DNA of 64,000 nucleotides, taken from assembly GCF_900109705.1 (NCBI RefSeq), contig NZ_FOAI01000008.1, forward strand, positions 124,001-188,000, given 5' to 3'. This DNA is from Roseivivax marinus (GTDB lineage: Bacteria > Pseudomonadota > Alphaproteobacteria > Rhodobacterales > Rhodobacteraceae). Under the pieces are notes generated by a model, which was not told where the DNA came from, made no database searches, and was given only the letters and a program-made list of their open reading frames with translations. Positions 1 through 64,000 of the stretch are shown here, in pieces (the stretch's first letter is position 1; each line of letters starts with the position of its first letter). The position numbers and the translations under genes were made by a program.

Positions 1-663
1 ATCGTCGCGCTGGTGGGCTACACCAACGCCGGCAAGTCGACGCTGTTCAACCGGCTCACCGGGGCCGAGGTGATGGCCAAGGACATGCTTTTCGCGACGC
101 TCGACCCGACCATGCGGGGCGTGAAGCTGGAAAACGGTCCCGAGGTCATCCTGTCGGACACGGTGGGTTTCATCTCGGACCTGCCGACCGAACTGGTCGC
201 GGCCTTCCGCGCCACGCTGGAAGAGGTGCTCGAGGCGGACCTGATCGTGCACGTCCGCGACATCTCGCACCCCAACGCGCAGGAGCAGGCCGACGACGTG
301 CATGCAATCCTCGCCTCGTTGGGCGTGGCCGAAAGCACGCCGCAGATCGAGGTCTGGAACAAGATCGACCAGCTGCCCCCGGACGCGCACGAGGCAGCAC
401 TCACGCGGGCCGAGCGGGTGGACTCGATCTATGCCCTCTCGGCGTGGACCGGCGAGGGAATGGAGCCGCTTCTGAATGGCATCGCGCGGGCGATCGAGGG
501 CGAGAAGATGCACACCGATCTCCACCTCGGCTTCGACGAGGGCCGCAAGCGCGCGTGGCTGTTCGAGCGCGGCCTGATCGTGGACGAGAGCCAGACCGAG
601 GAGGGCTACGACCTCTCGGTGCGCTGGACCGCCAAGGAAGCCGCGCAGTTCGACAAGGTCTGA
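1..663 (+). CDS. hflX: GTPase HflX (3' part, cut by the window edge)
   Basis: The reading frame is open from the first base and ends with TGA at 661-663, so only about 220 C-terminal residues are visible. HflX is a ribosome-associated GTPase that splits stalled 70S ribosomes under stress. Seen here: the G1 P-loop GYTNAGKST at the very start, G3 DTVGF, G4 NKID and a following ALSAWTG that fits G5, then the short C-terminal domain. The N-terminal HflX domain lies off the left edge. The following gene is htpX on the same strand, a typical chromosomal stress-gene setting. The family call is secure; nothing can be said about the start. Confidence 0.95.
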   Translation: MVALVGYTNAGKSTLFNRLTGAEVMAKDMLFATLDPTMRGVKLENGPEVILSDTVGFISDLPTELVAAFRATLEEVLEADLIVHVRDISHPNAQEQADDVHAILASLGVAESTPQIEVWNKIDQLPPDAHEAALTRAERVDSIYALSAWTGEGMEPLLNGIARAIEGEKMHTDLHLGFDEGRKRAWLFERGLIVDESQTEEGYDLSVRWTAKEAAQFDKV

Positions 664-741
664 ACGCGGGTGGCGCCCGGCCTTGGCCGGCGCCCCCCGC
701 GCCCCCATATCTGGCGCGCCACGATCAACGGAGTGGGCGCT

Positions 742-1695
742 ATGGGTTACGTGAAGACCGCCATGCTGATGGCCGCGATGACGGCCTTGTTCCTCGGCAT
801 CGGCTACCTGCTGGGCGGAAGCGGCGGCGCGGTGATCGCGTTCGTGGTCGCGGCCGGCATGAACGCATGGACATGGTGGAACTCGGACAAGGCGGTGCTT
901 CGAATGCACAACGCCCGTCCGGTGGGCGCACAGGATCCCTCGGGACTGTCCGCGATGGTCCGCGATCTCGCCTCGAACGCCGGGATGCCGATGCCCGCGG
1001 TCTACGTGATCGACACGCCGCAACCCAACGCTTTCGCCACCGGGCGCAACCCGGCGAACGCCGCCGTCGCCGTGACCACCGGGCTCATGCGCTCGCTCAG
1101 TCGTGAGGAGTTATCGGGTGTGGTCGCGCACGAGCTGGCCCACATCCGCAACCACGACACCGCGATCATGACGGTGACCGCGACCTTCGCCGGTGCCATC
1201 TCGATGCTGGCGAACTTCGCGCTGTTCTTCGGCGGGCGGCGCGAGGGCGGCCTCGGCATCCTCGGCACGCTGGCGATGATGATCGTGGCGCCGCTGGCCG
1301 CCGCGCTGGTGCAGATGGCGATCAGCCGGACGCGGGAATACGCCGCCGACAAAGCCGGATCCGAGATTTGCGGCAACCCGATGTGGCTGGCGTCGGCGCT
1401 GGCCCGGATCCAGGAGGGCGCCGCTCGGATCGACAACGACACCGCCGAGCGGAACCCGGCGACGGCACACATGTTCATCATCAATCCGCTGCACGCCCAC
1501 AAGCACGACAGCCTGTTCTCGACCCATCCGGCGACCGAAAACCGCATCGCCGCGCTGCGTGAGCTGGCCGGGCAGGATGCTGCGACGCCAGCGCGGCGCG
1601 AGCCCCCGCGCACGCCCGAGATGCGTGCGAGCAACGTTCCCAACACGCGGGGGCGGTCGTCGTCGGGGTCCGGCCCGTCTGGCCCCTGGGGCTGA
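742..1695 (+). CDS. htpX: Protease HtpX (M48 membrane metalloprotease)
   Basis: HtpX is an inner-membrane zinc protease that degrades damaged membrane proteins. The ATG at 742 is chosen because the protein then begins with two predicted membrane helices (residues about 7-24 and 28-45), as in the family; an upstream in-frame start would add an unrelated Arg/Pro-rich leader. The zinc motif HELAH is at residues 130-134 and the third ligand Glu lies in REYAADKAG near residue 199. Further hydrophobic segments follow the HExxH motif (about residues 145-190). The 317-residue length is slightly above the usual 280-300 because of a disordered Pro/Arg/Ser tail. It ends at a terminator shared with convergent katG. 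Confidence 0.95.
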
Positions 1696-1747
1696 GGCAC
1701 GCCCGGCGTGCCCGACCCGTCGGGGCACTGTCCGATTAACCAATGAA

Positions 1748-1779
1748 AAAGGCGCGCGAGGTTGCCCCCGCGCGCCTTT
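1748..1779. terminator. Bidirectional terminator between htpX and katG
   Basis: Perfect 11-bp inverted repeat: AAAGGCGCGCG at 1748-1758 pairs with CGCGCGCCTTT at 1769-1779 across a 10-nt loop. The A run on the left and T run on the right give U tracts on both strands. It sits between the convergent htpX and katG stop codons. Confidence 0.85.
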
Positions 1780-1800
1780 GTTAGTTGGATCGGACCGCGA

Positions 1801-4140
<2,340 letters not shown>

Positions 4141-4378
4141 TTATCAAGGTAGTCGCCGAGGTGGCTTTGCATTTGGCGCGCACCGAGGTAAGCACCGCGC
4201 TTGGCAAGCAGACGCGCACCTCCCAGATGAAGGCCACCGCCTGACGGTAAGACGCACAGGAGCCCCGTATCATGGATCGCGACAGGATCGAGACCGTCCG
4301 CCACGCCGCGCGCCTATCGGTCGCGCCGATGATGGACTGGACTGGTTGATGATAAAAATCAGTAGGTTGAGAGCCGTC

Positions 4379-4397
4379 TTGTGCAATATTTGTGCAA
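4379..4397 (+). promoter_or_regulatory. Direct repeat TTGTGCAA x2, spaced 11 bp
   Basis: TTGTGCAA occurs at 4379-4386 and again at 4390-4397, one helical turn apart. The same core TGTGCAA forms both arms of the inverted repeat at 5013-5038. Shared half-sites suggest one DNA-binding protein, possibly the product of 5040-6107. Confidence 0.35.
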
Positions 4398-5012
4398 CTT
4401 AAAATCGGCTTCTGGCGTGCTCTGTCGGGTGTTCTGCGGTTCAAATAATTTGATCCAATTGCGGCTCGTCCGACAGGGCAAAACCCACATTCGCCTGAAG
4501 ACAATCAAAATGGGCTAACTCCGTACTTGGGAGATGCAGCGCAAAAATTTTAGGTGGGATCAGGGCCGACTTGGGGGTAGTGGTGGTCAGGAAACCGATC
4601 CTCCAAGACTCAAAAGCGCGCCGATGCCAATTTTTTTTGCAGCTTCTTCTTTGAGATATTCTGCTTTCCGTTGATCTCATCAATGGTACCCGCGGTCTTT
4701 ACCCGGCTTCCATAACGCCCGGAAATCAAGCGCAATGTATAGCCCGCTACATGCCAATCTCCGGTGAAATTCTGGAGGCATTAATCGCTGGAGTAAGACT
4801 CTAACAGGGTCATGAAAATCAATCGTTCGCATTCAAAAGTGTCATGGATAAAGGACCGTTTACAAACGAATGCAAGCAAGTGTTTTCTCATTGTGCCGAT
4901 GCACAATCCCCTGGTTTCCTTGCATTGATCGCGATCTGAAAGGTTCCGTCGGCAGTCGCGCGCACGTAATGTGTAAAGAGCATTGTCGACGGTCACAAAA
5001 CAGCTTGGGTAA

Positions 5013-5038
5013 TGTGCAAATATTCTGTATTTTGCACA
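5013..5038. promoter_or_regulatory. Inverted repeat TGTGCAAA-N10-TTTGCACA
   Basis: Perfect 8-bp arms (5013-5020 and 5031-5038) separated by 10 nt, ending two bases before the ATG at 5040. The position over the ribosome-binding and start region fits an autoregulatory operator for the downstream putative DNA-binding protein. Confidence 0.5.
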
Positions 5039-5039
5039 T

Positions 5040-6107
5040 ATGATGCCACAATCGACTATTATTCCTGAAGATTTCGACGAACCCCTCGACATCGGAGAGG
5101 GGGATGAGGATGCTTCGGAAGAAGTTCTCTGGTACCTGCCGGGCCCGATCGAAGAGGAACCGGATTACCGGCCTCCCGGACCTCGGGCGGGACAGCCGGA
5201 AAAGGGCCTCATTGATGACTGGGCAAGGGCCGAAGCGGATCAGGCTGCGCTTCTGGCAAGGGTGGCCGGGCGCTTGGGTGCGCTCGATGACCGATTGGCT
5301 CGCGCGCCCAAAGGCTGGCTGCATAGGTTGGCACTGATCGAGGCGGCAGACCTGAGCTGGTTTGCAGGAGATCGCGTAGGCCCGGATCGTCTGGCGCTAT
5401 GGATTTCTATGCGCCTGTCAGGCGCACAAGATGACCCAAATGCCTTGGCGCGAATTGGATGGGCCGTTCGGCGACTGACAGGCGGTCCTGACCCGATAGT
5501 CGATATCGCAGCCTTCCTCGACCGCCGCGATCCTGAAAACATCGATGAAAATGCCGAGCGCTTCGACGATCGCGCGAGCGGTTGGCTGGATTTGATGAAA
5601 CAGGCCGCCGATCTTCATCCGATCACCCGCGCCTGCATGGGGTTTCATCTCTGGAGTCTTGCGGGCCTTGGGCAGCAGGGCGATCGGGTGGAAGCAGCGG
5701 TCACGGCCGCGCGCATCGCGGCTAGCGAGGGAAACGGGGCAATTTTCGCACCGTTGGCAATGGGCGGGGCAGGGGGCCTGCGCGCGAGTGGGCCATCGGC
5801 AGAGCGCCTTAAACAATGGCTCGAGGGGATGCAGACAGCTATCCTCATGGCGATGCGGCGCCTCGACGATATCCAATCATGGTCAGCGAAGGCCAAAGCA
5901 GAGATGTCAACGCTCTCAGGCAAGACACCGCCGGTCCTGAGCGCCCTGCTGACCGAATGGCCCCTCGTTTCCGCCCCGATGGCCGAAATGTGGATCGGTG
6001 CTAGCCGCGCCACCGCTCAACGCAATCTCGCCTGGATGGAAGCGAAGGGTCTAATCCGTGAAGTGACGGGGCAGGGACGGTTTCGGATGTGGAGTATTGC
6101 GATTTAG
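5040..6107 (+). CDS. DUF1612/HTH_13-like putative DNA-binding protein
   Basis: 355-residue protein resembling the rhizobial/rhodobacterial plasmid family with a DUF1612 domain followed by a C-terminal helix-turn-helix. The N-terminus (residues 1-60) is very acidic and Pro-rich; the middle is alpha-helical with conserved WLHRLALIEA-type segments; the C-terminal 50 residues, from PLVSAPMAEMWIGASRATAQ onward, read as a winged-helix motif. Members of this family are commonly found on repABC plasmids and genomic islands, and their function is unknown. The start overlaps the end of an inverted-repeat operator. The next gene is convergent. The family call is from memory of conserved patterns and is moderately sure; a regulatory role is inferred. 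Confidence 0.6.
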   Translation: MMPQSTIIPEDFDEPLDIGEGDEDASEEVLWYLPGPIEEEPDYRPPGPRAGQPEKGLIDDWARAEADQAALLARVAGRLGALDDRLARAPKGWLHRLALIEAADLSWFAGDRVGPDRLALWISMRLSGAQDDPNALARIGWAVRRLTGGPDPIVDIAAFLDRRDPENIDENAERFDDRASGWLDLMKQAADLHPITRACMGFHLWSLAGLGQQGDRVEAAVTAARIAASEGNGAIFAPLAMGGAGGLRASGPSAERLKQWLEGMQTAILMAMRRLDDIQSWSAKAKAEMSTLSGKTPPVLSALLTEWPLVSAPMAEMWIGASRATAQRNLAWMEAKGLIREVTGQGRFRMWSIAI

Positions 6108-6176
6108 GCCGACCAGCGGCCAGTCGAAATCTGTTCCAGTTTCGAGCGCTCTGATTACAGATTATCCTTTATTGCA

Positions 6177-6737
6177 TCACCCCAAAGTCAGCACCATCTC
6201 CTCCGAGAGCGACAAGTCCGGAATATGCAGGTTCTCAGGTGCCGGGCCTTTGCGAATGCGCCCAGCCGCGTCATAATGGGAACCGTGACAGGGGCAGAAC
6301 CAACCCCCGAAATCCCCCGCCCCATCCCCCAGAGGGACACAGCCCAGATGGGTACAGACACCGATCATGACCAGATATGCCTCGTGACCCGCAATGGCCC
6401 GGTTCTCATCGCTTGCCAGCGCATCGTCGGGCAGATTTGGGTTGCGCGCCGAGCTGTCAGGCAGGTCAGAGACCGCCTGTGCCCGAGCCTGAGCCATTTC
6501 TGCCTCCGTTCGATGACGGATAAAGACAGGTTTTCCGCGCCAGTTGACGGTCAATTGCGTTCCGGGCGCGAGATCGGAAATATCAACAGTGATCTGTGCC
6601 AAGGCGCGGACATCGGCGGAGGGGTTCATCTGGTTCACCAGTGGCCAGAGCGCAGCCCCTGTTGCCACGACCCCTGCCCCGGCCGTTGCGTAATACAGGA
6701 AATCCCTGCGGGCGGTATTCTCTGACGCTTCCATCAT
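6177..6737 (-). CDS. Orphan Rieske iron-sulfur protein (bc1-type PetA-like)
   Basis: 186-residue Rieske [2Fe-2S] protein of the ubiquinol-cytochrome c reductase type. It has a twin-arginine-like N-terminus ([12 protein letters not shown]) with one anchoring helix at about residues 12-32, and both cluster-binding boxes, CTHLGC and CPCHGSH. In a bc1 complex it transfers electrons from ubiquinol to cytochrome c1, but no cytochrome b or c1 gene is adjacent. It stands alone behind a CueR-type promoter whose -10 lies 6 nt from the ATG, so the transcript may be leaderless. It could swap into the host bc1 complex during metal stress or serve another electron route. The two consecutive ATGs at 6737 and 6734 cannot be separated. 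Confidence 0.9.
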
Positions 6738-6743
6738 CGGGCA

Positions 6744-6774
6744 TGTGTCCGTGCCTCCCGCGCTGGAAGGTCAA
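6744..6774 (-). promoter_or_regulatory. CueR-type promoter of the Rieske gene
   Basis: On the minus strand: -35 TTGACC (6769-6774), a 19-nt spacer beginning TTCCAGCGCGGGAGG, and -10 GACACA (6744-6749). The overlong 19-nt spacer with a CCAG half-site immediately after the -35 is the hallmark of MerR/CueR-activated promoters. Confidence 0.7.
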
Positions 6775-6840
6775 CACGCGAGATGTAACGTTTTGTCAGC
6801 GCACCTCTCTACGGATCATCAAACAGGCCTTGTCGGCGCA

Positions 6841-7365
6841 TTAATGGTGCGGGCCCGCGCCTTTTGCCATCATGAGGTGGTGCTCCTGGTGATGCGCCCC
6901 GATGGTCATCAGACCAAAGAAACCAAGTCCCTGAATCTGCGCGGCATCGCCATCGACACTGAGCGCCACGCCATCTTCTAAGTCCTCTGTCACAACGTCC
7001 CAGCCGGTCTCGGCCGCGAGAAAGGGCGCATGAGCGGGCACCATGGCGCGGATGGCCTCGAGAACACGGGGGGTGCCCCGAATCTCGAACCGGGCCCCTT
7101 CCGGCCGCAGGGTGCGGGCGACCACGGCCTCTTGGGTCAGAAGGTCCATATCGACCAGATGGCGGCGCAATCCGTCAATATCGACCCGCTCCCAATCCGT
7201 CTCGGGATCGGCCTGCAGGATCGTTACGATTTCCGCCAAGGCGGCAAAGGCCGATTGCCCGGTTTCCTGCGGTCCGCCCATGTCGTGACCAGCCGCGGAA
7301 TTGGCGTGCTGCGCGGCCACGGGTGCGGCCATCACTATGGCAAGGACGAAGGGAATGAGACGCAT
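6841..7365 (-). CDS. Exported His-rich protein of unknown function
   Basis: 174 residues with a clear signal peptide (MRLIPFVLAIVMAAPVAAQ) and a His-rich C-terminus (AHHQEHHLMMAKGAGPHH) that could bind metal. I do not recognise the family. The ATG at 7365 is preferred over an upstream TTG because AAGGACC sits just before it and the signal peptide then starts cleanly. The gene is divergent from the Fnr-class regulator; the Fnr-like box at 7425-7442 lies 60 bp upstream, so both may share control. It has no Cys and therefore no haem site. Confidence 0.65.
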   Translation of the reverse strand: MRLIPFVLAIVMAAPVAAQHANSAAGHDMGGPQETGQSAFAALAEIVTILQADPETDWERVDIDGLRRHLVDMDLLTQEAVVARTLRPEGARFEIRGTPRVLEAIRAMVPAHAPFLAAETGWDVVTEDLEDGVALSVDGDAAQIQGLGFFGLMTIGAHHQEHHLMMAKGAGPHH

Positions 7366-7424
7366 GGACAGGTCCTTCAATGGGGTGGTGTCATGTTTAC
7401 GCTAGCAGGGGCGGATGCATCGTA

Positions 7425-7442
7425 ATATGATTTCAATCATAT
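7425..7442. promoter_or_regulatory. Fnr/Crp-type operator overlapping a start codon
   Basis: Perfect inverted repeat ATATGATT-TC-AATCATAT. Its core TGAT-N4-ATCA is the Fnr-class consensus. It covers the first bases of the regulator gene that starts at 7441, suggesting autorepression, and lies about 60 bp upstream of the divergent 6841-7365 gene. A second palindrome, TATGATCATA, follows at 7456-7465. Confidence 0.65.
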
Positions 7443-8007
7443 GTTGCCAAACCCCTATGATCATATCCCGAGCTCAGCCCTGCGCCCAATCTCCGGCGCG
7501 GTTGGAGATACCGTATTTCACCAAGGCGACCCCACCCACGGTCTCTATGTCGTGCAAACCGGGCGCGTGCATCTCGAGCGGGTCGGTCCAGATGGCGAGC
7601 GGTTCATCATCCACCGTGCCCAAGCCGGAACAAGCTTTGCCGAAGCTTCGGTGTTTTCGGAGGTCTATCATTGCGACGCAGTCATTGTTGAGGCCGGGGC
7701 GCTGATCCGGATCGACAAGGCTTCCGTATTGGCCGCTTTTGCCGACCCGGCATTTGCCCGCGCCTATGGCCGTCAGGCGGCTCAACAGATACAGGCGCAG
7801 CGACAGATGCTGGAGATCGTCGGCATTCGGCGCGCAGAGGACCGGGTGATGGCAGGGTTGATCGCAGGCTTGCTCGAAGGCTCCATCGTCGAGTTTGCCG
7901 CTCGGTTACAATTGAGCCATGAGGCGACCTACAGGGCGCTGCGAAAGCTTGTGCAAGACGGACGGGTCATGAACCCGTCCCGCGGGATCTATCACCTGCA
8001 CCCATGA
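7441..8007 (+). CDS. Crp/Fnr-family transcriptional regulator
   Basis: 188 residues, a little shorter than typical Crp (about 210). Residues 20-90 form the cyclic-nucleotide-binding-type beta barrel (GDTVFHQGDPTHGLYVVQTG), followed by a long dimerisation helix and a C-terminal HTH (AARLQLSHEATYRALRKL). The N-terminal Cys cluster of oxygen-sensing Fnr is absent (only one Cys), so the signal is unknown. The ATG at 7441 has no clear Shine-Dalgarno and is overlapped by an Fnr-like palindrome, consistent with autoregulation. Start choice is uncertain. Confidence 0.8.
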   Translation: MLPNPYDHIPSSALRPISGAVGDTVFHQGDPTHGLYVVQTGRVHLERVGPDGERFIIHRAQAGTSFAEASVFSEVYHCDAVIVEAGALIRIDKASVLAAFADPAFARAYGRQAAQQIQAQRQMLEIVGIRRAEDRVMAGLIAGLLEGSIVEFAARLQLSHEATYRALRKLVQDGRVMNPSRGIYHLHP

Positions 8008-8012
8008 CCTGA

Positions 8013-8465
8013 TCAGCTGTGGCTCGCGAAGACCGAGGTCGCGCCGTCGGAGCCAACAAGCAAGGTGTCAAAAGCGTCACCGGCCCCGGAACCGCCCATG
8101 CCGGGCGAACTCATCGGCATGCGGGGGACAGTCAAACCGCGCGCCATCGGTTGCTCTGCTAGCAGCCGCGTGATGTCCGCGGCAGGCACGTGGCCCTCGA
8201 TAAAATAGTCGCCCACGACCGCCGTGTGACATCCAGCAAGTTCCGGTGCAATTTGCAGCCGATCTTTGAACGCATAAAGCGCATCCTGATCGACGTCCTG
8301 CGCCTCGACCGCGAAGCCCGCTTGCCGGACATGATCGGCCCAAGCGGTGCAGCATCCGCAGGTGGGGCTTTTCAGGACTTTAATGACCGGTTCCGTGTTG
8401 GCCAGTGCTCGCAGGGGGAGTGTGGCAGCCGCTCCGGCCAGCAAGAACGTACGTCGTTTCATCAT
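8013..8465 (-). CDS. DUF411 periplasmic metal-binding protein (first copy)
   Basis: 150 residues with a Tat-like signal (MKRRTFLLAGAAATLPL) followed by the DUF411 core: SPTCGCCTAW with paired cysteines, then GCHTAVVGDYFIEGHVPAAD with a Cys/His set. DUF411 proteins accompany copper-resistance genes and are thought to bind copper in the periplasm; their activity is not established. An AAGGAA Shine-Dalgarno precedes tandem ATGs at 8465/8462. A second DUF411 gene lies at 52648-53106. The C-terminal tail is Met/Gly-rich (MPMSSPGMGGSG). Confidence 0.85.
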   Translation of the reverse strand: MMKRRTFLLAGAAATLPLRALANTEPVIKVLKSPTCGCCTAWADHVRQAGFAVEAQDVDQDALYAFKDRLQIAPELAGCHTAVVGDYFIEGHVPAADITRLLAEQPMARGLTVPRMPMSSPGMGGSGAGDAFDTLLVGSDGATSVFASHS

Positions 8466-8556
8466 GTGTTCCTTTTTGAGTTACCCGAGACCCTAGAACT
8501 GTGTTTTCGAGAGTCCGTAGGCTGTTCCTGCTTGTCGGCGTGAGGGCGGATGTATC

Positions 8557-8709
8557 CAGGGCGTGTCCGCTTGCTGGCCCGCGAAGGGGCTGGATCAACA
8601 TCCTGTCGACCCAGAGGTCGCGCGTCGTGCGAAACTGCTCGATACCGATCGTCATTCCCTCGTGGCCCTTCGCGGGCTGGGCTACGTAAGTACCCATGAG
8701 GCGGTCCCA
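8557..8709 (-). pseudogene. Detached C-terminal part of the sterol desaturase-like gene
   Basis: In the same frame as the upstream CDS, directly after its TGA at 8710-8712, the translation continues WDRLMGTYVAQPAKGHEGM and onward to about PASGHAL near 8557. This matches the normal C-terminus of this desaturase-like family, where NLP is followed by WWDRLFGTY. A TGG to TGA change therefore separates this piece from the body of the gene. Confidence 0.75.
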
Positions 8710-9372
8710 TCACGGCAGGTTGAAGCCGTAGTTTGAGTTGGTTTCGCGCGGATCGACAGAATAATGCACGCGGTGCATGTCGGGTGTGACGACGATCCAT
8801 CTGAGCCACCGGTCGACCGGTCTCGGCAGGTTGATGTTGGCATGGTTGAAGAGGGCAGTGGCGTTGAGGATGATCTCGAACAACAAAACCGCGACGGCGG
8901 GCGGACCAAGCGCTGCCACCAGGGCGAGCTTGATCGCCATCGAGATGAGGATCTCAATCGGATGGAAGCGTAATCCAGTGGTTGCGTCGAAGTCGAGATC
9001 CGCATGGTGCATCCGGTGCAGGCGCCACAGGGCCGGGACGGCGTGGAACATGACATGTTGCAGATAGATCGCCAGATCGAGCAGCAGCATGGACAGGATC
9101 ACAGCCAACCCGAAAGGAGCCTCGATAATGTTGAACAGGCCCCAGCCCCGCTCCTCGGCCAGGACCGCCAGACCGACGGCCAGGATTGGGAAAGACAACC
9201 GGAGGATCGCGGTATCGATCACGACAAGTGCCAGGTTGTTCGACCAACGGATGACACGCGGAATGTCACGCCGCCGACGCGGGGCGGCGAGTTCCCAAAG
9301 CGCCATGGCGGCCAGCACACTCAAAAACGCCGTCAGACGAATCTCCGGCTCTGCGGCTAGTATTATGTCCAT
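8710..9372 (-). CDS. Sterol desaturase/fatty acid hydroxylase-like membrane protein, truncated by a nonsense codon
   Basis: 220 residues of a di-iron membrane hydroxylase-superfamily protein. Four or more hydrophobic segments are visible, with His boxes HVMFH, HRMHH and a later MHRVHYSVD, which bind the di-iron centre. The gene stops at TGA 8710-8712 where relatives have Trp; the frame stays open and homologous for about 50 more codons. All His boxes are upstream of the stop, so activity may survive. It is the last gene of the minus-strand operon after the CDF transporter (gap of 6 nt from the ATG, or 3 nt from a GTG at 9375). The substrate is unknown. Confidence 0.75.
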   Translation of the reverse strand: MDIILAAEPEIRLTAFLSVLAAMALWELAAPRRRRDIPRVIRWSNNLALVVIDTAILRLSFPILAVGLAVLAEERGWGLFNIIEAPFGLAVILSMLLLDLAIYLQHVMFHAVPALWRLHRMHHADLDFDATTGLRFHPIEILISMAIKLALVAALGPPAVAVLLFEIILNATALFNHANINLPRPVDRWLRWIVVTPDMHRVHYSVDPRETNSNYGFNLP

Positions 9373-9378
9373 CACAGT

Positions 9379-10365
9379 CTACGGCCCTTCTGTGTTAGGG
9401 CTTGGGTGCGGATGCGCATCTCGCACATCAGTCTTTTCTTGCGCAGCCTTTGCAGCCGCTATCTGGACTATATCAAGATCCCGCGCGTGGCGCTCGTCGA
9501 GACACTCTGTTTCGAGCTGCAGCGTGACCATGTGAAACCCATGCTGTTCCGTCAGCCGCCGATAGGCCCTGTTCAGCAAATCCGCGGCCTCGGCGGGTGA
9601 CTGATGGCGGATATGGGCGGAAAACGCGTGTTTGCCGCTGGTCAGCGTCCAGGCATGCACATGGTGAACATCCAGAACCCCGTCCTGCCCGTTCAGGTCC
9701 GCTGTTACAGCGTCGAGATCCGTTCCCTCGGGCGTGCCTTCCATGAGAATGTGGACCGCTTCCTTGATTACGCCCACAGAGGCCCAGAGGAGAACCACCC
9801 CGAACGCCATGCCGAGAATCGGGTCAATCGCCAGAAAGCCGGTGAACTCGATCACAAGGGCGGTGACGATGATCAGGAGGCTGCCGACAAAGGTCTGGAT
9901 GATGTGCCAGAGCGCGCCACGGGCATTCAGATCGTCCTTGCTCGATTGCCACATCAGCGCCAGAGAGACCACTTCCGTGACCAGGCCCCCGAAGGCGACC
10001 CAAAGCATGGGGCCTGTGGCCAGGTGGATCGGGTCTCCGAGCCGCATCGCGCCCATCCAGATCACCAGAAGCGCCATGCCGAGAAGAAAGCCGCCATTCA
10101 CCAGCGCCCCGATGATTTCGGCGCGGTACCATCCGAAACTGCGCGTCGAATCCGCTGGACGGCGCGCAATCCGCTGCGCGGTGATGGCCACGAGAACGCC
10201 GCCAACCGCCGACAGGGTGTGAAACGCATCCGACAGGACGGCAATCGAGCCAGTCCAGAGCCCGACGGCCAGTTCAATCACGAAGTAGACGCCGGTGAGC
10301 CAGGCCGAAATCACAAGGGCCTTGCCGGAACTCGGCATGTGCCCGGCGTGAGAATGACTGGCCAT
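9379..10365 (-). CDS. Cation diffusion facilitator (CDF) metal efflux protein
   Basis: 328-residue CDF transporter exporting divalent metal (Zn, Co, Cd or Ni) in exchange for protons. Six predicted helices; the transport site resembles SDAFHTL in helix 2 and a later WHIIQTFVG region. The cytosolic domain contains the HHVHAWTL motif, and the C-terminal tail is His-rich (AHPHPSPN). The ATG at 10365 is chosen for its GGAGGAGAG ribosome-binding site and the His-containing N-terminus MASHSHAGH; a longer frame adds a basic leader overlapping the upstream gene. It begins 2 nt after the VTT-protein stop, so the two are co-transcribed. Confidence 0.9.
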   Translation of the reverse strand: MASHSHAGHMPSSGKALVISAWLTGVYFVIELAVGLWTGSIAVLSDAFHTLSAVGGVLVAITAQRIARRPADSTRSFGWYRAEIIGALVNGGFLLGMALLVIWMGAMRLGDPIHLATGPMLWVAFGGLVTEVVSLALMWQSSKDDLNARGALWHIIQTFVGSLLIIVTALVIEFTGFLAIDPILGMAFGVVLLWASVGVIKEAVHILMEGTPEGTDLDAVTADLNGQDGVLDVHHVHAWTLTSGKHAFSAHIRHQSPAEAADLLNRAYRRLTEQHGFHMVTLQLETECLDERHARDLDIVQIAAAKAAQEKTDVRDAHPHPSPNTEGP

Positions 10366-10366
10366 A

Positions 10367-11029
10367 TCAGCTCTCCTCCCCTTGTGTACCGGTCTTTCGC
10401 GTCGCGGCGAAGAGAACCGACAGGCCGGTAAAGCCACCGAGCGCAAGCGCGGTCCATGTGGCAGTGCGGGCATCTCCGTTCATCGCCTGGTTGCCCATGT
10501 GAGCGAGCAAAAAACTCGCTGGAATAATCCCGGCCATCGTGGCCAGCGCGAACCTCCAAAGATGCAGCTTGCTCAGACCTGCGGCGTAACTGATCATATC
10601 GAAGGACAGAAACGGCAGCAGGCGACTGCCGAAGACCAAGAAGGTCAGAGTGTTCTGCGATCCGAACAGGCCTGTGTTAATCTTCTGACCGAGATGACGC
10701 TCAACGAAGGGACGACCGAGACCGCGGGCCAGACCAAAAGCGGCAAGCGCACCGAGTTCCGCGCCAAGAACGACAAAGAGTGTCCCGAACGTGTGCCCAT
10801 AAGCCGCTCCGGCGGCGAGTGCGATCGGCGCCGAGGGCAGGGGGCTTGCGACGATAGCGATTGTCATAAGCGCCACGATAACAATTGGTCCGGCAAGACC
10901 TGCCGCCTCGATCCAGCGGTCAATTTCCGCGCGATCAGGCAGGCGAATGTCAACGCCAAGGACGTCCGGGAAGGCCAATGCGACGACTCCCATCAGGAAC
11001 ACCGCAATAAGAAGGATGCGCATCATCAT
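10367..11029 (-). CDS. TVP38/TMEM64 (VTT domain) family membrane protein
   Basis: 220 residues, about five hydrophobic helices, with the VTT/SNARE-associated signature: GAAYGHTFGTLFVVLGAELG and FGSRLLPFLSFDMISYAAG. Members of the DedA-related superfamily act on membrane lipids or ions, often as scramblases or proton-coupled carriers; the exact role is unknown. Three tandem ATGs (11029, 11026, 11023) open the gene 3 nt after the preceding DUF6010-like stop. VTT proteins are frequent partners of copper and mercury resistance genes. Confidence 0.85.
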   Translation of the reverse strand: MMMRILLIAVFLMGVVALAFPDVLGVDIRLPDRAEIDRWIEAAGLAGPIVIVALMTIAIVASPLPSAPIALAAGAAYGHTFGTLFVVLGAELGALAAFGLARGLGRPFVERHLGQKINTGLFGSQNTLTFLVFGSRLLPFLSFDMISYAAGLSKLHLWRFALATMAGIIPASFLLAHMGNQAMNGDARTATWTALALGGFTGLSVLFAATRKTGTQGEES

Positions 11030-11032
11030 GGA

Positions 11033-11359
11033 TCAAAACACGGCATAGAGCAGAACGAAAAACGTCGCTGCCAAAAGGTCAAAGGCCACGCAGAATGGAA
11101 TATACCAGTTCGGAATCCGGGCGAGACGATAAGAATTGTGGTGTGACATGTCCCAAAGGGCGTGCAGGGCCAAGCCCAAGGGAAGGAAAGCCCAATGCCA
11201 TATCAGCCCCAAAAAGGCTGCCGAGCCGAACAAAAGGGCGACGGCGAGCTCTGCCCAGAACACGCGCGCTCTGCCGTCCGCGGCGCCAAAGCCGATATAG
11301 GCACCGCCAATCAAAGCAAGCGTGATCGAAGCAAGAGCTATCGAGCTCTTTTCATCCAA
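11033..11359 (-). CDS. DUF6010-like small membrane protein
   Basis: 108 residues if started at TTG 11359, with four hydrophobic segments and the motif HALWDMSHHNSYR that resembles the HxxWDxxHH pattern of DUF6010 proteins. No ATG exists in frame near the 5' end; a longer frame to 11404 gives an improbable Cys-rich start. The TTG overlaps the stop of the 43-aa gene at 11352, so translational coupling is likely. The function of the family is unknown. Start confidence is low. Confidence 0.55.
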   Translation of the reverse strand: MDEKSSIALASITLALIGGAYIGFGAADGRARVFWAELAVALLFGSAAFLGLIWHWAFLPLGLALHALWDMSHHNSYRLARIPNWYIPFCVAFDLLAATFFVLLYAVF

Positions 11360-11483
11360 AAAACAGGTGAGCCGGCATTGTGAGCAAGACAAACAACACA
11401 CCAACCCATACGGGAGATTTCAAGATATCCCCGTGTCGATGGTGCGATACGTGATCGCCTGTCTTTTCGAAAATCTGTGCCAT
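11352..11483 (-). CDS. 43-residue single-span membrane peptide with His-rich N-terminus
   Basis: Short ORF with an ATG at 11481-11483 and TGA at 11352-11354. Residues 1-22 are hydrophilic with a His cluster (HVSHHRHGD); residues 24-43 form one hydrophobic helix (VWVGVLFVLLTMPAHLFFG). It is the first gene after a strong CueR-type promoter whose -10 ends 7 nt from the ATG, so the mRNA may be leaderless. The stop overlaps the likely start of the next gene. Perfect operon position, composition and promoter support it as real; no family is recognised. A copper-induced membrane peptide or metallochaperone is a guess. Confidence 0.6.
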   Translation of the reverse strand: MAQIFEKTGDHVSHHRHGDILKSPVWVGVLFVLLTMPAHLFFG

Positions 11484-11490
11484 GGCTTTG

Positions 11491-11521
11491 TACCTAGGGA
11501 TTCCAGCAACTGGAAGGTCAA
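11491..11521 (-). promoter_or_regulatory. CueR-type promoter of the 43-aa/DUF6010/VTT/CDF operon
   Basis: Minus strand: -35 TTGACC (11516-11521), 19-nt spacer containing the dyad TTCCAGTTGCTGGAA, -10 TAGGTA (11491-11496). The dyad is near-perfect and matches the copA promoter at 28315. Confidence 0.8.
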
Positions 11522-11644
11522 GGGCTATCCATCCACGCGCGCAACGCAGCGCTCACTCAACCGTTCCACGGTGAGGTCAAAGGACCGATATCAGGACGTA
11601 TTTGACGCTGACGCCAAGCTCATGTCCGACGCGCGTGGCGATTT

Positions 11645-12082
11645 TCAGTCATCTTTCGCCTTCTGCCAGACTTGCTGGCAGGCTGAGTAAAGAAACGTCG
11701 CTGACCAGGTCAGCAACATGAAGCCCAAAAGCGATTGCAGCATCAGCAACAGTCGAAAGGGCCCGACCACCTCTATGGACGAATAGCCAAGGGTCGAGAA
11801 CGAGATGCCCGTAACATAGAGAACATCCTGAAACATCGGCGGGCTGTTGCTGAACGATTGCGGCAGAACGCTTGTCACCACCATCGTATTGAACACGGCG
11901 AGCGTCACAAGTTCCAATACGTGCAGCAACAGCAACGCGGAAAACGTCAGGATGATCCGAAAGCCGGAGCCATCCGACCGCTGCGGGGAAAACTTCAGAA
12001 TGCCCGATAACGCATAATGATGGACAATTCCCATCACGATCGCCGCGCATATTCCGACAAACATAGCCATCAACTCGGTCAT
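11645..12082 (-). CDS. Two-helix ion-channel-like membrane protein
   Basis: 145 residues from the ATG at 12082 (an ATG at 12130 is possible). Predicted helices at the N-terminus (MTELMAMFVGICAAIVMGIV), in the middle, and a C-terminal pore-like unit: VTGISFSTLGYSSIE followed by a long hydrophobic helix. STLGYSS resembles a potassium-channel selectivity loop (T-x-G-Y-G) with Ser for the final Gly. Related proteins are annotated as two-pore or Ion_trans_2 channels. Selectivity and gating are unknown. It lies between the rhodanese gene and the 43-aa operon on the same strand. Confidence 0.6.
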   Translation of the reverse strand: MTELMAMFVGICAAIVMGIVHHYALSGILKFSPQRSDGSGFRIILTFSALLLLHVLELVTLAVFNTMVVTSVLPQSFSNSPPMFQDVLYVTGISFSTLGYSSIEVVGPFRLLLMLQSLLGFMLLTWSATFLYSACQQVWQKAKDD

Positions 12083-12170
12083 ACACCCAAACCCGTCTTC
12101 CTGTTCAAACAGGTCAATTTGACCATACATCAGGCTTTTAGCACAACGGGACCAATTGATTCTTCACTGG

Positions 12171-12659
12171 TCAGGCCAACGCGGGGGGCAACCCGTTCAG
12201 GGCGACATCCACCGGAACGGTCGGCAAGTTCGATGCGATCCACCCAGGCCCTTCGCCTGATCCCAACATCCCTTCCGAGATATCGGCGTAGCCCGAATAA
12301 CCAGCTTGTCTCAACGCTCGAAGCAGCGATGCGGAGCGTCCGCCAGTGGCGCAGATCAGTCCAACAGTGCGATCACCGCTCAGTTCCTTGGCCCTGAACA
12401 ATCGGTCCGGAAAACCGGACGCGTGCATGCTTATCGGCCATACACCAGCACCTACGCCGGTTTCTTGCCACTCTTTGTGCGTTCTGACATCGATGATCCG
12501 CGCCGTATCCGATAGAAGCGCGTCAAAGGCATTCTCTGCCGACCAGACAGATCGGCTCTGCGCCAACAGCGGTGACGCCGCGACGGTCAGCACCGTCATA
12601 TGAGCACCCAGAACGAAACGGCGCCGGTTCAAATCAAGAGACATATTCGAAAACTTCAT
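12171..12659 (-). CDS. Exported rhodanese-domain protein
   Basis: 162 residues. An N-terminal export signal of Tat type (NRRRFVLGAHMTVLTVAAS) is followed by one rhodanese domain: RIIDVRTHKEWQETG and the catalytic loop CATGGRS. Rhodaneses transfer sulfane sulfur to thiophilic acceptors; in the periplasm they may buffer thiol or metal stress. The start could be ATG 12659 or 12644; neither has a good Shine-Dalgarno. It is divergent from the response regulator, and a GNTACA-type tandem site oriented toward it lies at 12742-12757, suggesting control by that two-component system. Confidence 0.8.
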   Translation of the reverse strand: MKFSNMSLDLNRRRFVLGAHMTVLTVAASPLLAQSRSVWSAENAFDALLSDTARIIDVRTHKEWQETGVGAGVWPISMHASGFPDRLFRAKELSGDRTVGLICATGGRSASLLRALRQAGYSGYADISEGMLGSGEGPGWIASNLPTVPVDVALNGLPPALA

Positions 12660-12741
12660 CCTTTGATCGGTTGCGATCCCAAAGGTCACATAACATACGC
12701 GCGACGCTACCCGGGAGCACGACACGGTGCAGGCACAGATT

Positions 12742-12786
12742 TGTATCCATCTGTAGCAAGGGACTGACCTGATACAAACGGCTACA
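12742..12786. promoter_or_regulatory. Divergent pair of GNTACA-N4-GNTACA tandem sites
   Basis: Plus strand: GATACA (12771-12776), 4 nt, GCTACA (12781-12786). Minus strand: GCTACA (12757-12752), 4 nt, GATACA (12747-12742). Each pair has the 10-bp period expected for an OmpR-family dimer, and each points to one of the divergent genes (response regulator, rhodanese). The same element recurs at 22326 and 35093. Confidence 0.6.
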
Positions 12787-12832
12787 ATTCTGCCCATGAA
12801 ACAGAATGCAACGATGATCTAGGAAGGACGCC

Positions 12833-13555
12833 ATGGGACCGCCACCTCATATCCTTATCGTGGACGACCACGCTCAGATACGCGAAAGCGTCGCGCGCTT
12901 CCTGGAGAAGAACGGAATGCGCACGACCGTCGCCAGGGATGCCGTGGAGATGGATGCCAAGCTGGCCACCGGTCACTTCGACCTCCTCGTGCTCGATGTC
13001 ATGATGCCGGGCGAGGACGGTTTGTCGGTTTGCCGCAGACTTGCGCCAGAGGGTGATCTTCCGATCATCATGCTGACGGCGCTTGGTGAGGAAACGGATC
13101 GGATCGTGGGTCTGGAAATCGGTGCGGACGATTATCTCGCCAAGCCGTTCAATCCACGAGAACTGCTCGCCCGCATCAAGTCGGTTCTTCGGAGAAGCAA
13201 CCGCGACGAACCTGTGGCCGGAAGCCTCGCTGGGAGGAAAGTCTCTTTTGCGCACTGGATACTGGATACCGACCGGCAGGTGCTGATTGACGAGTCCACC
13301 ACCGAGACCCCATTGACGACCTCCGAGTTCAAATTGCTGGCGGTCCTGCTGGAACGCGCGAGGATGGTGCTCAGCCGTGACCAGTTGCTTGACCTGACCG
13401 CTGGGCGGACGGCAGGCCCGATGGATCGAACCATCGACAATCAGATCAGCCGTCTCCGCCGCAAAATCGAGCCGGATGTACTTAGGCCCAGTGTCATCAA
13501 AACGGTGCGGAACGGCGGATACTGTCTGGCTGCCGATGTCGAGGATGCGCCGTGA
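12833..13555 (+). CDS. OmpR-family response regulator
   Basis: 240 residues: receiver domain with acidic pocket Asp11/Asp12, phosphoacceptor Asp55 in LLVLDVMMPGEDG and the Lys of DYLAKPF; then a winged-helix output domain (residues about 135-235) with RTIDNQISRLRRKIE recognition helix. AGGAAGG precedes the ATG. The stop overlaps the start of the partner sensor kinase. OmpR-type regulators bind tandem repeats with about 10-bp spacing, which fits the GNTACA pairs just upstream and elsewhere in the island. The stimulus is unknown; copper or periplasmic redox stress is inferred from the surrounding genes. Confidence 0.93.
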   Translation: MGPPPHILIVDDHAQIRESVARFLEKNGMRTTVARDAVEMDAKLATGHFDLLVLDVMMPGEDGLSVCRRLAPEGDLPIIMLTALGEETDRIVGLEIGADDYLAKPFNPRELLARIKSVLRRSNRDEPVAGSLAGRKVSFAHWILDTDRQVLIDESTTETPLTTSEFKLLAVLLERARMVLSRDQLLDLTAGRTAGPMDRTIDNQISRLRRKIEPDVLRPSVIKTVRNGGYCLAADVEDAP

Positions 13556-15021
13556 TGCGCCGTGCGATGAGGTCTCTGAGCGGCCAGTTGATCCTGCTTG
13601 TGGTCGCGGCACTTGTCGTGGCCCAGGCGATCAGCCTGTTCCTGTTCGCTGACGAGCGCACCCTTGCGATTCGTGCCGCATTGGGGTTCGAGGCCGCCGG
13701 TCGCGCAGCAAATGTCGCGCGGTTGATCGAGGAGGCCCCGCCGAAGTTGCAGGACTCGATCCTCCGCGCGGCGAATTCGCCATTGATCCGGTTTGATCTG
13801 TCGGACGTTCCGAGCGTGGAACACACCGGTCATTCGGATGGCGGCATCGTGGAAGGACGCATACGCGCGCTTCTGGGCGATAGCTACAGCCGGGATATTC
13901 GCGTTGAACTGCACGAGGTCGAGGGCGCGTTGCGGCCCCTTCCCAATCTCTCGGACGAGATGACGGAAATGCATCTCGCGATGATGCGCGGAGAGTTGAC
14001 GGCGGTTGAGATGAACCTGTCGATCGCCATCAAGGGAGCGCGTTGGCTGAATGTCGGAACGCGGTTCGAGCGTCCGCCAATCCAATGGCCTTTCTATTCG
14101 ATGCTGACCTTTGGAATTTCCGCCGGACTGCTTCTGGTGGCGATCTTCTGGTTTGTCATGACGCGCCTGACGCGTCCTTTGCGGCACCTCTCCAAGGCCG
14201 CGGACCATCTTGGCCGGGGCGAGGATGTGGGTGAATTGACCGTCGCGGGGCCGACCGAGGTCAAGGATCTGACCGTCGCCTTCAACCGCATGCAACGACG
14301 GCTGACCCGGTTTGTCAGCGATCGGACACGGATGCTCGCAGCGCTTGGTCACGATTTGCGCTCGCCGTTGACTGCTATGCGTGTCCGCGCGGAGCTGGTT
14401 GACGAAGAAGAGACGCGGGACAGCCTCATCGCATCGGTCGAAGAGATGCAGAGCATGGTCGAAGCGACGCTCACCTTTGCACGGGGCCTTACCGGATCCG
14501 AAGGTGCCGAAGTGGTCGATCTGCGCAATTTTCTGGACAGCTTGTGCAGCGATATGGCGGCACACTGCACCTTTGCCCCGAGTGATGATGTTGCCGTGCG
14601 GCTTCGACCCAACGCGTTCCGAAGGGCGCTGAGGAACCTGCTTGAGAACGCCGTTCGCTACGGTGGTGCCGCAAAAGTCAGCTGGGCGACCCACGGTTCG
14701 AACCTCGTACTCAACATCGATGACAATGGGCCCGGCATTCCCGTCGACCAGTTGGAAAAGGTCTTCGATCCCTTCTATCGCCTCGAGCAATCGAGGTCTC
14801 TGGAAACGGGCGGTTATGGGCTTGGGCTCTCGATCGCGAGGACAATCGTCCAATCCCATGGCGGCGATATCCAGCTGGTCAACCATAACAGCGCGGGTTT
14901 GCGCGCTGTTGTCACCATCCCACTGGATGAAAGCGAACTAATCGAAGGAGAAACAGATGAAACTGAAAACGCTCATTCCAACGTTGCTGGCCAGCTTGCC
15001 CGCCAGCATGGCGCGAGCTGA
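13555..15021 (+). CDS. Sensor histidine kinase partnered with the response regulator
   Basis: 488 residues. N-terminal helix (about 9-29), a periplasmic sensor region of about 140 residues rich in acidic residues and Met/His (EMTEMHLAMMRGE), second helix near 180-203, HAMP, HisKA with phospho-accepting His in LGHDLRSPLTAMR, then the ATPase N-box NLLENAVRYGG and G-box DNGPGIP. The family is EnvZ/RstB-like. GTG 13552 or ATG 13555 starts it, overlapping the regulator stop. The C-terminus overlaps the next gene by 65 nt. The Met/His in the sensor domain would suit Cu(I) or Ag(I) sensing but this is not shown. Confidence 0.92.
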   Translation: MRRAMRSLSGQLILLVVAALVVAQAISLFLFADERTLAIRAALGFEAAGRAANVARLIEEAPPKLQDSILRAANSPLIRFDLSDVPSVEHTGHSDGGIVEGRIRALLGDSYSRDIRVELHEVEGALRPLPNLSDEMTEMHLAMMRGELTAVEMNLSIAIKGARWLNVGTRFERPPIQWPFYSMLTFGISAGLLLVAIFWFVMTRLTRPLRHLSKAADHLGRGEDVGELTVAGPTEVKDLTVAFNRMQRRLTRFVSDRTRMLAALGHDLRSPLTAMRVRAELVDEEETRDSLIASVEEMQSMVEATLTFARGLTGSEGAEVVDLRNFLDSLCSDMAAHCTFAPSDDVAVRLRPNAFRRALRNLLENAVRYGGAAKVSWATHGSNLVLNIDDNGPGIPVDQLEKVFDPFYRLEQSRSLETGGYGLGLSIARTIVQSHGGDIQLVNHNSAGLRAVVTIPLDESELIEGETDETENAHSNVAGQLARQHGAS

Positions 15022-15262
15022 TGGTCCAGGCTCCTGGACAGGTCACATGTGGGGCGGAGGCTATGGCTTTATGGGCGGCTTCATGATGCTCGCCTTCTGG
15101 GGCGCCGTGATCGCATTGATCGTGTTTCTGGTGCTCAGGCTGCGGGACAATGGCACCCGTCCCCCGGACTCGGACGCGCAGGAAGCGCTCCGGCGCCGCT
15201 TTGCGAATGGGGAAATCGACGAAGAAGAGTTCCGTCGCCGCAAAGCAACGCTCGACGAATAG
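14957..15262 (+). CDS. Small membrane protein with SHOCT domain
   Basis: 101 residues: a signal-like N-terminus, a Gly/Met/Trp-rich stretch (GHMWGGGYGFMGGFMM), one transmembrane helix (about 42-62) and a C-terminal SHOCT motif (EALRRRFANGEIDEEEFRRR). SHOCT proteins often sit beside metal-resistance and kinase genes; their role is oligomerisation or unknown. The gene overlaps the 3' end of the kinase gene in another frame, and the GAAGGAG just upstream supports the ATG at 14957. Confidence 0.8.
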   Translation: MKLKTLIPTLLASLPASMARADGPGSWTGHMWGGGYGFMGGFMMLAFWGAVIALIVFLVLRLRDNGTRPPDSDAQEALRRRFANGEIDEEEFRRRKATLDE

Positions 15263-15327
15263 ACCCCGCCGCGGACGCCAAAGCCGTCCGACGCGACGCC
15301 CACCGACACTGGATAGGAAAGAACGCC

Positions 15328-17328
15328 ATGGTCCCGGAAATTGGTCACTTCGCACTGGCCCTCGCGCTTGCGCTTGCGCTTGTTCAAAGCGTTCTGCCGA
15401 TTGCAGGTGCGTCGCGTGGAAACGCCGTCTGGATGAAATCCGCCCAGGCGACGGCAATAGGACAAGTGCTGTTTGTGGCCATAGCCTTCGCAGCGCTGAT
15501 GCAGGCCTTCATCGTCAGCGACTTCACCGTCAGGAACGTCGTCGAGAATTCCCATTCGCTCAAGCCGATGCTCTACAAGGTGGCCGGGACCTGGGGCAGC
15601 CATGAGGGTTCGCTGCTGCTCTGGATTCTGATCCTCGCGGTGTTCGGCGCGGGCGTCGCCTGGTTCGGATCGAACATCCCCGCCGAGACCAAGGCGCGCA
15701 CCTTGTCGGTGCAGGCGTGGATCAGTGTCGGCTTCCTGTCCTTCCTGCTGCTGACGTCGAACCCCTTCGAGCGGGTGTTTCCGCCGCCGCTCGACGGCAA
15801 TGACCTGAACCCGTTGCTTCAGGACATGGGTCTCGCCATGCACCCGCCGCTCTTGTATTTCGGGTATGTCGGCTTCTCCATCGTGTTTTCCTTCGCCGTT
15901 GCGGCTCTTATAGAGGGTCGCGTCGATCCGGCCTGGGCCAGATGGGTCCGGCCATGGACATTGGCCGCCTGGATCAGCCTGACGGCGGGTATCGCCCTCG
16001 GGTCTTGGTGGGCCTATTATGAACTGGGCTGGGGCGGCTGGTGGTTCTGGGATCCGGTCGAGAATGTAAGCTTCATGCCTTGGCTTCTGGGCACAGCGCT
16101 GTTGCATTCGGCCATCGTCACGGAAAAGCGCGATGCGTTCAAAAGCTGGACCATCCTGCTTGCCATCCTGACTTTCTCGCTTTCACTTCTCGGGACGTTC
16201 ATCGTCCGGTCAGGCCTGCTTACATCCGTACACGCGTTCGCCGTCGATCCAGAGCGCGGAGTTTACATTCTGGGTTTACTCGCGGTGTCCATCGGTGGGT
16301 CGCTGGCGCTCTACGCCTGGCGGGCGCCCGAAATGGAGCCGGGTGGTTTGTTTCGCCCGATCAGCCGCGAAGCCGGGCTGCTCGTGAACAACCTCATTCT
16401 GGCCGCCGCTACGGGAACCGTTCTGTTCGGGACGCTTTATCCACTGATCCTGGAGGCTGTCACCGGGGACAAGATCTCGGTCGGTCCACCTTTCTTCAAC
16501 GCGGCCTTCATTCCGATGATGCTGGCACTGGTCGTGTTCATGGGTCTTGGTCCATTCCTGTCGTGGAAGCGGGCTGATATCGCCGGTTTGCTCGATCGCA
16601 TCCAATTCGTGGCCGTGCTGGCGGTCATTGCAGCCTTGGCCGCATGGTATCTTCTGAACGGTGGGCCGATCATGGCCTATCTTGCCATCCTCGGCGCAGC
16701 GTGGCTGCTTTTTGCGACCCTGCGGGAATGGGCGCTACGCATCCGTCTGTTCGAGGTTTCCCTTGCAGAGAGCGCGAGACGCGTGCGCAACCTGCCACGC
16801 GCCTCTCACGGTATGACGCTTGCCCATGCCGGCGTCGCTGTGTTGATGATGGGGATGATCGGCTCGACCGGATGGAAGAGTGAGGAGATCGTCTTTGCCG
16901 CCCCCGGGACCGAAGTCACGATCGCCGGGTTCGACATCACCTTCGAAGGGGCCGCAAAGGTTCAAGGGCCGAACTACATCGCGGATCGCGGCACCCTTGT
17001 GGTGCGTCGGGATGGCGAATTGGTCACGACACTTTTCCCGGAACGGCGGTATTACCCGGTCGCGGAAAGCCAGACGACGGAGTCGGCCATCCGCTCCACA
17101 TTGGCGGGTGATCTCTATACGTCGATTGCAACGCCAGCCTCCGATCAAGTGAACAACGCCGGAGCATGGACCCTTCGGATCCTCTATGAACCGCTCGTCA
17201 ACCTGATCTGGATCGGCTCGATCCTGCTGGTGATCGGTGGCTGTTTGTCCTTGTCGGATCGCCGTTTGAGGGTCGGGGCGCCGCGCCGTGCCAAACAGCC
17301 AGCCACCGATGCCGTTCCTGCCGAGTAG
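15328..17328 (+). CDS. ccmF: Cytochrome c haem lyase subunit CcmF
   Basis: 666-residue polytopic protein of the System I haem ligation complex. The WWD haem-handling motif is visible in ELGWGGWWFWDPVENVSFM and many hydrophobic helices follow. CcmF takes haem from holo-CcmE and attaches it to apocytochrome c with CcmH. The ATG at 15328 (GGAAAG upstream) gives the usual N-terminus. It is followed 8 nt later by ccmG, then ccmH and ccmI, but ccmA-E are not here, so haem would come from the host's own CcmABCDE. It is probably a second copy serving the cytochromes encoded downstream. Confidence 0.95.
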   Translation: MVPEIGHFALALALALALVQSVLPIAGASRGNAVWMKSAQATAIGQVLFVAIAFAALMQAFIVSDFTVRNVVENSHSLKPMLYKVAGTWGSHEGSLLLWILILAVFGAGVAWFGSNIPAETKARTLSVQAWISVGFLSFLLLTSNPFERVFPPPLDGNDLNPLLQDMGLAMHPPLLYFGYVGFSIVFSFAVAALIEGRVDPAWARWVRPWTLAAWISLTAGIALGSWWAYYELGWGGWWFWDPVENVSFMPWLLGTALLHSAIVTEKRDAFKSWTILLAILTFSLSLLGTFIVRSGLLTSVHAFAVDPERGVYILGLLAVSIGGSLALYAWRAPEMEPGGLFRPISREAGLLVNNLILAAATGTVLFGTLYPLILEAVTGDKISVGPPFFNAAFIPMMLALVVFMGLGPFLSWKRADIAGLLDRIQFVAVLAVIAALAAWYLLNGGPIMAYLAILGAAWLLFATLREWALRIRLFEVSLAESARRVRNLPRASHGMTLAHAGVAVLMMGMIGSTGWKSEEIVFAAPGTEVTIAGFDITFEGAAKVQGPNYIADRGTLVVRRDGELVTTLFPERRYYPVAESQTTESAIRSTLAGDLYTSIATPASDQVNNAGAWTLRILYEPLVNLIWIGSILLVIGGCLSLSDRRLRVGAPRRAKQPATDAVPAE

Positions 17329-17336
17329 GAGAGAAG

Positions 17337-17903
17337 ATGAAACGTCTCATTGCCGGGCTGCCGTTTATTGCGGCGGTCATATTCGGTGGGTTTTTTCTCT
17401 GGGGGCTCAATCCCGACCGGGATCCCAACGAGATCCCTTCCGTCCTGATCTCGCAACCGGCCCCGGCGTTCGACCTCGATCCCGTGCCGGGGTTGGAGAC
17501 ACCCGGCCTGGCCCGAAGCGATCTTGTCGGCAACGAACGACCGGTCGTGGTCAATGTCTTTGCGTCCTGGTGCGTGCCCTGCCGCGCGGAACATGCCGTG
17601 TTGACAAGATTTGTCGAACGAGACGGCATGCGGTTGTTCGGAATAAACTACAAAGACAAACCTGAGGATGCCGTGAAGTGGCTCAATGACCTCGGCAATC
17701 CCTACGAGCGGATCGGGTCCGACCTGTCGGGCCGGACCGGGATCGAATGGGGCCTGTCGGGCGTGCCGGAAACCTTCATCGTCGATAGCGATGGCACCGT
17801 TTTGTTTCGCTATGTCGGGCCGGTCGTGGGTCCGGACGCCGTCGAACGGTTCACGCAAGCCCTGAAGCAGGCAGGCGCACTGCCAAATGGAGCAGGTTCA
17901 TGA
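17337..17903 (+). CDS. ccmG: Thiol:disulfide oxidoreductase CcmG/DsbE
   Basis: 188-residue membrane-anchored periplasmic thioredoxin that reduces the CXXCH cysteines of apocytochromes before haem ligation. N-terminal anchor (residues 4-24), thioredoxin fold with active site WCVPC near residue 81, and the cis-Pro region GVPETFIVD. A Shine-Dalgarno GGAGAG precedes the ATG. The stop overlaps the ccmH start by 4 nt. It needs electrons from CcdA or ScsB, both encoded on the island. Confidence 0.93.
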   Translation: MKRLIAGLPFIAAVIFGGFFLWGLNPDRDPNEIPSVLISQPAPAFDLDPVPGLETPGLARSDLVGNERPVVVNVFASWCVPCRAEHAVLTRFVERDGMRLFGINYKDKPEDAVKWLNDLGNPYERIGSDLSGRTGIEWGLSGVPETFIVDSDGTVLFRYVGPVVGPDAVERFTQALKQAGALPNGAGS

Positions 17904-18373
17904 GACAGTTGATTTTCGCATTTTGCATCGGGCTCCTTCCCTTTGCCGCCAATGCGGTGGAACCGGACGAAATGCTGACCGACCCGGTATTGGAACAGCG
18001 TGCGCGGGAGATTTCCAAGGATCTACGATGCGTCGTCTGTCAGAACCAGGACATCGACAGTTCGAACGCGGGTGTGGCGCGGGACTTGCGTCTGCTCGTA
18101 CGCGAGCGCCTGGTCGTTGGAGACAGCGACGCGGAGGTGATCGAATACATACGGGCGCGGTACGGGGATTACGTGCTGCTGAAACCGCCTCTGGAGCCTG
18201 CGACCTACGCGCTTTGGTTCGCTCCGATCGCTTTCGTTCTGATCGGGGTTTTCGTTGGTGGCGGGCTACTGATGAGTCGGCGAAAGCAAGAGGCATTTGA
18301 AGACTTGGGCTCGGAGGATGAGAACACCGTGTCCGAAATTCTCAGGCAAAACGAAGCGGGGGATGCGTCATGA
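17900..18373 (+). CDS. ccmH: Cytochrome c maturation protein CcmH (CycL type)
   Basis: 157 residues with a cleavable signal (MRQLIFAFCIGLLPFAANA), the redox motif LRCVVCQNQDIDSSNA characteristic of CcmH, a three-helix bundle and a C-terminal membrane helix (about 105-125). It forms mixed disulfides with apocytochrome c and works with CcmF and CcmI. ATGA overlaps join it to ccmG and ccmI. Confidence 0.94.
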   Translation: MRQLIFAFCIGLLPFAANAVEPDEMLTDPVLEQRAREISKDLRCVVCQNQDIDSSNAGVARDLRLLVRERLVVGDSDAEVIEYIRARYGDYVLLKPPLEPATYALWFAPIAFVLIGVFVGGGLLMSRRKQEAFEDLGSEDENTVSEILRQNEAGDAS

Positions 18374-19521
18374 TCTGGGGTATTTTCGTTCTTTTGACGC
18401 TGGTCGCAATCGGAATTGTCCTCTACCCGCTGCTGCTGTCCAAATCGAACACTCTCACCAGAGGGGATGCGGTACCGGCGATCCTCGCCGATCAGATGCG
18501 GGAAATCCAACGAGACATGGACCGCGGTTTGATTTCTGAACAGGAAGCTCAAGCAGCCAGACTCGAGATCAAGAAACGGATCCTCGCGACGACCCGCAAT
18601 TCGGAAGAAAAAGTCGGATCATCCCGTAATGGTGGCAGAGTCACTCTCGTTGTCGCGGCGGTCCTCGCGCCGGTTATTGCCGCGGGCTACTATCTGACGA
18701 TGGGATCGCCGGAGGTTCCTTCAATGGCCTTCGCTGCCCGTGCAGAGGAGCGGGCACAGACTGATGAAGTGACGGCGCTGGCAATACAACTTCGCGAAAG
18801 GCTTGTGTCCGATCCGACCGGCGGCCCTAGCGAAGGGTGGATGCTGTTGGGCCAGACCTATCAGCGCATGGGCAGAGCAGCCGATGCCGTCGAAGCCTTC
18901 GAAGTCGTTGCCGAACGGGAGGATGCCACCTCCGCGACATTCTCCATGCTGGCAGAGGCTGTCGCGGTTGCCAATGACGGCGTTGTTATTCCACGGGCGA
19001 AATTGGCCATTGATCGCGCTTTGGACCTTGACCCATCCAATCCTGCGGCAACCTACTTCGAGTCTCTGTATTACCTTCAGCAAGAAGAGACGCGTAAGGC
19101 CTACGATCTGCTTGTTTCACGGCTGAATCAGGAAGAGGCTTACGTTCCCTGGATGGAGACCTATGCAGCGCAGATCAACCGGATTGCAGCGGCAGCTGAC
19201 CTTCCGGTCGTCAATCTACCCAGCGGGCCGACGTCGCAACCAGGCCCGAGTGCCGCAGATGTCGCGGCGGCGTCGGAGATGAATGACGCGGATCGCGCGG
19301 AGTTCATCCGATCGATGGTCTCGCGGCTGGCCGAGCGTCTTGAGGATGAACCGGACGATCTGGATGGTTGGATGCGGCTGGCAAATGCCTATACCGTCCT
19401 TCAGGAGCCCGATCGCGCCGTTGAGGCCTACCGCAAGGCTGAAGCGCTGTTGGAGCAGCAGCCCGCCAGTGATCCTCGGCGTGCGGCGGTCCGTGCCGCG
19501 CTTGAGCGGCTCGGCGGCTGA
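18370..19521 (+). CDS. ccmI: Cytochrome c maturation chaperone CcmI (TPR protein)
   Basis: 383 residues. Two membrane helices at residues about 2-20 and 90-110 flank a cytoplasmic loop with a basic, Leu-rich segment; the periplasmic part holds TPR repeats (for example GWMLLGQTYQRMGRAADAVE and GWMRLANAYTVLQEPDRAVE) that bind the C-termini of apocytochromes. Separate CcmI with TPRs is typical of alphaproteobacteria. It closes the ccmFGHI run and is convergent with scsB. Confidence 0.92.
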   Translation: MIWGIFVLLTLVAIGIVLYPLLLSKSNTLTRGDAVPAILADQMREIQRDMDRGLISEQEAQAARLEIKKRILATTRNSEEKVGSSRNGGRVTLVVAAVLAPVIAAGYYLTMGSPEVPSMAFAARAEERAQTDEVTALAIQLRERLVSDPTGGPSEGWMLLGQTYQRMGRAADAVEAFEVVAEREDATSATFSMLAEAVAVANDGVVIPRAKLAIDRALDLDPSNPAATYFESLYYLQQEETRKAYDLLVSRLNQEEAYVPWMETYAAQINRIAAAADLPVVNLPSGPTSQPGPSAADVAAASEMNDADRAEFIRSMVSRLAERLEDEPDDLDGWMRLANAYTVLQEPDRAVEAYRKAEALLEQQPASDPRRAAVRAALERLGG

Positions 19522-19524
19522 CTA

Positions 19525-19548
19525 CTGCTCGGTGTCCCGGTCGAGCAG
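19525..19548. terminator. Weak hairpin between ccmI and scsB
   Basis: CTGCTCG (19525-19531) pairs with CGAGCAG (19542-19548) over a 10-nt loop, in the 28-nt gap between convergent stop codons. There is no U tract, so termination is only inferred from position. Confidence 0.4.
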
Positions 19549-19549
19549 G

Positions 19550-21679
19550 TCACTCCTGTCCGGCAACCTTTGCGGAAACATCCCGACCACTGGCTTGCGC
19601 CAAGGCGTTCATCACGTCCTCGGTTTTTAGCAATTCGGACAGCACAATGCCGTTCGGTGCCGATGGTCCGTAGACGGCATTGAAGGGGATGCCGTATCTG
19701 CCGAAACTCTCAAGGTAGCGGGAAATGCGCGTGTCCGGGCGTGTCCAATCTGCCTGCATCGCCGTGACTCCAGGCGCTTCAAGCGCGCTCCGGACTGGCT
19801 CCCGATCGATGATAAGTGTCTTGTTCGCTTTGCAAGTCAGACACCAGTCAGCGGTCACATCGACAAAAACGACCTCTCCTGCGGACACGCGTTTCGCTAT
19901 TTCCGAACGATCAAATGCGATCCAAGCCATTGCCAACTGCGGCGTCGAACGCGCAGGTGCTGATTGCTGCAAGAGAGGACCTGCGGCAATGGCCAGGACA
20001 AGGCTGGCTATGGCAATAGACCACCTGAATTGGGACTGCACATTCGGGAGAGATAGTATCAGAACGGCGAGACCGGACAACGCCGCGACCGCGATGACAG
20101 ACGCAAGCCCGGCGACACCGTCGAGCACCCAGAACAGCCACACGGCGGTTGCAAGCAACAAAACCCCCATGACGCTTTTGATGATCAGCATCCATCGACC
20201 AGGCTTGGGCATGAATGCGACCAGACGCGGGAACGCGGCGATGACGAGATAGGGCAGGGCGAGGCCGAGCCCGAGGCTCGTAAAGACGATGAGGATGTCC
20301 ACGCCACGCCCGGCCAAAGCAAAGGCCACCGCGGTGCCGAGGAACGGTGCCGAACAAGGCGTCGCCATGACGGCACCGAACATGCCAGTGAAAAAGTCGG
20401 CAGAATACCCGTTGCGTCCTCCGGCCCCTGCAAGCCGCGTCTGCATGCCGTGTGGAAGGGCGAACTCGAACGCTCCGAACAGATTTGCCGAAAAGACGAG
20501 CAGGACAGCGATCATCGCCGCAAGAAACAGCGGGCTTTGAAACTGCAAACCCCACCCGACGCTGAGGCCTGCCGTCTGGAGCGCCCAGAGGACGAGCGCC
20601 AGACCCCACATGAACGTCATGATGCCGGCGCTGGCAGCGACGAAACCGAACCGGACACGGGTAGTGTCGTGATCGGTGTGTTTGAGCACAGACGACACCT
20701 TGATGGACAGCACCGGCAGCACGCAGGGCATCACATTCAGGATCAATCCGCCCAGCAGCGCGATCGCGGCAATCCAGATCAGTTCCATCATGTCCGGTGT
20801 CGTGGCGGCCAGTTCAAAGGGTGGTGCTATTCCTTGCGCCACGCGATCCGCGATGATCGTGAAGGCCCGGTTCTCGCCGTCGGTGACGGTAATCGACGGA
20901 GCCACTGTCACATCCGTATTCGACGAGAGGATCGGCAAGCGCGCCCAAAGCAAACGATCCTCTTCTCCCAAACGGATATCGGGTTTGCCAAGCGCAACAC
21001 CCATACCCAGTTCGGGAAACACATCCGGCGACTGGAGTGGTTCATCGACGCGAAGGCTGACGATCAACTCCGTGAGGTCTTCGTCGATGAAGGCATTTGC
21101 CTCGCTGACGCCGCTCGTCTCGGCCCCTTCGGGGACGCGCTCGGAAAACGTACCGATCAGCCCAGCCGAAGTGCTGTCGATGACGTTGCCCCGTCCGAGG
21201 CGAAGTGACAGGTCAAACTCTTCCGGGACACAGACATTGGAGCACACCAGCAGTTTGACCTGCGCGGAAAGAGTCACAGGTGCGCCGGGATCTTTGAGCG
21301 TTATGCGCAGCGGAAAGACGACTTCACCCGCATAACCAAAATTTTCGATGCCGAAGGCGGTGAAGCGCGTCGGGGCGGGCCACATGAATTCGACATCTGC
21401 GACGTTTTCGGAACCGCTCCATTCGACCGAAGGCGGTATTCCCACCTCGCCCGCCGACCGCCAATAGGTCTTCCAGTTTTCGTTCAGTTGAAGGTGAAGC
21501 CCGGCTGACAGAGTCTGTGTGTTCTCGGGAACGCCGTCCTGTACACTAATGAGATGCGCGGTGAGTGGCGCGCTCTGGTATTCAGCAGAGGTTGCTGCCG
21601 CGACACTTCCAGAGACAACGGCCAGGAGCACGAAGGGAATAAGCAAAACCCGTCGCAGGATCAAAAGGCAATCGATCAA
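19550..21679 (-). CDS. scsB: DsbD-family protein-disulfide reductase, ScsB type
   Basis: 709 residues. Signal peptide, two N-terminal periplasmic DsbD-alpha-like modules including LLVCSNVCVPEEF, eight or so membrane helices with the electron-carrying Cys in LNVMPCVLPVLSIKV and TPCSAPFLGTAVAF, and a C-terminal thioredoxin domain with DWCLTCKANK. ScsB passes electrons from cytoplasmic thioredoxin to periplasmic partners such as ScsC, and confers copper tolerance. The start is TTG 21679 with GGAAGGAA about 9 nt upstream; no ATG is available in frame. It is third in the minus-strand operon after the DUF2933-like and lipoprotein genes. A DsbA-like ScsC partner is at 27249. Confidence 0.9.
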   Translation of the reverse strand: MIDCLLILRRVLLIPFVLLAVVSGSVAAATSAEYQSAPLTAHLISVQDGVPENTQTLSAGLHLQLNENWKTYWRSAGEVGIPPSVEWSGSENVADVEFMWPAPTRFTAFGIENFGYAGEVVFPLRITLKDPGAPVTLSAQVKLLVCSNVCVPEEFDLSLRLGRGNVIDSTSAGLIGTFSERVPEGAETSGVSEANAFIDEDLTELIVSLRVDEPLQSPDVFPELGMGVALGKPDIRLGEEDRLLWARLPILSSNTDVTVAPSITVTDGENRAFTIIADRVAQGIAPPFELAATTPDMMELIWIAAIALLGGLILNVMPCVLPVLSIKVSSVLKHTDHDTTRVRFGFVAASAGIMTFMWGLALVLWALQTAGLSVGWGLQFQSPLFLAAMIAVLLVFSANLFGAFEFALPHGMQTRLAGAGGRNGYSADFFTGMFGAVMATPCSAPFLGTAVAFALAGRGVDILIVFTSLGLGLALPYLVIAAFPRLVAFMPKPGRWMLIIKSVMGVLLLATAVWLFWVLDGVAGLASVIAVAALSGLAVLILSLPNVQSQFRWSIAIASLVLAIAAGPLLQQSAPARSTPQLAMAWIAFDRSEIAKRVSAGEVVFVDVTADWCLTCKANKTLIIDREPVRSALEAPGVTAMQADWTRPDTRISRYLESFGRYGIPFNAVYGPSAPNGIVLSELLKTEDVMNALAQASGRDVSAKVAGQE

Positions 21680-21736
21680 GATACCTGCTTCCTTCCCATA
21701 TTTTCCGCAGATTTCGCCAGGACGGCGGAAATTGCG

Positions 21737-21961
21737 TCAAAGTCCACCTGTGGCAAAACCCTGACGACCGTCCGCACAGACAATTCGCGCAACGCCAGTC
21801 GCAGAAGATGAAAGGGTTCGACACCCATCCGGCAGAAGGTCTGACGCTTGCTTCGTGGACACGATAGCGCCGCGATCCGAGCAGTATTCAAGACTTCCTG
21901 CACATCCCCCAAGCATGAAACCCGACAACAGCAACGCGCCTACGCGTACCTTCCCGCGCAC
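21737..21961 (-). CDS. Small lipoprotein of unknown function
   Basis: 74 residues with a lipoprotein signal: basic start, hydrophobic run and lipobox LGGC near residue 20. Three further cysteines follow. A GTG start at 21961 overlaps the stop of the upstream membrane protein (TGATGTG), indicating coupling. It lies 57 nt before scsB. No family recognised. It would be a client of the island's own Lgt, LspA and Lnt. Confidence 0.6.
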   Translation of the reverse strand: MRGKVRVGALLLSGFMLGGCAGSLEYCSDRGAIVSTKQASDLLPDGCRTLSSSATGVARIVCADGRQGFATGGL

Positions 21962-21962
21962 A

Positions 21963-22265
21963 TCACGGCCTGTCGCGGACCACGACTGGAATCGCGGAGG
22001 TTATGGGCTCGGTCGTTTCCTCGATAGTATCCTTTGCCTTGTCGGAATGGCACGATTTTCCCATGAACTTGTGCATCACGAGATGCGCCCCAACGCACAG
22101 CAGGAGCGGGGCGAAAGCCGCTGCATTGCCCCACATGCCCGCCAATGTGCCGCCGGCAAGAAAAAACCCCGCAACGGGCAGCAGCATGACGACGCAACAC
22201 GCCATCATACCATAATGCATGAGCCTGTCCGTGATCGGCTTTTTTCTGTGGCTGTGGTGGTCCAT
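21963..22265 (-). CDS. DUF2933-like small membrane protein
   Basis: 100 residues: His-rich start (MDHHSHRKK), two hydrophobic helices, and a mid-protein HLVMHKFMGKSCHS stretch resembling the end of DUF2933 proteins, which accompany copper and cation-efflux operons. The tail is acidic. A GAGGG Shine-Dalgarno precedes the ATG. It is the first gene of the operon leading to scsB, behind a CueR-like promoter at 22294-22324. Confidence 0.65.
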   Translation of the reverse strand: MDHHSHRKKPITDRLMHYGMMACCVVMLLPVAGFFLAGGTLAGMWGNAAAFAPLLLCVGAHLVMHKFMGKSCHSDKAKDTIEETTEPITSAIPVVVRDRP

Positions 22266-22293
22266 GACACCCTCTTTGTCTCGTTCCCGGCGT

Positions 22294-22324
22294 CATTTGC
22301 GACCCTCCAGCAGGGTAAGGTCAA
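22294..22324 (-). promoter_or_regulatory. CueR-like promoter of the DUF2933-lipoprotein-scsB operon
   Basis: Minus strand: -35 TTGACC (22319-22324), 19-nt spacer with the dyad ACCCTGCTGGAGGGT, -10 CAAATG (22294-22299). The dyad arms differ from the CCAG core of the other boxes, so the regulator may be CueR or a relative. Confidence 0.6.
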
Positions 22325-22325
22325 G

Positions 22326-22341
22326 GATACAAATGGATACA
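22326..22341 (+). promoter_or_regulatory. GATACA-N4-GATACA tandem site upstream of L,D-transpeptidase 1
   Basis: GATACA at 22326-22331 and 22336-22341, 10-bp period, oriented toward the gene at 22421. It matches the tandem sites at 12742-12786 and 35093-35108 and abuts the -35 of the divergent promoter. Confidence 0.55.
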
Positions 22342-22420
22342 CTTCTCGCGGCCTTGTCAGGTTGCCTGATGCCGGGTCTCCCGTAAAAGACATGTACAAA
22401 CCGTAGGCTAGGAGTGTGTC

Positions 22421-22981
22421 ATGACGACATCGCGAAACAACAAGATCAATCGACGAAGCCTGTTGGGGTATGCGGCTGTCGCTTTGGTTGCACCAAGCGT
22501 GGTTCGAGCCGAAACCATTCGCCGCAACATTTCTTCTTTCCGAGTTCATGACTGGCAAGACCATTTCGACACGCTCGGCAAAGGGATCATCATCTCAGAC
22601 ACCGTGACGATGGCGCTCCAGCATTGGACATCAGATGGCGAAATGCGGATTTACCCAACGTCCGTTCCGCTGACCGACGAACTCACCAAACGCGGTTACA
22701 CCGAAGTGGTGGAAAAACGCAAAAACCCCAGCTGGGCGCCAACGCCCTCCATGCGGGAACGCAATCCGGAATGGCCGGCTCGTGTCGAGGGGGGTGATCC
22801 GGACAACCCATTGGGTACTCGTGCACTGTACCTGTCGTGGCAGTACTACCGTATTCACGGGACACAGGATACGCGCAAGATCGGCCGCCGGTCGTCAAAC
22901 GGCTGCATCGGCCTGTTCAACGCACAGATCGAGGAAGTCTACGAGCGGGCACCTGTCGGCACTCAAGTCAAACTCATCTGA
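22421..22981 (+). CDS. Exported L,D-transpeptidase family protein (copy 1)
   Basis: 186 residues. Tat-type signal (NRRSLLGYAAVALVAPSVV), then a YkuD-fold catalytic domain with the conserved pair HGT (near residue 145) and SSNGCIGL, whose Cys is the nucleophile. Such enzymes make 3-3 peptidoglycan cross-links or attach lipoproteins to the wall, independent of penicillin-binding proteins. TAGGAG precedes the ATG. It is the most divergent of the four copies in this window. Followed by cytochrome c genes at short spacing, so likely the first gene of a long redox operon. The tandem GATACA site upstream suggests control by the two-component system. Confidence 0.88.
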   Translation: MTTSRNNKINRRSLLGYAAVALVAPSVVRAETIRRNISSFRVHDWQDHFDTLGKGIIISDTVTMALQHWTSDGEMRIYPTSVPLTDELTKRGYTEVVEKRKNPSWAPTPSMRERNPEWPARVEGGDPDNPLGTRALYLSWQYYRIHGTQDTRKIGRRSSNGCIGLFNAQIEEVYERAPVGTQVKLI

Positions 22982-23009
22982 CCCAACGGGCAAGGCGGAA
23001 GATACAGGC

Positions 23010-23468
23010 ATGGACAAATTGACTGCGCTGATTGGTGCCGTTTTTGTTATCGGCGGGGGTTTTGCCGTTTGGCAGTTCGTTGGAGCGGAAGATACAGCGG
23101 TTGGCCACTCCATGACGCCACCCGACACAAGTGAGATCGCTGAAGGCGGCCCGATCGTTCAGGTCCAGCTGCCTTCCCAACTCTCGCAACAGGCGGCGCT
23201 TGGAAAGAGCATATTCGAGGCAAAGTGTTCTGAGTGTCACGGTGAAAATGCTGCCGGTCAAAACGGTGTTGCGCCGCCTCTCGTGCACAAGATCTACGAA
23301 CCGAGCCACCATTCGGACATGGCTTTTGTTCTGGCAGCTCAAAACGGCGTCCGTGCACATCACTGGAATTTCGGTAATATGCCTAAGATCGAGGGATTGA
23401 CCCAAGGAGACGTCAAGATGGTGGCCGCCTATGTCCGCGAATTGCAGCGGGCCAACGGGATCAACTGA
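23010..23468 (+). CDS. Membrane-anchored monohaem cytochrome c
   Basis: 152 residues. One N-terminal helix (about 4-25) acts as an uncleaved anchor or signal; the haem motif CSECH is at about residues 73-77 and a distal Met is available in GNMPKIEGL. The chain fits class I cytochrome c. It lies 28 nt after the L,D-transpeptidase gene and overlaps the next gene by one base. It probably shuttles electrons between the multicopper oxidase/other cytochromes and the respiratory chain; the partner is not defined. Confidence 0.87.
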   Translation: MDKLTALIGAVFVIGGGFAVWQFVGAEDTAVGHSMTPPDTSEIAEGGPIVQVQLPSQLSQQAALGKSIFEAKCSECHGENAAGQNGVAPPLVHKIYEPSHHSDMAFVLAAQNGVRAHHWNFGNMPKIEGLTQGDVKMVAAYVRELQRANGIN

Positions 23469-23794
23469 TGCGTTGGTCGAAGACGAACCGATGGATTCTG
23501 TCGGTCGTTTTCGGCCTTTTCCTTGTAGTTCTCGGGGTGCCAGAGGCGCCGGTATATCATGGTGAAACGTCGTTGGGGCAGGAATACCATGGTCACGAAG
23601 ACGCAGGGCCATCGACCGAGGCCTCTGGCCACTGCCATCCAGGCCTCGATTGTTCTGTCCCGGCAGCGTTATTGCTTCAGCCGAACATGGCGTACGAGCC
23701 TTCTTTTCTGAAAGCCGTCATGCAAGACGGCGCGATCCAACGAACCGAATTGCGCCCGATCAGCGATCCTCCACCGCCCCGACGGTGGGTCTGA
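23468..23794 (+). CDS. Small exported protein of unknown function
   Basis: 108 residues with an N-terminal hydrophobic signal or anchor (WILSVVFGLFLVVLGV), a His-rich middle (YHGHEDAGP, GHCHPGLDC) and a Pro/Arg tail ending PPPPRRWV. The two Cys and five or so His could bind metal. No family is recognised. Its start overlaps the preceding cytochrome stop (TGATG), so it belongs to the same operon. Confidence 0.6.
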   Translation: MRWSKTNRWILSVVFGLFLVVLGVPEAPVYHGETSLGQEYHGHEDAGPSTEASGHCHPGLDCSVPAALLLQPNMAYEPSFLKAVMQDGAIQRTELRPISDPPPPRRWV

Positions 23795-23837
23795 TTTCAC
23801 ATCGCTCGAAAAGCAGACCCAAAGAAGGATCGAAGAC

Positions 23838-24410
23838 ATGAAAAAGACGACTATCGTAGCGGCAGTGTTGATTGCAGGTACTGCGGTCACGGCATTCGCG
23901 CATAGCGGTGCCACCGGCATCGTGAAAGAGCGCATGGACGCCATGCTTGCAATGGGGAAGGCGGTCAAGACCGTGGCCCCGATGATGAGGGGCGAAACGG
24001 CCTATGACGCAGAAACAGTGCGCGATGCCGCGCGCCTGTTCCAGCAGCACGCCGGTGAGAGCATGACGAACCTGTTCCCTGAGGGCACAGGGGGCATGCC
24101 CTCGGAAGCCAAAGACGAGGTGTGGACCGACTGGGACCGCTTCGCAGCATTGGCGAGTCAGCTGGAAGAATATTCCGAAGGCCTGGAACGCGCAGCCGAC
24201 AATGGATTGGGCGGCATGGGCGGCAATACCTCCATGGGTGGCACCTCGATGATGGGCGGTGGGTCCATGATGGGCGGGAGCACGATGATGGGCGGAGGCG
24301 ACATGATGGATGCGGCCGCCATTGCCGAAATGCCCGCCGACGCAGCATTCGCGATGACGACCCAGGTCTGTTCCGCATGCCATGAACGCTTCCGGGCGGA
24401 AGAAGACTGA
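23838..24410 (+). CDS. Cytochrome c' with a Met/Gly-rich insertion
   Basis: 190 residues. Signal peptide ending TAFAHS, then a four-helix cytochrome c' (class II) fold: the N-terminal helix carries VKERMDAMLAMGKAVK and the haem site CSACH sits at the C-terminus, as in the family. Between helices 3 and 4 is an insertion of roughly 40 residues made of MGG/SMMGG units, absent from ordinary cytochrome c' (about 130 residues mature). Met-rich loops of this kind bind Cu(I)/Ag(I) in CusF/CopK-like and CueO proteins. It sits between a His-rich exported protein and a dihaem cytochrome. A copper-binding or copper-oxidising electron acceptor role is inferred. Confidence 0.85.
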   Translation: MKKTTIVAAVLIAGTAVTAFAHSGATGIVKERMDAMLAMGKAVKTVAPMMRGETAYDAETVRDAARLFQQHAGESMTNLFPEGTGGMPSEAKDEVWTDWDRFAALASQLEEYSEGLERAADNGLGGMGGNTSMGGTSMMGGGSMMGGSTMMGGGDMMDAAAIAEMPADAAFAMTTQVCSACHERFRAEED

Positions 24411-24412
24411 CC

Positions 24413-25330
24413 ATGCGCCGGTTCTTGACACTCGTCAGCGGGGCCGCCGTGCTGGGCGCGGCCAGCCTCGGCGTCGTGATTGCATGGCCTGTCGGCAGTG
24501 CAGTGACTCCGATTGCAATAGAGGGCAATGTCGACCGGGGCGCATATCTGGCGCGCGCCAGTGGGTGCATTGCCTGTCATACCAATTTTGAAGCGGGCGG
24601 CGCACCACTTGCCGGAGGGGCGCCGCTCGAAACCCCGTTCGGAACGTTCTACCCGCCCAACCTGACGACAGACCCGGAACATGGCATGGGCGAATGGACG
24701 GCAGAACAGTTCGCAAAAGCCATGCGGCAAGGCATCGGCCCCGATGGAACGCCGTACTATCCGTCTTTCCCGTACACCTTCTATGCGGATTTTTCTGATC
24801 AGGATATCGCTGACCTCTGGGCGGCGTTTCAAACCGTGCCGCCCGTGGACGAGCCTGCACCAGAAAATGATGTCAGCTTCCCATTCGACCAACGATGGGG
24901 GCTGAAGCTCTGGCGAGCGGCGTTCTTCTACGATCCGGATACCGAACCGATTGAAGGGCGAAGCGACGCATGGAATCGAGGACGGGAATTGGTGCGCGGT
25001 GCGGCACATTGCGGAGCCTGCCATACGCCGCGCAATCTTGCGGGAGGCCGCGATATCGGTGCTTCCTTTGCAGGCAACGCCCAGCTTCCCGGTGGCAGCA
25101 AGGCCCCCGCGATACGGCCAAAAGACCTGGTCAAAAATGACTGGACGGTTTCAAACCTCGCTTATGCGCTCCAGACCGGCATCACCCCTTCGGGCGATGC
25201 TTTCGGCGGCAGCATGGCGGAAGTGGTTCGCGAGGGAACTCGGTTTCTGACACCTGCCGATCGCGAAGCGATGGCGCTTTTCCTGCTGAACAAGGACACG
25301 GTCGAGGCGGAGAACCCCGCGTCGAACTAA
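24413..25330 (+). CDS. Dihaem cytochrome c
   Basis: 305 residues with an N-terminal signal/anchor (about 7-27) and two haem motifs, CIACH near residue 52 and CGACH near residue 202. It is related to the cytochrome subunit of membrane alcohol/aldehyde dehydrogenases, but two domains rather than three and no dehydrogenase gene nearby. Starts 2 nt after the cytochrome c' stop. It is followed by a hairpin at 25337-25357 and the multicopper oxidase, which could pass it electrons. Confidence 0.88.
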   Translation: MRRFLTLVSGAAVLGAASLGVVIAWPVGSAVTPIAIEGNVDRGAYLARASGCIACHTNFEAGGAPLAGGAPLETPFGTFYPPNLTTDPEHGMGEWTAEQFAKAMRQGIGPDGTPYYPSFPYTFYADFSDQDIADLWAAFQTVPPVDEPAPENDVSFPFDQRWGLKLWRAAFFYDPDTEPIEGRSDAWNRGRELVRGAAHCGACHTPRNLAGGRDIGASFAGNAQLPGGSKAPAIRPKDLVKNDWTVSNLAYALQTGITPSGDAFGGSMAEVVREGTRFLTPADREAMALFLLNKDTVEAENPASN

Positions 25331-25336
25331 CACCAC

Positions 25337-25357
25337 GCGGGGGCAACACGCCCCCGC
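25337..25357 (+). terminator. Terminator or attenuator before the multicopper oxidase
   Basis: GCGGGGGC (25337-25344) pairs with GCCCCCGC (25350-25357) over a 5-nt loop, followed by TTTCT. Only 16 nt separate it from the next start codon, so it may reduce rather than end transcription. Confidence 0.65.
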
Positions 25358-25373
25358 TTTCTCGAGGATCGAA

Positions 25374-26768
25374 ATGAGACAAACACGTCGGGATTTCTTG
25401 CGCCATGCAACACTGGCGGCCTGCGCGGCGGCCATCCCGCAGTCGGCTTTTGCCGCGACCCCGTTCGAGGACCTGATTGCCAAGGTTGCACGTCGACAGC
25501 TTCTTCCGGACACCTACCCGGAAACAGAGATCTGGGGCTATGACGGCCTCGTTCCGGCCCCGGAAATCAGGGTCACACAAGGCGATCGGGTGCGTCGCAG
25601 GTTTCGCAACGAGGTACCCGATCCCAGTTCGGTTCACTGGCACGGAATCCGGATCGATAACGCGATGGATGGCGTTTCAGGACTGACCCAGAAAGCCGTG
25701 GCACCAGGTGAAACCTTTGACTACGACTTCGTCGTACCGGACGCGGGCACCTATTGGTATCACGCGCATAATCGCTCATACGAGCAAGTCGCGCGTGGTT
25801 TGCGCGGTGCCTTGATCGTCGAAGAGGTCGATGGACCGGACATAGACCGCGAGGAAGTCATCGTTCTGGAGGACTGGTTGCTCGACCCTGAGAGCGGGCA
25901 GCTGTTCGACAATTTCGAACAGCCTATGATGATGAGCCACGGTGGACGCATCGGCAACTTTATCACGACCAATGGGCGCTATGACCTGACCTTGCCCGCG
26001 AAGCGCAACGAACGCATTCGCTTGCGGATCATCAACGCAGCAAGCGCTCGAATTTTCCCGCTGAGGCTCTCTGGATTCAGTGGCTGGACGGTGGCCGTGG
26101 ATGGAATGCCAACCGGCCAACCCCAGTCGGTTGACGGCGAGTTGATCCTCGGCCCGGCACAGCGCGTCGACTTAATTGTGGATGTGACCGAAGGCGAAGG
26201 CGGCACCGCCCAATTGCTTCGCATCGGCGATGATGATCAACTGACCCCGTTGGTGAGTTTTCTGGTCAACGGCACAGCCAGTTCAGTACCAAGAGGCAAG
26301 CCACTGCCGTTGCCGCCGAACCCCGCGGCACACGCCCCGGACCTTGCCGATGCGCGTGATTTGCAACTGGTCATGTCCGGCGGGGCAATGGGGCGAATGC
26401 AGTCCGCATTGCTTGGCGGGGAACGTCTTGGATTCCGTCAGCTTGCCCAAGCGGGCAAATTCTGGGCCCTGAATGATGTCGCCGAAATGACCTACACGCC
26501 ACTGGCCGATCTATCCCTGAACGAGCCGGTGCGCCTGAAGATCGAGAACCAGACCGTTTTCCCACATGCGATGCACCTGCACGGGATGCATTTCCGCGAG
26601 CTGCGCCCCGACGGCGCGTTCGGGCCGATGCGGGACACGATCCTGTTGGCCGGCAACGAGTCCCGGGAGATCGCCTTTACGGCAGACAATCCCGGCAAGT
26701 GGCTGTTCCATTGCCACATGCTCAGCCACGCCGCATCTGGCATGACAACCTGGATACGGGTCACATGA
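25374..26768 (+). CDS. Tat-exported multicopper oxidase (copy 1)
   Basis: 464 residues. Tat signal (TRRDFLRHATLAACAAA) followed by three cupredoxin domains. All four copper-ligand clusters are visible: HWHG, WYHAH, HAMHLHGMHF and HCHMLSHAASGM. This places it with CopA/CueO-type laccases that oxidise Cu(I) to Cu(II) in the periplasm. No large Met-rich insert is present, unlike CueO. It is embedded among cytochromes c; the ATG of the next cytochrome overlaps its stop. A second oxidase is at 33777. Substrate inferred as Cu(I); phenols cannot be excluded. Confidence 0.92.
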   Translation: MRQTRRDFLRHATLAACAAAIPQSAFAATPFEDLIAKVARRQLLPDTYPETEIWGYDGLVPAPEIRVTQGDRVRRRFRNEVPDPSSVHWHGIRIDNAMDGVSGLTQKAVAPGETFDYDFVVPDAGTYWYHAHNRSYEQVARGLRGALIVEEVDGPDIDREEVIVLEDWLLDPESGQLFDNFEQPMMMSHGGRIGNFITTNGRYDLTLPAKRNERIRLRIINAASARIFPLRLSGFSGWTVAVDGMPTGQPQSVDGELILGPAQRVDLIVDVTEGEGGTAQLLRIGDDDQLTPLVSFLVNGTASSVPRGKPLPLPPNPAAHAPDLADARDLQLVMSGGAMGRMQSALLGGERLGFRQLAQAGKFWALNDVAEMTYTPLADLSLNEPVRLKIENQTVFPHAMHLHGMHFRELRPDGAFGPMRDTILLAGNESREIAFTADNPGKWLFHCHMLSHAASGMTTWIRVT

Positions 26769-27247
26769 GATATCTCGTTTGGTCCCTTCCGATCACTGTC
26801 GCAGCAGCCGCCTTCACGTATTGGCTCTCGACCAGTGCATCCTCGGATGTCGGCAGCGCGTCCAGGGCGGAGAGCTACGACATCGAAGAAGGCGCGTTGC
26901 TTTACGCAGAAAACTGTGCGTCTTGTCATGGCGCGGGTCTGGAAGGCCAGCCGGAATGGCGAACGCCCGGCGCGGATGGGCGCCTGCCAGCACCACCACA
27001 TGATGAGACGGGTCACACCTGGCATCATCCTGACAGCCTGCTCTTCGATTACACAAAACTGGGGGGTGCGGCGCTTCTGGCGCGTCAGGGCGTCGAATTC
27101 GACAGTGGCATGCCCGGTTTCGCAGACGTGCTGACCGACCAGCAAATTCACAACATCCTGGCCTTCATCCGGTCCACCTGGCCAGACCGCATCCGCGAAG
27201 TCCAAGCCGCGCGGACAGAAGCCGACGAACAACGGGGAGAGAACTAA
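26765..27247 (+). CDS. Monohaem cytochrome c, anchored
   Basis: 160 residues with an N-terminal helix (3-22) and one haem motif CASCH near residue 57; candidate distal ligands lie in SGMPGF. The acidic/Arg-rich tail (EVQAARTEADEQRGEN) may be flexible. The start ATG overlaps the multicopper oxidase stop by 4 nt, which suggests the two proteins work together, for example as electron donor/acceptor. The closest family is c-type cytochromes of the class I type. Confidence 0.87.
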   Translation: MRYLVWSLPITVAAAAFTYWLSTSASSDVGSASRAESYDIEEGALLYAENCASCHGAGLEGQPEWRTPGADGRLPAPPHDETGHTWHHPDSLLFDYTKLGGAALLARQGVEFDSGMPGFADVLTDQQIHNILAFIRSTWPDRIREVQAARTEADEQRGEN

Positions 27248-27248
27248 A

Positions 27249-27980
27249 ATGCGTTTCAGACAAGCCTTCACGACGGTCGCGATAGCTGCCTTGCTTCCGA
27301 TACCGGCACTCGCGGACGAACTGTCAGAGTCGCGGGTCAAGGAACTTGTGCTCGAGGCAATCCGCGAGAACCCGGAGATTGTCATGGAGGCCGTCGCCAT
27401 CCTTGAACAAAGGCAGGCGCAAGCGCAGGAGCTCAGTCAGGCCCAAGTTCTGAATGACCAGCGCGATCTGATCGAGAACGATCCGAATGCGCCGGTTCTC
27501 GGCAACCTGGAAGGGGACGTCACTGTTGTGGAATTTTTCGACTACAACTGTCCCTATTGTCGGCGGGTCAAACCCGAGGTGCGGGCTTTGATCGAAGACG
27601 ATCCCAACATTCGCCTCGTCTATCGTGAATGGCCCATTCTCGGAGACGGATCGGTGTTTGCCGCGAAAGCGGCTTTGGCAGCGCGCAAGCAGGACAAATA
27701 CGAAGAGTTTCACTGGGCAATGATGGGGCTGGAAGGCCGCGCGGAAGAGGCCTCCGTGCTGCGCGTGGCCGAGGAGATCGGCCTGGATATCGCGCAGTTG
27801 CGCAAGGACATGGAGGCCCCCGAGGTCGAAGAGCACATTGCGACCTCCATGCAACTGACCCAAGCTCTGGGCTTTAACGGCACGCCGTCTTTCGTGATCG
27901 GGGATGCGCTGGTCCCGGGCTTCGTCGAAAAGGCGCAGCTTGCCGACTTGGTCGAGGAAGCCCGCAAAGTCGAAGACTGA
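27249..27980 (+). CDS. scsC: DsbA-family thioredoxin, ScsC-like
   Basis: 243 residues: signal peptide (cleavage near ALADE), an N-terminal helical, Glu/Gln-rich stalk (residues 25-75) like the trimerisation region of ScsC/Com1-type proteins, then a DsbA thioredoxin fold with active site CPYC in FFDYNCPYCRRV and cis-Pro loop FNGTPSFVIGD. ScsC-type proteins isomerise misfolded disulfides under copper stress and are reduced by ScsB, which is encoded 5.6 kb away on the opposite strand. Last gene of the cytochrome-oxidase operon (1 nt after the previous stop). Confidence 0.85.
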   Translation: MRFRQAFTTVAIAALLPIPALADELSESRVKELVLEAIRENPEIVMEAVAILEQRQAQAQELSQAQVLNDQRDLIENDPNAPVLGNLEGDVTVVEFFDYNCPYCRRVKPEVRALIEDDPNIRLVYREWPILGDGSVFAAKAALAARKQDKYEEFHWAMMGLEGRAEEASVLRVAEEIGLDIAQLRKDMEAPEVEEHIATSMQLTQALGFNGTPSFVIGDALVPGFVEKAQLADLVEEARKVED

Positions 27981-27986
27981 AATTCT

Positions 27987-28018
27987 GTGCCCGGACCACC
28001 CTTGGGTGGTCCAGGCAC
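27987..28018. terminator. Bidirectional hairpin between scsC and copZ
   Basis: GGACCACCC (27993-28001) pairs with GGGTGGTCC (28004-28012), extended by GTGCC/GGCAC outer arms to 27987-28018. It lies between two convergent stops; no U tract. Confidence 0.7.
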
Positions 28019-28022
28019 TGCA

Positions 28023-28223
28023 TCAAGCGGCCGCAGGTTCCACGTTGTAGCCCGCATCCCGAATGATCGCTTGGACCTGATCGGCTGGTAACACGCTGTC
28101 GACATGCACCTGTCGGGCAGAAAGGTCACATTCTACGCCTGCATTCGGATCTGCGCTCTTCACCGCGCTTTCGATTGCTGCGGTGCAATGCCCACAGCTC
28201 ATGTCCGGAACGCTGAACTTCAT
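28023..28223 (-). CDS. copZ: Copper chaperone CopZ (HMA domain)
   Basis: 66-residue ferredoxin-like HMA protein with the Cu(I)-binding motif MSCGHC in the first loop. It carries cytoplasmic Cu(I) to the P-type ATPase CopA, encoded divergently. ATG 28223 is chosen because AAGGAG lies 8 nt upstream; a GTG three codons earlier is less likely. It is driven by its own CueR-type promoter at 28256-28286. Confidence 0.93.
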   Translation of the reverse strand: MKFSVPDMSCGHCTAAIESAVKSADPNAGVECDLSARQVHVDSVLPADQVQAIIRDAGYNVEPAAA

Positions 28224-28255
28224 CGGAACCACTCCTTGATCTGATTTCTATCGGT

Positions 28256-28286
28256 GACATGGGGCTTCCCCCCGCTGGAAGGTCAA
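28256..28286 (-). promoter_or_regulatory. CueR-type promoter of copZ
   Basis: Minus strand: -35 TTGACC (28281-28286), 19-nt spacer starting TTCCAGCGGGGGGAAG, -10 CATGTC (28256-28261). The predicted leader of about 25 nt contains the AAGGAG site. Confidence 0.8.
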
Positions 28287-28314
28287 GTGAAGAAATTTAT
28301 TTGGCGCCCTCCCA

Positions 28315-28345
28315 TTGACCCTCCAGTAACTGGAAGCCTCATATT
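28315..28345 (+). promoter_or_regulatory. CueR-type promoter of copA
   Basis: -35 TTGACC (28315-28320), 19-nt spacer with the dyad CTCCAGTAACTGGAAG, -10 CATATT (28340-28345). It is back to back with the copZ promoter, 28 nt apart. Confidence 0.85.
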
Positions 28346-28375
28346 CCACTTCGAATGGAAAAACAGGTGACACAT

Positions 28376-30886
28376 ATGCCCGAACCCAAACAGATCAGCC
28401 TGCCGATCGAAGGCATGTCATGCGCGTCCTGCGTTGGCAGGGTCGATCGCGCATTGAATGCAATCGACGGCGTAGAGGATGTGTCGGTGAACCTTGCCTC
28501 GGAAACTGCTCGCATGAGCGTGGACGCGCTCAAGCGCATTCCCGACATCATCGAATCCCTTCGCGAGCTGGGCTACCCCGCGCGGAAGGCCAGGGCTGAA
28601 CTCACGATTGCAGCGATGTCCTGTGCCTCTTGCGTCGGGCGGGTCGATAAGGCGCTTGCCGCGGTGCCCGGGGTGGTCGAGGTGAACGTCAACCTCGCCT
28701 CAGAGACGGCGACGGTCGTTTACGTCGAAGGTCTTGTCACGACATCCGATCTGATCGAATCAAGCGGCGCGGCAGGGTATCCAGCAACCGTGGCAACGGC
28801 CCAGGCCGGTGACGACAGAGTTGCGCGCAAGGAGGAAGAGGCTCAGGCGCTTGCCAAACGGGTCACCTTTGCGGCCATCCTCGCCTTGCCGGTCTTCCTG
28901 ATCGAAATGGGTGGCCACGTCATTCCGGCCGTTCATATGCTGATCGAGACCACGATTGGCCAGCAGACGAGTTGGCTTCTTCAGTTCGTGCTGACGACAA
29001 TCGTTCTCTTCGGCCCGGGCCGGACGTTTTACACCAAGGGTTTCCCGGCCTTGTTCCGGGGTGCCCCCGATATGAACAGCCTCGTCGCGGTCGGCACCGG
29101 GGCGGCTTACCTTTATTCCGTGGTTGCGACATTCGTACCGTCGGTCCTGCCTGACACGCTGCGCACCGTCTATTTCGAGGCGGCAGCGGTCATCGTCGTT
29201 CTGATCCTTCTGGGGCGGTTTCTTGAAGCGCGCGCCAAGGGGAGAACGGGCGCGGCCATCCAGAAGCTATTAGGGCTTCAGGCGCGGACTGCACGCGTGA
29301 TGCGGGACGGAGAAAGCGTCGAGATCGAGATCGATGCGCTGGTTCAGGGTGACATCGTCATCGTGCGCCCTGGTGAACGCATCGCGGTCGATGGCGAGGT
29401 CATCGAGGGGACCAGCCGCGTCGACGAAAGCATGCTGACAGGCGAGCCGATCCCCGCTGAAAAAGGTGCCGGAGATACGGTGACCGGCGGGACGGTCAAC
29501 GGCGCCGGAAGCCTGCAGTTCCTCGCCACGCGGGTCGGCGCCGACACGACCCTGGCGCAGATTATTCGCATGGTCGAAGAGGCCCAGGGCGCCAAACTGC
29601 CGATCCAGGGATTGGTCGACCGGATCACCTTGTGGTTCGTGCCTACCGTGATGGCGATCGCGGCGGCGACCGTGCTGGTCTGGCTGTTTTTCGGGCCTGA
29701 TCCGGCCCTGACGATGGCGCTGGTCGCCGGTGTGTCGGTGCTCATCATCGCGTGCCCCTGCGCGATGGGGCTTGCGACGCCGACCTCGATCATGGTCGGG
29801 ACGGGACGTGCTGCGGAAATGGGTGTCCTGTTCCGTAAAGGTGACGCCTTGCAGCAACTTGATTCCGTTGATGTGGTCGCCCTCGACAAAACAGGCACGG
29901 TGACCGAGGGGCGACCCGCACTGACTGACCTTGTGCTGGCGGAAGGGTTCGATCGCCCAACAACGCTCTCGAAGATCGCTGCCGTGGAGTCGCTCTCCGA
30001 GCATCCTGTCGCGGACGCCATCGTGCGGGCCGCGCGGGCCGAGGGCGCACCTCTTGTGGCGGCCGAAGGCTTTCAATCGGTCACAGGTTACGGCGTGCGC
30101 GCCGTGGTCGAAGACGTGGAGGTGTTGGTTGGGGCCGACCGCTACATGGCGCGCGAAGGCATTGACGTCTCGGCATTGGCTCCAGAGGAAACGAAGATCG
30201 CAAGCAAGGGTCGCACGGCGCTTTACGCTGCCATAGATGGGCGTGTCGCCGCCGTGATCGGCGTGGCCGATCCGGTCAAACCGGCAAGCCGCGCAGCCAT
30301 CGCAGCGCTGCACGAAAAGGGTCTTGCGGTTGCGATGATCACCGGCGACAAACGCGAAACCGCCGAAGCCATCGCCCGCGAAACCGGTATCGACCACGTC
30401 ATCGCCGGCGTCCTGCCGGACGGCAAGGTTGCGGCGCTCGACAGTTTGCGCCAAGGGAACAAGCGCATCGCCTTTGTCGGCGACGGGATCAACGACGCCC
30501 CGGCGCTGGCGCATGCCGATGTGGGCATCGCCATTGGAACCGGCACCGATGTGGCCATCGAATCTGCGGATGTCGTCCTGATGTCGGGCGATTTGCGCGG
30601 CGTGGTGAACGCCTTCGAAGTATCGCGGCGGACCATGCGCAACATCCGGCAGAACCTGTTCTGGGCCTTTGCCTACAACGTGGCACTTATTCCGGTCGCT
30701 GCCGGGGTGCTTTATCCCGCCTTTGGGTTGCTCCTGTCACCAATCCTTGCGGCGGGTGCGATGGCGTTGTCCTCGGTGTTTGTCCTGACCAATGCCCTGC
30801 GGCTGCGGCGCATCGCGCCTGCGATGGACGAGCAGCGCGCAATCCCGGCAGAGCTGGCAGCCGCCACTCCTGCTCCAGCAGAATAA
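28376..30886 (+). CDS. copA: Cu(I)-exporting P1B-1 ATPase CopA (first copy)
   Basis: 836 residues. Two N-terminal HMA domains with MSCASC at residues 14-19 and 81-86, then the P1B core: transmembrane metal site CPC at 460-462, phosphorylation loop DKTGT starting Asp504, the HP motif in SEHPVADAI, the GDGIND hinge, and YN plus MxxSS in the last helices (ALSSVFV). It pumps Cu(I) from cytoplasm to periplasm. The start at 28376 is preferred to 28355 because the promoter -10 is only 10 nt from the latter and AGGTGA precedes the former. Followed 12 nt later by cueR. Confidence 0.96.
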
Positions 30887-30898
30887 CGGAGGTCCGAC

Positions 30899-31297
30899 AT
30901 GAACATCGGAGACGTTGCCCGACAATCGGGTGTGCCCCCAAAAACAATCCGCTACTACGAGGACATCGGGCTGATCCGCCCGAACCGTAGCGAGAACGGC
31001 TACCGCGCGTTCACCGAGAGCCACATTCACAAGCTGGCGTTTCTGGGTCGCGCACGGGCCTTGGGGTTCACCATCGAAGATTGCAGGACGCTCCTGTCGC
31101 TCTACGAGGATGAAAACCGCGAAAGCATGCAAGTGAAGGCGGTTGCGGAAGACCATCTGCGCCAGATCGAGGAAAAGATCGCGAAACTGCAATCCATGCG
31201 CGCGACGCTCGCCGAACTGGTGGAAAAATGTGCCGGGGATCACCGGCCCGACTGCCCCATCATCGAGGATCTGTCGCCGGAGCGGTTGGCCAAGTGA
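30899..31297 (+). CDS. cueR: MerR-family Cu(I)-responsive regulator CueR
   Basis: 132 residues. Winged-helix DNA-binding N-terminus (MNIGDVARQSGVPPKTIRYY), coiled-coil dimerisation helix, and the metal loop with Cys111 and Cys119 (CAGDHRPDC). Ser76 occupies the position where divalent-metal sensors have Cys, which marks a monovalent (Cu/Ag) sensor. It is co-transcribed with copA and is the expected activator of the TTGACC-type promoters at 6744, 11491, 22294, 28256, 28315 and 39623. Confidence 0.94.
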   Translation: MNIGDVARQSGVPPKTIRYYEDIGLIRPNRSENGYRAFTESHIHKLAFLGRARALGFTIEDCRTLLSLYEDENRESMQVKAVAEDHLRQIEEKIAKLQSMRATLAELVEKCAGDHRPDCPIIEDLSPERLAK

Positions 31298-31318
31298 CAG
31301 GCAAGAAGGGGCTGTACC

Positions 31319-32083
31319 TCAGAACCAGATCGCGCGGACCGGCATCCAGATACCCATGAAGATCATCATCAGGTTTTCCGTCAGCGAAATGAACCCCAGC
31401 GGGACGGAACTGTCACCGCCGACGCAGGCGCATTTCAGCTCTCTCTTGTCGATATAAACAGCCTTGAACACGCTGACAGCGCCGACCGTGCCGATAAACA
31501 GGGCGACAGGCGCCGAGAGCCACAGCAGCGCGCCGGCAGTCATCAGGACACCTGCCAACGCTTCGCCGAACGGGTAGACCTTGCCGTATCGCACCCATTT
31601 GCGCGCCAGCAGATCGTAGTTGAGGAACATCGTCGAAAACCCTTCGACATCCTGCAATTTCTGGATCGCGAGAATGGTCATGGACAGCGAAATGAACCAT
31701 TCGAACCCCCGCAAGGTAAGGACCGACCCGTACTGGTGCCAAGACAGGCCCAATGCCAACAGCGCGGCAACGGAAAAGATCGCGATGACCGGCTGGTAGG
31801 TCGTGTCGCTTTGCTCTTCCTCGGGTGGGTCAATGTCGAAAAACACCCTGAGATCATCGTAACCGCCGATCCGTTCGTCCCCGATGAAAGTCTGCGGCGT
31901 CGTCTCGACCCCGTGCTTCTCCATGAAAGCATCGGTGTCTTCACGGGTGTCAAGCGGATGGTCTTCCACCTCGAAGCCTTGCCGCTCCAGCAGGTCTTTC
32001 GATTTCAGACCGTAGGGGCAGACATGGCCCGGCATGACCATGCGATAAAGCTGCGCGGATTTACTGTCTGTGTCGCGGGGCAT
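31319..32083 (-). CDS. Glutaredoxin-MauE fusion membrane protein
   Basis: 254 residues. Residues 1-85 form a glutaredoxin-like domain with the one-Cys active site CPYG (Cys22) and the conserved TTPQTFIGDERIGGYDDL. Residues 95-254 are four or so helices of the MauE/DoxX type with CACVGGDSSVPLGFISLTEN near the end. MauE-like domains partner DsbD-type or thioredoxin domains in periplasmic thiol redox. The usual second active-site Cys is replaced by Gly. It lies 12 nt downstream of the DUF305 gene and is convergent with cueR. Role inferred as thiol or metal transfer at the membrane. Confidence 0.82.
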   Translation of the reverse strand: MPRDTDSKSAQLYRMVMPGHVCPYGLKSKDLLERQGFEVEDHPLDTREDTDAFMEKHGVETTPQTFIGDERIGGYDDLRVFFDIDPPEEEQSDTTYQPVIAIFSVAALLALGLSWHQYGSVLTLRGFEWFISLSMTILAIQKLQDVEGFSTMFLNYDLLARKWVRYGKVYPFGEALAGVLMTAGALLWLSAPVALFIGTVGAVSVFKAVYIDKRELKCACVGGDSSVPLGFISLTENLMMIFMGIWMPVRAIWF

Positions 32084-32095
32084 GTCCTTTCCTCC

Positions 32096-32932
32096 TTATC
32101 CGCTGCACGTAAGTTGACCACGGAACCCGGCTTCGTAGTCGGTTCCCGCGCTGACGATCAGATCGGTCAGGTCACCGTTCGTCTCTGCGATCTCGGCCGA
32201 CAGCGGGCCTTCAGAAAATGCATTTTCGCCCTGCGCATTCAGGCGCACCAGATCACCGCTGATCTTCATTGCGGCGGCAGACCCTTCGCCGGTTTCACCA
32301 GTCACCAGTACAGCCGGACTGTCCGAGGTGTAAGCAAAGCGACAATTTCCGCCATTCGGGAACACCGCAGCGATTTCGTCTTCCGTCAGAAACTCAGGAT
32401 CGACCTTCGACACGACCTCCGTTTGAAGCGCCTGTTGCGCATCCACAACCTGCGCCGGCGTTTCGCTTCGCGTGGCCGATGCTTCGCCGTTTGCTCCAAT
32501 GTCAGCAATAAGGTAGCGCATTTCGGCGATTTCCTTGTCCTGCGCATAGATAATGTCGTCTGCGAGCCCCCGGACGCGCGGGTCGGTGATCTCGGCACGA
32601 GTCGACGTCATGATGGCGATCGAGTGGTGCGGGATCATGGCGCGCATGTAGGACCTGTCCTGCACCGTGAATTGCCCGCGAACCAGCCAGAGGCTCGCCG
32701 CGAAAAGGACTATTGCGCCAACGAAAATCGCGATGTTGGCTTTGGTGTTCTGATACATGGACAACATGTACGCCAACATGATCACGGCCATGGTCGCCCC
32801 CATCAGGATGGCCATGTAAAGGCGTGTCTCCGAAAAGAAGATATGGCCCCAAAGATAGGTGTTCAGGTACATCAGAACGAACATGACCACGGTCGATGTT
32901 CCGATCATCATAAAGAATCGTGAGTAGTGCAT
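32096..32932 (-). CDS. DUF305 membrane protein (CopM-like)
   Basis: 278 residues. Three N-terminal helices (about 5-25, 38-58, 66-84), then a DUF305 ferritin-like segment: DRSYMRAMIPHHSIAIM with the MxPHHxxAI metal signature, followed by EIAEMRYLIADIG. The C-terminal 110 residues are periplasmic, acidic, with two Cys. DUF305 proteins such as CopM bind copper. A strong AAGGAGGTGA precedes the ATG. It heads a two-gene operon with the glutaredoxin-MauE fusion. Confidence 0.85.
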   Translation of the reverse strand: MHYSRFFMMIGTSTVVMFVLMYLNTYLWGHIFFSETRLYMAILMGATMAVIMLAYMLSMYQNTKANIAIFVGAIVLFAASLWLVRGQFTVQDRSYMRAMIPHHSIAIMTSTRAEITDPRVRGLADDIIYAQDKEIAEMRYLIADIGANGEASATRSETPAQVVDAQQALQTEVVSKVDPEFLTEDEIAAVFPNGGNCRFAYTSDSPAVLVTGETGEGSAAAMKISGDLVRLNAQGENAFSEGPLSAEIAETNGDLTDLIVSAGTDYEAGFRGQLTCSG

Positions 32933-32963
32933 TTCCAGTCACCTCCTTGCAGTTCTCTGTAAA

Positions 32964-32994
32964 ACAACAACATTCCAGCGCTGGAGAGTTCCAA
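32964..32994 (-). promoter_or_regulatory. Possible CueR-type box upstream of DUF305 gene
   Basis: Minus strand contains TTGGAA (32989-32994) and the perfect palindrome CCAGCGCTGG. The dyad lies 2 nt further from the putative -35 than in the other boxes, so a functional CueR promoter is uncertain. Confidence 0.4.
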
Positions 32995-33111
32995 AAGCAC
33001 GAATTTTCGTAGTTTCAAGGCAACAAAGGCGCGTCGTTTGCCCCGGTTCACGGCTTCTTTTCTTTGCCCCTGACGCGCACTGAATTTTCATGGGTCCGAG
33101 GAGATCGCGCC

Positions 33112-33693
33112 ATGCAGAATTTCACGAGACGAGAATTGATTTGTGCCGGAGCGATGGGTTGCTTTCTGCCCACAACTGCCTGGGCCCACAAAGTCAAATT
33201 GCCCGAACGGTTCGAACCACAATTGGTAAACACCCGTCGTGGTGACTGGGTTAAAGGCGATGTCCACGTCGTTCCCGACGATTTTTTCCTTTATTTCATG
33301 CTCGAGGACGGGATGGCGATCCGCTACGGGGTCGGGGTAGGGCGCAAAGGTTTGTACGAACCCGGAGAGTTCACGGTAGCGCGCAAGGCCAAATGGCCAT
33401 GGTGGCGGCCAACGAACGCCATGATCCGGCGCGAGCCACGCAAATACGCAAAGTACAAGGATGGACTGAAAGGCGGGCCAAACAACCCGCTCGGGGCCCG
33501 CGCGCTCTATCTCTACGATGCCGAGGGACGCGATACCTATCTTCGCATTCATGGAACGAACGCCCCGGAGACAATTGGGTCTGCCGTGTCGAATGGATGC
33601 GCGCGGTTGACGAATGAACATGTGAAGGATCTGTACGAACGCGTTGAAATCGGCGCCCGCGTCTTCCTGTATCCCAAAGTGACAACGGCGTGA
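33112..33693 (+). CDS. Exported L,D-transpeptidase family protein (copy 2)
   Basis: 193 residues. Tat-like signal (TRRELICAGAMGCFLPTTAWA), YkuD catalytic domain with RIHGTNAPETIG and SNGCARL (nucleophile Cys). GAGGAG precedes the ATG at 33112. It differs clearly from copies 3 and 4 but shares the pattern RYGVGVGRKGLYEPGEFT. It is divergent from the DUF305 operon. Substrate peptides are not known. Confidence 0.88.
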   Translation: MQNFTRRELICAGAMGCFLPTTAWAHKVKLPERFEPQLVNTRRGDWVKGDVHVVPDDFFLYFMLEDGMAIRYGVGVGRKGLYEPGEFTVARKAKWPWWRPTNAMIRREPRKYAKYKDGLKGGPNNPLGARALYLYDAEGRDTYLRIHGTNAPETIGSAVSNGCARLTNEHVKDLYERVEIGARVFLYPKVTTA

Positions 33694-33776
33694 GGAGTGT
33701 TCTGTCGCCTTGAAGTTCCTCTTCCGGAAATGGCACAAGTGCGGCAGTTGGCGAAAGCCAGTCTATCATTCATGAG

Positions 33777-35081
33777 GTGACGGAATCGTCTTTGAGCCGG
33801 AGGTCTTTCCTTGGCGGGATGACCGTTGCGCTGGCTGGTACCCGCTTGCCAGCAGCGACACACGAGTTGATCCTCGCGCCCCAATCGATCAAGGCGCACC
33901 TTGCTGGGTACGACGTGTCGATGTTGGGCTTCAACGGTGGTCTGCCGGGCCCAGAAGTCAGAATGCGACAAGGACAAACCGCCCGCATTACCCTCGATAA
34001 CCGATTGGAGGAGGGCGCTCTCGTTCACTGGCATGGGTTGCGGGTTCCAAATCGGATGGATGGTGTCAACGTCCTCACTCAGGATGTGGTCATTCCGGGC
34101 GACTCGTATCGTTATCAATTCGGCGTCCCGGATGCCGGCACGTATTGGTATCACTCGCATTACCTGTCTTACGATCAGGTCAGCCGCGGTCTTTTCGGCG
34201 CCTTCATCGTCGAGGAGCAAAATGCGCCGGCTGTCGACCATGACATCGTTGTTCAGTTCTTCGATGTCTTGCTGGATCAGTCCGGGCAGTACGACGAAGC
34301 GTTCAACCCGGCCCACTTCGCAACCGAGGGCCGTATCGGCAATACGGTCACGGCACTTGTTTTCAATGGAACCGGCAAGACTGTGAAACGAGGCGACCGT
34401 CTGCGACTGCGTCTCATAAATCCCTCTATCGACAGGGTGTACCGTGTCGGCCTGGATGGTTTGATAGGCAAGATCGTTGCACTGGATGGCATGCCTCTGG
34501 CGCATCCTCGGACGCTCGAACCGATCCTTCTCGCTCCGGGGCAAAGATGCGATGTGATTGGTGATGCGACCGGGCCTATTAGATTCGACGACAGCTTTGG
34601 AGAACAGACGTTGAGCCTTGGCGAAATCGCTGTTTCCGGTTCCCGTGAGCCCGCGAAAGCGCCCATCACCGCATTGCCCGCCAACCGAATGCCCGCCCCG
34701 AAAGACCCCGGCCAAACCGCGGAGCTGGTGCTCCAGGGAGGTGCGGGAAGCGCGTCCCACAACGGCACAGGGACATGGGCGCTCAATGACGTATCCGGCC
34801 TGCCTCGAAGGCCTTTCCTATCCGCCGCGCAGGGGACGACCGCGCGCATTTCGATCCGCAACGAAACCGGCTTCCCACACGTCATGCATCTGCATGGCCA
34901 CCATTTCTGGGAACTCGATGCGGCGGGTGAAGCCGGTCCATACCGGGACTCGACCTATCTGGATACCGGCGAGACGCGGGATATTCTCGTCGTCCTGGAC
35001 AATCCGGGATCGTGGATGCTGCATTGCCACATGTTGAGCCACCAAGCCGACGGTATGGCAACGTGGATCAGAGTCGGCTGA
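33777..35081 (+). CDS. Tat-exported multicopper oxidase (copy 2)
   Basis: 434 residues starting at GTG 33777. Tat signal (SRRSFLGGMTVALAG), cupredoxin domains with HWHG, WYHSH, HVMHLHGHHF and HCHMLSHQADGM as copper ligands. It resembles copy 1 at 25374 throughout but is clearly diverged. No Met-rich region. It probably oxidises Cu(I) in the periplasm. It is preceded by an L,D-transpeptidase and followed by dsbB, a gene order partly repeating the 22-27 kb region. Confidence 0.9.
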   Translation: MTESSLSRRSFLGGMTVALAGTRLPAATHELILAPQSIKAHLAGYDVSMLGFNGGLPGPEVRMRQGQTARITLDNRLEEGALVHWHGLRVPNRMDGVNVLTQDVVIPGDSYRYQFGVPDAGTYWYHSHYLSYDQVSRGLFGAFIVEEQNAPAVDHDIVVQFFDVLLDQSGQYDEAFNPAHFATEGRIGNTVTALVFNGTGKTVKRGDRLRLRLINPSIDRVYRVGLDGLIGKIVALDGMPLAHPRTLEPILLAPGQRCDVIGDATGPIRFDDSFGEQTLSLGEIAVSGSREPAKAPITALPANRMPAPKDPGQTAELVLQGGAGSASHNGTGTWALNDVSGLPRRPFLSAAQGTTARISIRNETGFPHVMHLHGHHFWELDAAGEAGPYRDSTYLDTGETRDILVVLDNPGSWMLHCHMLSHQADGMATWIRVG

Positions 35082-35092
35082 GGGTCGAGACG

Positions 35093-35108
35093 GATACATA
35101 CCGTTACA
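35093..35108 (+). promoter_or_regulatory. GATACA-N4-GTTACA tandem site upstream of dsbB
   Basis: GATACA (35093-35098), 4 nt, GTTACA (35103-35108), oriented toward dsbB and the L,D-transpeptidase gene at 35746. Same 10-bp tandem layout as at 12742-12786 and 22326-22341. Confidence 0.5.
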
Positions 35109-35194
35109 AATCTCTGAATGATAACAGGCCTTTCGCCGTCTACGTAACCTGACAAGCGAGAAACAGGTCCATCGACTGCCAATGGGAGCGTTCA

Positions 35195-35707
35195 TTGACC
35201 CTGACACCAAAATCTCTGGGTATGCTTGCGGCGGCAGGATCAGCTGCCTTGCTGCTTGGGGCCCTCGTTTTCCAGGCTCTTGGCTACGCGCCGTGCGCAA
35301 TGTGCATCTGGCAACGCTACCCACACGCAATCGCCATTGGAATGGGCGCTATGTTGCTCTTTGCTCTGCCGATCCTGCCAATCCTGATAATCGGTGCCCT
35401 GTCGGCACTCAGCACATCCGCGTTGGGAGTGTTTCATACCGGTGTCGAGCGCGGCTGGTGGGAGGGACCGACTTCTTGCACAGGATCCGGCCTCGATATC
35501 TCCCAAATGTCGGTATCGGAATTACTGCCCTCTGCCAGCTCAAGTGCTTCGACTCTTGTTCTGTGCGATGAGGTTGTCTGGGAATTACTGACGTTGTCCA
35601 TGGCCAGTTGGAACGCAATCCTAAGCGGTGTCCTTGCTTGCCTTTGGTTGGTCGCAATCGCAAAAAGTCTTAAGGTTCGATGGCGTGGGGTCGCGGACGT
35701 TTTTTGA
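35195..35707 (+). CDS. DsbB-family disulfide bond formation protein (copy 1)
   Basis: 170 residues with four predicted helices. Redox pairs: CAMC in the first periplasmic loop (ALGYAPCAMCIWQRY) and Cys residues in SCTGSG and VLCDEV in the second. DsbB reoxidises DsbA using quinone. The start is TTG 35195 with GGGAGCG upstream; there is no better ATG. It could serve ScsC (27249) or the DsbA at 55599. Copy 2 is at 56255. Confidence 0.82.
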   Translation: MTLTPKSLGMLAAAGSAALLLGALVFQALGYAPCAMCIWQRYPHAIAIGMGAMLLFALPILPILIIGALSALSTSALGVFHTGVERGWWEGPTSCTGSGLDISQMSVSELLPSASSSASTLVLCDEVVWELLTLSMASWNAILSGVLACLWLVAIAKSLKVRWRGVADVF

Positions 35708-35745
35708 ATCGCCTCACACTCAATAAAAACAGAAGGCTCCGCTTC

Positions 35746-36411
35746 ATGGTTACAAGACGACACTTCCTTGCACTCTCCGGTTCGCTGTTTTCAGCGTCTC
35801 TGAGTTTCCCTGTGTTCGCAAAGACCTGGCCGACGAAAGCCGAAAAAGCGGCGTGGGATGCGCAGGTCACGCCCGCCAACTATGACCCAGCAACAACCAA
35901 CCCATGGGGGCTGCATCCCAGGCTGCTGCCGCAACGCGTGTTGGCGAATGAAGGTTTGCGCCCGGGTGACATTCACGTCGATGCGATCGCGCGCTATCTG
36001 TACCATATCGAGGAAGGTGGCACTGCGATGCGCTACGGGGTCGCGATTGCCAAGGGCGATCTCTACGAGCCCGGCACCTACACGATCCGCCGAAAGGTCG
36101 AATGGCCGCACTGGACGCCAACGCAGTCAATGATCGAACGCGATCCGGAGGCTTACGAGCGGTTTGCCGACGGTATGGAGCCCGGCCCCAACAATGCCTT
36201 GGGCAGCAGGGCTTTGTATCTATTCGTCGGAGAGCGGGATACGTACCTTCGAATTCACGGAACGCCGAGCCCTCGCAGCATTGGCGGCCGGGCCAGTTCG
36301 GGATGCGTGCGCATGGTGATGGCCCACATCAATGATCTCTATCCGAATGTCGCTGTCGGATCGACGGCGTTCCTTTACTCGGCCGAAGACAGCGTTACCG
36401 CTCGAAGCTAA
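35746..36411 (+). CDS. Exported L,D-transpeptidase family protein (copy 3)
   Basis: 221 residues: Tat-type signal (TRRHFLALSGSLFSASL), a 50-residue conserved lead with AAWDAQVTP, then the YkuD domain with LRIHGTPSPRSIGG and SSGCVRM (Cys nucleophile). It is nearly the same as copy 4 at 45178 over its full length, including the C-terminal ending SAEDSVT. The ATG at 35746 gives the signal peptide directly; upstream in-frame codons are unlikely. Downstream of dsbB by 38 nt, so probably co-transcribed. Confidence 0.9.
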   Translation: MVTRRHFLALSGSLFSASLSFPVFAKTWPTKAEKAAWDAQVTPANYDPATTNPWGLHPRLLPQRVLANEGLRPGDIHVDAIARYLYHIEEGGTAMRYGVAIAKGDLYEPGTYTIRRKVEWPHWTPTQSMIERDPEAYERFADGMEPGPNNALGSRALYLFVGERDTYLRIHGTPSPRSIGGRASSGCVRMVMAHINDLYPNVAVGSTAFLYSAEDSVTARS

Positions 36412-36487
36412 CCTATTGCATCTTTGGCTCACACGCCGAGGACTGCGTCGTGCAGGGACATCTTCCAATGAATTGTTGGACGAACAC

Positions 36488-37117
36488 TCACGGCTGTGTC
36501 GCAAGTGAACTTTCGAACTGTGCGATCGCTACGGATTTGTCGTCCTCATCGTTCTCGAACAGCTTTGTGGTTCGCACGCCCGGCAACTTGCCAAAATCCG
36601 CCATCAGGCGCTTTGGAAAAAATGTGCGTCCGATGGATTCAAATCCTGGTAATTGTCTGAGTACCGCGGAGGTACTGGCACTACAAAAACCGGAAGCGGC
36701 TGGGCCGCTGGCAATTGCAAGCCGCAAGGCCTGCTCCGCGACTTCGGGGGACACATCGATCTCTTGTATGACGACGTGGTAGGTCTCCCGTGCATGAGCC
36801 CGTGCGTAAAAATCGGCCACTTGTGGAGTAATGCCATAAAGCACATCTCCCCGTTCCGGTACCGCGCTCAGCCGGACCGTTCCTGCCGGATCGAAGATAA
36901 CGCGCTGCGACCCATTGATCATGACGCTGCTATGCGCACCCGCCCCGGATCTGTTGCTGATCATGGTGTACAGCGTCAGCGCAGCCGGTCCGTCGTGACG
37001 GTAGGATGCACTACTGATGACTTCGGCTGAAGCATCAGGGCGCATGTCGTTTCCTGCACCGCACCCCGCCAAAATCACCACGGTTAGAACTGAGAAAATG
37101 CGATTGGAAAAGCGCAC
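36488..37117 (-). CDS. Lipoprotein of unknown function
   Basis: 209 residues with signal MRFSNRIFSVLTVVILAGC and lipobox LAGC. The GTG at 37117 is chosen because GGAGG lies 7 nt upstream; an ATG at 37135 has no such site. The body is a mixed alpha/beta domain without a motif I can name; segments such as HSSVMINGSQRVIFDPAG and DVLYGITPQVADFY are reminiscent of periplasmic cysteine-peptidase-like folds, but I cannot assign one. It faces the L,D-transpeptidase gene convergently. Confidence 0.65.
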   Translation of the reverse strand: MRFSNRIFSVLTVVILAGCGAGNDMRPDASAEVISSASYRHDGPAALTLYTMISNRSGAGAHSSVMINGSQRVIFDPAGTVRLSAVPERGDVLYGITPQVADFYARAHARETYHVVIQEIDVSPEVAEQALRLAIASGPAASGFCSASTSAVLRQLPGFESIGRTFFPKRLMADFGKLPGVRTTKLFENDEDDKSVAIAQFESSLATQP

Positions 37118-37442
37118 CTTGCAGCCTCCTGCCATGAGTTGAATGACTGAATTTTCGGGATATTCAGGGCCTCTAGCAATCTCGACATCAACTCTTCCGG
37201 ATTTCACCTCTACCGAAACATGGGTTCGGTTTCGGTTGGTATACGGATCCTCGACACATTTTTTTCTGGATATCGCATGTTTCAGATGAAGAGGAGCGTT
37301 CGCCCCGAATTGATTTGTCGCAATTTGTAACAGACCCCGCCTTTGTGACCTCGCGATACAAAACACCGGCTCGCGTGGCATTCCGCATCTGCAGGTGCCC
37401 CCCATATGCTGGGTATCGCAACACTGACACGAGGTGATCGAA
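37118..37442. other. Divergent intergenic region with a variant tandem site
   Basis: No gene seen. On the minus strand GTTACA (37331-37326) and GCGACA (37321-37316) are 10 bp apart, a degenerate version of the GNTACA tandem element, about 200 bp upstream of the lipoprotein start. A single GATACA occurs on the plus strand at 37355-37360 upstream of the EF-hand gene. GAGGTG before 37443 is the ribosome-binding site of that gene. Confidence 0.35.
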
Positions 37443-38051
37443 ATGAAACGCAACACTTTACTCGCTGCAATGACCCTGGCTGCAACCGCCCTTGGCGGTG
37501 CCGCATTCGCGGACGCCAACCACGGGCGTGGGGGACAATTTGGCGCCCAGAGCGGACCAGGCATGATGCAGAACGGTGGTCCCGGTATGATGGGGAACAT
37601 GGGCGGAATGATGGACATGATGAAGCGCATGCACGGAAACATGATGGGCGCAGGCATGATGGGCGCAGGCATGGGCAGTGGTATGATGAGCCCAGGCATG
37701 GCTGGCGGCATGATGCAAATGTTCGACACTGATGGAGACGGCACAACGACGCCGGAAGAAATGCGCACGCTGCTGGAGGCCAAGCTTTCCGAGTTTGACA
37801 GCGACGGGGATGGAAGCCTCTCGATTACTGAATTTGAAGCTCTCCACAGCGCGATGATCCGCGAAATGATGGTGGATCGCTTCCAACACCTCGATGCCGA
37901 TGGCGACGGCGCGGTGACGCCGGAAGAGATGGCCGCTCCTGCCGATAGGATGGAGCGGATGCAGATGATGCGGTCGAATATGGCAGATGCGCCTGCGCGG
38001 CCTGGCAACGGTCAGGGCATGGGCAACGGCTCCATGATGCAGGACAACTGA
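37443..38051 (+). CDS. Exported Met/Gly-rich EF-hand protein
   Basis: 202 residues. Signal peptide (cleavage after AAFA), then a Met/Gly-rich half (residues 38-88, repeated PGMMGNMGGMMD-like units, roughly 20 Met), then three EF-hand loops: DTDGDGTTTPEE, DSDGDGSLSITE and DADGDGAVTPEE. It resembles periplasmic EF-hand calcium sensors with a Cu(I)/Ag(I)-binding Met-rich region, as seen in CopB/SilB-type proteins. It may buffer periplasmic copper. A perfect terminator follows. GAGGTG supports the ATG at 37443. Confidence 0.85.
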   Translation: MKRNTLLAAMTLAATALGGAAFADANHGRGGQFGAQSGPGMMQNGGPGMMGNMGGMMDMMKRMHGNMMGAGMMGAGMGSGMMSPGMAGGMMQMFDTDGDGTTTPEEMRTLLEAKLSEFDSDGDGSLSITEFEALHSAMIREMMVDRFQHLDADGDGAVTPEEMAAPADRMERMQMMRSNMADAPARPGNGQGMGNGSMMQDN

Positions 38052-38057
38052 GCCAAT

Positions 38058-38082
38058 GGGTGCCGGTTTTTTTCCGGCACCC
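38058..38082 (+). terminator. Terminator of the EF-hand gene
   Basis: GGGTGCCGG (38058-38066) and CCGGCACCC (38074-38082) form a perfect 9-bp stem around a T7 loop. Confidence 0.75.
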
Positions 38083-38191
38083 GTCCTCACAACCCCAAAA
38101 CCATTCGCGGTCGGGACATTGAACCGAACCGCGACCTGAACCGTTTAGCCTCGGTATGCCAACAAATAGAGACACGGAAAGGAAAATTCCC

Positions 38192-38578
38192 ATGGCCTAT
38201 ACCTATGATCGCGTCCTGAAAGACACCAAAATCGATGACGCAGAGATGCGTGTTCGGGATGCTTTGGCAGACAAGGGCTTCGGCGTTCTGACTGAGATTG
38301 ACGTCAAAGCGACGATGAAAAAGAAACTTGATGCGGACATGCCGCCTTACCGCATCTTGGGGGCCTGTAATCCGGGCATGGCGCACAAAGCCATCGAGAT
38401 AGAGCCTCGCATCGGTGCGATGCTTCCCTGCAATGTTATCCTGCGGCAACTGGACGGCGACACCGAGGTCAGCGCGGTCGATCCTGTCGCTTCGATGCAG
38501 GCGGTGCAGAACCAAGACCTGGACGCGGTCGCCGGCGAAGTCCGCGATCTCCTTCGGGACGCCCTCGACACCGCGTGA
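38192..38578 (+). CDS. DUF302 protein
   Basis: 128 residues, no signal peptide. DUF302 fold recognisable from MAYTYDRVLKDTKIDDAEMR, GFGVLTEIDVKATMKKKL, and YRILGACNPGMAHKAIEIEP. Such proteins occur widely near metal, thiol and sulfur genes; function is not established. GGAAAGGAAA precedes the ATG at 38192. It stands alone between two hairpins. Confidence 0.85.
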   Translation: MAYTYDRVLKDTKIDDAEMRVRDALADKGFGVLTEIDVKATMKKKLDADMPPYRILGACNPGMAHKAIEIEPRIGAMLPCNVILRQLDGDTEVSAVDPVASMQAVQNQDLDAVAGEVRDLLRDALDTA

Positions 38579-38609
38579 TGGCGGGATGGGCGTTGGATGC
38601 CCTGTCGCA

Positions 38610-38637
38610 GATCGAGCGCCTTTAGCGGTGCTCGATC
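38610..38637 (+). terminator. Hairpin downstream of DUF302 gene
   Basis: GATCGAGC (38610-38617) pairs with GCTCGATC (38630-38637) with a partly paired loop. No U tract; termination is inferred from position before lgt. Confidence 0.5.
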
Positions 38638-38683
38638 AATGCCATCTAATCCCCACGTAAATTCCTGATGAGGAACTCAACCA

Positions 38684-39604
38684 GTGCTGCCAGCGGGATT
38701 GCCATTTCCGGATATTGGAACCGACCTCTTCTCCTTCGACATCGGGGGGGTCACATTCGCACTCCGCTGGTACGCGCTAGCCTATATCTTCGGTATCCTG
38801 ATTGGCTGGCGCATTTGTTCGAGTGCCATAAGCCGTCCCGCGCTCTGGACGTCAGCTGGACCGCCGCTTGACCGAACGCAGATCGAAGATCTTCTGACGT
38901 GGATCATCATCGGCGTGATTGCTGGTGGTCGCCTGGGCTTTGTACTGTTCTACCAGCCCGCATATTATCTCGCCAATCCCTTGGAAATTCTGATGGTCTG
39001 GCAAGGCGGCATGTCTTTCCACGGGGGGTTCGCGGGAGTTGTCATCGCGGCCTTGCTGTTCTGCCTTAGACAGAACGCGTCATTGCTCAGCACTGGCGAC
39101 TTGCTGGCTTTGGCAACACCACCAGGCTTGTTTCTTGGAAGGCTGGCGAACTTCACCAACAATGAGTTGTGGGGGCGTCCAACGGACGTTCCCTGGGCGG
39201 TGATCTTTCCCGGCGAAGTCGCGCAGGCCTGCCCAGGGGTTAGCGGCCTCTGCGCCCGACACCCGTCCCAGCTGTACGAGGCGGTATTGGAGGGGCTCAT
39301 TCTTGGAATACTGCTCATTTATCTCGCTTGGGGCCGGGGCTGGCTGAAAATGCCCGGTGCCTTGGCTGGCGTGTTTCTGACCGGCTATGGTCTTGCCCGA
39401 AATTTCGTCGAGATGTTCCGGCAACCGGACCAGCAGTTCGTGACGGAAGATAACCCAATTGGCCATGCGCTCCACTTTGGTGAGTGGGGTTTGACCATGG
39501 GCCAGTTGCTCTCCATGCCAATGGTGCTGGTCGGGCTGGCGTTGATCGTGTTCGCCCGGCGGGAACGGGGCCGGACAGCGCCACCCCGCAGAGCCGCAAT
39601 GTAA
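38684..39604 (+). CDS. lgt: Prolipoprotein diacylglyceryl transferase Lgt
   Basis: 306 residues, seven helices. Lgt attaches diacylglycerol from phosphatidylglycerol to the lipobox Cys of prolipoproteins, the first step of maturation. Family motifs: [12 protein letters not shown] with the conserved Tyr, the segment [10 protein letters not shown], and the signature [20 protein letters not shown] with the active-site Arg/Asn/Glu. Start GTG 38684 with GAGGAA upstream gives the normal N-terminus. It is presumably an accessory copy, since chromosomes carry their own. The next gene is the copper ATPase. Confidence 0.94.
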
Positions 39605-39622
39605 TCGCCGTACTGATCTCTC

Positions 39623-39653
39623 TTGACCCTCCTGTGGATGGAAGCCCCAAGCA
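39623..39653 (+). promoter_or_regulatory. CueR-type promoter of the second copA
   Basis: -35 TTGACC (39623-39628), 19-nt spacer beginning CTCCTGTGGATGGAAG, -10 CAAGCA (39648-39653). It starts 19 nt after the lgt stop. Confidence 0.75.
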
Positions 39654-39682
39654 AGAGAAGCATTCTCGGAAAGGACCGCAAA

Positions 39683-42028
39683 ATGAGCACCCCCGACAGT
39701 TCTGAAACCACAGCAGCTTCCTCGGTATTCGTTTGCCCCATGCACCCTGAGGTGCGGCAGTTTGAGCCCGGCAAATGTCCGAAATGCGGGATGCACCTCG
39801 TGCCGGAATCGGAGCTCGAGGTCCATTCAGCACATGATCATCAAGAACACCACGCGGGTGCCACGCCGGCCGATGGCCGATATGATCTGGTTCCTACAGG
39901 ACATGATGGTCCCATTTTCACCTGCCCGATGCACCCTCAGGTGCGGCAGCCTGATCCGGGCGCGTGTCCGATCTGTGGTATGGGATTGGAACTGGAATCC
40001 GGTGTGCCGGGCGATGAAGGTCCAAATCCCGAACTGGTGGATTTCACACGGCGGTTCTGGGTCGGCACAGTCCTGACGATCCCGCTCCTTGTCCTCACGA
40101 TGGGGCCATTCGTCGGTTTCCCCGCAGTCCGGACTTTTTTTGGCGAAAGCACCACACAATGGATCGAATTGATCCTGGCAACGCCAGTGGTCTTGTGGTG
40201 CGGCTGGCCGTTTCTGGAACGCGGATGGATTTCGTTCCGCACATTGAACCTCAACATGTTCTCCCTGATCGGCATGGGCGTTCTTGCCGCCTGGCTCTTC
40301 AGCGTCGTTGCCGTTCTCGCACCGGACATATTCCCTGATGGGTTCCGAGACTCCGAAGGCCATGTCGGCGTCTATTTCGAGGCGGCGGCGGTGATCGTGA
40401 CGCTGGTGCTGCTCGGCCAGGTGATGGAACTACGCGCCCGCGAGGGGACCGGCAAGGCGATCCGCGCGCTTCTCGACATGGCGGCAAAGACCGCGCGGGT
40501 CATCCGGGACGACGGATCCGAGGAGGAAATCCCGCTGGAGGACGTGCAAGTCGGGGACCGGCTGCGCGTGCGGCCCGGTCACAAGGTGCCGGTCGATGGC
40601 GTGGTTCTGGACGGCCGGTCCTCGGTCGACGAAAGCATGATCTCCGGTGAACCCGTGCCGGTCGAGAAGACCGAGGGCGACCCGCTGACCGGCGCGACGA
40701 TCAATGGCACCGGCAGTCTGGTGATGGAGGCGACGCGTGTCGGGTCCGACACGATGCTGGCTCAAATTGTCGAGATGGTGTCGAACGCGCAGCGCTCGCG
40801 CGCCCCGATCCAGAAATACGCCGACAAGGTGGCGGGATATTTCGTTCCGGCCGTCATCGGTATCGCGGTCCTGTCCTTCATCGCCTGGGCGATCTGGGGG
40901 CCCGCGCCTGCGCTTTCCTACGCATTGATTTCGGCGGTGGCGGTTCTGATCATCGCCTGTCCTTGTGCGCTTGGCCTGGCGACACCGATGTCGATCATGA
41001 CAGCGACAGGACGGGGCGCTCAGGCAGGGGTGCTGATCAAGAACGCCGAGGCGCTGGAGCGGTTCGAGAAAGTCGATACCCTGATCGTCGACAAGACCGG
41101 CACGTTGACCGAAGGCAAGCCGCGGCTTGTCGACGTACTCCCGCAACCCGGCCACGACGAAGCCGAGGTCTTGCGTCTCGCCGCATCGCTTGAGCGCGGA
41201 TCGGAGCACCCCTTGGCCGAAGCGATCGTCAGGGGTGCGGAGGAGCGAGATGTCAAAATGGACGAGGCACGGGACTTCGAGGCGGTCACTGGCAAGGGCG
41301 TCAAGGGGGTCGTTGACGGCAAAGCGGTCGCGCTCGGCAATTTGGCGATGATCCGCGAATTGGGGCTCGAGGCGGGCGCGTTGACCGCCAAGGCCAATGC
41401 CCGCCGCGACGAAGGCGAGACGGTCATGTTCGTTGTGCTGGATGGCGAGATCGCCGGTCTAGTTGCTGTCGCCGACCCAGTGAAGGAGACCACGCCAGAA
41501 GCCATCGAGGATCTGCATGAACTGGGGTTCCGCGTCATCATGGCGACCGGCGACAACGAACGCACGGCCAAGGCCATCGGCACGCGGCTCGGAATCGATG
41601 AGATCCGGGCCGACGTGCTGCCGGAGGACAAGGCGCGGATCATCCTTGAGTTGCAAGAGGCGGGCCACAAGGTCGCCATGGCCGGGGATGGCGTCAACGA
41701 CGCCCCCGCGCTCGCGCAGGCCGATGTCGGCATCGCCATGGGCACCGGCGCCGATGTGGCCATCGAAAGCGCGGGCGTCACGCTGGTCAAGGGCAACCTT
41801 GATGGTATCGTGCGTGCGCGGCGGCTCGCCCGGGCCACGATGCGCAACATCCGCCAGAACCTGTTCTTCGCGCTGATCTACAACGCCTCCGGCGTGCCGG
41901 TCGCGGCGGGAGTTCTGTTTCCCTTCTTTGGCATCCTCATCAGTCCGATGTTTGCTGCCTTCGCCATGAGCGCGTCGTCAATCTCGGTGGTGCTCAATTC
42001 GCTGCGCCTTCGCGGCGTTCGTATCTAG
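39683..42028 (+). CDS. copA: Cu(I)-type P1B ATPase with two CPMHP metal-binding modules (second CopA)
   Basis: 781 residues. In place of HMA domains it has two short zinc-ribbon-like heavy-metal-binding modules: [20 protein letters not shown] near residue 16 and [20 protein letters not shown] near 78, separated by a His-rich linker ([10 protein letters not shown]). Then the P1B-1 core with CPC at 426-428, DKTGT at Asp470, [17 protein letters not shown] in helix 7 and MSASS in the last helix. It resembles SilP/CopF-type exporters. ATG 39683 has AAAGGACC upstream; an earlier in-frame codon lies inside the promoter. Confidence 0.93.
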
Positions 42029-42076
42029 AAGCGCGCAACAGCGTTCGGACGAACCAAAATTAAAAGGGGGCCATTT

Positions 42077-43408
42077 ATGCAGAGCGAAAAAGAAACGTAC
42101 CGCGAAAATTCCATCAGTCTGGGCGGAGCCGTTGCGATGGGGACAGGCGTGATGATCGGCGCTGGAATCTTTGCGTTGACGGGGCAAATCGCGCAGCTCG
42201 CCGGCCCGCTTTTCCCGCTTGCATTCATCGCCGGCGCGGTCGTCACAAGCTTCAGCGCCTACAGCTACATCAGGATGTCGAACAAATGGCCGTCCTCGGG
42301 TGGCATCGCCATGATCCTGCAGAAATGCTATGGCCCCGGAGCCATCGCGGGCGGGGCCGCACTGCTGATGGCGCTCAGCATGGTGATCGCGGAAAGCCTC
42401 GTCGCCCGGACCTTCGCCACCTATGTCTTGCGCCCTTTCGATATCGAAGGTGGCCCATTGGTCCCCGCTCTGGCCGTGGCCGTAATCGTTTTCGCCTTTC
42501 TGGTGAACATGGCCGGAAACCGCTCGGTCGGGCTGTTTTCATTGATTATGGCAGCAATCAAGATCGGTGGCATAGCTCTGTTCGGCATCGCTGCTTTGTG
42601 GTCTAGTGGTTTTGCGTTCGCTGCGGCTTCCGAGACGCCTCAATCCTATGGCATCACGGGTTTCATAGCATCCACGGCGCTGGCTATCCTCGCCTTCAAA
42701 GGGTTCACGACGATCACCAACAGCGGGGCCGAGATCACCGAACCAAACCGCAACGTTGGCCGAGCGATCATGTTCTCGATCGGGATCTGCGTCGTCGCCT
42801 ACCTGTTGGTCGCCTTCGGGGTTGGTTCGAGTCTGACGATCGAGGAGATCATCTCAGCGCGTGACTATTCTCTTGCACAAGCGGCGCAGCCCGCCCTTGG
42901 ACAAACCGGCTTCATATTGACGGTGATCCTAGCCGCTGTCGCAACCGCATCGGGCGTTCTGGCCAGCGTCTTCGCGGTGTCGCGTATGCTGGCGATGCTG
43001 ACCGACATGGAAATGATCCCGCACAGCCATTTCGGTATGTCCGGCCCTATCCAACGCCACACGCTGGTCTATACCGTTGTCATCGCCGCGACGTTGGCCG
43101 TGCTTTTCGATCTTGGCCGGATCGCATCCCTCGGTGCTTTCTTCTACCTTGTCATGGACATGATCATACATTGGGGCGTGTTCCACTATCGTCGAGCAGA
43201 CGTCGGCGCCTCAGGTATCGTGCTTTTGACTGCCCTGGCGCTCGATGTAGTTGTACTGGCAGCTTTCACCGTGATGAAGCTTCAAAGCGACCCGATGATT
43301 GTTCTCTACGCGGCTGCTGGGATGATCGCTGTGTTCGCCTTCCAGCGCGTTTACTTGTCGCAATGGGTGGCACCGCAAGTCGCCCCCGCCCACGCCCACG
43401 GTGATTAG
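42077..43408 (+). CDS. APC-family amino acid/polyamine permease
   Basis: 443 residues, 12 predicted helices. The APC signature GGAVAMGTGVMIGAGIFAL lies in helix 1, the site where these carriers bind substrate backbone. Substrate is not predictable; C-terminal tail is His-rich (PAHAHGD), unusual for the family. It starts 48 nt after copA2 and shares its direction, so it may be co-transcribed with the copper ATPase. Uptake of amino acids such as Cys or His for metal chelation is a guess. Confidence 0.85.
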   Translation: MQSEKETYRENSISLGGAVAMGTGVMIGAGIFALTGQIAQLAGPLFPLAFIAGAVVTSFSAYSYIRMSNKWPSSGGIAMILQKCYGPGAIAGGAALLMALSMVIAESLVARTFATYVLRPFDIEGGPLVPALAVAVIVFAFLVNMAGNRSVGLFSLIMAAIKIGGIALFGIAALWSSGFAFAAASETPQSYGITGFIASTALAILAFKGFTTITNSGAEITEPNRNVGRAIMFSIGICVVAYLLVAFGVGSSLTIEEIISARDYSLAQAAQPALGQTGFILTVILAAVATASGVLASVFAVSRMLAMLTDMEMIPHSHFGMSGPIQRHTLVYTVVIAATLAVLFDLGRIASLGAFFYLVMDMIIHWGVFHYRRADVGASGIVLLTALALDVVVLAAFTVMKLQSDPMIVLYAAAGMIAVFAFQRVYLSQWVAPQVAPAHAHGD

Positions 43409-43415
43409 CCTGCCA

Positions 43416-44060
43416 TCACCTGGCCTGAAGAGATGCGATGCCTTGTGCGCCGATCGTGATCAGCCCGACCGACAAGGCAAACGCAGCCAGGGCAAGCAGC
43501 ATCACGCTTGTGTTCATGGGCAAGCGACGAACAATCGGTCCAAGAAATTCCGACCGCCCGAGAGCCGAAACGTAGAGCGGCAACGCGCTTATCATGGTCG
43601 CATAGAGGTAAACGCCGGAGATGTTCTCGAAAAACGCTGAGCGCGCAAGAGTCGGGGACACAACCGCCAAGGCGGTTGAACGATTGCCGCCGAATGACCC
43701 GAACCAGTCGGCAGATAGAACGTATATAAGCGCGTGTAGACCTGGAAAGAGAAGGGCTCTGAGCAACACATCGACCAGCACGAAAAACGCCGTGTCTCTT
43801 GAGCCCGCCTTTGGTTGCTTTGTCATAGCGAAAAGGAAAAAACTGACATAGTTGACGGCAAAAACCACGGGCAAACCGTTGGTCGCAACCTGCCTTAGAA
43901 AGCGCATGAGTGCCGGTCCGCCGGCAGCAAGAGCCGGAGCAAAGCCCGGAGCCAGTAAGACGTAGAACAACAGGACCGGCAGTAATGCAGCGAAGCTGAA
44001 CAGCAGGACATTTCTAACAAACTGGGCCGCGGGCATACTGATAGAGAAAAATCTATCCAT
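43416..44060 (-). CDS. Polytopic membrane protein of unknown function
   Basis: 214 residues from ATG 44060 (GTG 44087 also possible). Five or six predicted helices; a short polar stretch MTKQPKAGSRD lies between the second and third. The N-terminal half contains LRQVATNGLPVVFAVNYVSF; no family is recognised. It is convergent with the permease, only 7 nt apart, and divergent from the IS remnant and ccdA. Confidence 0.6.
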   Translation of the reverse strand: MDRFFSISMPAAQFVRNVLLFSFAALLPVLLFYVLLAPGFAPALAAGGPALMRFLRQVATNGLPVVFAVNYVSFFLFAMTKQPKAGSRDTAFFVLVDVLLRALLFPGLHALIYVLSADWFGSFGGNRSTALAVVSPTLARSAFFENISGVYLYATMISALPLYVSALGRSEFLGPIVRRLPMNTSVMLLALAAFALSVGLITIGAQGIASLQAR

Positions 44061-44154
44061 TGAAATAGCCTGCCATGTGGGCACCACTAGGTCGATGATA
44101 CGTTATCGATCCCTCCCAAGCGGACGGAAGCGACAAGCCGGTTGCGGGCATTCC

Positions 44155-44271
44155 ATGAGCAACCCATCTCCCGCCCGCTATCGTACGACCAACTGGTCCA
44201 GCTACAACGCATCGCTGCGCAAGCGGGGGTCCCTGCTGATCTGGGTCGACGAAGACATCACTTGGCGCGCG
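44155..44271 (+). mobile_element. IS5-family transposase N-terminal remnant
   Basis: ATG at 44155 opens a frame encoding PARYRTTNWSSYNASLRKRG and SLLIWVDEDITWRAP. This is the N-terminus typical of an alphaproteobacterial IS5-group transposase. Similarity ends at about 44271, and a stop follows at 44290. No DDE catalytic part or terminal repeat remains. The ccdA frame begins inside the same stretch, so the insertion or a later deletion replaced the original 5' end of ccdA. Confidence 0.75.
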
Positions 44272-44984
44272 CCCTCACCGCCGCCCTCCTAGCCGGCACG
44301 ATATCATTTCTGTCCCCCTGCGTGCTACCTCTTGTGCCAGGTTATGTCTCCTACGTAACCGGGCGCACAGCCGCTGAGGGCGGGGTGGTCGGCGCTTCGC
44401 CGTCGCGCGCGGTCTGGCTGAGCCTGTGTTTTGTCCTCGGCTTCTCCACCATCTTCATGGGGCTTGGCGCATCCGCGACTGCAATGGGTCAGGCCCTGCT
44501 TCGGTGGCGGTATGAACTCAACCTCGTTGGGGGCGGCATCATCATTTTCTTCGGGCTCTTCATGATAGGAGCCGCGCGTGTTTCGGTCATGGAACGCGAC
44601 TTCCGATTCAATCTCAACATCCCCGGGGGCCAACCCGCTGCGTCCTATGTCCTCGGTCTTGCCTTCGGTTTCGGCTGGACTCCGTGCATCGGCCCGATCC
44701 TCGGCGCGATCCTGACAGCCAGTGCGGCGAGTGCCACGATGGGCGAAGGTATCATGCTGCTTGCCGTCTATTCCGCCGGCCTTGGAATACCGTTTCTGAT
44801 CGTGGCCGGATCCACCGACCAGATCGCGGGACGGTTGCGGGCCATCGGCCGGGTTGGCCGCCGCCTCCACCAGCTTGCGGGCATAGTGATGATCTTGATG
44901 GGGCTGGCGATGATGACAGGGCAGTTGAGCGCGCTGTCATACTGGATGCTCGACGTATTTCCGGTTCTGGGACGGATCGGATAG
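44262..44984 (+). CDS. ccdA: CcdA-family thiol electron-transfer membrane protein
   Basis: About 240 residues if started at TTG 44262 (giving MARALTAALLAG); a longer frame to 44142 reads through IS-derived DNA. CcdA is the minimal DsbD membrane domain: it moves electrons from thioredoxin to periplasmic CcmG and similar proteins. Its two redox Cys are visible in ISFLSPCVLPLVPGYVSYV and FGFGWTPCIGPILG, each at the start of a three-helix repeat. The start and promoter are uncertain because the 5' end abuts the transposase remnant. Confidence 0.85.
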   Translation: MARALTAALLAGTISFLSPCVLPLVPGYVSYVTGRTAAEGGVVGASPSRAVWLSLCFVLGFSTIFMGLGASATAMGQALLRWRYELNLVGGGIIIFFGLFMIGAARVSVMERDFRFNLNIPGGQPAASYVLGLAFGFGWTPCIGPILGAILTASAASATMGEGIMLLAVYSAGLGIPFLIVAGSTDQIAGRLRAIGRVGRRLHQLAGIVMILMGLAMMTGQLSALSYWMLDVFPVLGRIG

Positions 44985-45024
44985 CTCCATTAGTAGCAGC
45001 GTCTATTGATAACAGAAAATTTTC

Positions 45025-45055
45025 TTGAACCTCTAGTAGCTTTAGGAGTTAAGCC
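45025..45055 (+). promoter_or_regulatory. ZntR/CadR-type MerR promoter of L,D-transpeptidase 4
   Basis: -35 TTGAAC (45025-45030), 19-nt spacer with CTCTAGTAGCTTTAGGAG, -10 TAAGCC (45050-45055). Same class as the boxes at 46293, 57322 and 58604. Confidence 0.6.
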
Positions 45056-45177
45056 ACCGACAAAGAACGGCACCATGGAGCAAGTTGCCAATAACGCCTC
45101 ACTCCTTCCCGGGCGAACAACACTGCGTTCGGGGTAAGGTTCGGTTTGCCGTCCAATGCGTGAACGGAGCAATCTAT

Positions 45178-45843
45178 ATGCTGACAAGACGACATTTCAT
45201 CCAGACGACCACCGCGCTGTTTTCGGCATCGATATCCAGCCCGCTCCTTGCAGACACGTGGCCTACCGATGCGCAGAAGGCAGCTTGGGACGCACAGGTT
45301 ACACCTCCCGGCTACGACCCGGCCACGTCCAACCCTTGGGGCCTTCACCCTCGCTTCCTGCCACAGCGGGTCCTCGCGAAGGACGGACTTGTACCCGGTG
45401 ATATCCATGTCGATGCTGTTGCGCGCTATCTCTACCACATCGAAGAAGGCGGCACGGCGATGCGCTATGGCGTGGCGATCGCGCGCGGTAAACTTTACGA
45501 ACCGGGCACCTATACGATCAAGCGCAAGGTCAGGTGGCCGCATTGGCAGCCGACACAAAACATGATCGACCGCGACCCAGAGCTCTACGCCGATATCGCT
45601 GACGGTATGGAACCCGGACCTGAAAACGCGCTCGGATCGCGAGCCCTCTATCTCTTCGTCGGCGACCGAGACACCTATCTAAGGATTCACGGGACACCGT
45701 ATCCAAGAAGCATTGGCGGCCGTGCGAGTTCCGGCTGCGTCCGAATGGTCATGGCACACATCAATGATCTCTATCCCAACGTCGAGATTGGCTCGACGGC
45801 ATTCCTGTACTCGGCGGAAGACAGCGTCACCCCGAGAAGTTGA
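45178..45843 (+). CDS. Exported L,D-transpeptidase family protein (copy 4)
   Basis: 221 residues, close paralogue of copy 3 (35746) with the same length and motif positions: Tat-like signal (TRRHFIQTTTALFSASI), LRIHGTPYPRSIGG and SSGCVRM. Only the signal peptide and scattered surface residues differ. Unlike copy 3 it follows a ZntR-type promoter, so the two near-identical enzymes appear to be induced by different metals or signals. The ATG at 45178 begins the signal peptide directly. Confidence 0.9.
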   Translation: MLTRRHFIQTTTALFSASISSPLLADTWPTDAQKAAWDAQVTPPGYDPATSNPWGLHPRFLPQRVLAKDGLVPGDIHVDAVARYLYHIEEGGTAMRYGVAIARGKLYEPGTYTIKRKVRWPHWQPTQNMIDRDPELYADIADGMEPGPENALGSRALYLFVGDRDTYLRIHGTPYPRSIGGRASSGCVRMVMAHINDLYPNVEIGSTAFLYSAEDSVTPRS

Positions 45844-45890
45844 CTGGCGCATCATGTGTTACGCGTGGGCTTGACGCATCTATGGGCTGA

Positions 45891-46163
45891 TCAGGACTGG
45901 CGCGAAGTGCAGATGGGGTTGCCACCTGTCGAGCGTAGCGGAACCAAGGTGTTTTCCACCGGACCGCTGTGTTCATACCAATAACAGCCATCCTCGGGAC
46001 GAAGCCGCGCCGTGGTGAGATCCTGACCAGGCGCAGCAAGGGCAATGACGGCCTCGGGAACACTTCCCACTTCGTTGCGAGCGCCGCCGTCGTCCAGCGT
46101 TGGCACCGCGCAGCCAGCAAGCACCAATGTCGCTGCGATAATCGGCGCGTTTCGTTTCTGCAT
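45891..46163 (-). CDS. Small lipoprotein of unknown function
   Basis: 90 residues: signal with lipobox LAGC (MQKRNAPIIAATLVLAGC), then a mature part of about 70 residues with two Cys (DGCYWYEHSGPVENTLVPLR and PICTS). GAGGTAGAC before the ATG at 46163 supports the start. DGCYWY-type sequences occur in small alphaproteobacterial lipoproteins of unknown role. Convergent with L,D-transpeptidase 4, divergent from zntA. Confidence 0.65.
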   Translation of the reverse strand: MQKRNAPIIAATLVLAGCAVPTLDDGGARNEVGSVPEAVIALAAPGQDLTTARLRPEDGCYWYEHSGPVENTLVPLRSTGGNPICTSRQS

Positions 46164-46292
46164 GTCTACCTCACTCATTCTGATCGCTTCGTACCGGCAA
46201 GCGTTGCTCCAACCGCGTCGTTTCAAGGGGGCGGCTAGCTTCAAGCCTCCGCAGGGCGCCTTTCTTGCTGGACGAATATCCACTTGTTGCCC

Positions 46293-46323
46293 TTGAAGCT
46301 CTAGTTACTGTAGGGGCTATGTC
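46293..46323 (+). promoter_or_regulatory. ZntR/CadR-type MerR promoter of zntA
   Basis: -35 TTGAAG (46293-46298), 19-nt spacer with CTCTAGTTACTGTAGGG, -10 TATGTC (46318-46323), 32 nt before the zntA start codon. Confidence 0.8.
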
Positions 46324-46355
46324 AATGTGGAATCAATGAATCCTGAGGTCAATCC

Positions 46356-48710
46356 ATGTCTTCCGACGGCAACCGCAACGATCACGGCCATCCGGGTGAT
46401 CAAGAGCATTCTGACCCAAGAGGCAACTCCTGTTGCGACGCCAGCAAGGACGTCGCGTCCACGGCGCCAGCGCCGTCTGGCGGAAGGAGCTTTCAGGTCT
46501 CCGGGCTCGATTGCGCCGAAGAGGTGGCGATCCTGAACCGGGTTGTCGGGCCGAAAGTGGGCGGAACCGAACACCTGGCATTCGACGTGATCAACGGGCG
46601 AATGACCATCCTCGATAGCGCCGAGAGGATACCAGACGACGAAGTCACGCAGTTGGTCGCAACGACCGGCATGAGCGCCAAGCCATGGGATGCCGACAAC
46701 GCAGCAGAGGACCAGGCGGCGCATCTGGCACGTCAGAAGCGCTTTACCTCGTTGAGCGGCGGCTTCTGGGCGGCGGGATTCCTTTTTCACATTGTCGAGA
46801 CCGGCATGGGCGGCGCGCTCGGGCTCTTTGCGGGCCATGGCGAGGTGCCTATGCCTATGGTGGAAGCAGGGATCTTCGCCGTCGCGATTCTTTTTGGCGT
46901 CTGGCTTGTCGCGCCCAAGGCCTGGTCTTCGGCGCGGAGGCTTAGCCCCGACATGAACCTGCTCATGGTGGTGGCCGTCGCGGGCGCCATCGGCCTCGGC
47001 GAGTTTTTTGAGGCCGCGACGGTCGCCTTCTTCTTCTCGCTTTCGCTTTATCTTGAGAGCTGGAGCGTGGGGCGGGCGCGTAATGCGGTTTCCGCGCTCC
47101 TCGATCTGGCGCCGCCAACGGCGCGGGTTCTTTACGACGACGGATCTGAATCCGACGTTCCGGCCGCGGCCGTGGCAGTCAATGCAAGGTTTATCGTGCG
47201 CGGCGGCGACCGGATCCCCCTCGACGGTGAGGTCGTGGACGGGGCAGGGGCCGTCGATCAGGCCCCAATTACTGGGGAAAGCGCGCTAGTGCCCAAGGAA
47301 CCAGGCGACGAGGTCTATGCCGGCACGATCAACGGCGAGGGCACACTGACGGTGCGGGCGACGAAGGCCGCCTCGGACACGGTGCTCGCGAAAATCATTC
47401 GCATGGTGGGCGATGCCCATGCCCGCCGCGCGCCGGTCGAACAGTGGGTGGCCAAGTTCGCGCGCATCTACACACCCATCGTGATGGCTTTGGCGATCGC
47501 CATCGCGCTGGTGCCGCCACTGCTGCTCGGCGGCGCCTGGGACTACTGGTTCTACAATGCTCTGGTCCTTCTGGTCATCGCATGTCCTTGCGCGCTGGTC
47601 ATTTCTACGCCGGTCTCCATCGTGGCAGCGCTGACCGCGTCGGCACGGGCGGGGGTGCTCATCAAGGGCGGCGCCTATGTCGAGGCGCCGGGGCGGACCA
47701 CGGCACTGGCGATGGACAAGACCGGGACGATCACCATGGGCGAGCCTGAGGTGGCGGCGGTTCACCCACTGGTCGGCGTTTCCGCACGCGATCTCATGGC
47801 GCTGGCAGCAAGCCTGGAGGCGCGGTCTTCACACCCGCTGGCACGCGCCATCCTCTCGCGCGCCGAAGCCGATGGTGTTTCCGTGTCTGCCGCAGAGGAC
47901 ACCCGTACCGTGCCCGGGCGCGGTCTGGAAGGACGCGCCGACGGGCGCGCTATCTGGCTCGGCTCGGATCGCTTCGCCGAAGAGAAGGGGTTCGGCAATG
48001 CCATTCCGGCGGATCTGCGGGATCGGATCGAAGGGGCAGGGAGCACCCTCGTTGCCGTGGGTGACGAGACCGGCGTGACCGGCGTACTGGAGCTTCGCGA
48101 CCGCATCCGCCCAGATGCAAAGGGGATCGTTGCGCGTCTGCATGCGCAGGGTGTGAAGACCATCGTGATGTTGACGGGCGACAACGAACGCACCGCGCGC
48201 GCGGTGGCAGCCGAAGTCGGCATCGACGAGGTGCGCGCCGAACTTTTGCCAGAAGACAAGGTGACGGCCATTGAGGAACTCGTCGAAAGCCACGACATGG
48301 TGGCGATGATCGGCGACGGTGTGAATGACGCACCGGCCATGGCGCGGGCGCATTATGCCATCGCCATGGGCGCTGTCGGATCGGATGCCGCGATCGAGAC
48401 GGCCGACATCGCGCTGATGACCGACGACATCGGCAAGGTACCCTGGCTTATCGGCCATTCGCGCCGTGCCATGACGATCATCCACCAGAATATCGGCATA
48501 TCGCTGGCGACCAAGGCGCTGTTCGTCGGGCTGACCGCGTTCGGTATGGCCTCAATGTGGGGCGCCATTGCTGCGGATGTAGGCGTGTCTCTGCTGGTGG
48601 TCGCCAACGCACTTCGGCTCCTGAACGGCCATCAGGTTGAGGCCGGGCCTTCAGGCGGAGAACCGGTGGGCGAGCAGATGGCGAAAGGAGCACTGGCGCA
48701 CGGTCATTGA
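46356..48710 (+). CDS. zntA: Zn/Cd/Pb-exporting P1B-2 ATPase (ZntA/CadA type)
   Basis: 784 residues. N-terminus His/Asp-rich with CC, then one HMA-like domain whose usual CxxC is replaced by GLDCAEEV, common in ZntA/CadA. The metal site CPC at 410-412 is followed by ALVISTPVSI, diagnostic of divalent-metal pumps, in contrast to the [20 protein letters not shown] of the two CopA. DKTGT at Asp454, SSHPLARAI and GDGVND are present. It pumps Zn, Cd or Pb out of the cytoplasm. It lies behind a ZntR-type promoter; the regulator is at 57463. Confidence 0.94.
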   Translation: MSSDGNRNDHGHPGDQEHSDPRGNSCCDASKDVASTAPAPSGGRSFQVSGLDCAEEVAILNRVVGPKVGGTEHLAFDVINGRMTILDSAERIPDDEVTQLVATTGMSAKPWDADNAAEDQAAHLARQKRFTSLSGGFWAAGFLFHIVETGMGGALGLFAGHGEVPMPMVEAGIFAVAILFGVWLVAPKAWSSARRLSPDMNLLMVVAVAGAIGLGEFFEAATVAFFFSLSLYLESWSVGRARNAVSALLDLAPPTARVLYDDGSESDVPAAAVAVNARFIVRGGDRIPLDGEVVDGAGAVDQAPITGESALVPKEPGDEVYAGTINGEGTLTVRATKAASDTVLAKIIRMVGDAHARRAPVEQWVAKFARIYTPIVMALAIAIALVPPLLLGGAWDYWFYNALVLLVIACPCALVISTPVSIVAALTASARAGVLIKGGAYVEAPGRTTALAMDKTGTITMGEPEVAAVHPLVGVSARDLMALAASLEARSSHPLARAILSRAEADGVSVSAAEDTRTVPGRGLEGRADGRAIWLGSDRFAEEKGFGNAIPADLRDRIEGAGSTLVAVGDETGVTGVLELRDRIRPDAKGIVARLHAQGVKTIVMLTGDNERTARAVAAEVGIDEVRAELLPEDKVTAIEELVESHDMVAMIGDGVNDAPAMARAHYAIAMGAVGSDAAIETADIALMTDDIGKVPWLIGHSRRAMTIIHQNIGISLATKALFVGLTAFGMASMWGAIAADVGVSLLVVANALRLLNGHQVEAGPSGGEPVGEQMAKGALAHGH

Positions 48711-48979
48711 TCCGGCGGTTTCGGTAGCTCGATATCGCTTTTGCGGTCCAGCCACGCCAGCGCCCCGACAGAGAATTCCGAACCCCGGTAGGGTTCCGTC
48801 CAGGCGGTCTCGATGTCGTCCCAGGGCAGAGGCTCGAGATTTCCAAGAAAGAGCGTCAGACGGTAGGCCGCTGCCTCGGGAAGCCAAGGCGCCTCCTTGG
48901 CCGGCGTCGCGGCGACAGGTCCGGACAGGAGGAGCGCACTTGCGAGTGTGGCGAGCAGCACTCTCATAATATTTCGCAT
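48704..48979 (-). CDS. Small exported protein next to the MntR operator
   Basis: 91 residues with a signal peptide (MRVLLATLASALLLSGPVAA) and a mature part of about 65 residues rich in Trp/Pro/Glu (APWLPEAAAYRLTLFLGNLE). No Cys. Family not recognised. ATG 48979 is used; a longer frame starts at TTG. Its 3' end overlaps the zntA stop by 7 nt, convergently. The palindrome at 49001-49020 sits just upstream, so manganese- or iron-type repression is likely. Confidence 0.6.
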   Translation of the reverse strand: MRNIMRVLLATLASALLLSGPVAATPAKEAPWLPEAAAYRLTLFLGNLEPLPWDDIETAWTEPYRGSEFSVGALAWLDRKSDIELPKPPDQ

Positions 48980-49000
48980 CACCACGGCCTCCAAAGTAAA

Positions 49001-49020
49001 AAGTTAGACATGGCTAACTT
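49001..49020. promoter_or_regulatory. MntR/DtxR-type operator
   Basis: AAGTTAG (49001-49007) and CTAACTT (49014-49020) are perfect inverted arms around ACATGG. The TTAG/CTAA palindrome with a central CATG is typical of DtxR/MntR sites. It lies between the divergent exported-protein gene and the MntR-like gene at 49077. Confidence 0.7.
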
Positions 49021-49076
49021 ATCTACCCGAAGCAAACAAGTTGTCAATCCCGCTGTTTCGCTGCAAAGTCCCGAGT

Positions 49077-49535
49077 ATGACAAAGCTACAATCACAAGGG
49101 CGTGAGCCATTCGAAGCGGTCGACCGGGCTCCCGAGGCGCAGGCCGATGGCTTTGCGACCGTGCGTCAGGCACATGAAAGCGAGATGGCGGAGGATTACG
49201 TCGAACTGATCGCGGAACTGATCGAGACGCGCGGGGAGGCCAGACCGGTCGAGATCGCCGAGCGGCTTGGCGTGAAGCCGCCGACCGTGACCAAGAACAT
49301 CTCGCGGCTCAAGGCTGCTGGTCTGGTCCGGCGGGAGCCATACCGCGCGATATTCCTCACCGATGCCGGGCAGGACCTCGCGGAGATCTGTCGACGCCGC
49401 CACAGGGTCGTCGTCGCCTTTCTTCTGAGCCTGGGAATCGACGAAGAGACCGCGGAACGCGATGCGGAAGGGATCGAGCATCACGTCAGCGGGACGACAT
49501 TGGAGGCGTTCGAGCGACGGCTCAATCAGAAATGA
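49077..49535 (+). CDS. mntR: DtxR/MntR-family metal-dependent repressor
   Basis: 152 residues. N-terminal winged helix (RPVEIAERLGVKPPTVTKNISRL) and a dimerisation/metal domain with RRRHRVVVAFLLSLGIDEETAERDAEGIEHH, in which E and H residues form the Mn site. No SH3 domain, as in MntR rather than DtxR. It represses metal uptake genes when Mn is abundant. The palindrome at 49001-49020 is its probable operator, giving autoregulation plus control of the divergent small gene. No mntH is in the window. Confidence 0.88.
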   Translation: MTKLQSQGREPFEAVDRAPEAQADGFATVRQAHESEMAEDYVELIAELIETRGEARPVEIAERLGVKPPTVTKNISRLKAAGLVRREPYRAIFLTDAGQDLAEICRRRHRVVVAFLLSLGIDEETAERDAEGIEHHVSGTTLEAFERRLNQK

Positions 49536-49629
49536 GCTCGCCTAGATGCACATTCGCGCGATTCTCTATCGGGACCTCGAGCTATCAGGTCTTCAAGCCG
49601 CTGACACGTTTGCGCAATTTCGAAGCTCG

Positions 49630-49797
49630 CTAGCCGAGAACCCGCGACAGCACGATGGTTGCAAACAGGGCGACAAGTCCGAAGGCGATCGCAGACGCTA
49701 CCGCATATTGGAGGATATCCAGGTGATTCCCCCTCCTCCGTCGTGCCAGATAGCCACCCCAGATCGCGCCTCCGATAGCGCTCACGATCACAAGCAT
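49630..49797 (-). CDS. 55-residue two-helix membrane protein
   Basis: Starts at ATG 49797 overlapping the lnt stop (TGATG), with GGAGG 7 nt upstream. Residues 1-18 and 33-53 are hydrophobic, joined by a basic loop (YLARRRRGNHLD). It is the last gene of the 11-gene operon. No family recognised. Translation is well supported by the coupling and Shine-Dalgarno. Confidence 0.6.
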   Translation of the reverse strand: MLVIVSAIGGAIWGGYLARRRRGNHLDILQYAVASAIAFGLVALFATIVLSRVLG

Positions 49798-51368
49798 CAG
49801 GATACCTCCGTTCCAAAATGCCGCGCATCGGGATCTCGTCCGAGCAAACTGGCCAGCCAGCCGAAGACCCAGCACCCAAAAACAAGAACCAACAAGGTCC
49901 AGTCGCCGAACCGCGCATAGGGCGTTGGAGTACGCGCGCCCGGCAGGCCGGCATCAATGGTGCCTGTTTCCCCGGTATCAAGACGCGCGACGACATTTCC
50001 ATTGGCGTCGATGATCGCGGATATCCCAGTGTTGGCCGCCCGGACCACGGGAAGTCCCTCCTCGACCGCGCGCATCCGCGCGGAGGCGAGGTGCTGCTCG
50101 GGTCCGATGCTGGTTCCGAACCAGGCATCATTTGTGGCGTTGAATATCCAGTCGGGGCGGAAAAGGTCATCGACCACGTGGCCCGGAAAGATGATCTCGT
50201 AACAGATCGCCACCGCGACCAGAGGCGCGCCAGGGATCGCCAGCGTGCGCGGCCCTGGTCCCGGCGTGAAATCGCCCAACCCTTCGGTCAGCCGCTCGAT
50301 GGGCAGCCAGCCTTTCAGGGGCACATATTCCCCGAACGGAACAAGATGATGTTTTGCATACCCCGTCAGAACCTCCCCGCTGCCGTCATAGGCCTGAACC
50401 GTGTTGAAATATCTGGTTCCCCCATCGCCCTCCACTCGGTCAGGCGCACCTGTCAGTAGGATCCTGCCGTCTGGCAAAGCTGCAGATATCCGCGCGCGTG
50501 CCGCAGAATCTTCGTCCAGAAAGCCGGGGAAGGCCGTTTCCGGCCAAAGCAGCAAATCGAAACGTCCGGGTTGCGCGGACAAGCCCAGGTATTTTTCCAA
50601 GGTTCGCTGGCGGCTGCCCGGTACCCACTTCTCGACTTGTGGCACATTGCCTTGGACGATGCGCAAAGCAACGTCTGTCGGCGGCACGTCCTGCCCTGAC
50701 CGAAGCGCACCGCCAACCCAGAAACCCGCCACAGCAACGGCGAAGAGCACGAGAACAGGCGCGCGTCTCTTTGGCGCCGCCACAGTCAACACACCTGGCA
50801 ATATGCCGATGAAGACCGTGAGAAAGCCCAAACCGTAGCTTCCGACCCAGGCGGCGGGTTGGCGCAGGGCGGCATAGTCGACAAGGGCATAAGCGGCAAG
50901 GTTCCAGGGAAACCCTGTCAGGACATGACCCCGCAGCCATTCCGTGGCCACCCAGCAGGTTGCAAACAGCAGGCCCGCCGCAATGCCGCCGACAGCTCGG
51001 CGCTGCATGATGGCGGCAAAAAGCATCGCCGCCATGCCCGGGAAGATGGCAAGTCCGGCGGACAGACCCGCGACCGCCGGAATCGCCAGTGCGCCGAAAC
51101 GTTCGGCATCGACGTAAAAGCTCTCGGCGATCCAGGAAATTCCAATCCCGAATTGGCCCAGTCCGAAAGCCCAACCGACAAGTAAAGCGCGCGAGGTTGA
51201 GATGTTCCGGAGAACGATAAAGAGCACGGAGAAGGCGACAGGGACCGCGATGAGCCAAGAAAACGGCGGAAGAGTCAAAACCGTCAATCCGCCGGCAGCA
51301 AGGGCAAGACCCATGCGCTGGAACAGGTTCAGGTCCTCACTAACGAACTGCGGCAATCCCGGCTTCAT
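49797..51368 (-). CDS. lnt: Apolipoprotein N-acyltransferase Lnt
   Basis: 523 residues: eight or so N-terminal helices and a periplasmic nitrilase domain with catalytic Glu in LLWPETAFPG, Lys in AKHHLVPFGEYVPLKG and Cys in VAICYEIIFP. Lnt adds the third acyl chain to the diacylglyceryl-Cys of lipoproteins. The ATG at 51368 overlaps the lspA stop (ATGA), so a longer frame beginning upstream is rejected. With lgt (38684) and lspA this completes the lipoprotein pathway on the island. Confidence 0.94.
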   Translation of the reverse strand: MKPGLPQFVSEDLNLFQRMGLALAAGGLTVLTLPPFSWLIAVPVAFSVLFIVLRNISTSRALLVGWAFGLGQFGIGISWIAESFYVDAERFGALAIPAVAGLSAGLAIFPGMAAMLFAAIMQRRAVGGIAAGLLFATCWVATEWLRGHVLTGFPWNLAAYALVDYAALRQPAAWVGSYGLGFLTVFIGILPGVLTVAAPKRRAPVLVLFAVAVAGFWVGGALRSGQDVPPTDVALRIVQGNVPQVEKWVPGSRQRTLEKYLGLSAQPGRFDLLLWPETAFPGFLDEDSAARARISAALPDGRILLTGAPDRVEGDGGTRYFNTVQAYDGSGEVLTGYAKHHLVPFGEYVPLKGWLPIERLTEGLGDFTPGPGPRTLAIPGAPLVAVAICYEIIFPGHVVDDLFRPDWIFNATNDAWFGTSIGPEQHLASARMRAVEEGLPVVRAANTGISAIIDANGNVVARLDTGETGTIDAGLPGARTPTPYARFGDWTLLVLVFGCWVFGWLASLLGRDPDARHFGTEVS

Positions 51369-51838
51369 GAATCGGTCTGAAGTCGAGCGCCAACCCACGG
51401 CGCAATGAGCAGCAGCATCACGCCGCCAACCACAAAAACATCGGCCATGTTGAAGGCAGGCCAGTGCGCCGTCCCGATGTAGAAATCGAGGAAATCCGTC
51501 ACCGCACGATAGCGCAGGCGGTCCAGAATATTGCCGAGTGCACCGCCGATGATCGCACCATAGGCAATGGCCTCGACCCGGCTGCTGGTACGGACCAGCA
51601 TGAACGCCAGCCAGACGCAGATGCCAAGCGCCAGTAAGACAAGGCTCCACCACGGCGCGCCGCCGAGAAGCCCGAAGGTCACTCCGTCATTGCGCAGGTA
51701 GATGAGATTGAAGCCGGGAAAGACCGATACGCCGGAACTAAGAACAGTCGCATTGGACACAACGATTGCCTTCGTTGCCTGATCGACAAGAAAGGCGATC
51801 AGCGCAGCAAGCAGACCGACGAAGAGGCAAGTTCTCAT
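51365..51838 (-). CDS. lspA: Lipoprotein signal peptidase II (LspA)
   Basis: 157 residues, four helices. Catalytic aspartates appear in GGALGNILDRLRYRAVTDF and FNMADVFVVGG, the aspartyl dyad that cleaves diacylated prolipoproteins before the lipidated Cys. The N-terminal helix holds the conserved LVDQATKAIV. It starts 4 nt after the ZIP gene ends, so it is inside the operon. Normal family length. Confidence 0.95.
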   Translation of the reverse strand: MRTCLFVGLLAALIAFLVDQATKAIVVSNATVLSSGVSVFPGFNLIYLRNDGVTFGLLGGAPWWSLVLLALGICVWLAFMLVRTSSRVEAIAYGAIIGGALGNILDRLRYRAVTDFLDFYIGTAHWPAFNMADVFVVGGVMLLLIAPWVGARLQTDS

Positions 51839-51842
51839 CAGC

Positions 51843-52625
51843 TTATCCCAGCCAGACGTCGAGGAACAACATGATCACAAGACCAACGGCGAGGCCGAGC
51901 GTCGCCCTGTTCTGATGGCCGGATCGGTGGGTTTCCGGAATGATCTCGTGGCTGATGACGTAGAGCATCGCACCTGCTGCGAAGGCGAGACCCCAGGGCA
52001 GCAGCGGTTGCGAAAGACTGATAATCCCTGCGCCGAGAAGTCCACCGACGGGCTCGACGAGACCGGTCAGAGCGGCGATGCCCCAGGCGCGAAGCCTGGA
52101 ATAGCCCTCGCCGAGCAACGAAACCGCCACCGCCAGACCTTCGGGGGCATTCTGTAATCCAATACCGATCGCAAGTGGCAACCCGCCCGACAAACCGTCA
52201 GCCCCGAACCCGACGCCGACGGCAAGCCCTTCGGGAAAATTGTGGATAGTGATCGCGATGATGAAAAGCCAGACGCGCCGCAGCGATGCGGCGTCGGGAC
52301 CTTCCCGCCCCGTCTTGAAATGTTCATGCGGTAGCCGTTCGTTCATCAGAGCGACCGCGCCCATGCCAAGCAGGATCGCAACACATACGATGGCCGCCGG
52401 GAGAGCACCGTTGTCGAACTGTCCTTCAGCTGCGTCGAGAGCCGGGATGATCAGCGAGAAGAACGAAGCCGCGAGCATGACACCCGCCGCGAAGCCAAGC
52501 AGCAGATCGCGCGTGGCCCGGGACGGGATGCGCCCAAAAAGAACGGGGACCGCCCCGACCGCGGTCAGCGATCCGGCGGCCAGGCTTCCAAGAAAGCCAA
52601 GCGCTATGGGGGAGAGGGGTTCCAA
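51843..52625 (-). CDS. ZIP-family metal transporter
   Basis: 260 residues, eight helices. Metal-binding TM4/TM5 motifs are present: TIHNFPEGLAVGVGFG and IGLQNAPEGLAVAV, with His/Glu ligands, plus HEIIPETHRSGH near the end. ZIP proteins take up Zn, Fe or Mn. The start is TTG 52625 and has no strong Shine-Dalgarno; no in-frame ATG is nearby, so the 5' end is uncertain. It is 22 nt downstream of the DUF411 gene. Zinc import in a ZntR-regulated operon would be paradoxical, so the direction or metal may differ. Confidence 0.88.
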   Translation of the reverse strand: MEPLSPIALGFLGSLAAGSLTAVGAVPVLFGRIPSRATRDLLLGFAAGVMLAASFFSLIIPALDAAEGQFDNGALPAAIVCVAILLGMGAVALMNERLPHEHFKTGREGPDAASLRRVWLFIIAITIHNFPEGLAVGVGFGADGLSGGLPLAIGIGLQNAPEGLAVAVSLLGEGYSRLRAWGIAALTGLVEPVGGLLGAGIISLSQPLLPWGLAFAAGAMLYVISHEIIPETHRSGHQNRATLGLAVGLVIMLFLDVWLG

Positions 52626-52647
52626 TTGTTAAGGTTCTGCCGCGAGT

Positions 52648-53106
52648 TCAGTCAGGAGCCGAGTAGCTGGTGTAGACCTCGGTCGATCCGTCTTCGTGGA
52701 TCAGGAAGACATCGTAAGCCTCCCGGTCGTCCTCCGGTCCCATGCCGGGCGACCCGTAGGGCATTCCCGGCACCGCCAGGCCTACCGCGTCTGGCCGGTC
52801 CTCCAGCAGGCGTTGGATGTCAGCCGCCGGCACGTGGCCCTCGATCACATAGCCGTCGACCAAAGCCGTATGGCAGGAGACCATGCGCTGCGGCACGCCA
52901 TTGTCGAGTTTGAAGCGCACAAGAGATCCTCCGAACATGTCCTCGCCCATCGGCGCGAAGCCATTCTCCTCGAGGTGCTTCATCCAGGACAGGCAACAGC
53001 CGCAGCCGTTTGTCTTCCGGACGTCGATCTGAATCGCCTCTGCGACGGCCTGCGCCGCAGGAAGCAAGGCAAATGCGATGGCAAGGGCGGGAGTAAATCG
53101 TTTCAT
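52648..53106 (-). CDS. DUF411 periplasmic metal-binding protein (second copy)
   Basis: 152 residues: signal peptide (MKRFTPALAIAFALLPAAQAVA), then the Cys set NGCGCCLSWMKHL and the Cys/His segment MVSCHTALVDGYVIEGHVP. The first copy at 8013 shares CGCC, CHTA and EGHVPAADI, so the two derive from one family, although upstream signals differ (Tat-like there, Sec here). The C-terminal GMPYGSPGMG is also shared in type. A copper-binding role is established only by family association. Confidence 0.86.
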   Translation of the reverse strand: MKRFTPALAIAFALLPAAQAVAEAIQIDVRKTNGCGCCLSWMKHLEENGFAPMGEDMFGGSLVRFKLDNGVPQRMVSCHTALVDGYVIEGHVPAADIQRLLEDRPDAVGLAVPGMPYGSPGMGPEDDREAYDVFLIHEDGSTEVYTSYSAPD

Positions 53107-53109
53107 GGA

Positions 53110-54483
53110 TCAAAGCCTTTCGGTTGTCGTCTGTGCAAATTCGCTGGCGAGCCTCTCAGCAAGAAGTGAACGCGCCTCACGCAGTCGCTCAAGCGCGGCC
53201 GTGTCGTCCGCTTCACGCTCGGCCGCCTCTGCCAATCGGTCGTCAGAGAGAGGGTCGGTTGGGCGACCGTCCACCAGCACTTCGTAATGTAGGTTGGGGC
53301 CTGTCGCGGTACCCGTCGCACCGACCCGCCCGATCATATCTCCGGCCATCACGCGTTGCCCTTGTGTGAGCCCGTCCGGTACGGCGCTCAGATGCGCATA
53401 GCGCGTCAGGGTGTCGGAGCCATGAGCGATCTCGACGACCCGGCCATACCCACCGCGTCGGCCGATGAAGCTAACGCGGCCCGGCGCCGTCGCCTGTACC
53501 GGCGTGCCGCGCGCCGCCGCGAAGTCGACTCCTGTGTGCATCCGTACATTGCCGTAGACCGGATGGGTGCGGCGCCCGAACACAGAACTCAGCCGTGCAC
53601 CTTCGACCGGTTGCGCAAACACGCGCAGGACTTCTCCGTCGACATAGATCGTCGCTTGGCCGCTGCCGTCGTTCGGCCAGACGATTTCATAGACCGAGCC
53701 ATCGATATCCAGTGCGGCAAAGGCAAGCTCGGGCTGACCAATCCTCTTGTTCCCGTCTCGGGCCTCGCGCCAAAGGAGGCGCATCGTCTCGCCACCCGCA
53801 AGATCACGACGGAAATCCACGGTGCCGCCCAGCATCTGCGCCAGGTCCACCGCAAAACGGGCGGGGATGTCTGCCGTGTTCAGGGCGGCGAAAATCGAGC
53901 TCTCGATCACCGCCTCGCCGGCGAAAGTCACCAATTCGGGATCCGGGTCCAACACGCGGGCGGCAAGCTGTTCGCCGAAGACCGCCTCTATCCGGACACC
54001 GTCTTCGACGGCGAGCTCTACACGACGCGGGTTGTCGTCCGTTGTGGAAACCATCGTAATGATGTGACCCGGACGCAGACGGCGCAGATCGTATTCCGTG
54101 CCAATCGCCAAGGCGATTTCGGCGCGATCCGAAGCATCCAGCCCCGCATCGGAAAGGACCGCATCAAGCGTCTCGCCCGACGCAATCTCCCGCGACCAGG
54201 TGACCAGCGGGGGCTCGATAGATGGCAAGGAGGTATCAGCGGGGGAAACGGTCAGGAGCGGCCGGGGTCTGAACTCGAATGCGATATCCGCCTGGGCGAG
54301 TGTAGGGCGGACCGAATTGGTTTCGGTAATCCGAGGCGGCGCAAGCGGATTGGGAGTCCAGAGGGTCGCTTCAGCAATCGCAGGGGGCACCGGTTCTTTG
54401 GACAGAACGCCAGAGATGGCGATGGCGGTCACCGAAAATGCGCCTGCGACCGCAACGGCCGCCAAGACAGTTCTTATCTTCAT
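53110..54483 (-). CDS. M23-family peptidoglycan endopeptidase
   Basis: 457 residues: N-terminal membrane anchor (residues 5-27), a Pro-rich linker, an alpha/beta region that includes an OapA/LysM-like fold (SGETLDAVLSDAGLDASD), and a C-terminal LytM domain with Zn ligands in MHTGVDFAAARGTP, HLS and LHYEVL. It cleaves peptide cross-links. Starts overlap with the upstream SCO gene by 4 nt. With four L,D-transpeptidases on the island it suggests active wall remodelling. LytM zinc sites could also be a target of the metals. Confidence 0.88.
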   Translation of the reverse strand: MKIRTVLAAVAVAGAFSVTAIAISGVLSKEPVPPAIAEATLWTPNPLAPPRITETNSVRPTLAQADIAFEFRPRPLLTVSPADTSLPSIEPPLVTWSREIASGETLDAVLSDAGLDASDRAEIALAIGTEYDLRRLRPGHIITMVSTTDDNPRRVELAVEDGVRIEAVFGEQLAARVLDPDPELVTFAGEAVIESSIFAALNTADIPARFAVDLAQMLGGTVDFRRDLAGGETMRLLWREARDGNKRIGQPELAFAALDIDGSVYEIVWPNDGSGQATIYVDGEVLRVFAQPVEGARLSSVFGRRTHPVYGNVRMHTGVDFAAARGTPVQATAPGRVSFIGRRGGYGRVVEIAHGSDTLTRYAHLSAVPDGLTQGQRVMAGDMIGRVGATGTATGPNLHYEVLVDGRPTDPLSDDRLAEAAEREADDTAALERLREARSLLAERLASEFAQTTTERL

Positions 54484-55106
54484 GTTGCCCCCTCTACGTC
54501 TTCTGTCAGTGCGCGCTGGATCTTCGGCACCGCGAATTCTCTTTGCTCGTGATAGTCGATCATGGTGACGAGCTCACCCTCGGCATCGAACAGGAATACG
54601 CTTGCCGTATGGTTCATCGTATAGCCGCCGCCCTCAGTCGGGACGCGCTCAAATGAGGCACGAAACCCTTCTGCAGCGCGGGCAATTTGGTCTTCCGGCC
54701 CCGTCCAGCCACGAATGACCGGATGAAAATAGCCGACATATTCGGCCATGGCCTCGACCGTGTCCCGCTCCGGGTCGACCGTGATGAAGACCACGTTCAT
54801 CTCTGATGCTTCGTCGCCCAGTTCCTCAAGCCAGCCGGAAATATCCGATAGGGTCGTCGGGCAGACGTCCGGGCAGTAGGTGAACCCGAAAAACACCATT
54901 GTGGGACGACCGATCAGGTTGCCAGGCCCTACCTCATTTTCCTCGTGGTCGGTCAGCCGGAACTCCATCGCCGATAGGGGCAGGGGCCGCTGCCCTTTTG
55001 GTTCAGGCGCACCGGGCCCGTCCACCCGCCACCAGCCCACGAAGAGCGTCAGGCCAAGAACGCCGGCACCGGCTGCGCCGTATAGAAGGAGCTGCCGACG
55101 TTGCAT
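54480..55106 (-). CDS. SCO1/SenC copper chaperone (copy 1)
   Basis: 208 residues. N-terminal anchor (7-25), thioredoxin fold with Cu ligands CPDVC in FFGFTYCPDVCPTT and the distal His in YTMNHTASVFLFD. SCO proteins deliver copper to the CuA site of cytochrome c oxidase or act in thiol redox. It overlaps the PCuAC gene by one base and the M23 gene by 4 nt. SCO and PCuAC together assemble CuA. A paralogue is at 56683. Confidence 0.92.
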   Translation of the reverse strand: MQRRQLLLYGAAGAGVLGLTLFVGWWRVDGPGAPEPKGQRPLPLSAMEFRLTDHEENEVGPGNLIGRPTMVFFGFTYCPDVCPTTLSDISGWLEELGDEASEMNVVFITVDPERDTVEAMAEYVGYFHPVIRGWTGPEDQIARAAEGFRASFERVPTEGGGYTMNHTASVFLFDAEGELVTMIDYHEQREFAVPKIQRALTEDVEGAT

Positions 55107-55576
55107 CAGCCCTCCGGTCCACGCGCGGCGATTCCGAGGATTGGGACCTCGACCGTCACCTTGCCGCCATCCGAGAAGGTCAGTGTCAGCGGGAAATTCT
55201 CGCCTTCGGTCATCGGCTCTTGCAGCTTCATGAGCATGGCGTGCAACCCGCCCGGCTCCAATGCCACGCTTTGGCCGGGCTCAATCGTGATCTCGCCTGC
55301 AGGCGCCATGGAACTGACGCCATCGGAGTTGGTTTTCGACTCATGGATCTCGGGCATCATTGCCAGCGGTGTCGCAAGTCCGGTCAGCGTAACGGCGTCT
55401 TCACCCGTGTTGCGCACGGTCATATAGGCGGCACCTGGCCTGTTGACGCCGATCGAGGCGCGGGACCACGCATTCTCGACCACGACATCCTCCGAACCGG
55501 CCAGTGCGGGGGCCGACAGCCCTGCAACCGTCAAAAGCACGGCCAATGCATTGGTATATCTCAACTTCTTCACCAC
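55106..55576 (-). CDS. PCuAC-type copper chaperone
   Basis: 156 residues from GTG 55576 (or 55573), with AGGAG upstream. Signal peptide LRYTNALAVLLTVAGLSAPAL, then a PCuAC cupredoxin-like domain: ENAWSRAS, and the H(M)X10MX21HXM-type ligands in MMPEIHESKTNSDGVSSM and EPGGLHAMLM. It donates Cu(I) to SCO and the oxidase. A longer frame up to 55654 is rejected because it lacks a signal peptide. Confidence 0.9.
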   Translation of the reverse strand: MVKKLRYTNALAVLLTVAGLSAPALAGSEDVVVENAWSRASIGVNRPGAAYMTVRNTGEDAVTLTGLATPLAMMPEIHESKTNSDGVSSMAPAGEITIEPGQSVALEPGGLHAMLMKLQEPMTEGENFPLTLTFSDGGKVTVEVPILGIAARGPEG

Positions 55577-55598
55577 TCGTTTCTCCTGCCTCCGCAAA

Positions 55599-56258
55599 TC
55601 AGCTTTGGCTTGCCGCAACTTCCACTGCCACCAGCCTCCGCAATTCGGCCTCACCGAACGGATCGAGAGGCTTGCCGTTCACGAAGAACGTGGGCGTTTG
55701 GCGGACCCCGACTGTCTCGACATCGGCGCGGTCCTGGTTGAGCACCGCCACAACACCGGGGGCCAGCATCTGTGTCCGGGCAGCTTCGACATCCAGACCT
55801 CCGCTTGCTGCAATCTCAAGGATCAATCCGGGTGCCGGGGTCCCGTGAGACGCCCATCTGGGCTGCTCTCGCAAGACTGCCTCGAGCACAGGTTCAAACA
55901 CGTCCTGCATGCGCGCCGCCTCGAGCACACGGATCGCTTCTACCGACGCCTCGCCGTGAAAAGGCGTATAGCGGATTACAACGCGCACCGCGTCTCCGTG
56001 CTCCGCCATGATATCCTCGACGACCGGATAGAAAGCGCGGCATGCCTCGCAGGCCGGGTCGAAGAATTCAACGATGGTTACGGGCGCATCCTCGGGCCCG
56101 AGGATCGGGGAATAGGGTCGGATCAGCGCGTCGGCCATTTCAGGGTCGATGGGATCGGACGCGGCAATCGGTTCGGGGCGGGTGGCATACCAGGCGGCAC
56201 CGCCGAAACCGGCGACCCCGAGCGCGAGAACGGACAGGATGAGGCCGCGTCGTTTCAT
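55599..56258 (-). CDS. DsbA-family oxidoreductase
   Basis: 219 residues: anchor or signal (7-26), thioredoxin fold with active site CEAC in FFDPACEACRAFYP and cis-Pro loop QTPTFFVNGKPL. The acidic CEAC motif differs from DsbA's CPHC and resembles the subfamily that pairs with its own DsbB. The ATG at 56258 overlaps the dsbB stop by 4 nt, so the two form a DsbA-DsbB pair. AAGGAAA precedes the start. Confidence 0.87.
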   Translation of the reverse strand: MKRRGLILSVLALGVAGFGGAAWYATRPEPIAASDPIDPEMADALIRPYSPILGPEDAPVTIVEFFDPACEACRAFYPVVEDIMAEHGDAVRVVIRYTPFHGEASVEAIRVLEAARMQDVFEPVLEAVLREQPRWASHGTPAPGLILEIAASGGLDVEAARTQMLAPGVVAVLNQDRADVETVGVRQTPTFFVNGKPLDPFGEAELRRLVAVEVAASQS

Positions 56259-56677
56259 TTTTGTGTTTCCTTCAGTGAGAGAGCCGACAGCAGACCGATC
56301 ATCGCGAAGGCGACGAGCGCCATCAAAGGAATCGGAATGCCGAAGACCAGTTGATTGTCGTCGGTACAGGATGGGCCGGTCGCCGTGCAGGGCTGGATAC
56401 GCTCGGGGATAACGCCGACATAGAGGCCCAAGTGCCAAAGCGCGACGGCGGCACCGCCCAAAGCCAGCGCGATCCCGTAGCGACCCACGCGCCGATCCTG
56501 CCACCACAGCCCAAGCCCGAGGATGATGGCCAAGGGGAACATGAAGGCACGCTGGAACCAGCAGAGCACGCAAGGTGTCTGCCCCAGAACCTCGCCGATG
56601 AAGAGCACGGCAAGCGACGCGGTGAGCGCGATGATCCAGGCCAGGCCAAGGGCCGTCTCTCCGGAAAGTCGGGTCAT
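56255..56677 (-). CDS. DsbB-family disulfide bond formation protein (copy 2)
   Basis: 140 residues, four helices, with CVLC in VLGQTPCVLCWFQRA and the second pair in RIQPCTATGPSC. Partner of the adjacent DsbA. Compare copy 1 at 35195, which is 30 residues longer and has a different loop. It starts 5 nt downstream of the SCO gene. Confidence 0.9.
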   Translation of the reverse strand: MTRLSGETALGLAWIIALTASLAVLFIGEVLGQTPCVLCWFQRAFMFPLAIILGLGLWWQDRRVGRYGIALALGGAAVALWHLGLYVGVIPERIQPCTATGPSCTDDNQLVFGIPIPLMALVAFAMIGLLSALSLKETQK

Positions 56678-56682
56678 GACGA

Positions 56683-57285
56683 TCAGATCCTCTGTCTCAG
56701 ATCGGCGAGGATCTCTTCGGCGGGCGTGCCGTAGGGCCAGGAGTCCGCGAAGCCTGCTTGCGTGTCGAAAAGGAAAAGATGCGACGTGTGACCCATCGTG
56801 TATCCGCCCGGCGCAGTCGCCTGCTCGATCCGCTCAAAGAATATCGGAAAGGTTTCGGATGTCGCGGCGATCTGCTCCGGTGTACCGGTCAGCCCGATGA
56901 TCCCTGCGTCGAACAGGGGCACATACTCGGCAAGTGCAGTCGGCGTATCCCGCTCCGGATCAATCGTTATGAAAATCGGCTGAACCATTGCTGCCTCATC
57001 GCCCAGGCCCTCCATCACGGCCGCGACTTCGGACAGTGTTGTCGGACAGACGTCGGGGCAATTGGTGAAGCCAAAGAAGACCAGCATCCAGCGCCCTGCG
57101 AAATCTTCGTCCGTTTGGACCATGCCGCGATGATCGGTCAGTTCGAAATCAGCAAGAAACGGTGGTTCACTCTCGGTGCGGGCAAGATCGGCACGGTAGT
57201 CGGACCATAGCAACAGCCAGATGAAAACGAACGCCGCCGCGCCCGCCAACACCCACAATACCTTCTGAAGACCTGAAAGCCTCAC
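56683..57285 (-). CDS. SCO1/SenC copper chaperone (copy 2)
   Basis: 200 residues starting at GTG 57285 (GGAG upstream). Anchor helix 8-26, CPDVC in FFGFTNCPDVCPTT and distal His in YTMGHTSHLFLFD, the same layout as copy 1. First gene of the operon behind the ZntR-class promoter at 57322-57352. Similar enough to copy 1 to suggest an old duplication within the operon. Confidence 0.91.
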   Translation of the reverse strand: MRLSGLQKVLWVLAGAAAFVFIWLLLWSDYRADLARTESEPPFLADFELTDHRGMVQTDEDFAGRWMLVFFGFTNCPDVCPTTLSEVAAVMEGLGDEAAMVQPIFITIDPERDTPTALAEYVPLFDAGIIGLTGTPEQIAATSETFPIFFERIEQATAPGGYTMGHTSHLFLFDTQAGFADSWPYGTPAEEILADLRQRI

Positions 57286-57321
57286 GCCGCTCCGCCCGAA
57301 CCTGATCCTATATTTTGTGTG

Positions 57322-57352
57322 CGTTTACATCCTCTAGCTACTGTAGGTTCAA
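57322..57352 (-). promoter_or_regulatory. ZntR/CadR-type MerR promoter of the 11-gene operon
   Basis: Minus strand: -35 TTGAAC (57347-57352), 19-nt spacer with CTACAGTAGCTAGAGGA, -10 TAAACG (57322-57327), 36 nt before the SCO start codon. Confidence 0.82.
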
Positions 57353-57423
57353 GCGTGATTGTCATCGATCGGCCAACAATCACCGATCTGTGAAACTCGG
57401 GTGAAGCTTGTGATGCGCACCGC

Positions 57424-57454
57424 ATAAAGCTACACCCACTGTAGGTAATGTGGG
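57424..57454 (+). promoter_or_regulatory. Weak MerR-type box before the MerR gene
   Basis: ATAAAG (57424-57429) could be a -35; CTAC (57430-57433) and GTAG (57441-57444) form the dyad, and TGTGGG would be the -10. Match is weaker than at 57322, which fits a self-repressing promoter. Confidence 0.45.
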
Positions 57455-57462
57455 GAGCGGAA

Positions 57463-57891
57463 ATGCTGACGATTGGGACGCTGGCGAAGAAGACCGGAAC
57501 AAAGGTGCAGACCATCCGGTATTACGAGCAGATCGGACTTATGCCTGAGCCCGGCAGGACCGAGGGGGGCCAACGACGCTATGGCGACGCCGAACTCGAC
57601 CGCTTGTCATTCGTCCGGCACGCACGGCAACTGGGGTTCTCGTTGGACGCGATCCGTGAGCTCCTCGATCTCAGCGATCATCCGGGAAAGTCCTGCGCTG
57701 AGGCGGATGCAATAGCCCGTCGGCAACTCAAACAGGTCGAGCAACGATTGGCGCGGCTCGAGGCGCTGCGGACGGAATTGAAGCGGATGGTGCATGAGTG
57801 CAGCGGCGGACAGACTTCTGATTGCCGTGTGCTCGAGGTACTGCGCGACCATTCCGAATGCCTGACCGACCATGAAGAGATCGGCGCCTGA
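57463..57891 (+). CDS. MerR-family divalent-metal regulator (ZntR/CadR-like)
   Basis: 142 residues. Winged-helix region MLTIGTLAKKTGTKVQTIRY, dimerisation helix, and metal ligands Cys78, Cys113, Cys121 and Cys133. Cys78 at the position of ZntR Cys79 marks a divalent (Zn/Cd/Pb) sensor, whereas the CueR at 30899 has Ser. GGGGAGCGGAA precedes ATG 57463; an in-frame ATG at 57448 has no site. Divergent from the 11-gene operon. Expected to act on the TTGAA[CG]-type promoters at 45025, 46293, 57322 and 58604. Confidence 0.92.
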   Translation: MLTIGTLAKKTGTKVQTIRYYEQIGLMPEPGRTEGGQRRYGDAELDRLSFVRHARQLGFSLDAIRELLDLSDHPGKSCAEADAIARRQLKQVEQRLARLEALRTELKRMVHECSGGQTSDCRVLEVLRDHSECLTDHEEIGA

Positions 57892-57973
57892 GCAATTTCG
57901 ACGACCTTTGATCGGAACGCAAAAAGCCCGGTGTTAGTTACTCATTGGCAATTCACTAATTTGGATACCCGGC

Positions 57974-58594
57974 ATGGCGGAGCAGAGAAACGCAACGGAA
58001 AGACGCACACTCTGGATCGTGCTGGGTCTCAACATCGGGCTGGCAGTCGCTTTCTTCGCCTCGGGCGCATTCGGCGAGTCAAGCGCGCTTATCGCCAATG
58101 GCCTCGACAATCTGTCGGACAGTTTCGTCTACGCGATCAGCCTCTTCGCGCTGTCCCGCTCCGCCAAGTGGAAGCGCGGAGCGGCGAACGTTTCGGGCGG
58201 CCTGCTGATCCTCTTCGCCCTTGGAATCCTGTATGACGCGTGGCGCCGCTACGTCGGCGGATCGGATCCTCTTGGCACGATCATGATTGTCATGGCGCTG
58301 GTAGCGGCGGCCATCAACGCACTTTGCGTCTGGCTGCTGGCACGGCTTCGCGATCCAGACGTAAACATCCGAGCGGCGAATACGTTCAGCTGGAACGACT
58401 TCGCGGCCAATCTCGGAATCGTCGTCGCAGGCGGGCTCGTAGCCTGGCTCGGAACGAATTGGCCGGACCTTGTCGTGGGCGTGATTGTCGCCGGCATCGC
58501 GGCCTGGGGTGGCGTCGGAATCCTGAGAGACGCGCATGGTGAACACCACAAGGCGGTGCACAATGACGATCAGGTAACCAAGGACTCGGCCTGA
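57974..58594 (+). CDS. CDF-like cation transporter lacking the cytosolic domain
   Basis: 206 residues with six predicted helices: the transmembrane half of a cation diffusion facilitator. NGLDNLSDSFVYAISLFALS in helix 2 and FSWNDFAANLGIVVAGG in helix 5 hold the D/N metal-site residues. The usual C-terminal metallochaperone-like domain is absent; the C-terminus ends just after helix 6 in a short tail with His (AHGEHHKAVHN). It lies between the MerR gene and the box at 58604, without a box of its own. Metal unknown. Confidence 0.85.
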   Translation: MAEQRNATERRTLWIVLGLNIGLAVAFFASGAFGESSALIANGLDNLSDSFVYAISLFALSRSAKWKRGAANVSGGLLILFALGILYDAWRRYVGGSDPLGTIMIVMALVAAAINALCVWLLARLRDPDVNIRAANTFSWNDFAANLGIVVAGGLVAWLGTNWPDLVVGVIVAGIAAWGGVGILRDAHGEHHKAVHNDDQVTKDSA

Positions 58595-58603
58595 AATCGG
58601 GGC

Positions 58604-58634
58604 TTGAAGCTACAGTGACTGTAGCAACTACATA
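58604..58634 (+). promoter_or_regulatory. ZntR/CadR-type MerR promoter of the transglutaminase-CDF-STAS operon
   Basis: -35 TTGAAG (58604-58609), 19-nt spacer containing CTACAGTGACTGTAG, -10 TACATA (58629-58634). The dyad is a perfect inverted repeat, the best of its class here. Confidence 0.85.
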
Positions 58635-58663
58635 TTCTCGTGAACGATTCGAGGAGATATCCC

Positions 58664-59227
58664 GTGAACCCCGCCGACCCTCATTTGGCCAAAACCCGGC
58701 TGCTGGATTTTGACGCGACCTCAATTGCAAAACTGACCGAGGAGCGCGGCTGGGCAGACCTTCCCAGCGACGACCGAATTGGGGCCATCTACGATTTCGT
58801 CAGGAACGAGATTACCTTCGGCTACAACCGCGCCGACGACATTCCGGCGTCCGAGGTCCTCGCAGATGGCCACGGGCAGTGCAACACCAAGGGCACGCTC
58901 CTCATGGCCCTGCTGCGTGGCGTGGGAGTTCGCTGCCGACTGCACGGGTTCACAATCCACAAGGCGCTTCAGAGAGGCGTCGTTCCGGAACTCGTCTATC
59001 CCCTCGCGCCGTCCGAAATCCTCCACTCCTGGGTAGAGGTGGACTTGGGCGACGGATGGGTCAATCACCGCCAGAACTTCGGATTTGTGCGCGACTTGCT
59101 CTATCGCCACGTCATCCGTCACTGGATGAATGCCAGGGTTCGCCGCATCCGCCGCGGAATCTTGCCGCCGGTCCCCGGATTCGATCGGCCGAACCACCGC
59201 CATGAGGAGACGAACCGTGCCGCATGA
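58664..59227 (+). CDS. Transglutaminase-like cysteine hydrolase
   Basis: 187 residues, no signal peptide. Cys-protease transglutaminase core with the nucleophile in DGHGQCNTKGTLLMALLRG, His in EILHSWVEVDL and a following Asp. GTG 58664 with GAGGAG 7 nt upstream is the likely start; an earlier GTG at 58640 lacks a site. The target is unknown; peptide or glutathione-like substrates are possible. It is the first gene of an operon with a CDF transporter, behind the strongest ZntR-type box. Confidence 0.85.
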   Translation: MNPADPHLAKTRLLDFDATSIAKLTEERGWADLPSDDRIGAIYDFVRNEITFGYNRADDIPASEVLADGHGQCNTKGTLLMALLRGVGVRCRLHGFTIHKALQRGVVPELVYPLAPSEILHSWVEVDLGDGWVNHRQNFGFVRDLLYRHVIRHWMNARVRRIRRGILPPVPGFDRPNHRHEETNRAA

Positions 59228-60182
59228 TCACGGCCACGCCCACATCGATCCTCAATCCGGTGATCGTCGCGTCTCCATCGCCATCTGGGCCAACGGCCTC
59301 CTGACGGTCGCGCAGATCGTCGGCGGGATCCTTTCCGGCAGCCTCGCGCTGATCGCGGATGCCCTCCACAATTTCTCGGACATGGCGTCGCTGGTGATCG
59401 CCTTCTTCGCGCGTAAGATCGCTCGCCGCCCGGCGGACAAGCGCATGACCTTCGGCTATGGGCGGGTAGAAATCGTCGCAGCGCTCATCAACTACACGAC
59501 ACTTATCCTGATCGGCTTCTACCTGATCTACGAGGGTGGCATGCGCATGATCGACCCACCAGAGGTACAGGGCTGGACGGTGGTGATCCTGGGCGGTGTG
59601 GCACTGGTCGTCGACACGTTGACGGCGCTGCTCACCTATTCGATGCAGAAAGGCAGCGTGAACATCCGTGCGCTCTTCCTGCACAACCTATCGGACGCTT
59701 TGGCCTCCGTGGCGGTCATCATCGGCGGCTCGCTCATCCTCCTCTACAACATGCGGTGGGTCGACCCGGCGATCACCATCGGCATCGCTCTCTACATCCT
59801 CTACCTCGCATTTACCGAGATCGGCGGTCCGATTCGGACGCTGATGCTCGGCAGTCCACCGGACATCGATAATGAAACCGTCGTTCAGGCGATGCGGGGT
59901 GTGGATGGTGTCGCGGACGTTCATCACGTGCATCTGTGGCAGATGCAGGAGCACGAGGCGGCTCTGGACTGCCACGTCGTGCTGACAGCGGACGGCTGGG
60001 GTCAAATCGAAAAGATCAAGGCCGCGATCAAGGACCGGCTGAAGGACGATTTCAGCATCGGTCATTCGAGTCTGGAATTTGAGCACGAAGACCGCGCACA
60101 CGAAAACGCTGACCTTTACGGTCACGGCAAACCGGAAAAAGAGGAGGAAAACCATGTTCACCGAGACACTGACAGCTCATGA
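59217..60182 (+). CDS. CDF-family metal efflux protein (ZitB/CzcD-like)
   Basis: 321 residues starting at GTG 59217, overlapping the upstream gene's end, with GAGGAG 8 nt before. Six helices with metal-site residues in ADALHNFSDM and LHNLSDALASV, then a full cytosolic domain (VADVHHVHLWQMQEHEAALD). His-rich at both ends (HDHGHAHIDP and HGKPEKEEENHVHRD). It exports Zn or Cd. Together with zntA and the ZntR-like regulator it forms the divalent-metal part of the island. Confidence 0.93.
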   Translation: MPHDHGHAHIDPQSGDRRVSIAIWANGLLTVAQIVGGILSGSLALIADALHNFSDMASLVIAFFARKIARRPADKRMTFGYGRVEIVAALINYTTLILIGFYLIYEGGMRMIDPPEVQGWTVVILGGVALVVDTLTALLTYSMQKGSVNIRALFLHNLSDALASVAVIIGGSLILLYNMRWVDPAITIGIALYILYLAFTEIGGPIRTLMLGSPPDIDNETVVQAMRGVDGVADVHHVHLWQMQEHEAALDCHVVLTADGWGQIEKIKAAIKDRLKDDFSIGHSSLEFEHEDRAHENADLYGHGKPEKEEENHVHRDTDSS

Positions 60183-60465
60183 CGACACGATTGGCCTCGC
60201 CTGCGAGGGCAAGCTCAGCGAAAGCGACCTGAAACGGATGCACGCCCTGCTTCATGAGCGCCTGCAAGAGACAAGTAAGCCCGGCCTGGTTCTCGATCTC
60301 ACGAGGTTCGAAGGCTACGATGGGCCGTCCGCTCTGCTCGAAGATCTGAAAATCGACACAGCCCATAGGAATGACTTCCGCCGCGTCGCTGTGGTGGGCG
60401 AAGGGGCTTTGTTGGAGTGGGGAACCAGGTTCGCCGACGTGCTGACCACGGCAGAACTCCGTTAG
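60154..60465 (+). CDS. SpoIIAA/STAS-like protein
   Basis: 103 residues, cytoplasmic. SpoIIAA-like fold indicated by KPGLVLDLTRFEGYDGPSAL and FRRVAVVGEGALLEWG. This family (PF11964-type) is of unclear function, sometimes lipid binding. The ATG at 60154 has GAGGAGGAAAACC upstream and overlaps the CDF gene by 29 nt, so it is translated within the same operon. Confidence 0.8.
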   Translation: MFTETLTAHDDTIGLACEGKLSESDLKRMHALLHERLQETSKPGLVLDLTRFEGYDGPSALLEDLKIDTAHRNDFRRVAVVGEGALLEWGTRFADVLTTAELR

Positions 60466-60625
60466 TTCGACCCGGCGGAAATGAAGGCGGCAATCGCCTG
60501 GGCAAGTGAAAGGTAGAGTAGCTTTCAATCAGATGCCTTCGCAGAAGACAGCATCTGTTCGAAACCATAAACAAAAGAACTACAGCAGTTGCGAGACCCA
60601 AGAGCAATCCGAAAGTTCTGAACAT
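60299..60625 (-). CDS. Possible small membrane protein antisense to the STAS gene
   Basis: ATG 60625 preceded by AAAGGAG, a strong Shine-Dalgarno, then a hydrophobic segment (FGLLLGLATAVVLLFMVS) and Cys-Cys. After about 60 residues the frame runs into the antisense of the STAS gene and becomes Arg/Pro-rich. The first half looks like a real N-terminus; the 3' part may be a fusion with foreign DNA or spurious. Low confidence. Confidence 0.3.
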   Translation of the reverse strand: MFRTFGLLLGLATAVVLLFMVSNRCCLLRRHLIESYSTFHLPRRLPPSFPPGRTNGVLPWSARRRTWFPTPTKPLRPPQRRGGSHSYGLCRFSDLRAERTAHRSLRTS

Positions 60626-60979
60626 GGTCGCTCCTTTCGCAAAGGAGTAACTTTGGTACGGTGGCACTGCCCTTGCCGGGGCATTATCAAATCGTAATGT
60701 TTTAGCGGCTCAGGGCGCCAGTTGGTTAACATAAACTTCATTACCCGCAGCCAATAAACTTGACATAAGATCGAATCCGCTTGGTTTGGGCTTAGACTAT
60801 CTTTCCATCCAATTGGCTTGAAGCCAGCAAATTTCGCAAAAATGCATTGGAAGCCTCAAACTTTGTCTTAACGATGGAGGATGGGCTCAACTCCGTCGCA
60901 ACTTCAGGCGGGTAGGGGGTGCCTATGTGCGATCCGTGTGCAATGCGGTTCGCCAAGAGACTTTCGATTTCACAGATAC
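60466..60979. other. Gap between the metal island and the conjugation operon
   Basis: The interval between the STAS gene and the trb cluster. Apart from the 5' half of the doubtful minus-strand ORF at 60299-60625, no gene is seen. It becomes AT-richer at 60700-60870. A plus-strand frame from about 60925 has Cys-rich, uninformative sequence. It may hold a module boundary. Confidence 0.45.
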
Positions 60980-61252
60980 TTAGCCCTGATCAGTATCCAG
61001 TGGCTTCGATGGGTCTGCTTTCTTGCGGTTCGCCTTTGAGCCCGTCTTGCGCGCTGCGGCGAACCCGCGGTCCGTGGCCATGAAGCGGTCGAGCATGGGT
61101 GCGACGAGGCGGGCGGGCTCAAGATCCTGGCCGGTCTGGTGGCCCAGGACAGCCGCGTAGTCGCAAAGGTCGCGGTGCACATCGGCGGGAAGTTCCACGG
61201 TCAGCTTGACCGGTTTGTCGTCATGGATCGGACCAAGCTTCAGCTTCGTCAT
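60980..61252 (-). CDS. DUF2274 protein of trb operons
   Basis: 90 residues, cytoplasmic, basic. Starts MTKLKLGPIHDDKPVKLTVE; the RHH-like fold of DUF2274 follows (PADVHRDLCDYAAVLG). These small proteins regularly follow trbI in conjugative-element operons of proteobacteria; function unknown, possibly DNA-binding. The ATG overlaps the trbI stop (ATGA). Confidence 0.85.
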   Translation of the reverse strand: MTKLKLGPIHDDKPVKLTVELPADVHRDLCDYAAVLGHQTGQDLEPARLVAPMLDRFMATDRGFAAARKTGSKANRKKADPSKPLDTDQG

Positions 61253-62448
61253 CGCACTTCTCCCAGAGGCTCGAGGATCAGGTCGCGGGTGACCATGACG
61301 CGGACGGGGAAGCCCGGGCGGATGGTCAGTGTCGGCGGGACGGCGAGCTGCTGGCGGACGATCTCGTCCCCGGTCCGTCCGATCGTGTCCTGCGCGGCCT
61401 CGCGGATGGCACGGGCGACATCGTCTTCGGTTTCTGCGCCACTTTCCAGGCCGAGGTTCAGGATCGTGGCGAGGCCAGCGGCCAGGAAGACGCGACCCCA
61501 ATGGTAGTTGACCCGGTCCTGCAGGCCGGACGCGCCTGTTCCGTCAGTGCCGGGCGCGCGTTCCAGCACAATGGAGCGACCATCCGGAAGGATGAGGCGG
61601 GTCCAAACCAGAAGAATACGGCTTTGGCCAAAGGCGATGCGGCTGTCGTATTCTCCCAGCAGGCGCGCGCCTTGCGGGATCAGCAGGTATCGCCCGGACG
61701 GGCTGTCGTAGACATTCGAGGTCACCTGGGCCGAGATCTGACCGGGTAGATCGGAGCGCAGGCCGGTGATCAGGGCGGCTGGGATCACCGTTCCGGCCTG
61801 CAGGATGTAGGGGCTGGGCGGCGGAACCATGCGCTGCGCACTGACGGTGTCTGTGTTTCCGGGACGGGTGAGGAACGCCTCCCGGTTTGAGACCGGATCG
61901 TTTGCCGTCGGGCTGCCCAAAGTGGAGGGGAAGAGCGCGCCGGTCGCGGGGGGCGTCGGTGTGGCCTGTGCTCCGCCGCGCGGCACGGTTTGCGCCTCGG
62001 CAAAAAGGGCGCTCAGCCGGGCGGCGTCGAGTTCCTGAAGGCGGCGTTGTTCCTCCGGATCGACTGTGGGGGCCAATGGACCGGAAAGGGGCGGTGCCGG
62101 GACCGGCTGGCCCCGATCTTGCGCCCCAAGGATGGCGCGGCCCAACTCACCGGGCAAGGGTGGGCCGAGACGCGGGACATCGGCGTAATCCCGAGGCAAT
62201 GTGGACAGCCCTTCAGCCGCCTGAATGCGTTCGGTGGAAAAGAGCTCGGTCTGGCTGCCCTCCTGCCGGTTGTTCTGCAGCGCCACGATGAGGATCGCGC
62301 CAAGGCCAAGTCCGCCGATTGCGGTGGCAAGGGCGATGGCCCGGCGGGACAGGCGCATGACACGGGGCGGATCGGGCCTGAGGCGAAGCTCCTGGGCGAT
62401 GTTTTCCTCGGTCCGTGGTGGCTCCGGCATGTCAGGGGCTTGTGTCAT
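61249..62448 (-). CDS. trbI: Conjugation protein TrbI (VirB10-like)
   Basis: 399 residues. Short cytoplasmic N-terminus, one helix (about 34-54, AIALATAIGGLGLGAILIVAL), a Pro-rich periplasmic linker and the VirB10 beta-barrel domain: LQAGTVIPAALITGLRSDLP, SRYLL-type strand and GRVFLAAGLATILNLGLES. It bridges both membranes in the type IV secretion channel. Start ATG 62448 overlaps the trbG stop; a longer frame reaching 63252 is an antisense artefact of trbG. Confidence 0.94.
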   Translation of the reverse strand: MTQAPDMPEPPRTEENIAQELRLRPDPPRVMRLSRRAIALATAIGGLGLGAILIVALQNNRQEGSQTELFSTERIQAAEGLSTLPRDYADVPRLGPPLPGELGRAILGAQDRGQPVPAPPLSGPLAPTVDPEEQRRLQELDAARLSALFAEAQTVPRGGAQATPTPPATGALFPSTLGSPTANDPVSNREAFLTRPGNTDTVSAQRMVPPPSPYILQAGTVIPAALITGLRSDLPGQISAQVTSNVYDSPSGRYLLIPQGARLLGEYDSRIAFGQSRILLVWTRLILPDGRSIVLERAPGTDGTGASGLQDRVNYHWGRVFLAAGLATILNLGLESGAETEDDVARAIREAAQDTIGRTGDEIVRQQLAVPPTLTIRPGFPVRVMVTRDLILEPLGEVR

Positions 62449-63425
62449 CGCTCCGCCTCCGGCTGGGGCGGGCGCGGCGGGCGCTGATCGCCATCTGTCC
62501 GTATGATCCGCACGACCTGCTGTTGTCTTTCGCCGAGACGCAGTTCCGCGGCCCCGAACAGGCGGTCCACGATCAGCACGTTGCCGAGAACGCGGGTGTT
62601 GACGATCTGGCCGCGTCCATCCGCGCCGATCACGAAGAGCGGGGGCATTTCGCCCTGGGCGATGCCGGGGGGGAAGACGAGATAGACACGCCGTCCATCG
62701 TCGAAGACGGAGACCGGCCGCCAGGGTGGGGCATCGCCCTGCAGGCCATAGCGATAGTGCCGCTCGCCCTCGGGCGGGATCGCCGGACGGCGAATTGTCG
62801 GGGTGCGGGGCGTGGATCGCACCTCTGGATAGGCCCATGCAACGCTGGGCATCCAAGTCTCCTCGTCGGCGTGCAACTCGATGTGATAGGTGCGCCGGTC
62901 GGTGTTGACGACGAGATTGGTGGAGATGTCGGGGCGGGTGGGTTTCACGAGGATATGGACGCGCTCGGTGCGACCCGCGCCGCTGGTGGTGTCGCCGATG
63001 ATCCAGCGCGCGGTGTCGCCCGCCGCGATCGGGCCGGGGCCGGTCAGGCGTTCGCCAGGTTCGAGCGCAATATTCGTGATCTGCCCGGGTGCAGCATAGA
63101 CCTGGTAGAGCGCGCCTTCGCTCCACGGAAAAACCTGCATGGCGTTGTAATAGCCCTGCTGGCGGGGTTCGACCCGGGCGACGGCATTGGCGGCGATGAT
63201 GCGCGCTTCCGGCGTATCCGCTTCCGGATCGCCGCCACGGGAGGGCGTCCACGCTGGCGGCGTGTGAACCGGGCGGGGCGGCCCCTCGGCCGGGGGAGGT
63301 GCCGGCGGCGGAGCGAGGGCCGGAACCTGGTCGTCATAGGCGATTTCGGGTGGGCGCTGCCCCGTGCAGGCGGTCAGCGCCGTGGCCGCGAGAAGAAGAA
63401 CGGGGATGGGGCGAAGTCGTCTCAT
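62445..63425 (-). CDS. trbG: Conjugation protein TrbG (VirB9-like)
   Basis: 326 residues with a lipoprotein-like signal (LLLAATALTACTGQ). VirB9/TrbG fold: YHIELHADEETWMPSVAWAY and RPVSVFDDGRRVYLVFPPG, and a C-terminal VIRIIR-type segment. It forms the outer-membrane complex with TrbI. The stop overlaps the trbI start, and the ATG overlaps the trbF stop. Confidence 0.94.
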   Translation of the reverse strand: MRRLRPIPVLLLAATALTACTGQRPPEIAYDDQVPALAPPPAPPPAEGPPRPVHTPPAWTPSRGGDPEADTPEARIIAANAVARVEPRQQGYYNAMQVFPWSEGALYQVYAAPGQITNIALEPGERLTGPGPIAAGDTARWIIGDTTSGAGRTERVHILVKPTRPDISTNLVVNTDRRTYHIELHADEETWMPSVAWAYPEVRSTPRTPTIRRPAIPPEGERHYRYGLQGDAPPWRPVSVFDDGRRVYLVFPPGIAQGEMPPLFVIGADGRGQIVNTRVLGNVLIVDRLFGAAELRLGERQQQVVRIIRTDGDQRPPRPPQPEAER

Positions 63426-64000
63426 TGGGCATTCTCCCTCGACCAGTTGATGGCATGGACATAGACGCCAAGCGGGTTTGACCGCAGGCGCTCCGCATCG
63501 CGCGGCGGCTGGATCACGACGGTCAGGATGGCGGTCCAGCGTTCGGTTGTGGCGAGCTGACCGTTTTCGTAGCGGCGCTCGATCCAGGCGACGCGGAAGC
63601 TTGTGTCCGAGGCGCGAATGACACTCGAGACCTCGATGGAAATCTGCGTGTCGCCGACCTGCGCGAAGGGATCGTTCACCCGGGCATGGTCATTCAGCGC
63701 GACAGCGCCGCGATCCGTGGCGAAATCGTAGGCGCGTAGCCAGTTCTGGCGCAGCACGATCGGATCGGCCGGGACCTGCCGGACATGCTCGACGAAGCGG
63801 GCAACATGCCAGGCGATCTGCGGATCGGTCGGACGATATTCGGCGAGCGCCGGGGCGACAGCTTGGGCCGCACCGAGGTTGTCGACCTCGACCACGTAAG
63901 GAACGACGCTGCTGCGCGTCGATTGCCAGGCGAGGGCCGCGCTGAGCCCGGCGGACAGGGCGAGGCAGCCCATTGCCATGAGGCGCCAGTTGCGGGCCTG
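63422..64000 (-). CDS. trbF: Conjugation protein TrbF (VirB8-like), 5' end beyond the window
   Basis: The frame stays open to the window edge, reading QARNWRLMAMGCLALSAGLS at the upstream end, so the true start lies further right. VirB8-like fold: membrane helix (MAMGCLALSAGLSAALAW), then a periplasmic NTF2-like domain with QNWLRAYDFATDRG and FRVAWIERRYENGQ. It is the inner-membrane scaffold of the mating channel. The order trbF-trbG-trbI matches P-type conjugation systems. Confidence 0.93.
   Translation of the reverse strand, partial: QARNWRLMAMGCLALSAGLSAALAWQSTRSSVVPYVVEVDNLGAAQAVAPALAEYRPTDPQIAWHVARFVEHVRQVPADPIVLRQNWLRAYDFATDRGAVALNDHARVNDPFAQVGDTQISIEVSSVIRASDTSFRVAWIERRYENGQLATTERWTAILTVVIQPPRDAERLRSNPLGVYVHAINWSRENAQ

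Follow-up and report, generated by a model that had tools for sequence, protein, structure and literature searches.

A tandem GNTACA element linked by sequence comparison to the two-component regulator of a mobile envelope-gene island in Rhodobacteraceae

Two GNTACA hexamers repeated at a 10-bp period (GNTACA-N4-GNTACA) precede the response regulator gene and several envelope genes of an island in Roseivivax marinus, and comparison across related loci indicates that this tandem is a conserved regulatory element. The sites are very probably docking sites, that is, predicted operators, of the island's own OmpR-type regulator. We give about even chances to a broader reading, in which a new OmpR-type class with an I/V-D-N-Q helix would read a mirror-symmetric four-hexamer operator of 45-46 bp as a two-way self-activating switch and would move on conjugative plasmids with a copper-triggered envelope-protection regulon, its L,D-transpeptidases being induced directly by a copper-type sensor. 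The window, meaning the whole 64-kb stretch of DNA that was analysed, contains the following features.

12171-12644, - strand: rhodanese-domain protein (start per the Dinoroseobacter shibae annotation; the mechanical ORF extends to 12797)
12742-12786, no strand: exact match to the 45-bp mirror operator
12742-12757, - strand: tandem GCTACA-GATG-GATACA, directed towards the rhodanese gene; forms the left half of the mirror operator
12771-12786, + strand: tandem GATACA-AACG-GCTACA, 62 bp upstream of the start codon of the regulator; forms the right half of the mirror operator
12833-13555, + strand: OmpR-family response regulator (Pfam Response_reg and Trans_reg_C; D. shibae counterpart DSHI_RS19040), recognition helix DRTIDNQISRLRR
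13552-15021, + strand: sensor histidine kinase (HAMP, HisKA, HATPase)
22326-22341, + strand: tandem GATACA-AATG-GATACA, 95 bp upstream of the gene for the first L,D-transpeptidase
22421-22981, + strand: first L,D-transpeptidase (YkuD), heading a same-strand gene run to about 27980
23010-27980, + strand: presumed remainder of the first L,D-transpeptidase unit (cytochromes c, cytochrome c', multicopper oxidase, ScsC-like DsbA protein)
28318-28336, + strand: CueR-type palindrome ACCCTCCAGTAACTGGAAG before the copper ATPase, typed with the CueR consensus
30899-31297, + strand: MerR-family regulator, annotated as CueR in the D. shibae copy
35093-35108, + strand: tandem GATACA-TACC-GTTACA, 102 bp upstream of dsbB, which starts with TTG
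35195-35707, + strand: DsbB (dsbB)
35680-36411, + strand: third L,D-transpeptidase, after dsbB
37316-37360, no strand: second mirror operator of 45 bp, with one mismatch, ahead of the EF-hand gene
37443-38051, + strand: EF-hand protein (start chosen from the sequence and the length of the D. shibae gene)

The four tandems listed were the only exact matches in the window, and they agree exactly with the places claimed in an earlier note on this DNA, as does its statement that each of these strict sites points to the gene downstream. In 100 dinucleotide shuffles of the window, the mean number of matches was 0.01, and no shuffle reached four. The 4,013,190-base genome contained five exact tandems, four of them inside the island and the fifth (locus L005) without an adjacent island gene; the reversed pattern occurred once. 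When one mismatch was allowed, the sole extra match in the window was at 37316-37331 on the - strand, which the earlier note had described as a weaker version. Its position and its one-mismatch status stood, but it is not a lone site. It became an exact match once the hexamer was relaxed to GNKACA (K = G or T), and a + strand partner at 37345-37360, offset by 29 bp and with a single mismatch to GNKACA, reproduces the geometry of the 12742/12771 pair, so that the 37316 site is one half of the second 45-bp operator. The motif was not equally frequent in shuffled sequence, and both a chance origin and a coding-sequence origin of the tandems were rejected on the basis of the shuffles, the period counts and the reversed-pattern controls.

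The spacing of the hexamers was examined in related loci. In 45 family loci selected by their kinase, GNKACA pairs occurred 82 times at the 10-bp period versus 1 to 13 times at 19 other periods, with 8 for the reversed pattern, and the 10-bp layout proposed earlier was thus borne out as the preferred spacing. GNTACA pairs in 78 loci gave 20 at period 10 and one other peak, of 11 at period 18, which was ruled out as a second spacing since it comes from coding sequence conserved among Pseudomonas-type loci. For these counts, locus L155, a repeat of L011, was dropped from the period, 97-site and target counts and kept in the helix-promoter count; L162-L165 were left out of the enrichment counts because they had been chosen for holding the motif; and L006 and L007, copies of this island, were left out of the 78-locus period, operator-geometry and helix-promoter counts. 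Among 97 aligned sites, G took the place of T in about a third of the hexamers, and no conserved promoter element was seen, neither a -10 box downstream of the sites nor a -35 box. Scans of positions 12000-31500 gave 4 sigma-70 promoter-like sites versus 5.4 in shuffles and 22 terminators versus 17.9.

Beside the regulator gene, two tandems often stand back to back with an offset of 29-30 bp, forming a 45-bp four-hexamer operator, TGTMNC-N4-TGTMNC-N13-GNKACA-N4-GNKACA. Opposite-strand pairs of exact sites within 150 bp numbered 20, with an offset of 29 in 16 and of 30 in 4. With up to one mismatch, 42 of 295 family genomes contained the operator, at 61 places in all, and none contained the reversed pattern. 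At least 42 of these 61 operators were followed within 1.2 kb by a kinase homologue (34-100% identity), and two lay away from any island gene (L199, and L198 at the end of a contig). Outside the family, two operators were found, one of them without a nearby island gene. Other genomes of the genus held 13 exact tandems; ten belonged to copies of the island or preceded a regulator of the same helix type (six in G004, two in G006 and two in G007, the four G004 island matches being judged by sequence and spacing only), and three had no island gene nearby (one in G001, two in G008).

The window regulator combines a receiver domain with a winged-helix Trans_reg_C domain, as in the OmpR/PhoB family, and the sites show the direct-repeat half-sites at a 10-11 bp period, close to target promoters, that characterize this family. 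The element was also found upstream of divergent regulator orthologues. An exact site was present in 9 of 13 promoters of regulators with an I/V/L-D-N helix and in 3 of 64 with other helices (Fisher 8e-7, which overstates independence because the IDN members share ancestry). In the family set of IDN regulators, the proportion was 36 of 44. The reversed pattern, searched exactly in the same promoters, gave 0/13, 0/64 and 0/44, and 1/3 for unclassified regulators. The helix is not exclusive to the site, since 17 of the 64 regulators with other helices had a site at up to one mismatch. Five of the 44 IDN regulators (46 family loci) had no such site within 260 bp, and in three of these five an exact site lay farther off, about 1.4 kb before the regulator.

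When the element and related islands were scanned for promoter enrichment, as the earlier note had suggested, exact sites were found upstream of homologues of the regulator (33/47), the EF-hand gene (7/12), the first L,D-transpeptidase (8/18) and the second L,D-transpeptidase (1/3), versus none in 267 upstream regions of 23 other island genes. At up to one mismatch, 16 of the 18 first L,D-transpeptidase homologues had a site. In this count, each gene was assigned to its best query only, a homologue match had to start within the first 60 residues with at least 150 bases upstream, and starts were estimated from the alignment; the 50 loci correspond to 43 groups at >90% regulator identity. The predicted conserved targets are therefore the regulator itself, the EF-hand gene, in most cases divergent from the regulator, and the first L,D-transpeptidase unit. 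The dsbB site was present in all 12 examined copies of this island type, including the window's own, and an exact site preceded none of 11 other dsbB genes. Rhodanese homologues in 14 other loci had no site, and neither an exact nor a one-mismatch site lay directly before the DsbD (12) and DsbE (11) homologues. The dsbB and rhodanese sites thus appear to be restricted to this island type and not to mark conserved targets. The regulon had originally been attributed to the island's own two-component system, with wall cross-linking, disulfide formation and sulfur transfer as its theme. Spacing, orthologue promoters and the helix link the sites to that system; the first L,D-transpeptidase keeps its place as a conserved target, dsbB and the rhodanese gene do not, and a periplasmic copper response describes the theme better.

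Could the repeats be an inherited, functionless stretch, kept by chance or ancestry? The plasmid copies closest to the window (30 records) are 95-97% identical and so are not independent, which fits such an origin. However, the element persists where kinase identity falls to 34-60%, the hexamer columns are invariant while their flanks vary among 15 aligned near-identical copies (four haplotypes), and other spacings and the reversed pattern were not enriched, leaving this explanation a very small probability. It is also improbable, though less so, that the sites are operators of another regulator, a chromosomal OmpR-type or global envelope regulator, with the island regulator merely a target. 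Sequence alone cannot name the regulator, because the boxes of RstA and UzcR, also of the OmpR family, likewise use TACA/TTAC half-sites at a 10-bp period. Against this, the regulator-kinase pair is accompanied by the operator on plasmids and across many genera; the motif-linked helix belongs, among the eight OmpR-type regulators found in the genome, to the window regulator only; and a search by motif alone in two further species of the genus led to sites in front of regulators that are only 42-43% identical but have the same D-N-Q helix.

Recognition by the island's own regulator is thus the preferred reading, and it leaves the signal to be considered. The presumed periplasmic part of the kinase has conserved H91, H94, H121, M137, M140, H141, M144, M145 and M154; these His/Met columns are 72-96% conserved in 50 kinases, which have no conserved Cys there. 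Together with gene content, this makes copper the probable signal. An alternative, which we regard as unlikely but more probable than control by another regulator, is that the regulator binds the sites in response to envelope or disulfide stress, another metal or the redox state. It shares the site-regulator link with the copper reading and differs in the signal only. In favour of this alternative, the kinase core is closest to EnvZ, followed by CpxA and RstB, cell-wall enzymes are among the targets, and the copper ATPase has its own CueR-type box, with no tandem site within 200 bp at up to two mismatches. The His/Met composition of the sensor argues against a non-copper signal, as does the presence of multicopper oxidases and the ScsC-like protein in the same units as target genes. 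Two kinases (L010 and L013) lack the M-MH-MM cluster though their regulator promoters keep the operator offset. An AlphaFold2 model of the sensor from a 12-row alignment had a mean pLDDT of 74.7, and Foldseek found no match to it at E <= 0.001.

In the mechanism that we propose, the partner kinase would sense excess periplasmic copper (or silver) via the His/Met cluster and phosphorylate the regulator, and each 16-bp tandem would bind one head-to-tail dimer, with one hexamer per DNA-binding domain. Since the regulator promoter carries two back-to-back tandems (45 bp), the phosphorylated regulator would drive, presumably by activation rather than repression, both the operon to which it belongs and the gene divergent from it. 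Single tandems would control the first L,D-transpeptidase/cytochrome c/multicopper oxidase/ScsC unit, presumed from strand and spacing only to be one transcription unit (22421-27980), as well as dsbB with the third L,D-transpeptidase; the second 45-bp operator would control the EF-hand gene. The output would be a periplasmic repair kit for wall cross-linking, disulfide handling, copper oxidation and electron carriers, and cytosolic copper would be handled separately by CueR and the P-type ATPase. Such wiring would link copper sensing with L,D-transpeptidase expression. Copper reportedly inhibits these enzymes (Peters et al. 2018), so inducing them under copper would be a sensible response. The sensor, the operator and the targets travel jointly on plasmids, some of which are typed as conjugative, and the regulon would thereby bring its own wiring into new hosts. 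The analysis supplies a testable operator and target list for a two-component family common in Rhodobacteraceae, with at least about 60 kinase matches of >=42% identity in the 295 family genomes, some being copies of one island.

This kind of system is already known, and we found no published description of the combination of signal, mirror layout and gene set. The plasmids pDSHI01 and pDSHI03 and a plasmid of Actibacterium EMB200-NS6 carry the same block as the window. The last is apparently pNS6001, and all three names appear among the RepABC plasmids of roseobacters in an account whose section 5 does not describe the regulatory element (PMC5513947). Like CopRS, CusRS and CzcRS, the window pair belongs to the OmpR family, is linked to metals and has multicopper oxidases and copper ATPases as neighbours, and both proteins scored below the cut-offs of the corresponding models (TIGR01387, 128.8 of 279.2; TIGR01386, 122.4 of 292.55). 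The EnvZ/OmpR equivalog models scored best, yet below cut-off (254.7 of 331 and 192.7 of 415 bits). The closest known logic, by description, is that of DsbRS of Pseudomonas aeruginosa, a copper-sensing two-component system that induces disulfide-bond genes; the portions of the reports compared here give no binding motif (PMC10141476, PMC11195947). UzcRS of Caulobacter is, as partly described, also an alphaproteobacterial metal-responsive two-component system with envelope genes and a 10-bp repeat, but its site, CATTAC-N6-TTAA, has other half-sites, its regulon is genome-wide, and a back-to-back operator is not part of that description (PMC8963506). As for the sites, the RstA box TACATNTNGTTACA of E. 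coli and Klebsiella RstA/RstB is, in the relevant parts of the reports, a tandem TACA repeated every 10 bp, to which a dimer binds head to tail (PMC4117788, PMC8562477). TACA-N6-TACA is present in all four strict window sites, and the window regulator, likewise of the OmpR family, is 35% identical to E. coli RstA and keeps both helix arginines that reportedly contact DNA, although the pair scored 155.7 of 330 bits (RstA) and 141.8 of 478 bits (RstB) against the NCBIfam cut-offs. It differs from RstA in a contact residue changed from Val to Asn and in a Ser changed to Thr, and the hexamers of the element open with an extra G, have G for T in about a third of cases and form two tandems placed back to back.

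A motif scan of the window placed GNTACA-N4-GNTACA tandems at exactly the four positions claimed in the earlier note, and the weaker version that it had described at 37316 was the sole extra site once one mismatch was permitted. These sites and the genes beside them are as follows:

12742-12757, minus strand: exact tandem, rhodanese/regulator promoter
12771-12786, plus strand: exact tandem, same promoter
22326-22341, plus strand: exact tandem, before the first L,D-transpeptidase gene (22421-22981, plus strand)
35093-35108, plus strand: exact tandem, before dsbB (35195-35707, plus strand)
37316-37331, minus strand: one-mismatch tandem, before the EF-hand gene (37443-38051)
12833-13555, plus strand: regulator gene
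13552-15021, plus strand: kinase gene

The dinucleotide-shuffled window held 0.01 matches on average, and four were reached in 0 of 100 shuffles. The window is part of contig C9 of a 4.0-Mb genome, in which four of the five exact tandems lay in the island. With the wider hexamer GNKACA (K, G or T), 13 tandems were found genome-wide, 5 of them in the island; the 8 outside it were at about the level of the reversed control motif (7).

The spacing was examined in two sets of loci, in whose choice the motif played no part: 78 further loci collected by regulator homology, with two near-identical island copies left out, and 46 family loci collected by homology among the kinase matches listed. In the first set, 20 GNTACA pairs had a period of 10 bp, and other periods had at most 2, except for 11 pairs at period 18. 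The latter was rejected as a second spacing because all 11 pairs were one conserved coding stretch. In 45 loci of the second set, 82 GNKACA pairs were found at period 10 versus 1 to 13 at 19 other periods; the reversed pattern gave 8 at period 10. The loci are partly nonindependent: grouping at >90% regulator identity reduced 50 of them to 43. At positions left unfixed, the logo built from 97 exact sites showed a T preceding the first hexamer (69%) and an A after the second (83%), followed by A/T (60% and 32%). Among near-identical copies, the hexamer columns were invariant (0/24, 0/12, and 0/12 variable), and the flanks varied in 13/146, 29/339, and 15/209 columns; these numbers are small but concordant.

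According to domain searches, the gene at 12833 encodes a receiver and winged-helix regulator and that at 13552 its partner, a HAMP/HisKA/HATPase kinase. The recognition helix of the regulator is DRTIDNQISRLRR, a type that none of the other OmpR-type regulators found in the genome (eight in all) shares. When the first set was sorted by regulator helix (one of the 78 could not be classified), exact sites preceded 9 of the 13 regulators with Asn after I/V/L-D versus 3 of the 64 with other helices, or 12/13 versus 17/64 with one mismatch (Fisher test, 8e-7 and 1e-5, respectively, values inflated by shared ancestry). The exact site was present in 36 of 44 promoters of the family set, with two further regulators unclassified, and the exact reversed pattern was present in 1 of 124 promoters of both sets together. 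Two regulators in other species of the genus, found by the motif alone, were 42 to 43% identical and had the D-N-Q helix in common; before them (L162, ~9705-9730; L164, ~9875-9900), three GNTACA hexamers formed overlapping tandems with the 10-bp period. No island gene lay alongside three other exact tandems in the genus and one in the own genome. Taken together, these comparisons strongly support the assignment of the sites to the island's own regulator. Upstream of the DRSIDVRVTRLR-helix regulators of three loci (L044, L046, and L052), a variant, GAAACA/GATACA-N4-GTTACA, was found, which may represent a related class of boxes whose first half differs.

Two tandems can face away from each other in a 45-bp operator, TGTMNC-N4-TGTMNC-N13-GNKACA-N4-GNKACA, found in the window at 12742-12786 and, with one mismatch, at 37316-37360. 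When the window was added to the first set, offset 29 accounted for 18 of 60 opposite-strand pairs (at most 3 mismatches jointly, within 80 bp; runner-up offset, 3), some of the 18 overlapping inside one Rhizobium locus. In the second set, each of the 20 exact-site pairs on opposite strands (within 150 bp) had offset 29 (16 pairs) or 30 (4 pairs). With one mismatch, 42 of 295 family genomes had the operator, at 61 places in all, and none had the reversed pattern. For at least 42 of the 61, a kinase homologue (identity down to 34%) followed within 1.2 kb; 12 of the other 19 matched the window's EF-hand operator in sequence, with small changes at most, the gene context having been inspected for the window's own only. 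An EF-hand gene adjoined the operator at L196, an EF-hand match close to a contig end did so at L197, and a regulator plus an EF-hand match did so at L200 and L201; at L152, the operator lay between EF-hand and copper-ATPase homologues. No island gene was found near L198 and L199. Of 385 genomes of the class, 3 had an exact operator, Roseivivax marinus included: in one of the others, it was flanked by a 57%-identical regulator and by an EF-hand gene, and in the third (L230 in G633, outside the family), no recognizable island gene lay within ~1.5 kb.

Targets were counted in coding-strand upstream regions of 50 loci, each gene once. The promoter enrichment proposed earlier as a check was borne out in related islands: exact sites preceded the regulator in 33/47 cases (38/47 with one mismatch) and the first L,D-transpeptidase in 8/18 (16/18), versus 0/267 (5/267) for 23 other island genes. 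The EF-hand gene had 7/12 (12/12), the second L,D-transpeptidase 1/3, and the reversed pattern 1/347. The usual site positions were about -60 (regulator), -88 to -92 (EF-hand gene), and -94 to -115 (L,D-transpeptidase). From the counts for the regulator and L,D-transpeptidase, the conserved targets are predicted to be the regulator operon and the L,D-transpeptidase/cytochrome/oxidase/ScsC unit. The proposed target dsbB had the site in 12/12 examined copies of the window's island type (the window itself and a probable duplicate from Dinoroseobacter shibae included), but none of 11 other dsbB genes had an exact site and one had a one-mismatch site. The rhodanese gene was dropped as a conserved target, no site preceding 14 homologues in other loci. 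In five Rhizobium loci (L024, L027, L028, L034, and L047), GATACA tandems near 8550-8730 stood beside other genes, 1.3 to 1.5 kb ahead of the regulator, and some had a weak partner at offset 29.

The island also encodes CcmF, DsbE, CcmH, CcmI, DsbD, DsbB, an ScsC-like DsbA protein, cytochromes c, three L,D-transpeptidases, two multicopper oxidases, two copper-type P-type ATPases, the EF-hand protein, Lgt, and a MerR regulator. The EF-hand protein weakly resembled the lanmodulin and XopAW models, with scores below the cutoff; in many family loci, its homologue and the regulator gene are transcribed divergently. The block 12171-18373 recurred at 97% identity on D. shibae plasmids and plasmids of Salipiger, Phaeobacter, and Sagittula; the counterparts on pDSHI01 are DSHI_RS19040 (regulator) and DSHI_RS19045 (kinase). 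The stretch 46356-63252 holds a third P-type ATPase, apolipoprotein N-acyltransferase, an M23 peptidase, a thioredoxin/DsbA protein, and the conjugation protein TrbI. The island continues into conjugation genes, and the contig is therefore likely to be a plasmid, free or integrated.

According to the available text on the structure of kpRstA with DNA, tandem TACA is occupied by two DNA-binding domains in a head-to-tail arrangement, and two arginines, one serine, and one valine of the recognition helix contact bases (PMC4117788). The window regulator is 35% identical to Escherichia coli RstA; both contact arginines are kept, with Ser replaced by Thr and Val by Asn. One dimer would bind each tandem, and on the 45-bp operator two dimers pointing away from each other would drive the divergent gene pair, the regulator being assumed to activate rather than repress. 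The kinase sensor domain has nine His/Met positions that were kept in 36 to 48 of 50 homologues and lacks a conserved Cys, which suggests copper or silver as the signal. No tandem site was found upstream of the copper ATPase in the window, but it is preceded by a CueR-type palindrome (28318-28336) and followed by a CueR homologue (MerR-family gene at 30899), so that cytosolic and periplasmic copper appear to be under separate control. At L008 and L012, such a palindrome separates the tandem from the first L,D-transpeptidase gene; with both boxes present, one promoter may serve two copper regulators. Of the regulon first proposed for the island's sensor, the link to the island regulator stood in the comparison, and a periplasmic copper response describes its theme better than wall cross-linking, disulfide formation, and sulfur transfer.

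The earlier observation is confirmed and extended. The top NCBIfam models were OmpR (regulator) and EnvZ (kinase), both below the cutoff, and RstA, RstB, CopR/CusR, and CopS/CusS scored far under it; these scores place the pair in the OmpR family, with an operator resembling the RstA box, and outside the named equivalog families. A literature search, with subscription journals mostly outside its scope, turned up RstA-box and plasmid papers, and in the available text no account of the GNTACA tandem element or regulon was found. In the available text on UzcR of Caulobacter, the site also has a 10-bp period but reads CATTAC-N6-TTAA (PMC8963506). In its working, the system would resemble the copper-responsive DsbRS of Pseudomonas aeruginosa, likened by description only from the available text (PMC10141476).
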